A DNA stretch of 64,000 bases, taken from contig NC_045148.1 of the NCBI RefSeq assembly GCF_008831285.2, forward strand, positions 5,146,001 through 5,210,000, in the 5' to 3' direction. Position numbers and translations under genes: made by a program. Shown piece after piece: positions 1-64,000 of the stretch. This stretch comes from Nymphaea colorata (lineage: Eukaryota > Streptophyta > Magnoliopsida > Nymphaeales > Nymphaeaceae). Under the pieces are notes generated by a model. The model was not told the origin of the DNA, did no database searches, and saw nothing but the letters and a program-made list of their open reading frames with translations. Positions within the stretch are counted from its first letter, which is position 1; every line of letters starts with the position of its first letter.

Positions 1-599
1 TAATTCATGGGTTAAAAGAACTTGCTCTTGAATGATGCATTTGCGGACATCTGTACATTTGTCCCTTTCAATTACTATAATCATAATGTCAATCAAAATA
101 GGCTGCTTTGTATACACAAAAAATCCCATTTCTAAGGAATTCTTATTCCAAAAGACCTCGAGGGAGTTGGTAGAGAGGGAATAATTGGACACAATGCCGA
201 ATGGATGAGTTCAGTCTAGGGTGTGCTTTTGTAGGAATGTAGGGATTTGGTAAACCCTATAGATGCAGTTAGATGGCTACTTCTTGATAAGCCTCCCCAA
301 AAGTTTCCATTCACAAAAATGGTGGTAAAAGGCACAATGTTTGATCTTGGTGAGTTGAAGAGATTGCATGTATGGATTGTAGATAGAAGGCCTTGGGTTG
401 TGCTTACACTGAAGGAGTTGAAGGAGATAAAAGCCCTTTCAGATCTGTTGTGATTGGTTGTCTGGATGGGGACTCCATCATGAAAAGTATGGGCTTCTTC
501 ATTGTGATCCAATTGCAAATATTATGGAGAGATATCAAGTTGTTCTTAGAAAAGGAGGCTTTCTTGGTATATGTTAATGGAGAGGAAGAACTTTAGTCA
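1..599. other. Non-genic left edge
   Basis: No gene could be supported. Short open stretches exist on both strands (for example 247-453 +), but they show no recognisable domain. They lie just upstream of a broken retroelement-like reading frame and may belong to the same decayed element. Confidence 0.4.
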
Positions 600-960
600 A
601 TTTCAAGGAGAGGAGCTTGGATGGCCAATGGTTCCCCATTGACTTATTACAAGTTAAGGAAAACATGTGTTTTCTACTTTGGATTAGGCTGTTGTCGCTT
701 GTTCCACATCTTTGGAATCATAAGATTTTGACTAGTACTGTCTAGATGCTCGGTAGTGATTCAATAGATGTTGACTTTTAGATCCGAACAGTTTCTATAA
801 TAAGGTATGGTCAAATTTGTGTGGATGTCCCTTTATATTTTAACTCTCGAATGGATGTAAATCTGAAAATTGATGGAGTTGTCAAACAGGAAGTTGTGTA
901 TGAGATTTTCAGTAAATATTGTGTTCATACCCATATTGCCAAAGGTCACAGATAGGGGAA
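600..960 (+). pseudogene. DUF4283 / zinc-knuckle relic, LINE ORF1-like
   Basis: This looks like a decayed DUF4283 domain, a module of plant non-LTR retrotransposon ORF1 proteins. Around 605-660 one frame reads RRGAWMANGSPLTYYKL, which resembles the conserved GPW...NG.PL... segment. After a frame change, the frame from about 666 reads WIRLLSLVPHLWN, then YGQICVDVPL, then KQEVVYE, and ends in a Cys/His cluster (KYCVHTHIAKGH) where the family has its zinc knuckle. At least two in-frame stops (near 748 and 780) and the frame change show that it is dead. The family is inferred from motif order and no homology search was possible. The DNA downstream to about 2,230 may be more of the same element, but I recognised nothing in it. 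Confidence 0.5.
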
Positions 961-3900
961 GGGGAATGGTGATAAGTGGGACGTTTTTGAGGATTGGCTT
1001 GGGGGTAGCGAGATTGATGGTCAAAAGTCAAGAACTACAGATGTACGTTGAGAAGAAATGAAATCAATTGAAATGTCAACATCATGAATTGGGAGGATAC
1101 AAATAGAGAAGTATCTCGTAGAATATCGTTTGCTAATCATCACAAAAGAGAGGACCACATATTTCAAGCTCTTGCCTTAGAGGAGGAGGAGGAGGAGGAG
1201 GAGGTGGTGGTTGAGATGCAACAAGATAAAGTGGGAGAAGATACTAGGGAGATACCCATGGAGTTCCTAAAGGAAATCCAAAGGCTAGAAACTCGATGAG
1301 TGAAAGGAATTGAATACCAACGTCATTGTCTAAGAGGAAGGAGGCAACATGCCAGGTGGAGATGAGCGAAGATGAGGTTGATGTGTCAAACCAGGCTCAG
1401 GTAGGATGAAAACTTCTTTTACCTTTATTGGTGAATCTGATAATCTTTTACTGTGTGCATCTAGTTCCATTTTGAAGATTGATTTCTATAATATGGAGAG
1501 AAGGGGACTTGCCACAGAGGTTTTCTAGACATTGTTTGGGAAGTTATTTGGGAGAAAACAATGACTAATGAGTGATTCAAATGGCTGATGGGAATAGGTT
1601 GATGTTATTTCAGAGGTGGTTAATTTTCTTAAACATGGTACTAATAAGATGGGGAGGGTGAGTGACCCTTACAATAGGAAGGTGAGTACAAAGCATAATG
1701 GAGCTCTCTCTGATATCACTAATGACTCTCATATTGGGAAGGAAGTAGCATAGATTTGGTGGAGATGAAGAAAAGATGTCAGAGAGTGAAGAGATTAAGT
1801 TGGGGAATGTCGGCATGATTCTATTGGTTGGGCAGATAACATGGTGTTATTGATTGTTGATTTCTTTTATTGTTTTTCATGCGATTATTATATTTGGAGA
1901 ATGGCCCAAGTAAATCAGCTTGTTCAGTTGTTTCTTTTGGATTCACTTATGAACCAAAAGAAATTTGAATGATGGGGTAGAGTCCAAAGGTGATGGGCTT
2001 GCGATGCAATATTGATTTGAAATCACATTGATGAGAGGATCTTGTTGGTTGAGGTCCTTCATAAATCTTAGTAAGGATAGTTGGTTTTCCTATATTTTGG
2101 GTTTTGGCAAGTGCTGCTCCAAACAATACCAATTTCATTTCATGGCTTTCCACGTGTACTTGCAAGTAATTGAGGGTGAGGAGCAGGTTTTTACATGTAG
2201 TTGCCATCTTGGTCTAGGATATTAATTTGCTTTGTTCAGCAAGAGAGATTTGAATTATATGGTGGGACATCATAACAAATCTAGCAGACTTTCAAATGTG
2301 AAAGATTGCAAGGACTTTAAAAGCTTTTTAAATGCTGATAGTTGGACTTTAATAAATGAACCAAAATGCTCCATGACTTAGTCCAATCACAAGTGATAAG
2401 GTTATATGTAGATTGAATCAGTATTAATAAATCATATTTGGTGGCAAAGGCAGACATTCATATTCAACCTACAGGCGATCAAAGCTATCTGATCCTAGCA
2501 CCTTGCTCCCAACATTACAAAAAATGTCTATTACTGATAGCCAAAAATGTTAATAATTAGAATCGTTTAGTTGTTTTGTGATATACTAATTAAACATATT
2601 TTGAAAATCATGGAATTGGGACTCGAGCATGTAAAATTTATCCTTTAGTACAACATTTTTTTCTTCTAGGGTATGTATCTTGCTCATGGTAGAGGAGGAA
2701 CCAAACTGAGAATGACTGGCACAAATCCCCGTCATCTATACTCGACCATGTCTCTCTTCTCCTATCATTTTGGAGTATATATCATTACTTCTATGTATAT
2801 CTTGTGTCCATTTAGGCAATGTTTGAAGTTGTTCTTTTAGTTGATCATACAAAATAAAGTAATATATATTATGAATTCTCATTATATATCATCAATCCGC
2901 AGCTGCTAAGATAAAAGAATGTAATTATTACATTATTGGTTTTTGGTTTGATTATTTTAAATTCCTAGTAATTCTAGTAGTAATGAACAACTCAGCATGT
3001 GATAGCTACTCTGAACTTTCTCTAAACTATACATTGGAAGAAATGTTATAAGTTTATATATTCAGCCATAGAATACATTAATCATAAAAATGTGCAAAAC
3101 TCTGTATTGTCTGTTGCATGAAGATATTTATGTTTTGCACGTGCTTGTATATATATATATATATATATATAATCTATTCATACCTTGGACTTATCTTTGC
3201 CAAAGTAATTTTTTATTGACTCTCAATGGTCTTGTGAAATGTTATATTTGCTTATGAGCTTTTTAACTCTTGCATCAATTTGAGGACTTGTAGGTAGCTT
3301 GAACATTTTCTATATTCATGCCTTTAATACCTCTATAGGTGTATATTCATGTGTCACCCACTTCTACATAGATGTTGTATGTTCGAGTGGGAATTTATAT
3401 TTCTCTTATTTTCATCAAATAAAGTGGATGTCAGTATATCAAATTCTATTGCACAATGTTTATGAAAATATTACCTACCTGTATACGCAACTAAAGATCT
3501 GTCTTAAAAGATGACAAAAGCTTAGAAAAATTATAATACAACAATGGCTTAACAACATGATCACGAACCTGTGTACGGATGTATGTCGTCAAATATCAGG
3601 CCTCTATTCCCATCAGCTGCCTTACGAGTTCATCTTGAGTTTATGCTTCAAGCCGTTTCTCAAATTGGCTCTTGCTAAAGCTCGAGTGATCCCCCATGTA
3701 TTTCTATCTGAAGGGTCTTTAAATAATTACATAAAGTTAATAAATGTTAATAGCAATATGTTGATAGATTAAACATCTTTGAATATAAACTTATTCATTA
3801 CCATAAGAAGGACATGAATCACATGTTTGATCTTTGCAATCTACATCTTCTTCCTCCATGGTTTCATTTTCTTCATTAGTCTCATTGTCAGTCTTATATG

Positions 3901-5540
3901 TTGATGGAATATCATGTATTTTTTAATATATGTTCATCATTTGTAAGACATGTAACACATGAATGCATCAGTTTCAAACATTCAAATAAAATAATAACAA
4001 CAAATGGAAAGATATACTGAATGAACCAACAAAATTGAATTATACAATGCAAGTTAATATAAAAACATAATCATACCAGTTACTAACAAAAATTGCATAG
4101 TTATCATCCCTAACCTGTTCAATGACATGATTGACAATGTCATACATCTATATCACATTCTGTGATCTGTCTCAGTATGTTGCATAAGTCTCTACATTTT
4201 GTTTTGATGGCAACATGCTAATGGTTGTTTATCAAATCCTCTACATAAAATATTTGTCAGCACTGAAACACTAACGCAAAAGTTTTGTCCTTTATACATC
4301 TCAAACTGAGGTTAACATAGGTGAATCTAAATTGATAAACTTTAATGTCCCTTTGACATGCACTTAAGACATCATCTATTCACATGTGAATATTAGACAC
4401 TTTAGTCTCTCACATTAACTAACCTCCATGATATTAGTGATGTATCCATAGCACTCAACTTCACTAAAATAAATATAGTAAATGGGACCAAAGAGGTTGC
4501 AAGGAGAGGCCTGTTTCAATTCTTTCTTAATATTTGTTATACAAATATAATATTTGTAATAAACATGTATAAAAATATAGCAAAAATAATTATGCATTAT
4601 ATTATATACATTATCAGGCCGAGTCAACCCAGACCAACTGAAGGCCTTATTTTACGGTTCGGGCTGTGTGTCAGAAAGGCGGCGGCTGGGTACCCCCGCC
4701 AACTCTCTCTTATTCACTGTCCAAACTTTCTGGAAATGTCAATAAAAATATGACAGAGCTATCTCGAATTTTTATCATCAATCTAACATTATTTTATTGA
4801 TTAAGACTAAGTACCTACACATTTGTTCTGCGGTCCCACTATTCAGGGTCCTGTTCTGTATCTACAATTAAAGAAAAAAAAAATGTCCGATCACATTGGC
4901 ATGCGGGCGTGCCCATCTCGGCTCCAATACGTCATGTTAGCACTTTGCCGAGGCAATAAAAGAACCAATGTGGTACCGACTTTCTTTTCGAAGAAATTTT
5001 AAAAAGCACAGCTACATGTTTAACAGAAAAGACATTAGTTCCCTGTCAAGATTGGCTAAGCACGAGTCCCCATGATTAAAAGAACACCCACCTTCATATT
5101 TAACAAAAAACCAGAATTTCCCTGTCAACACGAGTCCCCATGTTAAAAAATAACCTTCTATCAATTGGATTAATTGATAAAATGAGTAGAACATCTTAAT
5201 ATAAAGAAATTTCATGTTTTTTTATTTTGTATTAGTCTTTTAATTATATTTAATAACTTAGTTTTTATTAATAACAAACTCGATTAGCTGAACAATCTTT
5301 TTATATATATTAAAAAGCTTTTCTTTTTGCTCTTTAAAAGGGCAGAATATAATCTTTCATTGACCGCAAACATAGAAAAAAACTTATATATGCTTATCGA
5401 CTAATTTTGAAAAGCAACTTAGATGTCTTTAGAACATTCAAGAAAATTAAGTGCATTTTTAATTATTGCATGCTCTTTGATGCTTTTCTTAACTTTCCTA
5501 TTTGTTTATGTAATAAACTGTTGCAAAATAATTCATTTTA
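961..5540. other. Non-genic AT-rich interval
   Basis: No supportable gene. It holds a GAG-rich (Glu-coding) stretch near 1,180-1,205, an (AT)n tract at about 3,150-3,171, and an imperfect direct repeat around 5,018-5,148 in which the phrase CACGAGTCCCCATG recurs after a run resembling TTTAACA...CCCTGTCAA. The open stretches at 3,557-3,772 and 4,415-4,753 show no domain and are treated as chance. Confidence 0.5.
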
Positions 5541-5799
5541 AACTTTTATGTTAACGTTGGAAATGGCCGACCGGGGCCAATTTATCGTGCACTCTTTGGC
5601 AAAATTTTAGCCTGCAGCACGTACACAATCTAAAGGGCCCATACCAAAAACAGGAAAGTGCCACCAACTTTGTGGCGGTGGGGGGGGAGAAACTAGTGAG
5701 GGTCGGAGGAGCGCCACCACCTTCATCCTCCATCTTTTTGTTTTTCTTTTTCTATTTTCTCGGCTCTTCCTCCGTCTTTCCCCCTCCCATTTATTTGCA

Positions 5800-5806
5800 T
5801 ATATAA
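5800..5806 (+). promoter_or_regulatory. TATA box of the H-protein gene
   Basis: The heptamer TATATAA lies about 150 bases upstream of the GDCSH start codon. The segment between is strongly pyrimidine-rich (CCCTCTCCCTCTCC type, about 5,832-5,880), as is common in 5' leaders of highly expressed plant genes. A start site about 30 bases downstream of the box would give a leader of about 120 bases. This is inferred from sequence alone. Confidence 0.65.
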
Positions 5807-5953
5807 CACGGAGAAAGGTGACCGACAGCCACCCTCCCCTCTCCCTCTCCCTCTCTCGTTCCTCTAACTCTTGCTTGTCACCATCAGCCGAGAAGAATTT
5901 GGAGGAGTAGCATCATTTTTCCCGCTTTCTTAGATTCTCTTCCTTAGCGATCA

Positions 5954-8900
5954 ATGGCTTCGACAAGAATGTGGGCCTCCAGAGCCGCTTCCTACCTCAG
6001 GCTTTCCTCCTCCCCCTCCCCTTCCTTCTTCTGCCGATCCTTCTCCTCTGGTATTCTCTCTCTCCCCCCTCTTTCTAGGTGAACCGGGACAGAGGCTGAG
6101 TGGGAAGTCCGAAGTTCTCTCTCTCAATATGAGGCTTGAACACTAGGATTGGTTGTTACGAGGAAAAGATATGCCTTCTGATCTCGTTATCGTGATCTGT
6201 GTAGCTCCCAGATCTTGTGTGATCTTCTGTTGCCTTGGCTATCTTAACGATCTAGCGTTTTATAGAGATCTGCGGTCGTGTTTGATCGGATCACTGTGTT
6301 GTTTGTGGTTAAGCGTTTGTTTTGACCATTGAGCATTGTCCTGCTGCAGAACAGAGTGACCTTAAAAATGAAGATCTCTTTCTTTCCTTCATTGAATCCG
6401 TCAATTTAGAACGGTTTACGATGCTGTCAAGAGCTCTGTTATGACTCTGAATGTCGAGATTTTTTAGATTAAAGGTTTATGAAATTATGGCTGGTCTTCT
6501 TGGTCTTCCGGAGTATTTATTATCCGTTCATTGATGAAATTCCTTTTCTTTTCTTCTATTGTTGCCAAGTGATCTATATGTAAGTTGTATGGACGACCGC
6601 CAGAGCTGGTATGAAGTATTCGGGTTGCTCAAATATCAACCTATTCCTTTTCTTACTTTCTTAACTTTGTTCTGCGTGTTTGTGTTTATAAATTTCTGAT
6701 TAAGGGGCATTATGTTTCCGTGGGATGAAACTTTACGTTGCCATCTTGCAGTCGTGAAGGATTTAATGTATGCTGACTCTCATGAGTGGGTCAAAATTGA
6801 TGGCGGTTTGGCTACTGTGGGAATAACTGACCACGCTCAGGTTATTGATTTTTCTGTTATTTCATTTCATTGATATCTTTCCTAGTGTATCTATGACATT
6901 AGAAATGATGATTTTTACCAATATATTGTCATTTGTTTGAAAATTTACTTTGGCATTTAATAGTCAAGTACATTTAGTGCTCTCTGTCGAATTCATTTGT
7001 CCTGAATCAATTAACTGTGTCGAAGCTACTGGTAGTGACTTAGATTATCTGGGTTGTTGTTGTTCAGCACAACTAACCATTTTTGGTTTCTAATTCTCAT
7101 AGAGTAAAAAATGTATCATGTCAAAATTAGTCAAGTTTACTGCTTGCAATGCTGTCAGGCAAGGTTGTGCTAGTTCCTGATGACACACGTTGCATGCTTT
7201 GCTCTGCTTTCATGTTCTAGTGGCTTTTTGTCGTTCTTAACAAAAGCAATTTTTATAAAGCTTTTATTTCTATTTTATACACGACAAAAAATCTATAGCA
7301 AAGCTGTAAAAAGACTTGATTTTTCTCCAGATTCAGTTCTTCAGCTTCCTTTTCATGGTCTCTGAGATTTACTCAGTTCTTATGGCTGTTGTGCGTAAAC
7401 ACGTGTACTTACCTGGATTGGTCTAAAAGCAAGAGCCTTTTCAGAGCTTGGAATAGTTAGTAAACCATAAGAGAAACGTGAAAAGTGGAGCAAGTTGAAA
7501 GCCCAAGACAGCATTTTGGGATATGAAGACTTTGTAAGTATAAGTAGATGGAAGGACCTTATATAAGCAATGGAATCGACCATTTTTCATCATAATAGTA
7601 TTCTTACTCTTGTCTTTAGCTTGTCGTGATCTCTAAACTTCTATTTCCTTTCAATTATAAGTACATGGAAGGACCTTATACCATGAAGCAACGGAATCGA
7701 CAATTTTTTCATCATAATAGTTTTCTTACTTGTCTTCAGCTTGTCGTGGTCTCTAAACTTCTACTTCCTTCAGTAATACTTGCTAGGCCTTATAAAAGCA
7801 GTATCCAGTTATTCTGTTTGAATCTTTGAGGGACAAGATAAGCCACTTTAGATAGTATTCCTTTTCTCCATTCACTGCTTTGGCATCAAAGTTCCAGTTC
7901 TCTTTTTAATCTGTGATGTGATCTCGCAGGAGGTGGTTCATTTAGCTTGTGTTATGATCAGCTCAAATTTGTCATCTCATGTATGAACTTAAAACTGTAG
8001 CGGTATTACAGGTTTTTGTGTGGATGCATGCATGCATTTGCATCTTTTCTAGCATTAGGGTGACATGCAGTAATGAAGTAGTGTGCAAGAGCATAGCTTC
8101 CCAATCTGAATCCCAAATCAAACACAACAGAAGCCTAAAGCTGTATAGAAGCAGCAACCAGGGAGAGACTGCACATTTTACACTGCCTTTAAGCAATCGA
8201 TGTAACTGAACCTCGAACGATATAGTTGGCATCTTGTGGAGTTATTGTTTCGTTTTAAAGATAGCAATTGCTATATGACTGATCCTAGTAACTCATGACT
8301 TTCCAAATTTTTCTAATATGCTACATTTTGTCCTTCATTTCAGGATCACTTGGGTGATGTTGTGTATGTTGAACTGCCTGAAGTTGGTGCTACTGTAAAA
8401 CAAGGAGGTAGCTTTGGTGCTGTTGAAAGTGTCAAGGCAACTAGTGACATCAACTCTCCTGTTTCAGGGAAAGTAGTGGCAGTTAACGAAGATCTTGGCA
8501 GCTCTCCAGGTTTGGTAAGTTATCCACTTGTGGCTGTTTACTATGGACTTGTCTGGTTTGGCTCAAAAAAGATAGAAGGTTGTCAGCAGGAATTGTTTTA
8601 CTTCCTAGTTTTATTCAAAGTATGCAGCTTTTCTAGGTGTGGCGGTTCGATGCTAATTGGTGGAATTAGGTTGATTCATTGTCACAAATATCGTTTCTGG
8701 GTTTTAAATGGCAAAGTTTTTCTATCTCGGGAAAATCTCAGCATGTTTTTAAAACTTTAAAAAAAAAAAAAACTGAAAACAAAATGCTAAAAATGCGAAA
8801 GTAAAATGCAGTAATATGAAATGACAAAAAATGCCAAAAAAGTGAAAATGAGTTTTTGTTTGTATTTTTTGGCATATTGTTCATTTTGAAAACTGCTTTT

Positions 8901-9743
8901 GTTTTTCGGCTGACCTATTTTTGAAGTATAAAATGGATTTTTTTAAAAAAAAAAGTGGGCACTTTTATGACAAATGGGCTGATTGCTGGCTTGGCTTTAG
9001 AACTAATGGTTTATCTGCAAAAATTCAGACGATTTTAACCAATTTAATGTATCATGGTTCATATGGTACCAATGTATAACATACCACACAGGTTGGCAAG
9101 GCAAATTTCATGTTTCGTATGATATTAGTGGCCATGAATCAAGGGCATTGCACGGATTACAAATTCCAAAACTGCTTTTATTTTTTGATTGCCTTTATGC
9201 TTATGTTTTGTCTTTTTATGTTATGTTTTTTGTATAGTTTTTTGGCATGCAAGAGACCATCGTCCTGCAATGGTTCAATTGAAGCAGGCCTGCGGTTGGC
9301 CTTCTTTTCCCTCATAAGGACATCCATGTGAAATAACTATGCATGAGACACTATTATCAAAAAAAAATGGAAAAGCCAGTAATTTCGATTGGTACTGTTG
9401 CAGTTCTTAAATCACATAGGCAAGATTATTTACCAACAAACAAGCAATATATGTACTTGTGCCAACATACTGGTGAATGGTCAGACAATGGAAAAGCCAG
9501 TAATGCAAATTTGTTAAAATCACTTTCTATCTCTTGACCTTATAAAATGAGTTTCTATGCAGAGATATCATTCAACGTGCATGTTCTTTCAACTTTATTC
9601 TGTAATGCAGCATTTTTTATGCATTTATTGTGCAAAACATTGTAATATTGTTACAGAAAAGTGGACCAACTGCATATGTGCATGTTTTCAGAGCTTGGTA
9701 TAAAGCAGTCCTTTTTCTTGAAGGTGCCAAAAACTCTACAAAC

Positions 9744-9782
<39 letters not shown>

Positions 9783-10413
9783 AATTATGCACTTTATGGT
9801 TGTGCAACTACAACCAAGTTGAATGAAAACTTGAAAGCTTTTTATTTCTGAGAGAGAAGCTGGAGCTGAGGCCCAAAAGGGTTGGTGCAGTAGGGTTGCG
9901 CAGTTGTCAGACAGACAGTTGCAGCTGGAGTCGCACACACGTCAACTCCTTGCACAAGCCAAAGCCAATGTGCATCTCCTGAGGTTGGGAATGTTCACCT
10001 TGAGGGTTTTATAGCTGCTCCCACAAAGGTTTAGTTTTTGGTAATTTCAAAAAAGAAAACAAAGCAAAAAAGGGCGTACTTACCATATTAAACCGCTCAA
10101 ATGCTAATCTCGACATCTCAATTCAACCTCCTGGCTGGTGGTTGGTGTCGGAGGATATTTGGAACCTTAACGAGCTTAATGCAGCAAAATGAATTTGCCC
10201 TTTTGATGGATCTATAGTTGTGGACCTGAAAGACTGATTCAATTGCTTGCAACTCATGGGATTAAGTTGTTTTCTGTGATGCAGGTTAATGCTAGTCCTT
10301 ATGACAACGGTTGGATTATAAAAGTTGAGATGAGCGACCAAGATGAGCTGAAATCCTTGATGAATTCAGATAAATATACGAAGTTCTGTGAAGAAGAAGA
10401 TGCCAACCATTAG
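5954..10413 (+). CDS. GDCSH: Glycine cleavage system H protein, mitochondrial
   Basis: The lipoyl-carrying H protein of the mitochondrial glycine decarboxylase complex shuttles the aminomethyl group between the P, T and L proteins during photorespiration and one-carbon metabolism. Four exons, 5954-6050, 6752-6840, 8344-8514 and 10285-10413, all have GT-AG borders and join to 161 residues, the usual plant length. Residues 1 to about 32 are rich in Ser, Arg and aliphatic residues and lack acidic residues, as in a mitochondrial transit peptide. The mature domain begins near [15 protein letters not shown]. The lipoylation motif is [13 protein letters not shown] with the acceptor Lys at about residue 93. 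The C-terminus [12 protein letters not shown] is typical of plants. The start is the first ATG after the pyrimidine-rich leader. No lesion was seen. Intron 2 (1.5 kb) contains a tandem duplication. The neighbour SCI1 gene converges on it. Confidence 0.96.
7540..7772. repeat. Tandem duplication of about 117 bp in GDCSH intron 2
   Basis: Two imperfect units (about 7540-7656 and 7657-7772) both run from ATAAGTA-ATGGAAGGACC through AATCGAC, CATCATAATAGT and GCTTGTCGTG to CTCTAAACTTCTA. They differ by point changes and small indels, so the duplication is not very recent. It lies wholly within intron 2. Confidence 0.85.
9748..9779. repeat. (GA)n microsatellite in GDCSH intron 3
   Basis: A run of AG dinucleotides about 32 bases long. 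It lies within the 1.77-kb third intron of the H-protein gene. Confidence 0.95.
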
Positions 10414-12227
10414 ATGTATGGTCATTCAATAAATGCCAACATGTTTGTCTGTGCTGCCAATTAAAATCCTCAAGCCAATAAGTTGGGGATAGCTGCTTCA
10501 TGTTGCGGTAGAAATGCTCTAAGAGAACTGTACTCGGATTGTTGAGATTCACTTTCTTTGATGAAAGCTTTGCACTTTTTGTATCAATTTACCATACTGA
10601 TGCAATTTTTCGATGGGTACATTTCGAATAGAGTATTTAGCTGGCGGCATTATTATGTGATTGAGGAGATAATACATCTAGGAAAAGAGAACACATGCGC
10701 CAAGGTTTTCCCTCCGAAGGCACAGTCAAAGGTGAGGTTAAGGTATTAGCATTATTCTCTCATGTTTTCTTAGACTATCTATATCTTTTTTGTCTAATGA
10801 CAGGAAATTACAAGCTGCTCGCTTGATAGAATCCTTGCAGTATTGTACCGCAGCTATATTATTTTGTAAAGCAATGCGGAAGATTGGCTTCCATGGCCAA
10901 GCATTGAATCCTACGTTGACATTATTATTAATTTCTAGAAAGGCAATGGTACAGCCAAAATCAACTCCTTGTAAGTCGCTGGCAGCTGTCTTTGATTTGC
11001 TGTTCAGACAAATACGGTACTTGCGCTGCTAGATATTAATCCACAGCTGCATCTTTTAGGGGGGTATTTGGCAATGGGAACAATTTGTAGGACAGATTCA
11101 TGGAATAGTGTTGGTCTTCCAGTTGACAGGCGCCTCCTTAGCCCATGCAATAACGCCTACTAAATAACAATATATAGGGGCTATGTATCCCTTTTCCATG
11201 CAGATTTCTGTTCAGGCGGACTTGGAACCTGCGCAAGTTGCTATGAAAACAGTGTTTGGGAGTGGACGATAAATGCTAATTTGTAAGGATGCTTTCAGAT
11301 CCTGGAGCACTGCCGATCTTGCAGATTCCATGGTGATCTGCTAACTGAGGTTCTGATGGACAAATGTGACCCTAATCATGTCTACCATGTAATAGAAATA
11401 GCGTCCAAGATGCTTTTCGAGGAGCCTTTCAGTGGCTGTGGCAGACGCAGTCAATCTACATGGGGGTTGTCAATAAATTCAATTTAAATCCTATATCCAA
11501 TTGAACCTTATAGAAAAATGAGGATTGAGGAAAAATTTGATGTTGATTAAGGATTCAGATCAGATTCAGACATAAAGAAACAACATCGGATCGGATTCAG
11601 ACTTCGTTTTAGTTTTAATTAAATATTGATCGGATTTGGATTTGGATCTATAGTTTTAAACATGTATCATATTTTCAATAACTATAATATGGTTTGGGTT
11701 TGGTTTAAAAATCGGATTCAGATGTGAATATTAATCTGAAGATCGGATTCAGGTTATGAATTCGAATTTCCAATTCAGATATGATACAGATTTTTCTTCA
11801 CCCGAATTTGAATCCAGATATCTGAAAAACTAAATCTAGTAAAGTATACAGCTTATTTGAATATGATCCAATGGCATCCCTGAATCTACAAGCAGATTAT
11901 CCCTTCCCAGTGCTTGGTGAACCTGCTTCCATTATTCAGCATGTAAGGCTTAGCAAAGAACCTGATAGGTTGAAATGGGTACAGGGAAGTAAATATATTA
12001 TATCAGCAACGAAAGGCGGTATAGGAAAGGCATAAATACCCTGTTCAAGGATGGTAGCCTATCTGCAAAATGCACGGCCATGGTTATACTCAGCAGGGAT
12101 GTCAATGGTTTGGGTGCAGTCCATAGTTTGATCCACATCCAAATAACCAGATAAGATGATGGCTAACAATTTGGATCCGACCCCTTCAAGTGGAGGCTAC
12201 TACTTCGTTTTGCGATCTCTTTGGAAT
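10414..12227. other. GDCSH 3' flank and intergenic DNA
   Basis: The first part should hold the 3' UTR of GDCSH, but no polyadenylation signal could be assigned with confidence. From about 11,480 to 11,840 the sequence is a decayed run of phrases like GGATTCAGAT and CGGATTTGGAT on both strands, similar in style to tracts at 41,160-41,620 and 44,700-44,960. No gene is seen. Confidence 0.5.
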
Positions 12228-12574
12228 AAATTGGGATGATAATTCTATGTTACGCTGGAAAATGTGGTATTCCCCTATAGCGTTTGAACTTTAATTCAAA
12301 TTTTAGGAAAGGTTTCCGCGAGAAACAGACATGGAATAAATGTGCTGGACCTTTTTAACAGGTTCTAAAACTTTAATACCGATAATAAAGTTCCACCGAA
12401 ATTGGGATGATAATTTTAGGTTACACTTGAAAATGTGGTATTCCACTGTAGCGGTTAAACTTTTTTAATTCAAAGTTTATGAAAAGTTTCTGCGAGAAAC
12501 AAACATGGAATAAATGTGCTGGGCCTTTTTAATAGGTTCTAAAACTTTAGTACGGGGAATAAAGGTCCACGTAA
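12228..12574. repeat. Tandem duplication, 171-bp period
   Basis: Two units (12228-12398 and 12399 to about 12574) share AAATTGGGATGATAATT, AAAATGTGGTATTCC, GCGAGAAAC and ATGGAATAAATGTGCTGG in the same order and spacing. They are imperfect copies with no coding potential. Confidence 0.88.
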
Positions 12575-12592
12575 ATGTTTGGAACTTCAAGC

Positions 12593-12700
12593 CCAGCAAC
12601 ATTTTTTTTACTGTTGCTTTTCATCCCTTTTTGTACTTTGAAACTTTAAAACCAGCAACATTTTTTTACTGTTGCTTTTCATCCCTTTTTGTACTTCAAG
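12593..12700. repeat. Tandem duplication of about 58 bp
   Basis: CCAGCAACATTTTTTT-ACTGTTGC followed by TTTTCATCCCTTTTTGTACTT occurs twice in a row, directly downstream of the 171-bp duplication. The units are nearly identical and differ mainly in T-run length. Confidence 0.85.
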
Positions 12701-12719
12701 AAAACTTCAAACATGGAAC

Positions 12720-13373
12720 TAAAATGCCTTGAACAATTCCGGGTCATCACACAAGATGGTGTATGTGAGGACAGGAACTTTTGTTCCACCTGAAAAACAT
12801 CCGGTATTAAATACCCAGCCTTGCCCGCGTACTTAATACCACGTTTTTAAACGTTAAATACCACATTCAAACATTAAGGAATGGCGACCTCAAGATAAGG
12901 ATTGGAAATTGAACAAGGAAATTTGGATGACTGCACGTAGATATTGCCAAACTGGCGCTTTTGTGTTTCCATGAAGGTTCTGTAAATCATAATTCCCCGT
13001 TCTTTTTCTGATCATCAATAAGTAAAAGCCGGAGGGTCCAAACATTCTACATCAGCAAAACAAAGAAATCCACTTAAAAGACATTAGTCAAGTGAACCGG
13101 AAAGACATTTGCCGACTGACGTTCCAGTACGAACAGGAAGCAATGATTGACGGAGAAGGCAGAAGGTGTAGCAAGCCATGCCACTTGTGGTTTTCGTATT
13201 TACACCTGATTAACTGCGCATTCAAACTTTTTCAAAAAAAGAACTCAGCAAGCAGAGCAGAGCCATAGGAATGGCTTTATCGCACCCACCTCTCAGTATG
13301 GCTGGTAAAATACTAAAAGCAGTTGAATGGCGTTCAAGCCTGAGTTGTTCCGAGATCAAGCTCAGACAGTGAG
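12720..13373. other. Intergenic DNA between convergent genes
   Basis: I saw no gene and no clear element here. It separates the 3' sides of GDCSH and the SCI1-like gene. Confidence 0.5.
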
Positions 13374-13456
13374 GTAAACAAGCTGAGGCCCACGCTCCTC
13401 GCTTTCAAGAGTTACATTGTTCAACAGTGGTAGTAAACAAGCTGAGGCCCACGCTC
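13374..13456. repeat. 24-bp direct repeat pair
   Basis: An identical 24-mer (GTAAACAAGCTGAGGCCCAC followed by GCTC) occurs at 13374-13397 and at 13433-13456, 59 bases apart, downstream of the SCI1-like stop codon. Confidence 0.9.
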
Positions 13457-13908
13457 AATGCTACAGTGTCCTAAGGCATCTAATGTAAACAACCATCTCC
13501 ATGATTAACAAGTTAAACAAGTTTATTTTCAACCTGAAAATGACATACAGCTGTTTACCTGTTAATTACAAAACACGAAACTAGAACATGCAAAATGCGC
13601 TCCGTCCGTTGCCATTGATAATGTTCAACTGGGGTTTCTCACATGGTTGAGATGGATTACTTTTCACAGTGTAGGGATCAGTACCTAAAATCCACACATC
13701 AAATTGAACGGGTGTCAGTCGGTTTTAGTCCACACCTAACTTTGAAAAAGATAAAATTAGGCCTCAAAAGCCATATCCTCTCTGCTCATATGGACAAAAG
13801 AGTTCTAGTTTTACTTCAACTATCAAAATAGTCATACCGAAGAAATTGAAAACAAACTCCAGAAGGCAGAAACTGATGTCTCACAGATAAACTTTCTAGT
13901 TATGGTCT

Positions 13909-15308
13909 TCAACCATCAGATACTTTATCATGTTTAATCTTCCAGTTATGGCTTGTCCGGGGGGCACAGGCTATGCCTTCATAATAATGAGATTGCAGGT
14001 TTTGATTGTTCCAGTCCTTGACAAATCTCTCGAATAGTTTGTGTGCTTCTTCGGATGATAGATCAGAAAAAAACACTCCTTTTTCTTCCTTCAACCAGCT
14101 TGAGAATTCGTTGTTCTTGGAGTAGTAGTCACCCAGTGAAATCTCTTCAAACTGATTCATGGAAGGAAAAACCATTAGTCAGAGATCAAAAGACAGTGTT
14201 TATTGCATGTCCTCCACAAAAATAGCTCCCAAAGCTATGCAGCGCTCCAGCATGCACACATATAAGCATGCTCTTATGCTTGTTCATAGACCAGTATCAC
14301 TATAAAACATGAGGACCTTATCCTAGTAGTACATATTATGCATCCTCTGCAGATTTCTGACTTGGTATTTGGTAAACACGGTGTGGGAGTAACCCAATTT
14401 GCAATATCATTGCATCCATAAACTTTGATCAGTATATGCCAACCATGTTGTTGCGTATCAGCACGAGTATATCAACCAATGAAAATTGAAAAATAAGTTT
14501 TCTTACTTCAGGAAAGGCATCCATGGAAAAGGACAAGAAAGCAAGTACAAATTTATTTTGTGGAAGGATCGCTGAGAATGGTTTAAGGTTTCAAAACAAG
14601 TTCAAATCCCAGTGAACATTCCCCTCTTTCCTTTTTCCTTGGATAAGCCTCAGGCTGGTAAAGAACCCTTAAGGTCCCTCTTATGGAACAGTACCTCAAT
14701 CTCGACTTGCTACAAGAGAAACCTCCAAGTTTGAACTAACATCTATCAACTTGGTAATTAGGCCTGGGCATCGAGCCGGCCCGGCCCGGTTAAAATAAAA
14801 AAAATTATTTTTAAATATAAAATAATACATAAATATAATTAATCATAATAAAATATGGGCTTCTTGCTTGGCAGGTTCTTCAAAGCTTATATCATAATAT
14901 CATTATAAAAATAAAAAATAATATTAAAAAAACATAGGCTGAATCGGGCAGCGTCGGACCAACCCGGGCCGGCTCGATAAGTTATCAGGCTGGGCCGGGT
15001 ACCATCTTGCCTAGCCCTATTGGTGATGTTCACATGCCTACCAAATGAGTGGAGCCCCTACAGGACCATAGTGCAGCTCCTAGGACACCTCCCACTTTCT
15101 TCGAGAAAGAGGAGAAAACAAGTTGGCCCAAGCATGTTATCTGCAAATTCTAAACATGAATGGAAGAATGTTCTCCTTCCCGTCCATTTCCTATACCTTA
15201 TCATGCCCATGGAAACAATAAGCTTTCTGTTGGTTGTTGAATCCAAACATGTAAAATGTTGTTTTGTCACAGTTTGCTTGATGCAATATATGCATCAGAC
15301 TTGATATA

Positions 15309-15341
<33 letters not shown>

Positions 15342-18322
15342 AAGGACTGCTGTCAGTATCCCATGTTAGAATTTGAAGTTAAAAGACCAAAGCATTTTCA
15401 TTCAGTTAGTTCAAACCTGTTTTGTAATAGATAAGAAATGGGGAAAAAAAAAACTGCAAGTTCATATTTGACAAGAAATGTTTCCAGCAATGCCTTGTTA
15501 TCAGCCTCTACATTCATGTTTAATGAAAAATAACAAAAAAAATGCTTGCATCAATGCCTTCACCATCAGCCTAACAAGGGCTGAACAAAATTGGACATCT
15601 ATCGTACTAAGATATCATATGCTACACTGCCCCAGCAGGCATTCTATATAGATAATGGATATTTGAAGAATTTTTGACCATATCACCTAATGCGTCAGCC
15701 ACCGGCTCACTGGGAAATGGGGATTGCTACAAACCTATGTTGTTGAGGTGTCGTCTAAGTGTATGCCTAGGCGCTACGACACCTGCATCGCTTAAGCCCA
15801 CCACTTAGGTAATACAAGGTGATTGTGCACCTAAGCTCATGCCTAGTCATGCCTAGGTGCAACTAGGCGTGCCTGTGCGCAGTCCATAGAAGTTGAAGAG
15901 ACACTCAGTGACTCAACGGGGTTCATAAAAACTCTTTAATATGGACTAAATAGGCTAGAGACTGGTGTGGTGTACATTTTTAAGTTGTGGAAGCAGAAGG
16001 GATAGTCTTTCACTTTTTCTTCAATGTGGATATGGCTATTTAAGTGAACATTTGAGACTAGGAACTAATTGTATTAAGTTTCTGTTTCTTGTATCTTCAA
16101 TACTATAGTATAATATAAACCATGTAATATTGACTGTTATGGATTGTTTTTATATGATGACTATATCACTATTAGTCATATCATATAACTTAATACTTAA
16201 GAACTAGTAACTTAATATATATCATAGTTGCTTTCCACACTTTTTAACATATATATTAAGTTATATATGACAATCTGAGATTCTGATATAGTATATAATT
16301 GAAATCAATTATATAATATTGAATGTAAGTAATTCATACAGTCATAATTAGTTAAATGGTCGCCTAAGTGTGCTTAGTCGTGCCCAAGCGCTCCGAGGTG
16401 CTAGGCGCAGCCTGTCACCCAGGTTGTGCCTAGTGACTTTGATAACATAGATATAAACAGAGGTAAAAACTTCAATGACAGTAAAGACAACAGTAAAAAT
16501 GTTCAATCATGTCTTCTTACAAAAGGAAATATGTTTAACATTTTGTTATGTAGGGTTTTGCTGCTGTACTAAACCCCCCTATTAGGAGCAATGTATTTTA
16601 ATGAGGTCACATCAATTATGACGTCAACCATTACCCACAGGTCTGTCCCATGGAAATTTATGTTAAGTTTTTCTTCTTCCTATCCTGAATTGGGATGCTT
16701 TCTTTTGTGGCTAGAACCTTTCTTTCACTGGTCCCACCACCCTATTTAGAGCTTCAGTTTTTTCATCCATTGTATTTAAGTAAAAAAATGTCAGTATTAG
16801 AGTGTTTTTGCAGAAAGAGCCTTCAAACATCTAAAACATGAACATACTCTCGTACTTTTTGTTCTTTTGAAATTTCAATGCAAACCAATAATGTCTACAA
16901 GAGATGGAGGGCACATATCTTACAGATGACTTTTGCTCTTTCCTCTTCACCCTCTTCATCTCTGAAAAGAAATTAGTGCAGGTAAGTTTAAGCAAGCTAT
17001 CTTCGAGGGGATACAAGTACAATAACAATATATGCCAAATACTTCTGATGAAGATTTTACATTGCAAAGCAGGTAGGAAAAAAATTGACAGCCCATGTGT
17101 GTGAGTGTATGTGTGCAGGTGTGTGTCTCTGAGAGAGAGAGAGAGGGAGCACCGCACAAACAAGGGATGCAAGTGAGCAGAATGAACTGACAGGAGGATG
17201 CCTAAGCTTCGAGTGCTCTCGTGAATAGCCTAAGTGAGGTTGAGCTCATAGCTATCAGAAGAGCAGATTTGAGTTGTCATGTCAAGAGAAACATAAGGAA
17301 CTTCCACTACGCAATAGGATTTGGAGTATGGAATAGTGAGCCAAGTTCACTGGCTAATCGCCGACTCTAATAGCTTCAGGACATCGAATTTGGGCTCTAT
17401 GACTGTTTGCAAGATAGAGACATCAACATCCATGCTACATCGCGGGAACACTTGTTATTTCCAATTCGTTTGGCCGAGTCAAGCTAAACACTTGTTATTT
17501 CCAATTCGTTTGGCCGAGCCTATATCACGTTTCAACGAGCGCTCCATGAGCCAAATCAAAGGGAACCAACACTGGCTCCTCTCGTTTGTCTTGTCAACTC
17601 AGCAGAATAGCTAATTGAATTACAAGAGTCACATATGACTAAGCAGTAAAGTAGTAGAAATATGGTTTCCATCTAAACGCAGAGTGAAGTTTTAGCAAAT
17701 TTCAATCCCCATTTGTTTCAGCATCAACATTGTCATCATTCAAAGAAGGATCCATGTGACGTTCATACAAGTTGACTCTTTGAATAAAATTGGTTAAGTG
17801 AAACAGAAGGCAAAAATAATAGGAATCTTTGGTTCCACATTAGAGGAAGAAACATTCATGCAGCATAAACAAACGAAGACAAAAGAGAAATTAATACAAG
17901 AACAGAATTTGCAAACAAAACCAACTTCATTGGCTGTCTAGTGCTTTCAAACTACATCATCTCCATGGGACAAACCTATAGAAGGAAAAAGGAACGAAAG
18001 AAAAGCAAGGTAAAGCGAAACGAAAGGATGCGAACTCTTATCGTCGTCTCTGGAAGATCGACGGGATGATTTGTGCCTCCTCTTCTTGCCGTCCTTCTCG
18101 TTACGCTTCGTCTGCTTGTCTCTCGATCGATGCCTCTTTTTTTCACCATCCTCTGGGATACAATCGAAAGAGCGAATCAAAAATTAGAAGGAGGGACCGC
18201 ATAAGAGAACTAGAGAATAAGAGATGGAGGACTTTCGGAGAGGAACGAAGACCTTCGTCAGACGGATGAGAACGCCGCTTCAATCTCTTCCTCCTGTCGG
18301 AATCGCCGTCATTCCTGCCCAT
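13909..18322 (-). CDS. SCI1: Style cell-cycle inhibitor 1-like protein (SCI1 family)
   Basis: SCI1 proteins are small nuclear plant proteins reported to restrain cell proliferation in the pistil. Their biochemical role is not settled. Four exons on the minus strand join in frame to 155 residues: 18322-18253, 18152-18036, 16961-16924 (38 nt) and 14151-13909. The N-terminal half is a Lys/Arg/Ser/Asp-rich, disordered, nuclear-localisation-like segment (GEKKRHRSRDK, KDGKKRRHKSSRRSSRDDD, MKRVKRKEQKSS). The C-terminal 80 residues form the conserved domain, with DYYSKNNEFSSWLKEEKG, FFSDLSSEEAH, YYEGIA and APRTSHNWKIK. The start is the first ATG of exon 1. The acceptors are good (TTTTCAG, TTCCATGAATCAG), but the exon 1 and exon 2 donors (G|GTCTTC, A|GTTCGC) are weak, so those borders are less certain. 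The matching phase across all three junctions supports the model. Intron 3 is 2.8 kb and carries transposon debris. Confidence 0.85.
14759..15020. mobile_element. MITE-like element in SCI1 intron 3
   Basis: An AT-rich core is framed by GC-rich, imperfectly inverted ends: TAGGCCTGGGCATCGAGCC on the left, and on the right GGGCCGGGTACCATCTTGCC followed by TAGCCC, which reads as a similar phrase on the other strand. The ends also carry internal GGCCCGGCCCGG blocks. No coding sequence. The superfamily is not assigned and target-site duplications are not clear. Confidence 0.5.
15308..15343. repeat. (TG)n(AG)n compound microsatellite
   Basis: TG repeats run directly into AG repeats. It lies in SCI1 intron 3. 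Confidence 0.95.
15735..16450. mobile_element. Non-autonomous element with CCTAGGCG-rich ends, in SCI1 intron 3
   Basis: About 716 bp. The left end starts CTATGTTGTTGAGGTG. The right end, read on the other strand, starts CTATGTTATCAAAGTCAC, giving imperfect terminal inverted repeats. Both ends carry several GCCTAGGCG / GTGCCTAG phrases, and the core is AT-rich without coding capacity. This fits a MITE-like or other non-autonomous DNA element. The superfamily is not assigned. Confidence 0.6.
17092..17149. repeat. GT/GA-rich microsatellite in SCI1 intron 2
   Basis: An imperfect TGTGTG tract is followed by GAGAGAGAGAGAG. It explains the low-complexity open frames seen on both strands here. Confidence 0.85.
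17447..17518. repeat. 32-bp direct repeat with 8-bp spacer (SCI1 intron 2)
   Basis: An exact 32-base unit beginning AACACTTGTTATTTCC and ending TTTGGCCGAG occurs at 17447-17478 and 17487-17518. The period is 40 bases. Confidence 0.92.
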
Positions 18323-18329
18323 CTCGATT

Positions 18330-21177
18330 TCCCTTGCCTTCTATTACTGATCCACTCGGGACGCTCAGAAACCTCGTAAGAGCCCCGCCGTAGCTCGCAG
18401 CCTCGCAGGCCTCTCGGTTGAGCCCTTCAGAAGGATCGGATATTTTGGATATCTAAATCAAGTTATGTCCGTTTATCTCTGTTTTGGGTCAATTGGATCG
18501 GAGCATGCGAGAATGTTTTAGTTTGGATTTAGTTTCTACATATGACTATGTCAAATGAGTGCCAGGGCGTTGGTTATATATATACATATATATACATATA
18601 TATATATATATATAAAAACGTCTGTATTCATAATATACATAATTTTAGCATGTTTCATGACTTAATTTGTCCTTTTTTTTATTGCTTTACACAAAGAAAT
18701 AAAAGAACAAAGAGAAGAAAAAAGGAATAAAAAATATTTTGGACATGTATAAAAACGAATGTGGTTGGAGATGTGTGTTGAAGCTGCACCTGTATCAACA
18801 CCAGCACCAAGATCGTATCAACACGGGTGCGGCCTTTTTTTTAAAGAGTACTTGTGACATAGCATATAGATCAAATGATCAAATTGTAAAATAGTTCACA
18901 AAAACCACGCTTGATCAACCCAATCTCTCTCTCTCTCTACAATCATACATAATGTTGTTAGAATGAATGTTCCAAAGTCAGTCTTTGAATCGAATGGGAA
19001 AGCCTAATGATCTAACGAATCGACAATTCCATCGGAATTGGAATTGTTTGTGAACCAAATTAATCTAAAAACATACTTTAATTTTAAAAACACATAAAAT
19101 TTGAAAATGATCAAATATATTATAAAATTGAAAAAAATAAAATAAAAAAATTAAACAAAAGCTTCAACATTCTAATGAAAAAAATTATAAACAAATAAAT
19201 TCATACATTTTGTAGTTTTCTTTTCTCTTTGCTATCAATGAGGCTGAAGAAACTGGATTAATTAGTCTCCCTTTTAAGTATAAAGCCAGTAAAGTTGAGT
19301 TCCTCCATGTGCAACATAGAAGACTTTCATGGTGGTATACTTTTGACTTCTCTTTTCTGGTTTCTCATGGACTTAGGTTGTGCTAGTTAGAACAACAATT
19401 CTTGACAAAATGATCATATGCCTGGATCTGAGGATTTAATTTTCCGGTTATATCATTTGGAAATTCCTAATTGAACATGATCAGAGTCCAATTGCTTTCT
19501 CGAGCTGTTCTAATGTGTGTTTGGTTCTGCCTCTGTTCAATTAAATATTGAAACAATACAATATCTACTGTTTCGTTACTTCCTTTTGTGACCGTAAAAG
19601 GGGATGAGAAAGATGAATTTCAGTTTTACGGCTTCAGTGTTGCAATTGACAGATGCTGATTTAAGTCGTTTCAGCAACATTACTTTTGGGGATTCTGCAC
19701 AATTGAAAGTAGGATCTTGATGCACACCTGAGAATTAATCGTATGCAATTAGCTATAGTTTTTAGCTTCTCCATTGATAATACATTTCCTTGCTAAACTT
19801 ACTTTAGTTTTTTCATGTTTTTGTCTCTTTTGCTGGTGTACCTGGTAAATGAAGAACCAAGACTTTAGAAATACTGTGTGCCGCTGATGTCGCATTGGAC
19901 AAAAATCCATGAGATGGAAGATTGCCATAACTCAATTCAAGGCTCTTAGCATGAGTATTATGAATAGTATATAAATTCGGCCAATAATATATGTATATTT
20001 TATCGTTGTTGTTGTTTACAATTTGTAGATCGGCCCGTGCGGGCATATACGAAGACATGCCGGACATCCTTTTGAGTAGGTAAACACTTTCTTTTGTGGT
20101 GAGAAAATTGTGAGTAAAGAGGAGTTGAACATTCTGTTAGGTCAGTAACCTTACTAATATAATGGTTGTTATCATATGTGTGTGAATCTTGTACTATTAG
20201 CAATGTTTAAGCCTTTAATGAGTTATGAGTTGCTAAGCCACATATTACAGCTCCCAGAATCTCTATTTAGATATGCTGTTCTTGATGATTAGACCTGCTG
20301 TGATATGTATACATGTGTACATACATATGTACATATTGTAAGTCCGAGAGAGTGACAAGAAAATTGTAGAAAATATACTTTTTATAGCTTTTTTCTTTTT
20401 TTACTGAAGATTGAGTTAAACCAATAAAACATGCTGCTATAGACTATTTCAAAGTTCCATTAATAGGTGTGCCAAGGTATAAATTTTAGCAGTAATGCAT
20501 TGGTTAAGAAATAGTTATGAAATGATTGAGATGAAAAGCATGGTGGGTGGATTTCCATTGACTGGTTGATTAAACCTTTGCTATAAGATCCAAGCATAGA
20601 AGGCCTAATGATGAGGCTTCTAAGCAGGATCATATCTTGGTAAGCTAAGGTGGATACCTGTCATGGTGACCAATTGGTAATAAGATGACTAATGTGCTAT
20701 GCCTCATAACACTCTTCTGTAGTCTAAAAACTTGAGGTCAATTAATTCTTAACCTCTTAACACCCCTTTGAAGTCTACAAATTATAGGTATGTGAACTTA
20801 TACCTCTTAACTCTTCTTCGGGGTCTAGAAAGCCCTTAACATTCTTTTGAATCGAGAAGCTGAAAGTGATAGAGTATCATCCCTTAACACTCCATGAAGT
20901 CTAGAGCCAGGGGTGAAGAGTCACTAGCCACAGGTCAGCCTAAAGGAATGCATCTATCAAGAATGACACTAGAGGTCGAAAGTATGATATCATTGCACTG
21001 ATGTAAGTTGTGAATGATGGAAATAACATGACTTTGTGTTAGAAGAGTTTAGGATTTAATTTGAAAGCATAATGCAGTGGATAGATATACCTATCATGTA
21101 CATGATCGCAGAGTTGGTACCTTCTTCTTTAGATTTTAATGCAATTGTGTGCTAGTGCTGATTTTAATGCAATTGTT
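18330..21177. other. SCI1 upstream region and intergenic DNA
   Basis: The first 110 bases are GC-rich and should hold the SCI1 promoter and leader. No TATA box was identified. An (AT)n tract lies near 18,574-18,614. No other gene is supported. The open frames at 19,813-20,203 (-) show no domain. Confidence 0.5.
20703..20905. repeat. Degenerate short-unit repeats (CTTAACACTC...AAGTCTAGA)
   Basis: A phrase resembling CCTCTTAACACTCTT-TG-AGTCTAGA recurs five times at irregular spacing (near 20,705, 20,751, 20,805, 20,832 and 20,880) with many substitutions. No coding capacity. Confidence 0.6.
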
Positions 21178-21603
21178 TAGGACTCACAATTCTTTTGTTC
21201 CCTTCTTCAGTGGAACGTGGTAAGAGTTCGACCTGCATGCCAGAGCACACAAGTGCTCGGGAAAACTCTCACAAGGGTTTTGACGAGTTTCCCCTTACAA
21301 CACTCATCCCTACCCCACCATGACCATGATTTACAGATGCATTGTATAAAACTCAACCCTTCAAGTTTTAAAAATTGTAAATTAAAGAAGGAACTGTAAA
21401 ATGAAGAGACACTTGTGATGAGCATAGTTTTCAAACATGGAGGTGTTGGGGAGAAAAGAAAACGGATACTTCATCTTCTAAAAGACTTAAAATAAAAAAC
21501 TCAAACTCTTACCCATGATTTGGATTAAGCTCCATCAGCTATCTAAATTTCCCAAGCTAAAAGAAGACATGGACATTTCAAATTATTGATTGCTGCATAG
21601 TAC

Positions 21604-21887
21604 ATACACATACATATAAACTGGTTTAACACTTTATTCATTGGCAAAAGCCAAAATAGCATTACTCGTCCCCTAAGAGGAGGAGTTAGGAAGCAAAAGG
21701 AACTAGCCAGGAGAATGTCGCTTCTTCTGCAAAACAAAGAATGACATACACATACATATAAACTGGTTTAACAATTTATTCATTGGTAAAAGCCATAATA
21801 GCATTACTCATCCCCTATGAGGAGGAGTTAGGAAGCAAAAGGAACTAGGCAGGAGAATGTGGCTTCTTCTGCAGAACAAAGAACGCA
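21604..21887. repeat. 142-bp tandem duplication including the SABATH 3' coding end
   Basis: Two units with a 142-base period share CATACACATACATATAAACT, GAGGAGTTAGGAAGCAAAAG and TGCTTCTTCTGCAAAAC-type sequence. The unit next to exon 3 contains the true stop codon and the last codons of the gene. The outer unit is a decayed copy of the same 3' end. Copy 2 (around 46,550-46,660) has only one unit, so this arose in copy 1 after the duplication, or was lost from copy 2. Confidence 0.85.
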
Positions 21888-24156
21888 GATGGCGGAGGTG
21901 AAGGTATGGAAGGAATTAGAGCAGAGAAGTGTTGGTACACTTTGTTCGGGAACCTTTGGAAAAGCTCATCCAAGATGTCGCTGCCAAAATGGTCGCTCAA
22001 CATTTTCTCACAAACTGCCCTCGAGGCAATGCCCATGCTTTGTGCTAGCTGCTCGAGATCAGCTTCAGTCCCTTCATCCCCTCCCCCTTTCAATCCCCAC
22101 CCCTGATTCACATGTTCTGCCACATGGACGGTAAAGTACCCGTTCATCTCTACCACCTCTTTGAACTCCTCGATGCTCGGTGCAAACAATGGCATTTGGA
22201 ACGAATCCAGCTCCTCTTCCTTCACTTTACCCTTCAAATGAAATTTCAAAGCCACAAGTTCATCTCATAACCAGTCGTCAAAGCAAGGAGAACAAGAAAC
22301 ATACATTTTAATGCATTAATTAGCACTTTCATTCGCGACTGCTGTCTTTTTTCTAATTAAAAAATTATTAAAACAAGGGTATTTTCATATTTTTTATTAT
22401 TATTTTAATATTTTTACTGGAAGAGTGGTCTTGAGAATTTGAGTCAAAAGTTGGTGGCCTTTTTATTGAATTTCAAATGTTGGACGCCTATTTGTTATTG
22501 GATCTTTCGTTGAGAGCCTATTTATAATTTTTCCTAAAAAAATAGGTTGCTTCACCTCATTACCGTTTTCTGGTATGACACAACTGAACCAATCATTCAT
22601 CAAAATGGTGCACATTAATTGGTTGGCATTTGTGAATCCTTTTCTTTGAGATTACAAGATTTCTAATTCTTTTCTAAAAAGGAATTATACAAGAATCACA
22701 TAAAACTATGGTCCCAAAACTAGTTACTTGTTCTTATAACTATCGGGCGCATCTCAAACATCATTTTGACAATGTCACACTAACAACATGAGACGTTGAC
22801 CACACGTCGGTCCATTGAGCGAAATAACTTGGGTGATCTACTCTTGACTCATTTCACGATATACGATTATAATGCCTCGAGATTCAATTGTTAGTTCTCT
22901 AGTTTTGAATTTAATTCCTACTTGGTGCCAAATACTTGAGCTTCATAATGAAATGAAACAGCTAGACACAGCCCCACATGGTTTTTTTGGGCATTAAAAA
23001 GAAAATGAAAAAGAAACTTCTCTTAAAACCCCAAGAGGTTATATCTCATTGGGTGGCAAAGTAGTCCACTTTTTTAAGGGGCTTCTATTCAAATCTAGAA
23101 GTAGTCATTGTCTCATCCCACTTCCCAATGTAGTCTTCCTCTCAACCGTAATAGGTCTCGAAGCATGCTGTGGAACATTGAGGGTGGAGTGCACAAGAGG
23201 GCAGTGAAATGAACCACTCACCCTAAATAAAGGGAAAATAAAAAGAAAAAGCTTTCTTGATGTTAGCTAAAACATAGGATTAACTTCGACCATGGCCTTA
23301 GGACTTACCTCCATAACAAATTCTCGAAGAACGGGCTCAACAAAGCTGATCACAATATCATAGCGAGCGGCATCGGGTGCCATGCATTTAGGGCGACACA
23401 AGAATTGAAGAATCAGCAGTCCTCCTGTCACTAGTTCCTCTGCCCTTCCACTTAGAAATGCCATCATGTCCAACCTGAACTGTGCAATATAAGCATTTAG
23501 AATGTCTGGCCCACCACCATAATAGAGTATCCTCCCCTTGTTGGCTACACCATCGGGAGACTTGGAGAGCCAATGCAGCGAGACTGAAGAATTAAAGCAG
23601 TGAATTGATGCTCGGGGAAACAGCCGTGAATAAAATGATCCAGGCACTGCTGCCACACAGTATGTTCGGTCGAAAGGGATGGAATTGATGAGCAAGTTAA
23701 AATCATTCCCGAATTGGTCATTGAAGAACCCCTGGAATTCCACTCCATCCACTTGATCACAGCTTGTTAATTTTTTGAGTTTCAGCAAGATTGCATCAAC
23801 AATAGTTTGCATGGTATAGAATGTGTTAGGTCCAACTGAGCAGCCGAGGTCTGCGATTCGAATTGTGCCCCCTCGAATTGGGACATCAAATTTGTCAACA
23901 ATTGCTTCACGTACCATATCTTTGACAGCCAAAAAGCTGCTTTTCTGCAAGTTGTATGTGAAATTTCAAGCAATATTAATTCTAACACATTTTGAACACA
24001 ATAAATAGTTAATCAGTCCACAAAGAGTTATTAGCTGAATGCAACTTAGAAAAATGAAACTGAATGTCACACATGTGAATGTAGATTAATGAAATTTTTT
24101 GCCTCATATTTGGTCATCAATATTCCCTCAAACATATGGAAAAGATGGCCTTCCAT
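21845..24156 (-). CDS. SABATH-family carboxyl methyltransferase, apparently intact copy
   Basis: SABATH enzymes use S-adenosylmethionine to methylate carboxyl groups of small acids (salicylate, jasmonate, IAA, gibberellins and others). Exon 2 (23944-23309, 212 codons) and exon 3 (22231-21845, 128 codons plus stop) join in phase at GAG|GTAAGT...AAG|GGT. A candidate exon 1 (24156-24073) gives a model of 368 residues, near the family norm. Visible are the SAM-binding ADLGCSVGPNTF (about 59-70), the NDQFGNDFN acidic motif (about 103-111), GSFYSRLFP (130-138), SLHWLS (150-155) and, in exon 3, EEELDSFQMPLFAPS. His precedes the conserved Trp where salicylate methyltransferases usually have Met, so salicylate is less likely as substrate. 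The substrate cannot be called. Exon 1 is the weak part: the usual GG.GE.SYA.NS is poorly matched by FEGILMTKYEAKN and the donor (CAT|GTGTGA) is weak, so the true first exon may differ or be damaged. A CACTA relic and an (AT)n tract lie directly upstream. Confidence 0.85.
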
Positions 24157-24185
24157 GGCATGGCTGCACAAACACACACACACAC

Positions 24186-24189
<4 letters not shown>

Positions 24190-24259
<70 letters not shown>
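24190..24259. repeat. (AT)n microsatellite upstream of SABATH copy 1
   Basis: About 35 AT dinucleotides follow a short (CA)n run. Copy 2 has only a short AT tract at the matching place (about 48,989-49,000). Low-complexity Tyr-Ile open frames on both strands here are artefacts of this repeat. Confidence 0.97.
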
Positions 24260-24270
<11 letters not shown>

Positions 24271-26596
24271 CATGTATATATGTTTATATTAGTAGATCTG
24301 CATCATTGAAAGTCCCTTGTTCTTTTTTGCTTTTGAGTCTTAGTGATGTTTTGCACTTTGATGTCAGTGAAGGTCCTTATTAGTGGCATCCTTAATAGAA
24401 TGTCACAAAAGCTTTTTTTTTTTTTACTGATGACCTTAGGAAATGCCAATTAAAGTCCAAAATCTTGAGTGATGTCTTCTCAATCAACATCAGTACAAGT
24501 CCTTTTCTGGTGCATCTCTAGTGACATTTTCTCAACAAATTTCAATAAAGGTTCCATGACAAGCAGTGGCTAATTGGGAAACCAGCTACGCAGTGCCTGT
24601 AATCTACTTTAGCCCAAGTTGATTGTCACAAAAAATGTGTCTTTCAGTTTGCTTGGACATTTTGCTACTGCACTCAGCTGAATATAGTGACCTTTTTCTT
24701 TAGTTGATCATACTCTAGGTCCGGTTAGTTGATTCATACCAACTTGAATGGTTTTATTGAAAATGAGATGCTGATAGAATTTGTGTGGTTCAATTGCCAA
24801 CAAAAATATGATTGTGTTGGATACTATATTGAACACATGCTCAAAAGACTGAAGAATATAAGTTGAAGTTAATATCCATTTCCAATATTGAAAACCAAGA
24901 TATTATAGTAAATGGGGCTTCTCAATTTTAAGCTGATGTTAGTTGAACCTGCAAAGCTAATAGTAGACACATGCATTCAGGTTTCTATATGTCAGTTTAT
25001 AAATGGAAAACTGCACTCTAAACTGCTCTTAGTGATTGGGAATCCCATTTTCTCTTCCTTGTGCTTCAATTATATGTTCTCTAAGTGGTAACCAGAAGTT
25101 TATATTTTCATCATTATGACCAACAAATGTCAGATAATATAGATTTTGTTTTGGATACCTATGCAAAGAAACTACATCTACATGAAGGTAATCATTCATC
25201 TACATAGTTCCATAAAAACTAGATTTTTTGCATGCTAACTCTTTCTTTTTTCTCTTTCACTTCTTTTTCTCTTTTCTATTAATTGGAAGTCTTGCTTGTT
25301 TCTTTGGCCAATCCCAAGCCTTTACTGACAAAGGCTCCTTTTCTCACTATGTAATTCTGGGTTTACATAAGTTGCAGTCATATTTTGCAAAATTTTTGCC
25401 AACATACTTATAAACTATATCATATAAACTCCATATAGGATTTGGATCCTATGGTGTGCATGATGCCTTTCTTCTTTTGCTAGTAGTTTTCGAAGAAGCA
25501 TACTGGGTCACATGGAGTCCAGTTATCTCTTGATCAAGGCTTGCGGCTTCCTAAAGATACTAGCAGAAAAAGATCTCTCTTTGGAACTAATTTCCAAAAG
25601 ATTTTGTTTCGGAAGAGGAAGGCAGGGAATCATGTTCTATAGCTAAGTTAAGGCAGGACTAAGGCACCCATAAAAGAGTATTTGATTAAAGGTGATTTGA
25701 GATTTATAGATCTTCTATTGTTTAAAAAGAATCTTAGATATTCTTATGAAAAGATGTTTTGATAGGACATTAACTTGAAATTATTGCATCTTAAACCATA
25801 GATCTCAAGCCAAACTTTTCCCCTTGTGTCTAGAAACTCACTCAAGATTGCAATTTCCTAAAACCATATTTTAATATAGGTCTCACATTAGACTATCTCT
25901 TCGAGTTTAAAACTTGGAGCTCTAAGACAGATTCCTAACCATTAAAGTATTCAATTCACATCTTTAGTCTGCATTAGGTGAAATCTATAGTTGAAGCAAG
26001 TTGTGAATTTCACAACTGTAGATTTTGGACCCATGTTACATCGCATTGTTTGACATAATTTAAACCAAATACTAATGACTCCATTGTCACAATTATTTGA
26101 AAATATCAATAGTAGCATGAAAATTTGAGTTTAGGAGTTATCCATGCATAAGTGTGTGCATGCACACACATACACATATGCATCACACAATATTTTGGTT
26201 TTTCTCATCAAAGGTTTTGTTTGTTTTGTTCTACAGCCACGTGAAAAGGGAAAAAAAAAATCCTTCTATTTCACATCATACATAACCTAGTAATTTGTTT
26301 TCCTTTTTCTACAAGTATCTTCTTTTATTTTGTCACTTATGTACTTGTTTGTTAAACATATCTTGCTTCCAACTTCCTGTCCATTTCATTTTTTCTTAAA
26401 CATTTATTTTCTCTCTTCAGCTTGTTAGTGTTTAGTTTTAGGGCCTACCCATGGGCCATCGACTTTATTTATATTTTATATAAAGTTTATAATAATACAT
26501 ATGTAAGAATGAATTAACCATAACATTATGTCAAAGCAGATCATCAAATTTCCCAAGATGTCATAGTTCACATGCTTTTTAATTATGAATCATTAA

Positions 26597-26598
<2 letters not shown>

Positions 26599-26648
<50 letters not shown>
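26599..26648. repeat. (AT)n microsatellite in the CACTA relic, copy 1
   Basis: About 25 AT units. The matching tract in copy 2 (51,358-51,380) is about half as long. Confidence 0.95.
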
Positions 26649-26654
<6 letters not shown>

Positions 26655-26753
26655 ACCAGTTCATAGAATTGGCTTCATAGGTAATTAATAGGTTTTTAGA
26701 TTTTCTTATTTAGATTGAAGAGATCTTTCACAATATCTAATGTTGCATGACAA

Positions 26754-26954
26754 ATGTCATGTCATGATGACATCCGAGTTAAAGATGGAGTGTTGAGACT
26801 CCAAGTAGATAGTCTTGCATGGATGAACTTTGGTGAAATGCATCTGCCAGTTGTAGTAGACTCTCGAAATATACAACTGCATGAACTGGTTTTATTGAAG
26901 TATTTTACATCTAATAATTATATCTTCAATGTGACAGGTTCATCAAACACATGA
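26754..26954 (+). pseudogene. CACTA TNP2 (Transposase_21) fragment, copy 1
   Basis: The open stretch reads KDGVLRLQVDSLAWMNF and then VDSRNIQLHEL. This matches the start of the plant CACTA transposase domain (DG.LRHPADS.AW..FD......DPRN.RLGL). Only this short piece survives. The catalytic core that should follow is missing before the DUF4216 fragment about 50 bases downstream, so there is a large internal deletion. Confidence 0.7.
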
Positions 26955-27003
26955 CAATTAAAGTCTATATATATCATAAGACATAGTATGGATATTTCAA
27001 TTC

Positions 27004-27378
27004 TTGAGAAAACTTCTGTTTAGATGTAAAGGTTTTATAACTAATGAATTTGGATTTCATATAAAAGATAATGATAAAAATATGAAATACCAAAACAGTG
27101 GCACACCTTTTAATGCACAATCTTTCAATTTTTCAAGCATAAGAGATAGGAATCATGTGATTGATGAAGTTACATATTATGGATTTCCCATGGACATTAT
27201 AAAGGTCAATTACAATAAGAGACTAAAATATGTGTTATTCAAATATGAATGGTATGCTGTTCTTAGTTTACATGACCCTGGCATTAAACAAGATGGAACT
27301 GATACATGCATCAAGATCAACTTGAGATGTATGAAAGATGAATTGCTCATCCTATCATCTCAAGCAGTTTTTATTTGA
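27004..27378 (+). pseudogene. CACTA DUF4216 fragment, copy 1
   Basis: A 124-residue open frame carries GFITNEFGFHIKDND, NMKYQNSG, YYGFPMDIIKVNYN, VLFKYEWYAV and DELLILSSQAVFI. This is the order of conserved blocks in DUF4216, a domain of plant CACTA transposase genes. The frame may start upstream of the Met. Copy 2 has a stop in the middle of the same domain. Confidence 0.8.
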
Positions 27379-27786
27379 CAATGATTAACATGTCGTTGTG
27401 AAAACAAGGCCTATATTTTGTATGACCTTTTGAAAAGAGATGGTATTATGGATAATAGTAGTTGTGATATTGATCTACAAAATTCTCCAAATGTTTAGGT
27501 TAATGATGTTGATGATGATGTGACTTGGATCAGGGAGGATGTAGAGGAGATTCTACATAATCATTCCCTCTAATTTAGGTTAAGAAAATTCATTTGTTGT
27601 TGTATTCTTATATGTTACCATAAACAGAATAGGTTATTTGTGCAACATTGTGTATTTTGTGTTTATTACTTTGCTAGATGACTTCTTAACGACTGTTTGT
27701 ACCATGTAAGTTGATACTTGGGATGAAGGTTGTTTAGGTAATAAATTTATTTATTTATATGAAATTTTTATTGCAAAATAATTGAG

Positions 27787-28008
27787 TTGGTTGATGCTTT
27801 CTTTCATTTTTTTACAATACCCCCAATAGGAAACATGTGTGAACTGACTCAAGCTCTTGCAACTACAAGTTTGATGAATGATAAAAAGCACAAGCTTCAT
27901 ATAATCTTAATTGGTCAATCAATTGGTAGAAATGCAAAATTTCTTACAACATTCATCGGAACACTAGGTCAAGATCCTGAATGTAAAACATGGACATTTC
28001 ATATGTAG
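27787..28008 (+). pseudogene. CACTA TNPA-type (Ptta/En/Spm) fragment, copy 1
   Basis: The frame reads KKHKLHIILIGQSIGRNAKF followed by LTTFIGTLGQ. This matches the LGQPIG.N...F.SFIGTL.R block of the plant transposase (Ptta/En/Spm, Transposase_24-like) family. It stops shortly after. Related sequence continues to about 28,230 and is also the source of the tandem 313-bp units at 45,504-46,129. Confidence 0.65.
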
Positions 28009-28239
28009 TTTAAAGTTGCCGAGTAACTTTAAAGCACATTTTTGGGAATGGGTGTGACAATTTATGCTTTATATTTAACTTTGAACTATTGTTATGCAAC
28101 ATTGTTCATATCGATGTTGTCATTTTTTATATATTCATAGTAGGAGAAGTTTGACATTCTTAGCAAACATAAGGTGGTCATGCACAACTGTGTATTGCAA
28201 GAATACTCATAATACTTCAGATAATGAATATATGAATTG

Positions 28240-30280
28240 AGAAAAATATAAAAGAAGTATGATAGGTATGTATTTCTTATGCAATGTCACTTAAATTCGT
28301 TCACAATGTAACTCTTAAAATGAACACTCTATCATATATTATGTTCAGAGTTAAAAAAATTATGTAAAAAAAATACTCAGGTGCATGAAAATCAAAAGTA
28401 CCAACACATTGCAAGTATGCAAAGTTTTCCACGATTTAAGACAAAAAAAGTTGAGTTAATATTGGTAGAATTTAATCCATATAATTTTTCATTCAACAAT
28501 ATTTCATTGTGAAGTAGTGAGCTAAAAATATCTATTTTAGTGTGTAGTATGGAAAAGAAGACCCAAACTTTCACATTTGAGTTTTTTATTGCAACTCGAA
28601 GCAGCACTAACACAAACTATTTTTACCCAGAAACTATTAGTGTTATCACAAGTATTATAGACTTTTATTTGTCACTTTTGACTATATATATGTGTAGATG
28701 TACATGTATAAATATATACTAACTTTGTCTACATGAAATGTGTTAGGAAAATCTAGGGGAAAGTAGCTAGTTTGCCCAAAGGAGCATCAGATTTACTTCA
28801 AGGGTTATATGCTATCCCAAGTGATGGTAGAAGATAGACAGAAGAAGTTAGACATGGATGGATACTCTCAATGGGGCTACTAGGTGTCAAGCATTCGCAG
28901 TTCTCTAGTGTATGTACAAAGAATAGTCAACTTGAACTAGAAAATTCAACATTAAAAGAACAAATCAATCCTTTAGAAAGATAGCTAGTGTGCTTAAGGA
29001 AACATGTGCAAGATATAACATGCTCAAAGGAACATGTGATATAGTCTTTGAGCCCAAATCTAAATGTGCAAGGGTGGATATGCTTGAAGACCATATAATC
29101 AGATTGTAGCATCACTACCATGATTCTTTAATTAAGTTGTATAGATACTATATGTTCTATGTAGGCTTGCCAACACTTCCTGATTTCTACCAATGACATC
29201 TATGGTCCAACCTTGAAGACCCAATTCATGGACTTGTTTTTTGATGTTGATATTCATGTAGAAATACCGTCTTATTATAGAAGATGGTTCTTGTACTACA
29301 TTAGTTTAGAATCATATACAATTTATGGAAGATGGTTATCATCTTATTATCATAAATAGTTGTTGAACTTTTGCTTTCATTCTTTTTCTTCCTTATGTCC
29401 TCATACCCTTGCTCTTTGTATATGTTAAACCTGAATAAAGGTATCAGGCTTTCAGAAGTTGAAGAAAACTTTAATTTTGTTTCATATTATAAGCCTAATG
29501 TGATTGTTGTTATAAACCATTTGAATATGCTCCTTATATGCTTCTAAGATACTTTCCAATCTAATGTAATCATGTTTGAGCCTATGAGAATACTCTAGTT
29601 ACTAGATAGGTTCTTTGGTCTTCAGTTAATCAATGGCTGTAATCACGTTAAACCTGAGAAGAATCCACTACTCTTGAGAAGGTAAATTGCTATTATACTC
29701 TTGCAATGTTTAATTACTAAATGTAGGATAATGTTGTGTTCTCATGTTGATGAAAGAAACTTGATACATAGGTTCTTCACTCCATCATGCTTATGCTTTG
29801 AAGCATGCTATTTGATGATGCACCTTTTCTCCTATGACCTAGATGTGGCTATTATTTTCATATTTTCTAATGAATTGCTTTTTTTGTAAATATTTTGTTC
29901 TTCTCTTATGAATGGTGTTGAGTAATTAAGGTTATGGAATACGATCTAGTGAAGTAAAGTTTATCTTAAAGGGTACTCAAAGACTTATGAGAGGCAAATG
30001 AAGATAGTCTTAAGGAGTACGTACAAGGTTTATGGTGAAGCTGTAGAGGCCGTGATCATGAAAATCGCACGACAGAGCATGCTTTGTGGGTCTAGTTTCA
30101 TAGCATTTGTAGTCCAAGCATTTATAGACAAAATTGTTTTGGAAAACTTGATAGGTAGCTGGTTGGTATGTTATTATTTGGAATGTAATCTATTTTGTAT
30201 ATTTCCATTTTTAGGATTTTTCAGTATTATTGATTAGTGAAAAATACATTAACTTTACCCATAGGAAAATAATGTTGATA
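28240..30280. other. CACTA-relic interior without clear coding
   Basis: Colinear with about 52,960-55,040 in copy 2. Short open stretches (28,540-28,722; 29,701-29,889; 29,998-30,237) have no recognisable domain and are interrupted in copy 2. Probably decayed transposon DNA. Confidence 0.5.
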
Positions 30281-32222
30281 AAACAGCCTTTGCTTATGCT
30301 CAAAATCTAATATCGGTCAAGGTGTTCAATCAAAACTAACAGACATAGCATCATTAAAAAGAAGTTACAGACCACAATTTTTACTGATGTCAATCTTTAG
30401 TACAAGATTAATAAACACTGACATGGCTTTGCATCAGTAAATTAAGGTTAGCATACACAAACATGAAGAGCCATTGGTGAAACTTTGACATTAGCGCAAA
30501 CTCAATGTAAAAGCTTCAAAAACGCTTTACTAACGTTCCATCCAAAATGTTGGTAAAGATTTTACTGACGTTTTAAAAGTTTATGCTGATGTTTTTCTCG
30601 TGTCAGTAAAGATAGTATATTTTTGATGTGTCTATATATTTAAACATGTTAAAAATAATTTAAACAAATCATCTGGCATGCTTATGACTGCAACTCTGTT
30701 TCAAGTTATTTTCATGAAAATATTATTTTTAATTATCAAATTATAGTTTTTTGAGGAGACATTAATTTTTTATGATTAAAATAACACCTTAATAAATATA
30801 TAGATAATTAACTAAGGAGATGCTTCTAGTCAAATCATTCTTCATTTACATATAAATTGAATTGGATGGTACATAGAAAAGAACATCGGCAATCTATTTC
30901 AATTAGGTGGTCTAGTTTTTGTTTCTAGTTAATCTAGTTGTCTCAACTACTAATGGTTCTCTCTTATTTCTGTCATAGGAGCGATCAGAGATATGCAATA
31001 GAAAAAAATTGGATCATTGGATTAGTGAGCTTTTGTTCATGCTGCTAGGATAGTGCCCGCCGAAAATCCAAGGTTTTGATGCAGTCATTTCGAAAATCAT
31101 CATTTGTTACTTGTATGCAGCATTACCCTGTGCAAGCCAGGGTTATAACAAATATAGATGGTGTTACATATTCTGAAATTTTGATCTAGAATTAAAATTC
31201 CACCTCAAACTAGAATTGGTATGAAAATTCCAATTCCATTTTTTTCGTGTTTGACAATATGAAATTTTGATTCCAGGACTAAAAATGACTTGTTTGAGGA
31301 AAAGAGACTTGAAATTCTAGTTATGAATTAAAACCATTATGTCTTGTGTCTCAAAAGCGCTAAAAAAATTCCAGGATCTAGAATCATAATTCCATGTCTA
31401 AGGAGCGATCATACTTCTATAATTTTGATTTTGGAACAAGCCTATGCTTCCGACATCAAATTAAATTATTTGTTTAATGATGCAATTCTCATTTTTAAAG
31501 AATGAGAACAATAATTCTAAAATTCCATTGATTCCAAGCAAATCAGATGGCTCCTTGATGAAAATTTTCATGCCTTGAGAAGGAAAATACCAAGGGAGAA
31601 ATTAATTCACTGTAGATGAGTGAACAGACCTCATATATGCCTATTTGCTAAATCCATGGTGCTTTTTGTGACACTTCTTCAAAGGGCGCTCAAATATGGT
31701 TCTTCCTTCATACCATCTCTTACAAACACATTTCCGTAAGGCTATTAATCACCCAGTTTTTGATAAGTATCAACGTTGGAGCTTGATCCTATTTTCCTAT
31801 ATAGGATCCGGTGCACGGATCATAAGCTTTTCCACAAGAATATTCAATAGCACTCGATTTTAAAGTAAGTTTTTTGCTTAAAGTAAAAAAACAAATCTCT
31901 TTATTATTATGTTATGAGGCTCAATATGTAAGTTCACTGAAATTGCATGAATCAACCGATTTCAGCCGATTTTGCAGGATTATGTTAGCATATTTTACCA
32001 AATATTATGAAGGAGGTTTTCGGCCTTTGTCCATTGCAGCTTCCAGTCAGAGCTGGTGTTTTTGGAAAGAATTGCAGATCAAAGGCAGATGAGATGATGT
32101 ACTAATTAGGTCCCTCTAATAAAGGTACAACTATAAACCCCCGTCAACTTGATTAGCTAGCTATTTTAAGCCAATTAACCAACCTAGTCAGGTGCATGAC
32201 AGAAAGCATTTGAATGGACCAA

Positions 32223-32405
32223 TTAAAGAACGAAAGAACTTATATAATTGGAGTAATTAAAAAGAAGCACGAGCTGATGCATGGCTAATTGGACTATAAG
32301 GGTTAGAGTAGTAGCAGTGCATACTTGAAGGGATGAGTTGTGAAAGTAGCCATATCGGCCTTGCCCACCAACCATGGGAGCAGCTCCTCTTTTCTTCATC
32401 TTCAA
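32223..32405 (-). CDS. Possible small ORF downstream of a TATA-like box, unrecognised
   Basis: On the minus strand, a TATAAATTTA-like box (near 32,475-32,485) is followed about 80 bases later by an ATG opening a 60-residue frame that begins MKMKKRGAAPMVGGQGRYGY. A second, overlapping frame (32,460-32,257) starts upstream. Neither was recognised and no second copy exists in this window to test conservation. It may be a chance ORF or part of a non-coding transcript. Confidence 0.2.
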   Translation of the reverse strand: MKMKKRGAAPMVGGQGRYGYFHNSSLQVCTATTLTLIVQLAMHQLVLLFNYSNYISSFVL

Positions 32406-32499
32406 ATAATAGCCTTCCTTCGATCTTCAAGCTAGCGCTTAATGATTGGATGGTCTTCAATGAATTGTATGGATCTAAATTTATAGGACCCTTCCTCCT

Positions 32500-32556
32500 C
32501 CGCCTATGCAGGATTTCACGTACCCAACTCTGCCTATACAGGATTTCACGTACCCA
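32500..32556. repeat. 28-bp tandem repeat
   Basis: CCTATRCAGGATTTCACGTA followed by CCCAAC occurs twice with a period of about 28 bases. Confidence 0.85.
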
Positions 32557-33424
32557 ACATGTGGTGCTTGAGATTGTCGATCACTAACGGAACCAGAAAT
32601 TTTACTTAGATTGAACAATAATTCAATAACTTTAATAATTATATATATGCAAACAATCAAATATATTAAATTTTTAATGAAAAATAAATAAACCTTGTGA
32701 AGCTGGTGTTCTCGAAGTACTGATTGCGCCTTTTCCAGACTGTTTTAGTGATTTTTGGCCCTTCACGTTGGTCTCTTATTTTCTCATTCTTCTATTTTTT
32801 CATCCCATGTATAATTCTAAATTTTTCATTAATAATAGATCAAGAGAATTTCCTCCAGTTAGAGAAAAGGTTGTATTACCACACCTGACCAACTAATGTC
32901 TACAAAGTTAAGTAATTGACAAACTGTACCATGATACTTAGAATCCTGGAAATTCATTACCTGGAGAATCCAACTCAGATTACTTTTCTGGATTACATGT
33001 ATCGTCTTATTTTATGGGAATCTGAACAGATATAACTCTTATTTATTATATTTATTCATTCAGACGATTATTTTCTTTAACTTCGAAGAATATTCGGATA
33101 GGAATATAGAAAAATGTAAAGTTAATTTTAACATGTAATGGGATTTACACTATAAGGTGCACAAATGATGAGAAATTAATTAATAAATAAAAATATCCAC
33201 CCTTACCAACTCGTACTTTTACTATTCTTTTTTCTACGGAAGACATGTTTGGATACAGGGTTGTAATCCGACGGTAGAAATAAATGAAAATTTGTTTCTG
33301 TATAATTAAGGTGAATCCTTTTCAATACTCACAATATGGATCCCATAAAATTTGACAATATAGCCAGATTGGACACGAGAGGAAGTTCCGAACCTGAAAT
33401 AGCAATCGGCGTTATCTTCGGAGA

Positions 33425-33608
33425 GAGTGAGAAACTATCAGGTGAGTGTGAGGAAATCCCACTGTTCGAGTGAGAGGCCTAAACTCCTTTCTTTCCTTCT
33501 ACCCTCAGATCCAGATATGTGTTGCAATCCAAAGGGTAGTAGCCACGAGAATCGAACTGAGGACGCATCAACAACATGCCACTCGAGCCCACCAACTATG
33601 CTACACCT
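33425..33608 (-). mobile_element. tRNA-derived SINE
   Basis: On the minus strand an RNA polymerase III A box, TAGCATAGTTGGT (33603-33591), is followed 33 bases later by a B box, GTTCGATTC (33557-33549), the spacing seen in tRNA-derived SINEs. It is not a tRNA gene because the cloverleaf cannot be completed. The body continues for about 120 bases. The 3' end and target-site duplication were not resolved. Confidence 0.65.
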
Positions 33609-34024
33609 CTAAAAGCAGCGTGAGAGACTATCATTAGAAGATAAAGTTTGCATGAGAAAAAACAGATGACGCAGCTAGAACAATTGTCTTTTACATATCT
33701 TTAACAAAATAAACACAAAACGGAAAACCATCTATTCTTGTGACAACTGGATATCTGTCACAAATGAAGTTATTGCTAATAAAAGCATCGCGAAATGGTA
33801 GATAATGCTACTTTGATGTGGTACCTTTTATTTCAGGTAAGGATTTTTTTTTCCAGAAAATAATATTAGTTTGTGTTTGGTGGGTAATTAGGAATTACAT
33901 TATATGAAGCGAGCATCTTGGCTAACATATGTCAATTCTCGATCAAATACCATTTATTGAAACTAAATTTAAATCTAAACACTTTTCTCCAACTTTACGA
34001 TTTCTTTCTGTTGTGTTATTCTTA

Positions 34025-34171
34025 AACACCCGACCAGTTTTGGATCCGGAGCTCGTCATGCTTCCAACCTGTGTCCCCCACCCACGTGCACGTGCAGATG
34101 TGATATAAACCCAGTCAGCTTTGGATCCTGAACCCCTCATGCATCCAACCTGGACTGTCCCCACTCACGTG
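34025..34171. repeat. Imperfect tandem duplication, about 82-bp period
   Basis: Unit 1 (34025-34087) and unit 2 (34107-34171) share CCAGT...TTTGGATCC, CTCATGC-TCCAACCTG and GTCCCC-CTCACGTG-type phrases. The minus-strand open frame across them is a repetition artefact (GSGSK / SSGSK). Confidence 0.8.
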
Positions 34172-34389
34172 AGATTGCCTCTTGTGAAGAGGGCTTTGCT
34201 CGTGACGTGGTCACTTAATTCATGAAATCGTCAACTTTTTTTATGGAAAATGGGGTGATATAAAACAGGTAGGTGAATATAAACGCCAAAGCAACCGAAA
34301 TGGCTTTCAATTTCCAATCCCATCCAGTTAAAAATATAAACGGTTTAGATATGAATTTGAGATTTTTTTTTTTTTTCTCGCCTAAGGGG

Positions 34390-34502
34390 CACAAATTAGC
34401 TGGTTGGATTAAGGTGGTGGGGTGAAGCATCCAAGTTAAAGGGTACAATGTCACCAATACTGACATAGCTCAAAACCTCGGAGGTATGAGGATGGAGAGG
34501 CC
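34390..34502 (+). mobile_element. Degenerate SINE related to the one at 45,290
   Basis: The segment contains TTAGCTGGTTGGATTAAGGT (a decayed A box) and later GACATAGCTCAAAACCTCGG with AGGCCTT. The order and wording match the SINE at 45,290-45,480 (AACGTAGCTCAGGACCTCAG). The B box is not recognisable. Confidence 0.45.
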
Positions 34503-34690
34503 TTGGGGGCGGAGCCAAGGTAGGGCCCCGCATGGGCCCTAGCCCAACTTCAAATTTTTTTTTATAAAATAGTTACATGTAAATTTAAAAAATTTCACTT
34601 GGTTTATATAAAAAATTTGAAAAATGATATTTCTGTCTTGGTAAAAACTTTAATTCGGCCCGCTTGAAAAATTTCTGGTTCCGCCCTTGA
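34503..34690. mobile_element. Non-autonomous hAT-like element
   Basis: The left end TTGGGGGCGGAGCCAAGG and the right end CTGGTTCCGCCCTTGA form imperfect terminal inverted repeats of the GGGGCGGAGCCA type common in short plant hAT-like elements. The interior is AT-rich and non-coding. Target-site duplication is unclear. Confidence 0.55.
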
Positions 34691-36024
34691 CCGTGGGGCT
34701 TCGTTTCAGGTGATAAGAATAACATCTCCCTCACGCAAAAATTTTGTTTTTTCTGCAGCATCTAATTCAACGAATTTTTCGATGCTTGATACTGGGTAAA
34801 ATGGTGTACACATCTTTGTTGAACTCCGGATTAGTAGCGCAGCTCATAATCCATGTTAGTGAGAAAGAAAGAGAGAGAAAGGGTCGCAGAGTCGGTAGTC
34901 AGATCCAAAAGCAATTCTGTTCTGAGATCCAAAAGGGTCCCAGCTAGCCCAGCCAAGCGGGCTTGTCTTTGCATTAACTTTGGGCGTGATGCTTACTCCC
35001 CTTGCATTAACTTTGGCCTTCTTTTTTTTTTCCTTTGTCGAAGGAAAAAAAAACGCAGAAAGCGAGTGTTACAAATTCATGGATTCGCCCCAAAGTTGGG
35101 ACCATTTTGGTCTCAATTATGGTCAATAATTCTTGTTGTCTATCACTTTCGTGCATAATTCTTCAAGACTTTCCGTGTCTATAACAGAAGGCGGTCAAAG
35201 CCTTGGGCTTGGTGAACATGAGCAGCGTGTGAAACGGGATACCGCAGACCACTAAGCAGACTTATATAAAAAAGAATATGGGAGAAAGAGAGAGAGAAAG
35301 AAAAATAAAATAAAAAGTTGGAAGGAAGGAGGGAAGAAGAGAAATAATATGTGTTAAGGTATTCTTTTTCCACACTAGGATATGTTTGAAAATCGGCATT
35401 GTGATGACAAGTGTTTTTGTGAAGAAATTAACTATTCAAAATGTTCTAAAAAATAGTATGATTTTGATATCTATGTTCTCAATTTCTAATTGTTAGATTA
35501 TGTTTGTGAATGGAGAATATCCATTCTCAAACAGAGTACGGTTCGTTTCTGTATGATCTTCCTTCTCTTTTTCAGCATTCTTTTTTAAACATGAACTTTA
35601 CTTTTCCGTTTTTTTGCAAGTATTAAACATAACAGGTAGCCAAGGTAGTTGATGAAGCTCTCATTGAACAGAGTATGTTACTCATGGATCCAAAATGAAA
35701 GGATTTTCGGAATCATTGTAATAGTTTCAGCAGAAGATATTAATAAACATCCATTGGCTTATTCTTTTTTAGCAGAAATGGGCACAAGAATACAGAGCCT
35801 TTCAATTGCTTATGGAAATATTGCCTTCGTCTAGAGGTAAGACTCATGCATAACATCAAGTTTGGCCTATATATTGACTGCAAATAATAACCCTTCTCTG
35901 CATAACTATTTTCAAAGACAAAAACACCAGAAACTAAAGCATGTGGTAAGTCCATTGCCACTTATAACAAGTTTTTTCATAAATGATATGCATTTCCATT
36001 TTCCAAATTTATATATATGATTTA

Positions 36025-36440
36025 CTTATATTTTTTAGAACAATAACAAGGAGGAGTGCTTTTTGAGGAAATGTATTGGCAATACTGTAGCCAATCTATG
36101 GCAGGCAAAACCTTTCCTCCTATATTATTGTGTTATTCTTTTGACATTCAGCATGGGATTTATGTCTTTGATGATTCACCATGAACATTGTTTTTTTTTC
36201 CCCCTAGCAAACCGAAAATGTTTCCTTCCAAGAATCGTGATTTTTTCTCCTTAATTCTTCTTGTAACTATTTTTAACTGATTGCATGGTGTGAAGTTTGT
36301 TATTTTCAGAACATGAAGAAGGTCTTGTCTTCAAGTACTTCTTCACTACCGGACAGGAATATGAGCCTCATTTTGACTGCTTCCTTGATGAATTCAACAC
36401 CAAGAATTGTGGTTCAAGGATCGCCTATTCTTATGTATTT
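36025..36440 (+). pseudogene. Prolyl 4-hydroxylase relic, copy 1
   Basis: Prolyl 4-hydroxylases hydroxylate prolines in the secretory pathway using iron and 2-oxoglutarate. The exon 36310-36440 (acceptor TTTTCAG, donor GTAAGA) encodes TGQEYEPHFDCFLDEFNTKN and then GSRIA. This matches the P4H block with the iron-binding H-x-D pair (HFD). An upstream segment at about 36,040 (NKEECFL after TTTTTTAG) may be a decayed earlier exon. An 8-base insertion near the exon start relative to copy 2, and a missing-base frame change before the donor, break the frame. The rest of the catalytic domain was not found. It is a gene fragment, possibly carried here by a transposon. Confidence 0.75.
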
Positions 36441-37740
36441 GTAAGAGAATGGGCTGTGACATTCATCTACCTGAAATATTTTGATCAATTGACATTTGGA
36501 TAAATGGTGTGAAATATGACACTTGTTTCTTTCTCTCTATTGTGGTGCAAATATTGAAGAAGTTGTGGTCTTTATATTATTTACAGTACTTGTATTATTT
36601 GTGGACAACATATAAAATATTGTTATTCTTTTAAAACAACATTATCATTGGCACTAAACCTAGTATCAATGATTCCACAATGGTGTTTAGCTCAAACCAT
36701 ACATGCACAAGGATGGGCCTCACAGATAATAGTAGAGAACTACTGACTCTAGCACTAACCTTTGCAATAATAGCGGTCACTCATTGGACTAAGACTCAGC
36801 GCTGGTGCTTGTGTAATGCTAGTGAACACTTTAAATCTGGCAGTTTCTTTTAATGCTAGAGTTGTGATCAGGACAAGTGCTAGCCATTTCCACCCTTGAA
36901 AGCATGTATGGCAGTTACATATCTAGCACACGTTGTGGCGATAAAATAGCACCATTCTTCTAGTCCACTGGCACCTTTTATCTAAAGAGTTTAAACATAA
37001 TTGTAGTGTGATATTTATTTGTTACATATTATTAATTTGAAAGGTTTAAAGGTTCCTAATAACTATGTAACTAATATATCATGACATGTAAGTGCAAATG
37101 AAAACAAAAATTGTGACCCTAAAGAGTTAGGGTTGTGACAGGTTACATCAATTTTTCCTTTAGCTGTGAGAACAATGTTGCCACGTAAAGCTAGTTTTAT
37201 TTTCATTGAACTATACATGTTTTTTTAGAAAAATACATTCTAAGTTATTATAAAAAACTAAGTTAAACCAATTACAAGAACATATATTGCGCTCATACTA
37301 TGTCACGAAAAAAAATGAGCTTCTCGTCATCTTATCTTGACATCATGGTACATTTAACAATTCATATTGTTGAGAAATGCGATTAGGGAGACTGGTGCAC
37401 TATCGTTGGTACCCAATTGAGAGGTATAATGTATTAATGATTTATCTTATACATCAAATTTATAACAACTGCTATTTTGATTTTACTTTCAATGTACTAT
37501 GTAATAGCTACTTAATTACGCTATAAATTTATGTGTGTAACCAAAGCTAAGTGGGGGTGTCTCACTGAGGATTATTGCAAATAATTTCTTCAATTTTGTT
37601 CTACGTATTTGCATAATTTGTTGACTAAATGCAATAGACCTAAAAGAAATAATGATAAGATTAAAAGAGTCTCACCGAATATGTTGGGGTTCCCCTAATT
37701 GGTCATGTACTTGGAGTAGTAGAAATTGAAATTTTGGATA
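36441..37740. other. Non-genic interval, copy 1
   Basis: Colinear with about 56,290-57,640 in copy 2. No gene is supported in either copy. The phrase TTGGACTAAGACTCAGCGCT near 36,785 is single here and tandemly doubled in copy 2. Confidence 0.5.
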
Positions 37741-37757
37741 ATACAACTTTCTTAAGA

Positions 37758-38050
37758 GGCCATTTGATAACTGTCCATTCAACAGAACTAGAACTGGTAG
37801 GACATCCTATCCACCACAACTTCATCATGTCCATTCTTTTATTAGTGTTCTAAGTCCATTGTTTGATAATTTTAAGAACAAAACACAATGTTTGTTATGT
37901 CTGATGTTTGTTTTATGTTTGTCTATTCTGTTTGTCATCTCTATTTTGTTCGACATTTGTTTTCTTTGTACACTTTGTGGTCCATTTTGTCTGTCCTGTC
38001 TATTCTGTCCATTATTTGATAACAAGGATACTCTGTTTGGTAATGTAGTT
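37758..38050. mobile_element. Low-complexity TGTCC/TTTG-rich MITE-like block, copy 1
   Basis: The block starts CCATTTGATAACTGTCCATT and ends GATAACAAGGATACTCTGTT-TGGTAATG, which on the other strand reads CATTACCAAACAG.... The ends are loosely inverted. The interior is a run of TGTCTATTCTGT-type phrases and gives spurious Cys/Leu-rich open frames on the plus strand. It is also present in copy 2 at about 57,645-57,935. Confidence 0.4.
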
Positions 38051-39921
38051 TGTTTTAGAATATTGCTCATAATATGTACTTGTTTTTAAATATATAATAT
38101 AAAATAGATGCAAATAATACAAGAACAACACATATGGTAATAATATTGAATAAAACTACAAAACATCAAAATAGAAAATGACTTAAAATATTTAACTATT
38201 GAAGGTCATACACTGGCATTCATTGATACAAAATGTGACATAAAAGTTCATAGACCTGAAAACGACATGACCAAAACTACCACAAGCAAGCTAACAACTA
38301 TGAGAAGTCTCTAACAATAAGTCATTTTAGACATGTTGCTCAAATTGCATTTGACTATTATATTCATCTCGTCCTCCTCTTAAAAACCACATGGTATCAC
38401 TATCTAGTTCCTGCATTTTGAAATTAATAGGATAATGACATAGTTAGATTAGTTGCATGAACTATGAATATAATGATGATATAAATTTTTAATAAAATCT
38501 TACTTGAAGCATCATCATTCCACATATAAATGGAAATACAACACATTTAAACCTGCATGCCACAAATCTACATGCTACAACAATACAACATAACAATTAT
38601 TATCATTATACAACAGCCATGTGCTGTTTTATATTATTATTTTTGTTTAGAATGACACGAGTTTGTGATTGATAATCACTTTAACAAAATTTTAATTAAA
38701 ACTCTATGCTTTTGAAAATTTTACCGACTCAAAAATAAAATATAAAAAAAAAAGTTCTATGAGAGAATGCAAAATGCAAAGTCATGCGCAGTCACTAAGT
38801 TGTTGAAGGTTTACCTTCAATTTCATCCTAACTAAAAGGAGAAAGTAAAACATGATTTCTTCCAAAATACTAGAAGGGACTACAATATGGTGAACCAACC
38901 AGTCAAATTGCTTTTCCACAAACTCAAACATGTTACCATGTAACATTGAAACTGCACCTACCAAAATCTGATATAAAATTAAAATTATGTAATTTAGCAT
39001 AAAGAAGAGAGGTCCAGTAATAGTTTTACCAGGTCAAATACAAATGGGGAAGTTGGAAACAATGTGCCTGACACTCTTAGATCCAACTGCACCAAGTGAG
39101 CTGACCATTTTATTGCAACATTTTTAGGGCCACACACCTGAGAAGAATTCCCAAAACATCAGCTGGATGGTTCATCAACATCAATACTGTAAACTATCAA
39201 GATGATCATGATCTTCTATATGTCCAAAAGTAATGCACATTCAAGTGAGCAGAGTGGGATCACCTTTAGTGCCAATCTAGTTCCTGCAGCCACTTATTAG
39301 AATTGCAGCAGTAACTAAGCTTGCAAAATAGAAAAGAGCACCTCCATCATTTTAAATCGTGGCCTAGCAAGGGTTTGGAGTGGATTGGCTTCTCCATAGA
39401 ATAGGTAATTGATTAGCAACAATTCATTTCTCTGTTGACTTTATACTTTAGTTATTATGACTTCGATAGAACTAAAGTTTCAAAACAGAAAAGTGCACCT
39501 CCATCGCAATTCATTTGCACTAATCATTTCTCATGAAGCACTCTGCCTTTATTTGAAGCAGGGAAAAAAAAGTAAAAAATTTCTTGCTCTTCCTGCTTCG
39601 ATCAGGATGCTTTTGATACCTCCCAATGAAATTTCCATTTTTTTTTTCTCTCTACACCTTGGTTCCTTTGCATCAAAAGGACGATATATGTTGGGGTACA
39701 TCTTCTCGACATGGAATATCACTGCAAATTAATGGGTCCAGTGTTGTAGAGTTGACGACTAAGTCAATTGAAGCAAACAACAACTAAGTTCTACCTCATA
39801 AGGACAAAAAAGTGCACTCACTTGGAAATAAGGAAAATCAAAGGAAAAAAGAAGCAACAAAAGCAACTCATGAGATTTAACTGTAAATTGAAAGAAAAGA
39901 AAGGAAGAAAATCTCCAAAGA

Positions 39922-40740
39922 TTAGCTGTCTGGAGATGGGCATTTGACATCCAACCCATCTTGTGGCCTTCCACCTTGGGCAAGGATTCCTACATCAAGT
40001 GTCAAGAAGCTCTCACAAATGTCTTTGATGGCATATTCAGGATTGGTTCGTTCTACTGAGGAGCCTTCCATTGCTCTAACGGTATGTTCTCAGGTCGATT
40101 ATTTAGTCGGTCCTACAAATTATTGAACTTCTTGTATTCAACTCTAAGACTATGTCTCCAGTTTCTCCACAACCTAGCATATTTAGTGAGTACTCATTTC
40201 TTTAACTTCCCATCATTGGCGTAATAGTGCTGCATTGAATGCATATAAACTTAAATCAACAAAAATTGAGGTGTTAAGATAAAAAAAATCAACATAAAAC
40301 AACATAATAACGTAACAATACTTTAAAAACTCACTAAGAACTATGTAGAATTTAGCAAAACATGAGTCTAAAATTTGAGATTGGGATATTCTAGTTCCTA
40401 GACTAACTAAAACAGCAATGAAGAGGTTGAATGGACAACCTAAAAATTTTGGAAAGTTCACAAGTAACTATCTCCCTAACTAGGAATGGAAATTTCACAT
40501 ATTGAACTACTAGATTAAAAAAACATTTTCATGAAAATATAAAAAAGATTAGCAACAAAAGACAATTGTAGCATGTAAATTCTGTATATGAATACATAAC
40601 TAATATTACCTTTACAAGATCCCATAAAGCTTCCTTGTAAGTAGTAGGAAGTTTTTCTAGACTCAAAGTAGTTTAAGGGTGTCTTGTGAGGAACTCGAGC
40701 TATTGTCCCGATAAATGTGTTGAGCTTTTGTGCCACATCA
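39922..40740 (-). pseudogene. Second CACTA TNPA-type relic, copy 1
   Basis: Minus-strand pieces match the plant transposase (Ptta/En/Spm, Transposase_24-like) family. At 40740-40610 the frames give AQKLNTFIGTIARVPHKTPL, then, after a frame change, LPTYKEALWDLVK, ending at a donor-like AAAG|GTAATA. At about 40197-40066 come YARLWRNWRHSLRVEYKKF and NRPENIPLEQWKA. Stops and frame changes interrupt it. The orientation is opposite to the larger CACTA relic in the same duplication, so this is a separate insertion. The final 49-codon open frame (40071-39922) is in a different frame and was not recognised. Confidence 0.65.
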
Positions 40741-40865
40741 TCAATAGGTTATGTTGACCATGCAAAATTTCACAATCTTACATGTCATGACCATTCATAT
40801 GGAACAAACAAAAAATGATCAAAATATTTACTCGCCTCTATATTCCCACTGCAGGAACCCATGAG

Positions 40866-40940
40866 AGATAGGACTCGACTCGTCGGTACGAGATCTGACC
40901 GTTACTACCGCCTTTAACAGGGGTAAACAGATCAAGGACT
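40866..40940. repeat. Conserved GTCGGTACGAG-containing block, first occurrence
   Basis: About 75 bases around GACTCGACTCGTCGGTACGA, then GACCGTTACTACCGCCTTTA and GGGGTAAACAGATCAAGGA. Related blocks occur at about 60,418 (the copy-2 counterpart) and 61,752. CTCG and CGAG could pair across TCGGTA. The identity is unknown. Possibly a retroelement piece. Confidence 0.55.
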
Positions 40941-42166
40941 AGATTAAATGTTTAAGGTCCCAAAGTGGAATCATTGTCAAAACTAAATGCAAAAGGGGTC
41001 CTGAATTTTTAAATAAGAGGATTTAGAAATCTAAGTGGATCATCAATATTGGAGAGCATAAGCTAAAAATTCTTGAATCAAATAACATAGTTCATGATCA
41101 ATATCATAATAGACCCGAGCAAGAGTTAAATACTAAGTCACTAAGTCTAATATGAATGCATGCAAAACTATATTCATTATATTATCGAGATCTAGTTTCT
41201 ATGTTTGGGATGTAGACCTAGGAATATTTTGATTCAAAATTCATATCCAAATATTTACTAAGAATAGTCCAAACATTCAATATTTGATCCAGATACATGG
41301 TTTATATTTAGGGTTATTTAGAATACAAAGTTCAAATCCTAAACTGAGGGCAGATCCAATTCACAAATGAATCTTTTATCCAAAATTCATAATCTAAATT
41401 CAAAATGAGGTATAGCGGTATAATTTCAGGGTTTAAATTCTAAAATCCAGAATAAGCATTTCAAATATTGATTCAAATTGTCATCCAAATCCAAAAGATT
41501 GATACGGAATTCAAATCTAGAATCCAATTCTTATTAGATCTGAATTTAATAATCTAAATCTTCTGATGCAAGTTGTATCCAAATCTGATCTCATACTTGA
41601 TCTCAAATTTGATATTTAAAACCAATTCATTGAGATTTGGATCCATTTCTTCCAAGATCCCCATGTCTAGCCATATTAAGGTTTGGGTCAAACTTGGCTA
41701 GGGTTTGAGTCTAACTTGACTAAGGTTTGACTTTAGCCTAACTAGAGAATAGATGCATAACATCTAAGGTTCAAAGTTAGGTACAAAATCATGGACTTAA
41801 TATTTGGTCTTGGTTAAAATACTGAGAGAAGCCTATGCTTTTAGTTCGGTTTAATACTAAGGATTAGATACCAATTATGAATGCATACAGGTTTTACAAA
41901 AAACATGTTTGAAATGGCTAGTTTGAAAATATGCATTTGAAAACTATGATTCTGAAATCTATATTTTTCATATAATCAACTTAAGTCAAGTACACATATG
42001 GGATATCACTGCAAATGTATAGTTGATGACCTTAATTAATACGAAACCTAAATCTATGTGTATTTATGAACTCAATGAATACATTACAAAAGCAAGATAT
42101 ATGAGTGCACATAACTAACCACATTATTGAAAATAAAACTAACAATACAAATATATATGCATGAAT
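40941..42166. other. AT-rich tail of copy 1
   Basis: A decayed run of phrases such as CAAATTCATAATCTAAATTC and TCAAATCCAAAT with no coding potential, colinear with about 60,490-61,681 in copy 2. Homology ends after CAAATATATATGCATGAATG. Confidence 0.5.
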
Positions 42167-45100
42167 GACATGTTATCTTGAAACAATTATGAAATTCAGA
42201 TTGAAAATAGGTCTTTCACTTGATAAATCAAGCTTAATGAGAAAGGCATATTGTTGCAGGCTCATTCAAAACCCTAAATTTCTATACTGAAGTGCAAATG
42301 CAATATTTTTGAAATAATGCACATTTAACTATGCATGAACACAATTAATCAAATAGAAACACATCTTAAAACCCTAAAATGATTATTCACATGATAGTGA
42401 TGTCAATTTGAGATTTTACCACGGAGAAAGTAAAAATATTTAAGTTAAGATAAATCATATGGAAAATCTCTAACTATGTAAGAAACATAAATTTGACCAA
42501 GTCCTAGAAAACTACTATTTATTCTCTGCAGCTAATTTGATTGGTCTTAAAAGCCAAACAAATGAAATCCAATCTTCATGAAATTTTTTGTATGGATCTC
42601 CATATATCTTTTAATCAATTCCAAGTGATAAATCAAAAAATAAGATATTCATCCGAAAATCCGGTGCAGAAAACAGGCTTTTTATAGAAAACAAAGTAGA
42701 AAACATTTTTAGTTCTATGAAACTTGCATGACCCAAAACCTATCTAAATAACTTAGATTGACTTGCAATTTAGTCTCTAGCTTCACAACAAAACAGAGAA
42801 TCAGTTGGACTTTGTAAGTCTGAAAATAATGAATGATGAAAAAGTTATTGATATGCAAACTTGCTACAAAAATAACAATTTACCGACAGAGTCAAATTTG
42901 GCTAAGTACCAGAAAATTTCAAAACAATTTAATAATCCATGTTGCACGCACGCAAAAGTTGATGTAACAATGTCCAATGAGCATGGAACTTATTATACAT
43001 ACTCTCTGTATGTCAAGCTTCCAACCAAATTGAATGAGTTTTTGAGAACAAAAAGATATAGTCTCAAAAACATGGCTATAAAACAGTTTTGTACAGGAAA
43101 TTAGATAATAAGAAAATAATTCAATCATGAATTTCAAAGATATGTAAAGTAGGGATAGAAAACTTATATTGATCCGAAATTTATATTTTAGGTTGTCTAC
43201 ATACTAGAGAATCTACACAAACTTACACATCTAAAAAAACCTCTAAACATTAAAATGAGAGTGTGACAAACTTAGTAAACTTCATTTTTTCTGTAATGAA
43301 CTGTTCAAGCACCCGATTTTGTGATCCCATTTAGAACATATAGGAGATTCTTTTTGGCTAAATATTTGAAGATGGATTTATGACAAGATAAAAAAAAACT
43401 AATGAACTTGTAAGCATTCAAAAAGCTTAACTACACAAAAAGTAATGCATGTGCAAAGTTGAGAAGAAATAATGTTTTCTGCAGAATTCTTCAAAAAGTT
43501 GCAGAAAATAGATCTGACCAAAACGTTGAATTAAGAGGCCAAAACAATATCAAATCATATAAGATTTTAGGTGATGGAACTAGACACCTACGGTGAACTC
43601 TTTTTCCTTACAGAACTTAATTTGGATTTCTGGATTGAGAGAACTAAGTTGATTAATCCAAGAAAATTTCAGGACTTAATTCTGTCGGAAATTTAAGACA
43701 AAAAAACCAATTTGTAAAATCAACGTGATTGTGAGGTCAAATCTTAACGTGATACTCAAAATTTGGTAGGCACAAAGTAGACATATACAAATTAGATGTT
43801 TTTACATATTGCAAAAATGATTTCTGGTTTGAGAGATATAGTTATTTGAAGTTAACCAAAAATCTGACTTATGACAGCAAGTCCGATTCTCACCTAACTC
43901 AAAATTTAACATCTCTTAAACTATATTTTATTGAAATCCCCAAATATGACAAAATTAACCATATGAATCAATCAACTAATCACATTAGAACTAAGAGCAA
44001 TGAAATAAAATAACATCTACACACATAAATCAAACTAAACATAAATTAAATCAAGCAAAGCAAATATGTATGCATCAAAATCAAGAACTAAGTGCATGTG
44101 CATGTGCATTGTGATGAATGTACACGAAAAAATCTAATAAAGAACAAAGGATATGGAAGAGAGGGATGATATCCAAGTGAGATCTATAGAAGACAAGAGA
44201 AAGAGAGAGAGAGGGAAAAAGAGAGAAATCATGCCTTTTTCTTCTTCTTCTCATTTTCCTTCTTTTTTTCCTCTTCCTTCTTCATTTTCTCTTGCTGGTC
44301 CACGTCCTAACCCTTTGAAAAACCATAAAAAAATATACCAAAGAAAGGGAGTCTAAGTTAGCAAAAGAATAAGGAATCAACTAAGTAAAACAATAGAGAG
44401 ATTGTTGCACTTACCTTATAAAAATAATACCAAACACACGGAATAGGGGGTTGCACGACCCCCAGCTCCTATTTATAATGATTTTAGCTGATCTTCATCC
44501 AAATCTAATCAATTAAAATTTTAGAAAATGAAAACAAGGATTGATGAGGCGTCAAACAGATCAACAATTTAGATCTGCTTAGAAATCTGATCAAAGGTCC
44601 ACATTTTATGATATAATTTCAATTTTTGAAATAATTTCAAGAAAATGGGAGTCAGGAGCAGCACTCCTAGGGTTTGTTCTTTAAAAATGATGAAAAACCC
44701 TAGCCAGCCTTAAGATGCACGGCTAGGACGGATCTAGATCAAGATGTATAACTTCATATCTCTAGATTGAAGACCTGATGCTCAATCTGGATTTTGATCT
44801 GAATTCTAAGTATGGATTGGATTTTGGATTTAGATCAGATGTTTAGATCTTGCTTTGCATCAAGAAAAATGATTTTGGATATCAGATATGAGATCCAGGC
44901 CTGTAACAATGCTGATTATAGATCTAGATTGCATATTTGGAGTTTAAATTTAGGATCTGAGATTCATGTATGGGAGCTTGGTACAGCTTGGGCACAAATG
45001 AATTTAAGATCAATGTTAGGAGGTTGAGCTAGGCATGTCCTAGGTCTGGGCTAGGTTGGATGTAGGTCCAAACCAGGCTTAGGTCAACTGGGTTCAGTTT

Positions 45101-45290
45101 TTTGTCAAACTGACCTAATTGACTCCATGTTGGGTTCAAGGTGGGTTTAGGCTCTGTGTGAGCCATACTTAGTTCAATCTTGATGCATGAAATATTTAAG
45201 TTAGGTTTATGTGGTTCCTAACTTAGAAAAATGTGAAAATAATGCACATTTGGCCAAATGATGATTTTTCCTTTGGTGCAAAAACCAAGT
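42167..45290. other. Spacer between the duplicated blocks
   Basis: Single-copy in this window and AT-rich. The only longer open frame (42,805-43,104 +, 99 codons) shows no domain. A GA-rich then TTC-rich stretch lies at 44,190-44,295. No gene is supported. Confidence 0.5.
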
Positions 45291-45480
45291 TCCCTCGTTG
45301 CTGGTTGGCATAGTTGGTTGGGTGAAGGGCACGTCAAAAAGTAGGTATCTCGTTTGATTTCCATAAGGAGTATTTGTTGGCATTCAAGTTCAAGTGTGCA
45401 CCGCTGCCATTGTTGGCACCAACGTAGCTCAGGACCTCAGGGGATGGGGCCTTTGGGCCTCATTATAGTCAATAGGATGA
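45290..45480 (+). mobile_element. tRNA-derived SINE at the duplication spacer
   Basis: A polymerase III A box, TGGCATAGTTGG (45306-45317), is followed about 34 bases later by a decayed B box, GTTTGATTTCC (45352-45362), in which the usual CG has become TG. Downstream text (AACGTAGCTCAGGACCTCAG, GGGGCCTTTGGGCC) matches the degenerate element at 34,390. The ends are approximate. Confidence 0.6.
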
Positions 45481-45503
45481 ACCTCTCTTTTACTGGGACA
45501 TTT

Positions 45504-46129
45504 CATAAGTGATCTAAGTTTTCTAGTTATTTTAAAGTAGATTTTTTCCAATGTTTGTAGGTACTTTACGTTTTATACTTAAAATTTAACAATAATGTTA
45601 TGCAAGGTTGTTTATATCAATGTTTTCATGGCTCATATATCCCCAAAAAGAGAACTTTGATTTTCTTAGCGAACATAAGGTGGTCATGATAAAGTGCGCA
45701 TTGCAAAAATACTCATACTTCTTCAAACAAGGTATATTGAAGCCCGTCATGGAGGTGTATTCTATTCCATGTGTGGATTACTCACTAGGTCCTTAGGACT
45801 CACGATGTTTTTACTTCATAAGTGATCAAAGTCTCCTAGTAATTTTAAAGTAGATTTTTTCCAATGTTTGTAGGTACTTTACGTTTTATACTTAAAATTT
45901 GACAATAATGTTATGCAAGCTTGTTTATATCAATGTTTTCATGTCTCATATATCCACAATAAGAGAAGTTTGATTTTCTTAGCGAACATAAGGTGGTCAT
46001 GATAAAGTGCACATTGCAAAAATACTCATACGTCTTCAAACAAGGTATATTGAAGCCCGTCATGGAGGTGTATTCTATTCATTTGTGGATTACTCACTAG
46101 GTCCTTGGGACTCATGATATTTTTGTTAC
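45504..46129. repeat. Two tandem 313-bp units related to the CACTA interior
   Basis: Units 45504-45816 and 45817-46129 begin CATAAGTGATC-AAGT and share nearly all of their text, including TTGTTTATATCAATGTTTTC and CGAACATAAGGTGGTCATGA. The middle matches CACTA-relic sequence at about 28,080-28,230 and 52,810-52,960 (AGCAAACATAAGGTGGTCAT). The second unit ends at the left border of segmental copy 2. Confidence 0.85.
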
Positions 46130-46614
46130 ATTCTTCAGTTGAACGTGGTAGGAGTCCGACCTGCATGCCCGAGCACACAAGTGATGCTTGGGAGGTTCTC
46201 TCCAAACACTCACGAGGGTTTCAACGAGTTGCCCCTTACAACACTCATCTCTACGCCACCATGACCATGATTTACAGATGCATTGGAGAAAACTCGACCC
46301 TTCAAGTTTTAAAAATTGAAAATTAAAGAAGGATAAACTGTAAAATGTAGAGACACTTACCATGAACATAGTTCTCAAACATGGAGGTGTTGGGGGGACA
46401 AGAAAACAGATGCTACATCTTCTAGAAGAGTTAAAATAAAAAACTCAAACTCTTAACCATGATTTGCATTAAGCTCCATCAGCTATCAAAATTTCCCAAG
46501 CTACAGGAAGACATGGACAGTTCAAATTATTGATTGCTGCATACTACATGCTCTAATTCCTTCCATAATAGCATTACTCATCCCCTAAGAGGAGGAGTTA
46601 GGAAGCAAAAGGAA

Positions 46615-48941
46615 CTAGGCAGGAGAATGTGGCTTCTTTTGCAGAACAAAGAATGCAGTTGGCGGAGGTGAAGGTATGGAAGGAATTAGAGCAGAGAAGT
46701 GTTGGTACACTTTATTCGGGAACCTTTGGAGAAGCCCATCCAAGATGTTGCTGCCAAAATGGTCGCTCAACATTTTCTCACAAGCTGCCCTCGAGCTAAT
46801 GCTTATGCTTTGTGCTAGCTGTGCGAGATCAGACTCAGTCCCATCATCCCCTCCCCCTTTCAATCCCCACCCTTGATTCACATGTTCTGCCACATGGACG
46901 GTAAAGCACCCGTTCATCTCTACCACTTCTTTGAACTCTTCGATGCTTGGAGCAAACAATGGAATTTGGAATGAATCCAGCTCCTCTTCCTTCACTTTAC
47001 TCTTCAAATCAAATTACAAAGCCACAAGTTCATCTCATAACCAGTCATCAAAGCAAGGAGAACAAGGAACATACATTTTAGTGCATTAATTAGCACTTTC
47101 ATTCGTGGCTACTGTCTTTTTTCTAATTAAAAAAATGACTAAAACAAGAATATTTTCATATTTTTTTATTATTTTAATATTTTTACTGGTACAGTGGTCT
47201 TGAGAATTTGAGGCAAAAGTTGGTGGCATTTTTATTGAATTTCAAAAGTTGAACGTCTATTTGTTATTGGATCTTTTGTTGAGAGCCTGCCTACTTTTAA
47301 TTTTTCCTAAAAAGGTAGGCTGCTTCATCTCATTACCGTTTTCTGGTATAACACAACTGAACCAATCATTCATCAAAATGGTGCACGTAAATTGGTTGGC
47401 ATTTGTGAATCCTTTTCTTTGAGATTTCAAGATTTCTGTTCTTTTTTGTAAAAAGGAATTATACAAGAATCACATGAAACTATGGTTCTATAACTAGTTA
47501 CTTGTTCTTATAACTATTAGGTGCATCTCGACATCATATTTACTTGATTTTGACAATGTCACACTAACAACATGAGACGCTGACCACACATCGATCTGTT
47601 GAGCAAAATAACTTGGGTGATTTGCTCTCGACTCATTTCACGCTATACGATTATAAGGCCTCGAGATTCAATTGTTAGTTCTCTAGTTTTGAATTTAATT
47701 TTCTACTTTGTGCCAAATACTCGAGCTTCATAATGAAATGAAACAGCTAGACACAGCCCCGCATGGCTTTTTTGGGCATCAAAAAGGAAATGAAAAAGAA
47801 ACTTCTCTTAAAACCCCAAGAGGTTATATCTCACTAGGTGGCAAAGTAGTCCACTTTCTCAAGGGGCTTCTACTCAAATCTTGAAGTAGTCATTGTCACA
47901 TCCACTTCCCAATGCACTCTTCCTCTGAACCGTAATAGGTCTTGAAGCATGCTGTGTGAACATTGAGGGTGGAGGGCACAAGAGGGCAGTGAAATGAACC
48001 ACTCACCCTAAATAAAGGGAAAATAAAAAGAAAGAGCTTTCTTGATGTTAGCTAAAACATAGGATTAACTATGACCATGGCCTTAGGACTTACCTCCATA
48101 ACAAATTCTCGAAGAACAGGCTCAACAAAGCTGATCACGATATCATAGCGAGCGGCATCGGGTGCCATGCATTTAGGGCGACACAAGAACTGAAGAATCA
48201 GCAGTCCTCCGGTCACTAGTTCCTCTGCCCTTCCACTTAGAAATGCCATCATGTCCAACCTGAACTGTGCAATATAAGCATTTAGAACGTCTGGCCCACC
48301 ACCATAATATAGTATCCTCCCCTTGTTGGCTACACCATTGGGAGACTCGGATAGCCAATGCAGTGAGACTGAAGAATTAAAGCAATGAATTGATGCTCGG
48401 GGAAACAAACGCGAATAAAACGATCCAGGCACTGCTGCCACACAGTATGTTCAGTCGAAAGGGATGGAATTGATGAGCAATTTAAAATCATTCCCGAATT
48501 AGTCATTGAAGAACCCCTGGAATTCCACTCCATCCACTTGATGACGGCCTGTTAGTTTTTTGAGTTTCAGCAAGATTGCGTCAACAATAGTTTGCATGGT
48601 ATAGAATGTGTTGGGTCCAACTGAGCAGCCGAGGTCTGCAATTTGAATTGTGCCCCCACGATCTGGGACATCAAACTTGTCAACAATTGCTTCACGTACC
48701 ATATCTTTGACAGCCAAAAAGCTGCTTTTCTGCAAGTTGTATGTGAAATTTCAAGCAATATTAATTCTAACACATTTTGAACATGATAAATAGTTAATCA
48801 GTCCACAAAGAGTTATTAACTGAATGCAACTTAGACAAAGGGAACTGAACGTCACACATGTGAATGTAGAGTAATGAAATAGTTTACCTCATATTTGGTC
48901 ATCAATCTTCCCTGAAATATATGCAAAAGATGGCCTTCCTT
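46615..48941 (-). pseudogene. SABATH methyltransferase pseudogene, copy 2
   Basis: All three exons align without indels to the intact copy: exon 1 at 48941-48858, exon 2 at 48729-48094 (636 nt in both) and exon 3 at 47001-46615 (387 nt in both). Exon 2 has two nonsense changes. One turns the Gln of the NDQFGNDFN motif (CAA) into TAA at 48501-48499. The other turns the Arg of FDRTYC (CGA) into TGA at 48453-48451. The position of the copy-1 start codon reads AAG. Splice borders are preserved (GAG|GTAAGT, TTGCAG). Exon 3 is fully open and well conserved, so inactivation looks recent or exon 3 has not yet drifted. No full-length enzyme can be made without readthrough. It is still possible that it is transcribed. 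Confidence 0.9.
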
Positions 48942-51498
48942 GGCATGACTGCACGCACACACACACACACACACACATACACACATACATATATATATAT
49001 ACATTTATGTATATTTATATTAGTAGATCTGCATCATTGAAAGTCCCTTGTTCTTTTTTGCTTTCGAGTCTTTAGTGATGTTTTGCACTTACGTGTTAGT
49101 GAAGGTCCTTACTTTAGTGACATCCTTAATAGAATGCCTCAAAAAAAAATTTTTTTAAGTGATGCCCTTAGGAAATGCCAATTAAAGTCCGAAATCTTGA
49201 GTGATGTCTTCTCAATTAAAATCAGTACAAGTCCACTTTCTGGTGCATCTCTAGTGACATTTCCTCAACGAATGTCAATAAAGGTCCCCATGACAAGCAG
49301 TGGCTAATCGGGAAACCAGCTACATAGTGCCCGCAATCTACTCTAGCCCATGTTGATTGTCACAAAAAAAAAGTGTGTTTCAGTTTGCTTGGACATTTTG
49401 CTATTGAGCTCAATATAGTAACCTTTTTCTTTTTGTTGATCATACTCTAAGTCCGGTCAGTAACTTGAATGGTTTTATTGAACATGAGATGCTGATAGAA
49501 TTTGTGTGTGTCATTGCCACACAACAATATGATTGTGTCTAATACTATATTGAACACATGCTCAAAAGACTAAAGAATATAAGTTGAAGTTAATATCCAT
49601 TTCCAATATTGAAAAACCAGATATTATGGAAAACGTGGCTTCTCAATTTCAAGCTGGTGCTAGTTGAACCTGCAAAGCTAATAGTAGACACATGCTTTCA
49701 GGTTTCTATATGTCAGTTTTTAAATGGAAGACTGCACTCTAAACCGCTTTTAGTGATTGGGAATCCCATTTTCTCTTCCTTGTGCTTCAATTATATGTTC
49801 TCTAAGTGGTAACCAGAAGTTTATTTTTCATCATTCTGACAAACATATGTTAGATAATATAGATTTTGTTATATGCCATATAATATAGATTTTGTTTTGG
49901 ATACATGTGCGAAGAAACTACAGCTACATGAAGGTAATCATTCATTCTACATAGCTTCCACAAAAACTTTATTTTTTGCATGCTAACTCTTTCTTTTTCT
50001 CTTTCACTTCTTTTTCTCTTTTCTACTAACTGGAAGTCTTGCTTGTTACTTTCAGCCAATCCCAAGCCTTTACTGACAGAGCCTTCTTTTCTCACTATGT
50101 AATTCTAGGTTTACATTAAATGCAGTCACTTTTTGCAAATTTTTGCCAACATACCTATAAACTATATCATATATAAACTCCATATAGGATTTCGATCCTA
50201 TGGTGTGCATGATGTCTTTCTTGTTTTGCTAGTAGTTTTCAAATAAGCATACTGGATCACATGGAGCCCAGTTAGCTCTTGATCAAGGTTTGTGGCTTCC
50301 TAAAGATACTAGCAGAAAAAGATCTCTCTTTTGGAACTAATTTCCAAAAGATTTTATTTGGGAAGAGGAAGACTGGGAATCATGTTCTGTAGCTAAGTTA
50401 AGGCAGGACTAAGGCACCCATAAGAGAGTCTTTAGTTAAAGATGATTTGAGAGTTATGGTTTTTAGATCTTCTATTGTTTAACAAAAATCTTAGATATGC
50501 TTATGAAAAGATGTTCTAATACGACATTAACTTGAAATTGTTGCATCTTTAAATCATAGATCCCAAGCCAAACTCCTCCCCTTGTGTCTAGAAACTCACT
50601 CAAGATTGCAGTTTCCTAAAACTATATCTTTAATATGGGTCACACATTAGACTATCTCTTCGAGTTTAAAACCTCAAGCTCTAAGACATATTCTTAACCA
50701 TTTTACTGACAGCCATGATTCAAGACACATCTTTAGTCTGCATTAGGTGAAGTCTACTGTTGAAGCAAGTTGTGAATTTCACAACTGCAGATTTTAGACC
50801 CATGTTACATCACATTGTTTGGCATAATTTAAACCAAATACAAATGACTCCATTGTCACAATTATTTGAAAATATCAATAGTAGCATGAAAACTTGGGTT
50901 TAGGAGTCATGCATGAGTGTGTGCATGCACACACATACACGCATGCATCACATAATATTTTGGTTTTTCTCATCAAAGGTTTTGTTTGTTTTGTTCTACA
51001 GCCATGTGAAAGGAAAAAAATATCATTCTATTTCACATCATACACAACCTAGTAATTTGTTCTTCTTTTTCTGCTAGTATCTTCTTTTATTTTCTCACTT
51101 ATGTATTTGTTTGTTAAACATATCTTGCTTCCAACTTCCTGTCCATTTCATTTTTTCTTAAACATTTATTCTTCCTCTTCAGCTTGTTAGTGTCTAGTTT
51201 TAGGTCCTAATGGGCCATCGACTTTATTTATATTTTATGTAAAATTTATAATAATATATATGTAAGAATGAATTAACCATAACATTATCTCAAATCAGAT
51301 CATCAAATTGCCAATATACCATAGTTCACATGTTTTTTAATTATGAATCATTAAGAAGATATATATATATATATATATATTATAATTTCAATTTTCAATA
51401 CCTGTTTTTAGAATTGACTTCATAGGTAATTAATAGGTTCTTAGATTTTCTTATTTAGATTGAAGAGATATTTCACAATATCTAATGTTGCATGACAA

Positions 51499-51699
51499 AT
51501 GTCATGGCATGATGACACCCGAGTTAAAGATGGAGTATTGAGACTCCTAGTAGATAGTCTTGCATGGATGAACTTTGATGAAATGCCTCCACCATTTGTA
51601 GTAGACTCTCGAAATATACGACTGCATGAACTGGCTTTATGGAAGTATTTTACATCTAATAGTTATATCTTCAATGTGACAGGTTCATCAAACACATGA
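51499..51699 (+). pseudogene. CACTA TNP2 fragment, copy 2
   Basis: Same piece as in copy 1: KDGVLRLLVDSLAWMNFDEM, then VVDSRNIRLHEL. Still open over 66 codons, but it is only a fragment of the transposase domain. Confidence 0.7.
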
Positions 51700-51709
51700 C
51701 AATCAAAGT

Positions 51710-52140
51710 ATGCATATATCAGAAGGCATTGTATGGTTATTTCAATTCTTGAGAAAAGTTTTGTTTAGATATAAAGGTTTTATAACTAATGAATTTAGAT
51801 TTCATATAAGAGATAATGATAAAAATATGAAATACCAAAATAGTGGTACACTTTTTAATGCACAAACTTTCAGTTTTTCAAGCATAAGAGATAGGAATCA
51901 TGTGATTGATGAAGTTGCATATTAGGCATTTCCCATGGACATTATCAACGTCAATTACAAAGACTAAAATGTGTTATTCAAATGTGAATGGTACGATGTA
52001 CTTTGTTTACATGACCCTGACATTAAACAAGATGAATTTGAATTACATGCATCAATATCAACTTCAGATGTATGAAAGATGAATTGCTCATCCTAGCATT
52101 TCAAGCAGTTTTTATTTAGAAGACCTCATTGACAATGATT
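51710..52140 (+). pseudogene. CACTA DUF4216 fragment, copy 2
   Basis: The first half reads GFITNEFRFHIRDND and NMKYQNSG and ends at a stop (TAG, 51923-51925) where copy 1 reads TATTATGGA. The second half continues past small deletions that change the frame. Clearly broken compared with copy 1. Confidence 0.75.
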
Positions 52141-52569
52141 AACATGTTGTGAAAACAAGGCCTATATTTTGTATGACCTTTTGAAAAGAGATGGTATTAA
52201 GGATAATAATAGTTGTGATATTGATCTCAAAAATTCTCCAAATGTTTAGGTTAATGATGTTGATGATAATGTGACTTGGGTCAGGGAGAATGTAGTGGAG
52301 ATTCTACATAATCATTCCTTCTAAATTAGATTAAGAAAATTCATTTGTTGTTGTATTCTCATTTGTTTCCATAAACAGAATAGGTTATTTGTGCAACATT
52401 GTATATTTTGTGTTTATTACTTTGCTAGATGACTTCCTAACTATTGTTTGTACCATGCAAGGCTGAAGTTTGTTTAGATAATAAATTTATTCATTTATAT
52501 GAAATCTTTATTACAAAAATAATTGAGTTGGTTTCAATAATGCTTTCTTTCAATTTTTTACAATACCCC

Positions 52570-52758
52570 CAACAGGAAACACATGTGAATTGACTCAAGC
52601 TCTTGTAACTACAAGTTTGATCAATGATAAAAAGCACAAGCTTCATATAATCTTACTTGGTCAACCAATTGGTAGAAAAGCAAAATTTTTTACAACATTC
52701 ATTGGAAATCTAGGTCAAGATCATGAATGTAAAACATTGACATTTCATAGATAGTCTG
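52570..52758 (+). pseudogene. CACTA TNPA-type fragment, copy 2
   Basis: The frame reads KKHKLHIILLGQPIGRKAKF then TTFIGNLGQ, closer to the family wording (LGQPIG) than copy 1. It ends at a TAG just before CTGAGTTGCC. Confidence 0.65.
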
Positions 52759-52959
52759 AGTTGCCAAGTAACTTTAAAGCAGACTTTTGGGAGTGGGTGT
52801 AATTATGCTTTATATTTAACTTTGACACTATTGTTATGCAACATTGTTCATATCGATGTTGTCATGTTTTATATGTTCATAATAGGAGAAGTTTGACTTT
52901 CTTAGCAAACATAAGGTGGTCATGCATGCACATTGCAAGAATACTCATACTTCTTCAGA

Positions 52960-55060
52960 TCATGGAGGTATGAATTGAGGAAATTATAAAAGAAGTATGA
53001 TAGGTATGTATTTCTTATGCAATGTTACTTAAATTTGTTCATAATGTAACTCTTAAAATGGACACAACATCATATATTATGTTAGAGTTAAAAAAAATTA
53101 TGTAAAAAAAAAAATACTCAGGTCTATGAAACACAGAAGTACCAACACATTGCAAGTATGCAAAGTTTTCCACAATTTAAGACAAAAAAGTTAAGTGAAT
53201 ATTGGTAGGATTTAATCCATATAATTTTTCATCCAATAATATTTCATTGTGAAGTAGTGGACTAAAAATATCTATTTTATTGTATAGTATGGAAAATAAC
53301 AACCAGAGCTTTCATGTTTGAGCTTTTTATTGCAACTCGAAGCAGCATTAACATAAATTATTTTAACCCAAAATCTATTAATTGTATCATAAGTATTATA
53401 GACTTTTAATTGACATTTTTTACTATATATATGTGTATATGTACATGTATAAAAATATACTAACTTTTCCAGCATGAAATGTGTTTGGAAAAAATAAAGG
53501 AAAGTAGCTAGTTTGCTCGAAGGAACATCTGACTTACTTCAATGGTTATATGCTATCGCAAGTGATGGCAGAAGATACACAGAAGATGATAGACATGGAT
53601 GGATACTCCCAAATGGGGCTACTAGGTGTCAAGCGTTCACAGTTCTCTAATGCAGGTGCAAAGAAGAGTAAACTTGAACTAGAAAATTCAACATTAAATG
53701 AACAAATCAATTCTTTAGAAGGATAGCTAGTGTGCTTAAGGAAACACGAGCAAGATATAACGTGTTCAAAGCAACATGTGATAGTCTTTGAGTTCAAATC
53801 TAAATGTGCAAGGGTGGATATGCTTGAAAATCATATAATCAGATTGTAGCATCATTGTTGTGATTGTTTAATTAAGTTGTATACATACTATATGTTCTAT
53901 GTAGGCTTGCCAACACTTCCTGATTTTTATCAATGATACCTGTGGTCCAACCTTGAAGACTGAGTTCATGGACTTGCTTTTTGGTATTGATATTCATGTA
54001 GAAACACCACCTTGTTATAGAATATGGTTCTTGTACTACATTGTTTAGAATTGTATAAAGTTTATGGAAGATGGTTGTTGAAGGATGTACTTATCATCTT
54101 ATTATCATAAATAGTTGTTGAACTTTTGCTTTCATTTTTTTCTTCTTCATGTCCTCTGACCCTTGCTCTTTGTGTATGTTAAATCTGAATAAAGGTATCA
54201 GACTTTCAAAAGTTGAAGATAACTTTAATTTTGTTTCATATTATAAACCTACTATGATTGTTGTAAACCATTTTGAATCTTTTCCTTATATGCTTCTAAG
54301 ATGAGTTCCAATCTAATGTAATAATGTTTGAGCCTATGAGAATACACTAGTTACTAGATAGGTTCTTTGGTCTTCAGTTAATCAATGGATAAAATCATGT
54401 TGAAGCTGAGATGAATCCACTACATTGAACCCATGGTTTCAAGAACTTAGAAGGTCAATTGTTATTATACCCTTACAATGCTTAATTACCAAAAGTAGGA
54501 TAATGTTGTGTTAAAGGAACTTGATATATAGGTTCTTCACTCTATCATGCTTATGCTTTGAAGCATGCTATTTGATGATCAATAAGAGATGCACCTTTTC
54601 TCCTATGACCTAGATCCAGCTACTGTTTTCATCTTTTCTAATTAATTGCTTTGCTTGTAAATACTTTGTTCTTCTCTTATGAATGGCAGTGAGTAATTAA
54701 GTTTATGGAATATGATCTAGTGAAGTAAAGTATATCTTAAAGAGTACTCCAAGACTTATGAGAGGCAAATGAAGATAGCCTTAAGGAGTACTTGAAGATT
54801 TATGGTGAAGCTATAGAGGCCGTGATCATGAAAAATCACATGATAGAGCATGCTTGTGGGTCTAGTTTCATAGGATTGTAGGCCAAGCATTATAGACAAA
54901 ATTGTTTTCGAAAGCTTGATAGGTAGCTGCAGGTATGTTATTATTTGTAGGAATGTAATCTATTTTGTATATTTCCATTTTTAGGACTTTTCAGTATTAT
55001 TGATTAATGAAAAATACGTTACCTTTACCCATAGGAAAAAAATAAAACAGCCTTTATTGA
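52960..55060. other. CACTA-relic interior, copy 2
   Basis: Colinear with 28,240-30,280 with many small indels. No supportable gene. The short open stretches differ from those of copy 1, which argues against coding. Confidence 0.5.
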
Positions 55061-55355
55061 TGCTCAAAATCTAACATCGGTAAAGGTGTTCAATCAACAC
55101 CATAGACATAGCATCAGTAAAAAGAAGTCAAAAACCTAGACATAGCATCAGCAAAAAAACGTAATAAACCAAATTTTTTATTGATGTCAATCTTTAGTAA
55201 AAGATTAACAAACATTGACATGGCTTTGCATCAGTAAATTACGGTTAGCATACACGAACGTGAAGAGCCATTGGTGAAACTTTGACATTAGCGCAAACTC
55301 AATGTAAAAGATTCAAAAACGCTTTACTGACTAGAAAATGAAATAAAATTTTGCT

Positions 55356-55690
55356 TGTAATTATATTGGACCTGAATAAGACTAAATCTGATCCATACAA
55401 TGCACATTTTGTTTACTTGTAAATGGCCTATTTCACTTGTGTAACATTAGGGTGTTCGCTTCTCATGAAAGACAAGTCACAGCCTCCCACATTGGGACGT
55501 CACTTTCTCCTTATTTTCTCCTTTTATAGTGACAAATTCTCGAGCTTTCTCACATGGTATCAGAGCCACGTTTAATAAAGTTGATAACATTTAATGCTGT
55601 GACCAATAACTGCCAACCAATATGAAATATTAGTAACTTGATTAAGATATTTTATTATAGACACTGTCACACTAACCACTTAGTGAGAAG
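55356..55690 (+). mobile_element. TRIM-like LTR remnant with tRNA-Met primer-binding site
   Basis: A 199-bp LTR-like unit (55356-55554) begins TGTAATTATATTGG, contains TCCCACATTGG and ends CTCACA. It is followed directly by TGGTATCAGAGCC (55555-55567), the complement of the initiator Met tRNA 3' end used as primer site by many plant LTR elements. About 120 bases of internal sequence follow, then the duplicated-block sequence resumes. No second LTR, polypurine tract or coding region is present. The short LTR fits a TRIM or a truncated Copia-type element. Confidence 0.75.
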
Positions 55691-55904
55691 TTGGAAATAT
55701 TGCCTTCGTCTGGAGGTAAGACTCATGCATGCCATCAAGTGTGACCTATATATTGACTGCAAATAACACCGCATCTGCATAACTGTTTTCGAAGAGAAAA
55801 ACACAAGAAACTAAAGCATGTGGTAAGTCCATTGCCACTTATAACAAGTTTTTTTCATAAATTATTTCCATTTTACAAATTTATATATTTGATTTACTTA
55901 TATT

Positions 55905-56289
55905 TTTTAGAACAATAACAAGGAGGAGTGCTTTTTGAGGAAATGTATTGGCAATACTGTAGCCGATCTATGGCAGGCAAAACCTTTCCTGTTATTCTTT
56001 TGACATTCAGCATGGGATTTATGTCTTTGATGATTCACCATGAACATTGTTTCTTTTTTCTAGCAAACCGAAAATGTTTCCTTCCAAGAATCATGAATTT
56101 TTCGCCTTAATTTTTCTTATAACTATTTTTTAACTTATTGCATGGTGTGAAGTTTGTTATTTTCAGAACATGAAGGTCTTCAAGTACTTCTTCACTACCG
56201 GACAGGAATATGAGGCTAATTTTGTCTGCTTCCTTGATGAGTTCAACACCAAGAATTGTGGTTCAAGGATCGCCTATTCTTATGTATTT
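55905..56289 (+). pseudogene. Prolyl 4-hydroxylase relic, copy 2
   Basis: The exon at 56167-56289 preserves a part that copy 1 has scrambled: directly after the acceptor it reads EHEGLQVL and then HY, as in P4H proteins (EHGEGLQVLHYE). It then shifts frame and continues as TGQEYEANFVCFLDEFNTKN. The iron-binding H-x-D pair present in copy 1 (HFD) has become NFV here. The upstream KEEC segment (about 55,915) is also present. Both copies are non-functional and damaged at different points. Confidence 0.72.
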
Positions 56290-56632
56290 GTAAGAGATTG
56301 GGCTGTGACATTCATCTACTTGAAATATTTTGATCAATTGAGATTTGGATAAATGGTGTGAAATATGACACTTGTTTCTTTCTCTCTATTGTGGTGCAAA
56401 TATTGAAGAAGTTGTGGTCTTTATATTATTTACAGTACTTGTATTATTTCTGGACTACATATAAAATATTGTTATTCTTTTAAAACAACATTATCATTGA
56501 TGCTAAAACTAGCGTCAATGATTCCAGCAATGGTGTTTAGCTCAAACAATACATGCACAGAGATGGGCCTCACAGATAATGGTAGAGAACTATTTGACCC
56601 TAGCACTAACCTTTGCAATAACAGCGGTCACT

Positions 56633-56710
56633 CGTTGGACTAAGACTCAGCGCTGGTGCTTATGTAATGCCCGTTGGACTAAGACTCAGCGCTGGTGCTT
56701 GTGTAATGCC
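56633..56710. repeat. 39-bp tandem duplication specific to copy 2
   Basis: CGTTGGACTAAGACTCAGCG continues through CTGGTGCTT-TGTAATGCC twice in a row (56633-56671 and 56672-56710). Copy 1 has one unit near 36,783. Confidence 0.92.
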
Positions 56711-59470
56711 AGTGAACACTTTGAGTCTGGCAGTTTTTTTAATGCTAGAGTTGTGTTCAGGACAAGTGCTAGCCATTTCTACCCTTGAAAGCATGTATGG
56801 CAGATACATATCTAGCACACTTTGTGGCGATAAAATAGCACCATTCTTCTAGTCCACTGGGACCCTTTATGTGAAGAGTTTAACATAATTGTACTGTGAT
56901 ATTTATTTTCTGCATATTATTTATTTATAAGGTTTAAAGGTTCCTAATAACTATGTAAGTAATATATCATGACATGTAAGTGTGTAAATGAAAGCAAAAA
57001 TTGTGACCCTAAAGAGTTAGGGTTGTCACAGATTACATCAATTTTTCCTTTAGCTGTGAGAAAAATGTTGCCACGTAAAGCTAGTTTTATTTTCATTGAA
57101 CTATACATGTATTTTAGAAAAATACATTCTAAGGTATTATAAAAAACAAAGTTAAACCAATTACAAGAACATATTGCACTCATACTATGTCACAAAAAAA
57201 ATGAGCTTCTCGTTATCTTATCTTGACATCATGGTACATTTAACGATTCATATTGTTGAGAAATGCAATTAGGGGGACTAGTGCACTATCGTTGGTACCC
57301 AATTGAGAGGTATATTGTATTACTGATTCATGTCATATATCAAATTTATAACAACGACTATTTTGATTTTACGTTCAACATACTATGCAACAGCTACTTA
57401 ATTACACTATGAAGTTATGTGTGTAACCAAAGCTAAGTGGAGGGTCAATCGCTGAGAATTATTGCGAATAATTTCTTCAATTTTATTCTACATACTTGAA
57501 TACATTGTAGACTAAATTCAATAGACCTATAAGAAATAATAACAAGATTAAAAGAGTCTGACCGAACATGTTGGGGTTCCCCTAATGGGTCGTGCACTTG
57601 GAGTAGTAGAAATTTAAATTTTGGATAATACAACTGTCTTAAGAGGCCGTTTTATAACAGTCCCATTGAACAGAACAGGTAGGACATCCTGTCCACCACA
57701 CCTTCATCATGTCCATTCTGTTATTAGTGTTTTATGTTCATTGTTTGATCATTTTAAGAACAAAACACAATGTTTGTTCTGTCTGATGTTTGTTTTATGT
57801 TTGTCTATTTTGTTCATCATCTCTATTTTGTCTGGCATTTGTTTTCTTTGTACACTGTGTGGTCCATTTTGTTTGTCCTGTCTGTTCTGTCCATTATTTG
57901 ATAACAAGAACACTCCATTTGGTAATGTAGTTTGTTTTAAAATATTGCTCCTAATATGAACTTGTTTTTAAATATATCATATAAAATAAATGCAAATAAT
58001 ACAACACATTTGGTAATAATATTGAATAAAACTACAAAACATCAAAATAGAAAATGACTTAAAACATTTAACTATTGAAGGTCATACACTGGCATACATC
58101 GATACAAAATGCGACATAAAAGTTCATAGACCTGAAAACGACATGACCAAAACTACCGCAAGCAAGCTAACAGCTATGAGAACTCTCTAACAATAAGTCA
58201 TTTTAGACATGTTGCTCAAATTGCATTTGACTATTATAAATTCATCTCGTCCTCCCCTTAAAAACCACAAGGTATGACCATCTAGTTCCTGCATTTTGAA
58301 ATTAATAGGATAATGACATAGTTAGATCAGTTGCATGAACTACGAATATAATGATGATATAAATTTTTAATAAAATCTTACTTGAAGCATCATCATTCCA
58401 CATATAAATAGAAATACAACACAGTTAAACCTACAAGCCAAAAACCTACATGCTACAACAATAGAACATAACAATTATTATCATTATACAACATACATGT
58501 GCTGTTTTATATTATTACTTTTGTTTAGAATGACACGATTTTGTGATTGATAATCACTTTAACAAAATTTTAATTAAAACTCTACGCTATTGAAAATTTT
58601 ACCAACTCAAAAAATAAAATATAAAAAAGATAAAGTTCTATGAGAGAATGACAAATGCAATGTCAAGCACAGTCACTAAGTTGTTGAGGGTTTACCCTCA
58701 ATTTCATTCTAAGTAAAAGGAGAAAGTAAAACATGATTTCTTCCAAAATACTAGAAGGGACTACAATATGGTGAACCAACCAGTTAAATGCACATTCAAG
58801 TGAGCAGAATGGGATCACCTTTAGTTCCAATCTAGTTTCTGCAGCCACTTATTAGAATTGCAGCAGTAACTAAACTTGGAAAATAAAAAAGAGCACCTTC
58901 ATCATCTTAAATCCCGGCCTAGCAAGGGTTTGGCATGGATTAGCTTCTCCATGGAATAGGTAATTGATTAGCAACAATCTTTTTCTCTGTTGACTTTATA
59001 ATTTAATTATTATGGCATCGATTGAACTAAAGTTTCGAAACAAAAAAGAGCACCTCCATTGCAATTCATTTGCACTAATCATTTTTCAGGAAGCACTCTT
59101 CTTTTATTTGAAGTAGGAAAAAAAAAAGTAAAAAATTTCTTGCTCTCCCAGCTTCGATCAGGATGCATTTGATATTGCCCAATGAAATTTCCATTTTTTT
59201 CTCTCTCTAGACCTTGGATACTTTGCATCGAAAGGATGATGTATGTTGGGGGTACATCTTCTTAACATGGAATATCACTGCAAATTAATGGGTCCAGTGT
59301 TGTAGAGTTGAAGACTAACTCAATTGAAGCAAACAACAACTAAGTTCTACCTCATAAGGACAAAAAAGTGCACTCACTTGGAAATAAGGAAAATCAAAGG
59401 AAAAAACGAAGCAACAAAAGCAACTCATGAGATTTAACCGTGAATTGAAAGAAAAGAAATGAAGAAAATC
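56711..59470. other. Non-genic interval of copy 2
   Basis: Colinear with about 36,830-39,915. It includes the TGTCC-rich MITE-like block (57,645-57,935) and a deletion of about 325 bp near 58,790 relative to copy 1. No gene is supported. The 112-codon plus-strand frame at 57,621 is low-complexity Cys/Leu-rich sequence. Confidence 0.5.
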
Positions 59471-59478
59471 TCCAAAGA

Positions 59479-60302
59479 TTAGCTGTCTGGAGATGGGAAT
59501 TTGACAGCCAACCCATCTTGTGGCCTTCCACCTTGGCCAAGGATTCCTACATCAAGTGTCAAGAAGTTGTCACAAATGTCTTTGATGGCATATTCATGAT
59601 TAGTTTGTTCTACTGAGGCTTCAATTGCTCTAATGGTATGTTCTCACGTTGATTATTTAGTCGGTTCTGCAAATTATTGAACTTCTTGTATACAACTTTA
59701 AGACTATGCCTCCAGTTTCTCCACAACCTAGCATATTTAGTCAATACTCATTTCTTGAACTTCCCATCATTGGCGTAATATTGCTGCATTGAATGCATAT
59801 AAAGTTAAATCAACAAAAATTAAGGTGTTAAGATAAAAAAATAAACATAAAACAACATAACAATGTAACAATACTTTAAAAACTCAATAAGAACTATGTA
59901 GAATTTAGCAAAACATGAGATCAAAATTTGAGATTGGGATATTCTAGTTCCCAGACTAACTAAAACAACAATGAAGAGGTTGATTGGACAACCATAAAAT
60001 TTTGGAAAGTTCACAAGTAACTATCTCCCTAACTATGAATGGAAATTTCACAGATTGAACCACTAGATTAAACAAACATTTTCATGAAAATATAAGAAAG
60101 ATTAGCAACAAAAGACAATTGTAGCATGTAAAATTCTGTATATCAATACATAACTAATATTACCTTAAAAGGATCCCATAAAGCTTCCTTGTAAGTAGGA
60201 GGAAGTTTTTCTCAACTCAAAGTAGTTTAGGGGTGTCTTGTGAGGAACTCGAGCTATTGTCCCGATAAATGTGGTGAGCTTTTGTGCCACATCATCTATA
60301 GG
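59479..60302 (-). pseudogene. Second CACTA TNPA-type relic, copy 2
   Basis: Counterpart of 39,922-40,740, with the same broken Ptta/En/Spm-like pieces on the minus strand and further point changes (for example the donor-side TCTTGTAAAG has become TCCTTTTAAG). The unrecognised open frame at its 3' side is preserved and open: EYAIKDICDNFLTLDVGILG in copy 2 against EYAIKDICESFLTLDVGILA in copy 1. Confidence 0.6.
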
Positions 60303-60417
60303 TTATGTTGACCATGCAAAATTTCACAATCTTACATGTCATGACCATTTATATGGAATGAACAAAAAATAATCAAAATATTTATTCGCCTCTATATTCT
60401 CACTGCGGGAACCCATG

Positions 60418-60492
60418 AGAGATAGGACTCGACTCGTTGGTACGAGTTCTGACTGTTACTGCCACCTTTAACAGGGCTAAACAGATCAAGGA
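60418..60492. repeat. Conserved GTCGGTACGAG-type block, copy-2 counterpart
   Basis: Same block as at 40,866, with the central CG changed to TG (GTTGGTACGAG). It lies inside segmental copy 2. Confidence 0.55.
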
Positions 60493-61751
60493 CTAGATTA
60501 AGTGTTTAAGGTCCCAAAGTGGGATCATCATCAAAACTAAATGCAAAGAAGGCCCTGACTTTTTAAATAAGAGTATTTAGAATTCTAAGTGGATCATCAA
60601 TATTGGAGAGCATAAGCTGAAAATTCTTGAATCAAATAACATAGTGCATGATCTATGTCATAATAGACCCAAGCAAGATTTAAATCCTAAGTCTAATATG
60701 AATGCATGCAAAACTAGATTCTTTATATAATCGAGATCAAGTTTCTAAGTTTGGGATGTGGACCTAGGAATATTTTGATTCAAAATTCATATCCAAATAT
60801 TTAGTAAGAATAGTCCAAACATTCAATATTTGATCCAAATATAGGGTTTAGGTTTAGGGTTATTCTAATAGAGTATGAAGTTCAAATCCTAAGCTGAGGG
60901 CAGATCCAATTCATAAATGAATCTTTAATTCAAAATTCATAATCTAAATTCAAAATGAGGTATAACGTTATAATTTCAGGGTTTAGATTCTAAAATCCAG
61001 AATAAGCATTTCAAATATTGATTCAAATTGTCATATAATCCAAAAGATTGATATGAAATTCAAATCAAGAATCCAATTCTTATTAGGTCTGAATTCAATA
61101 ATCTGATTCTTCTAATGCAAGTTGTATCCAAATCCGATCTCATATTTAAATATCAAATTTGATATTTAAATACAATTCTTCCAAGATCCCCACGTCTAGC
61201 CTTATTATGGTTTGGCTCAAACTTGGCTAGGGTTTGAGTCTAACTTGACTAAGGTTTCGTTTTAGTCTAACGAGAGTATAGATGTATAACATCGAAGGTT
61301 CAAAGTTGGGTACAAAATCGTGGACTCAATATTTGGTCTTGGTTAAAATATTGAGAGAATGGTTTAATACTATGGATTAGATACCAATTACGAATGCATC
61401 TAGGTTTTATAAAAATCATGTTTGAAATGGCTAGTTTGAAAATATGCATTTGAAAACTACAATTCTGAATTCTGTATTTTTCATATAATCAACTTAAGTA
61501 CACATATGGGATATCGCTGCAAATGTATAGTTGCTGACCTTAACTTGCTTAATATGAAACCTAAATGTATGTGTATTTATGAAATCAATGAATGCATTAC
61601 GAAAGAAGGCTATATGAATGCACATAACTAACCACATTATTGAAAATAAAACTAACAAAACAAATATATATGCATGAATGACTGTTTGCATCCCAAAATA
61701 TTGGTTGGTTTTGGAGTGCTCCAGAAAAATGAGGTTTTTGTTTTGAAAGAG

Positions 61752-61830
61752 GAAAGAAAGGGACTCGCCCGTCGGTACGAGGATCGACCGTTCCCGGCGC
61801 CTTTACCGGGGGTAATCAATCCAAGGGCTA
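61752..61830. repeat. Conserved GTCGGTACGAG block, third occurrence outside the duplication
   Basis: GGGACTCGCCCGTCGGTACG, then GATCGACCGTTCCCGGCGCC and TTTACCGGGGGTAATCAATC. It is clearly related to the two blocks inside the duplication and is the most GC-rich and least decayed. It starts about 70 bases after copy 2 ends. CTCG/CGAG and CCCGG/CCGGG could form hairpins. Confidence 0.6.
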
Positions 61831-61831
61831 T

Positions 61832-63370
61832 GTTTATCATTGATGCATTTCGTTTTAACTTAAACATCTTTTTGATTCTATATGCGGTATAGAAAATATT
61901 GAAGGTTTGAAGTTTCAAACTTTTGAAAAGGTTCCTGAAGAGTTGCTTGAAAATGTGAAATATTTTGAGGAAAAAGTGGAACTAGTAAATATCATTTGAG
62001 AAGCTTGTGAAATCATTTTGAAATTACTTTAATGTTCTCTTAAGACTTTAAGTAGGTTTGAGATTTTGCTCTAATTCGATTACCACCTAGCTAGAGCTCC
62101 ATCTCTTCTTGCTTAAGTTCTTTTGGAGAGGTGTTTGTGATCATAAGTGAAATAAAGTGGGTGAGAATGCATGGATGCATTTACCCTATATGATTGAAAT
62201 AATGTAAAACATTCCTACCACAACATTCATCTAAAGTCATTCCTACCACAACATACATCTAAGATTTTTGTTTTTGTAAATATGTAAATATCATATATAT
62301 GAAGGAAAAGTTTTTGAAAATGGATTGATATTGTAGACCGTCAAGCATGATTCCAACATTGAGTCATTACTTGGTTTGTGGTCTTAATGAAGTTGATAAA
62401 TAGAAAGTTCGTGAGAGGAGAATGTTAAGAAGAATACAAGAGATAAAAGCACTCTTATGAAAAGACAGAGAAAGACATGCATACATGTGTACATACCATA
62501 ACATATACACATATATGAAAGCTTAAGAGAAAAAGATGTATTGATTTGAAGAAAAAGAGAGATTTTAGAGGAAAAGAAAAATATCATACGTATATATGGG
62601 GATGAGAAATTTTATAAGAGAAGATATTTGTCTTGAAAAGAGGAATAAATATTTGAAAGAGAGGAAATGGAGCACATGTACATACGTATTCATGCACATA
62701 TGAAAATTTATAAAATGGAAAGTGAAAGCATAGAGAGAGAAAGATGGGGGGTCATCATGTTGGCATTGATGTATATAACATGTATATACATCCATACCTT
62801 CATAAGATTAGAAATAAAGGAACAACTTAAAATTACCAACTTCAAGTTTAATGTGGGCCGGAGGGGAGCTTGGACTCATGCAAGAGTTTAAGCTAAGTCC
62901 CTAAGGCCATATTAGAAGGTTCCTTTTGAAAATATTTTCGAAAATATGATTTATATAAGCATAAAATGTTATTATTTAGTTTGTTGTAAGAGATATATTT
63001 TTTCCACCGTTGGGTATGGAAGAAAACAAGCAACATAACGAGACACTCATTAGGGTTCCTAATGGGATGATTAATAAGGAAATTAGCGCAAAATGACATG
63101 CAAATGCATATTAACATGTACATTTTCGTGAGGGTATATCTCGGGTTGGAGAAGTCTTAACCTTAAAAATTAATATAAAATAAAGAGTCCCCAAACCACA
63201 CTCTCATTCTCACCATACATTCACATATAAGTAGCAAGCCAAACAACTATGCATGGATAATATATAGACAACATTCAAGGAAGGAAAGAGAGAAAGAGGA
63301 TGATAGAAAGTACAAGGTTCAATTAGAAGGGACGACATGATATAACTATGAAATGATATGTCACCTCATA
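61832..63370. other. Non-genic AT-rich interval
   Basis: No gene is supported. A 29-bp tandem pair (CATTCCTACCACAACAT-CATCTAA) lies at about 62,211-62,268. Short open frames on both strands have no recognisable domain. Confidence 0.5.
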
Positions 63371-64000
63371 TTCTCATGTTCCCGGTGCACTTGAGTATAG
63401 CCTCTTGACTCTAAAATAGAGATTGAAAGCTATCTCCTTTGGCCATGGGGAAATAAGAAATAGAGAAAAATAAGAGGAAGCAAAAGAACAACAAGAATGT
63501 ATTCATGAAAAGAAAGAACATGATTAAAATGAAAGATCAACTCATCTTTCCATGCTCCCGGTGCACTTGAGCATAGCCTCCTATTTTTAAAAAGAGATTG
63601 AGTGCTACCTCCTTTAGCCATGGGGAGATGAAGATGAGGAGAAAATGTAGAAAGAAAAATAATACTATATTTAATAAAGGAGAGCATGATTCAATAATGA
63701 AATGAAAGATCCTCTCATCTTTTCATGCTCCCAATGCACTTGAGCATAGCCTCTTGTCTCTAAAAAGAGATTGAGTGCTATCTCCTTTGGCCATGGGAAG
63801 ATGAAGATGAGAAAAGAAAATAACAACAAGTCTATATTGAAGAAAGGAAATAATAATAACAACGATAATATATTCATGAAGGGAAAGAACAACAACAACA
63901 AGAATACTTGAAAAGAGCATGATTTAATCATAAAATAAAATATCATCTCATCTTCTCATGCTCTCGGTGCACTTGAGCATAGTCTCTTGTCTCTAAAAAG
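63371..64000. repeat. Tandem array, 175-230-bp units, running off the window
   Basis: Four units are marked by CGGTGCACTTGAGCATAGCC or variants at about 63,383, 63,560, 63,733 and 63,966 (spacings 176, 173 and 233). Each continues with TCTCTAAAAAGAGATTGAGT, CTATCTCCTTTGGCCATGGG and a purine-rich AAGAAAGAA / AACAACAA filler of variable length. The last unit is cut by the window end. The open frames on the minus strand here are products of the repeat. Confidence 0.9.

Follow-up and report, generated by a model that had tools for sequence, protein, structure and literature searches.

Tandemly duplicated clusters of SABATH methyltransferase genes are common in plants, and in such clusters (family PF03492) there is one gene per unit, the units lie head to tail, and some copies are intact and others broken. 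A locus in the genome of the water lily Nymphaea colorata resembles these clusters in all of these respects, but differs from them in that its unit is about 25 kb long and consists mostly of noncoding DNA, rich in transposons, that surrounds one gene, and in that its breakpoints and rearrangements can still be read. For this species, PMC7015852 describes 13 SABATH homologues, one of them a methyltransferase of decanoic acid; set against that number, the 46 PF03492 matches counted here across the genome are matches to exons rather than genes.

The window analysed is a 64,000-nt stretch of contig NC_045148.1. The original prediction, made from its letters alone, was of two stretches of 21 and 15.6 kb in the same orientation that share their contents in the same order through local duplication and subsequent divergence. 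Comparing the window with itself by BLAST (matches of at least 150 bp reported) bears this out: four collinear blocks on the same strand were found (Table 1), with identities of 82.7-90.7% when gaps are counted, a similarity far beyond chance and beyond that of scattered repeats. The two stretches are, however, only the first pair in a head-to-tail series of four copies of a block of approximately 25 kb, here called units A to D, and the supposed spacer between them is the end of unit A. Units A, B and C are 24.9, 22.7 and 19.5 kb in size, while D is a 5-kb relic. Unit B totals about 22.65 kb and ends near window position 68,757 (C11:5,214,757), and C and the partial D lie past the end of the window in the same 24.3-Mb sequence; no N is present in the 204 kb examined around the array. 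The right borders originally placed at 42,174 and 61,686 are not borders of the duplication, as homology restarts (42,164-45,812 against 65,111-68,757) beyond a 3.4-kb insertion in B. Between the two stretches (21,177-42,174 in A and 46,105-61,686 in B) identity is about 93% over shared columns. Because the overall value of 92.7% takes in columns forced across a non-homologous block (5.28 kb in A, 0.36 kb in B), identities calculated over aligned bases in each of 14 segments are preferred; these range from 89.95% to 94.9%.

Table 1. Features of units A and B, in window coordinates.
Feature	Position	Strand	Remarks
Unit A	21177..46104	+	24,928 bp; left border, 11-mer TTAGGACTCAC; right end, A-B junction
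Unit B, part in window	46105..64000	+	
A/B block 1	21177-21743 / 46105-46655	same strand	self-BLAST
A/B block 2	21793-30534 / 46563-55331	same strand	self-BLAST
A/B block 3	35813-38908 / 55692-58789	same strand	self-BLAST
A/B block 4	39232-42174 / 58787-61686	same strand	self-BLAST
142-bp tandem duplication	21602..21883		A only, single in B and C; overlaps end of exon 3 and 3' flank
SABATH exon 3, unit A	21845..22231	-	128 aa and TAG stop
SABATH exon 2, unit A	23309..23944	-	212 aa, open; AG acceptor, GTAAGT donor
CACTA-like old transposon relic	26751..30630	+	in SABATH intron 1; ends judged by eye
5.28-kb block	30535..35812		unit A; about three quarters found in C; carries SABATH exon 1
SABATH exon 1, unit A	32325..32399	-	25 aa, ATG start, then GT donor; by tblastn with paralogue exon 1
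326-bp stretch	38907..39232		in A and C (whole in C); lost from B
Multicopy element	42300..45400		right part of unit A (originally taken as spacer); at least 83 matches
313-bp direct repeat	45502..46124		two copies at A-B junction, one at B-C
SABATH relic exon 3, unit B	46615..47001	-	open
SABATH relic exon 2, unit B	48094..48729	-	two in-frame stops
360-bp non-homologous filler	55332..55691		unit B, at site of loss
Solo LTR	61687..64000 (full 61,687-65,110)		3,424 bp, inserted in B

The arrangement is that of a tandem array, with adjacent collinear copies in one orientation and a junction that recurs, the A-B and B-C junctions being mutually alignable. The 11-mer TTAGGACTCAC is present at both inferred breakpoints, at 21,177 and 45,793, with one further plus-strand copy within the 204 kb; judged by eye, these 11 identical bases lie inside approximately 25 similar ones. 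The right flank that the original unit once had is lost, and the right breakpoint is therefore taken from the repeat copy at 45,793 rather than from an untouched site. The direct repeat at the junctions is about 75% similar to 27,992-28,236, inside the CACTA-like relic. The contact between C and D, at 88,208 on the numbering of the window, differs from the other two, in that sequence corresponding to A 40,518 adjoins that corresponding to A 31,387, and may reflect a later deletion that fused D with the end of C. Since D consists only of scattered aligned pieces, it could instead be an independent, older duplication and not a unit of the array.

Units A, B and C each contain one SABATH methyltransferase gene. 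That of A had been read as a gene fragment; it is instead, like that of C, a complete frame of 1,098 nt and 365 aa in three exons, running from ATG to TAG with GT-AG introns, of which the first is 8.4 kb long and filled with transposon sequence. Matches to PF03492 (cut-off 29.8 bits) reach 190.7 bits in exon 2 of A (open frame 23270-23965) and 77.7 bits in exon 3 (open frame 21848-22264). An N-terminal exon of the GGxG...NS type, as in the paralogues of this genome, is present in both A and C; the idea that these genes lack exon 1 was thus ruled out by the tblastn match obtained with exon 1 of the paralogues, a search that gave no comparable match in B or D. Two units thus have a gene that looks intact, and in the remaining two it is broken or missing. 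The ratio dN/dS between A and C is 0.26 (Fisher p = 3.7e-6); on coding-sequence evidence, both genes show purifying selection, and they probably still encode a small-molecule carboxyl methyltransferase. Among solved structures, exons 2 and 3 of A, joined, match best those of geniposidic acid O-methyltransferase (PDB 8wwq, E = 6.3e-59) and loganic acid O-methyltransferase (PDB 6c8r, E = 7e-57). Aligned with these, A is without seven residues near its residue 135 and carries about 11 additional ones in the C-terminal part; the likeness does not point to a particular substrate.

Divergence is greatest for D, then C, then A and B. In a three-way comparison of 12,411 columns, the difference is 7.3% between A and B, 9.6% between A and C and 9.5% between B and C, with 437 differences private to A, 423 to B and 712 to C, and 48 columns in which all three differ; D is 83-85% identical to the other units in BLAST-aligned columns, a divergence of approximately 16%. 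In the SABATH exons dS between A and C (0.12) is no higher than between A and B (0.14), which implies that the units did not split in one and the same order throughout the array. At 28,469-30,028, sites private to A outnumber those private to C (82 against 38), an imbalance equalled in only 2 of 5,000 permutations, and it is likely, though not certain, that gene conversion between B and C affected about 1.5 kb in this region (28.5-30.0 kb). As first described, A and B also differ by point changes, many indels, including the 326-bp one, and the length of AT microsatellites.

The 5.3-kb presence or absence first described does exist, and unit C gives its direction. As C keeps, by summed matches, about three quarters of this 5.28-kb block, an insertion in A is ruled out and the difference is a loss from B, which removed exon 1 of the SABATH gene there. 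No second copy of the filler at this site was found in the 204 kb examined; it contains TGGTATCAGAGC at 55555, a string like the primer-binding site of LTR elements.

The transposon relics of the original description are likewise present. The sequence of the relic in intron 1 is common to units A, B and C as far as 30,534, and the relic has subterminal repeats whose look we take to be CACTA-like; its Pfam matches, to DUF4216 (29.0 bits, cut-off 30.6) and Transposase_21 (14.1 bits, cut-off 28.6), both fall below the curated cut-offs, so that no CACTA (En/Spm) domain above cut-off was found in it. CACTA (En/Spm) termini are CACTACAA, a string absent from the window, in which the sole TTGTAGTG (at 37,001) lies outside the relic. 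The multicopy element at the right of unit A has its homologue in B at 92% identity and dispersed relatives at 66-85%. Pfam was run on 50 ORFs, nearly all drawn from the 379 of at least 50 aa, and 40 of these gave only weak matches below the cut-offs; tRNA and Rfam scans of the window at gathering thresholds gave no match. An exon-like string at A 35,773, seemingly cut in B, was considered as a neighbouring gene and rejected, as similarity there is equal in all frames (in the listed part of a comparison of A with D); among the ORFs tried around it, the string itself excluded, no Pfam family scored above its cut-off.

The insertion in B is a solo LTR. It ends in TGTTTG...TTACA, hence TG...CA, and is flanked by a perfect 5-bp target duplication, ATGAC, with an empty site in A; its edges rule out the alternative, a Mutator-like element flanked by duplicated target sequence of about 11 bp. 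A genome search with the first 1.6 kb gave 41 matches, itself included. Five pairs of these, compared by position only, lie on one strand at distances of 11.5-12.6 kb, on C5, C6, C9, C10 and C13, spaced as the LTRs of one element would be. The ends, the target duplication and the paired copies elsewhere are all those of an LTR retrotransposon.

The matching order and orientation of units A and B would also be seen if two haplotypes or homoeologous copies of a single locus had been set in tandem during assembly. The divergence of 7.3% between them, and of about 9.5% to C, is above usual allelic differences, there are three to four units of graded divergence rather than two, and the A-B and B-C contacts share one junction within continuous, N-free sequence. 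The left flank of the array (17.0-21.2 kb) has only short low-complexity or weak matches elsewhere in the window, and within the 61 kb on the left side of the array and the 71 kb on its right, nothing of the unit turned up beyond short repeat pieces. Graded divergence, a junction common to both contacts and an insertion found in B alone, flanked by its target duplication, together make alleles placed in tandem very improbable. Transposons account for a large part of the unit (the CACTA-like relic, the element at 42.3-45.4 kb and the dispersed fragments of 35.9-38.9 kb), a composition in which independent insertions might mimic duplication. The chance of this is negligible, given that the order of exons, introns and intergenic sequence is fully kept, that collinearity exceeds 15 kb, and that, among the matches listed, none outside the array spans the whole of 35.9-38.9 kb.

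The array might also have been copied here whole from elsewhere rather than have grown by local exchange. In a comparison of 30 loci, the SABATH paralogues closest to these genes were those at C11:16.84-16.85 Mb, about 11.7 Mb away on the same sequence, as a dispersed origin would allow; yet their protein identity is only 66.5% in exon 2 and 65-80% in exon 3, which makes them far older than the units, and the units adjoin one another through one shared junction. A dispersed copy is accordingly a highly doubtful source.

Very probably, then, the locus arose by tandem duplication on short homology and unequal exchange, followed by decay of the SABATH-bearing units of about 25 kb. On this reading, head-to-tail duplication began with a block that held one three-exon gene; its two breakpoints would have been joined through short homology, and later copies with the same junction would stem from unequal exchange between long homologous units. 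At least four units formed, each then decaying on its own: the end of C may have been fused with D by deletion; B lost 5.28 kb including exon 1 and acquired two stop codons and the solo LTR; and A and C retained the complete gene.

As a gene duplication the locus is of an ordinary kind, though it can be followed in unusual detail, and the general view of tandem duplication is unchanged by it. It provides a readable case of the growth and decay of a plant gene cluster, in which breakpoints, order of splitting, survivors and the route of breakage are obtained from one sequence. The family to which its genes belong includes a floral-scent enzyme in water lily, according to PMC7015852. It is conceivable, though unlikely, that the locus is still an active, copy-number-variable one, at which unequal exchange and gene conversion among units whose introns are filled with transposons continue to make, break and refresh copies and individuals differ in dose; if so, the dose of an enzyme for a methyl-ester scent or hormone would vary between individuals.

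Comparison of the window with itself reveals a collinear, same-strand pair of segments, 21,177-42,174 (A) and 46,105-61,686 (B), which bears out the duplication originally predicted from the sequence. The match falls into four BLAST blocks (matches of at least 150 bp) with 82.7-90.7% identity when gaps are counted; over aligned bases only, identity ranges from 89.95 to 94.9% across 14 windows. Point changes, short indels and microsatellites of unequal length separate the copies, as do a 326-bp indel and a site where 5.28 kb in A (30,535-35,812) faces an unrelated 360 bp in B. The original prediction took in just two copies, which left 42.2-46.1 kb between them as a spacer. A 601-base probe searched against the 407.8-Mb genome identified a third copy that lies beyond the window but still on its 24.3-Mb sequence (C11, of which the window is 5,146,001-5,210,000), and self-comparison of 204 kb (the window with 40 kb to its left and 100 kb to its right; matches of at least 250 bp listed) found a homologue of the supposed spacer at 65.1-68.8 kb, hence this sequence belongs to the repeat unit. 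When A 35.9-38.9 kb was used as a genome query, the four places in the array were the best of the 49 matches listed, with D covering half of the query, and the remainder were shorter dispersed fragments. The locus is a real, continuous tandem array of four head-to-tail units, A to D, and an assembly artefact is an unlikely source of it.

Units of the tandem array and first exons of its SABATH genes (window coordinates, continuing past the window end)
Feature	Position	Basis or remark
Unit A	21,177-46,104	204-kb self-comparison
Unit B	46,105 to about 68,757	204-kb self-comparison
Unit C	from B end to 88,208	sequence comparison; ends at equivalent of A 40,518
Unit D	88,206-93,227	sequence comparison; equivalent to A 31,387-37,755, in pieces
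SABATH exon 1, unit A	32,399-32,325	E 1.5e-6, exon-1 peptide of C11:16.85 Mb
SABATH exon 1, unit C	79,867-79,793	E 1.7e-9, exon-1 peptide of C11:16.85 Mb

The junction between A and B aligns with that between B and C, the former carrying two copies of a 313-bp repeat and the latter one. TTAGGACTCAC is present both at the left border of A and where the first 313-bp repeat ends, and a + strand scan of the 204 kb gave one further occurrence; downstream of this word, the junction by eye resembles the right end of the unit, followed by the left border. The simplest reading is that the breakpoints were joined once through short homology, and that the additional units would have arisen through unequal exchange. 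The right breakpoint is placed by inference, because the untouched right flank is gone.

Across 12,411 three-way aligned columns, 437 differences are private to A, 423 to B and 712 to C, with all three units different at 48, giving pairwise divergences of 7.3% (A-B), 9.6% (A-C) and 9.5% (B-C). D is 83-85% identical to the other units over BLAST-aligned columns, a measure favouring conserved pieces, in which A-D and B-D include about 210 bases of the C tail and C-D includes overlapping matches. These figures imply that D split first, then C, and A and B last. The shares of private differences are uneven across the 14 windows (chi-square 105, 26 d.f., p 1.9e-11). Of three windows that stand out once 14 tests are corrected for, one is where B and C are closest (28.7-29.7 kb, p 1.4e-7); in the other two, C is farther away than usual (35.8-36.8 kb, p 0.0011; 37.8-38.9 kb, p 0.029). 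B is closer to C than to A at 28,469-30,028, where 82 A-private sites compare with 38 C-private sites, and only two of 5,000 permutations in a scan of 26.8-30.5 kb were as extreme. As this region was picked after the per-window test had been seen, the result is only suggestive of a gene conversion tract between B and C. In the SABATH exons, A-C is no more diverged than A-B (dS 0.12 and 0.14), which argues against one splitting order along the whole array; either exchange between units or chance may lie behind it.

Of the 5.28-kb block, C retains about three quarters (sum of BLAST matches), and it has the 326-bp stretch in full, so both were lost from B; the presence/absence difference originally noted is thereby upheld, and given a direction. 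Where the larger loss occurred, the 360-bp filler, of which no second copy was found in the 204 kb, carries a string resembling the primer-binding site of LTR elements. The predicted right border of the duplication turns out instead to be a 3,424-bp insertion in B, with TG...CA ends, ATGAC on either side and an intact empty site in A. A genome search with its first 1.6 kb, in which the best 40 of 2,208 candidates were scored, listed 41 matches including itself, 39 of them at 89-96% identity. Those listed include five pairs on the same strand at a distance of 11.5-12.6 kb, so the insertion is read as a solo LTR from a multicopy LTR retrotransposon. It contains degenerate internal repeats at 63,336-64,278. 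A 142-bp tandem duplication (21,602-21,883) is found in A only.

Outside the array, two tandem copies of approximately 174 bp (86% identity) lie at 12,228-12,576. A glycine cleavage H-protein gene exon is present on the + strand at 8,317-8,757 (GCV_H, 73.3 bits), and by eye another apparent exon, bearing a plausible C-terminal end, lies near 10.2-10.4 kb. Minus-strand ORFs at 13,912-14,178 and 17,950-18,340 may resemble a style cell-cycle inhibitor (SCI1-like) protein; a Pfam search of the former gave no match, and two ORFs of the latter gave weak matches, all below cut-offs.

The minus strand of A carries exons 2 and 3 of a gene for a SABATH methyltransferase (PF03492). With exon-1 peptides from three paralogues in the same genome as queries, exon 1 was located in A and C, with no comparable match in B or D. 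In both A and C, the spliced exons make a frame of 1,098 nt (365 aa) that runs from ATG to TAG, and the introns are of the GT-AG type. Intron 1 (8.4 kb) contains an old relic tentatively labelled CACTA-like, from weak Pfam matches below their cut-offs and from its general look. Between A and C, 27 synonymous and 26 nonsynonymous differences give a dN/dS of 0.26 (Fisher p 3.7e-6). Exon 2 of B has two stops and its exon 1 has gone with the 5.28-kb block; dN/dS across its remaining exons is 0.23 against A and 0.30 against C, so the B gene was constrained during much of its existence. In exons 2-3, the private changes (synonymous, nonsynonymous) are 11 and 5 for A; 16 and 18 for B, which also has the two stops; and 13 and 17 for C including the A-B stem. 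These counts are small; they would be consistent with relaxed selection on B and constraint on A, but nonsynonymous private changes are about as numerous in C as in B.

Of the solved structures, those of geniposidic acid and loganic acid O-methyltransferases come closest. Among 30 loci compared, two outside the array are closest to it: the one at C11:16.85 Mb shows 66.5% identity in exon 2 and 65% in exon 3, and the one at C11:16.84 Mb reaches 80% in exon 3. Judged by sequence, both are much older than the array units. The genome has 46 PF03492 matches, counted by exon rather than by gene, with no obvious fit to the 13 SABATH homologues given for Nymphaea colorata in PMC7015852. Seven exon matches with near-even spacing of about 3.7 kb at C12:13,888,105-13,910,747 form another, tighter putative SABATH tandem array, and two further matches of the same kind lie at C11:20,952,799 and 20,956,555. 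The array described here comprises two units with a probably working gene, one with a broken gene and one without a gene. Arrays of this type are well known, and this individual case is well resolved.
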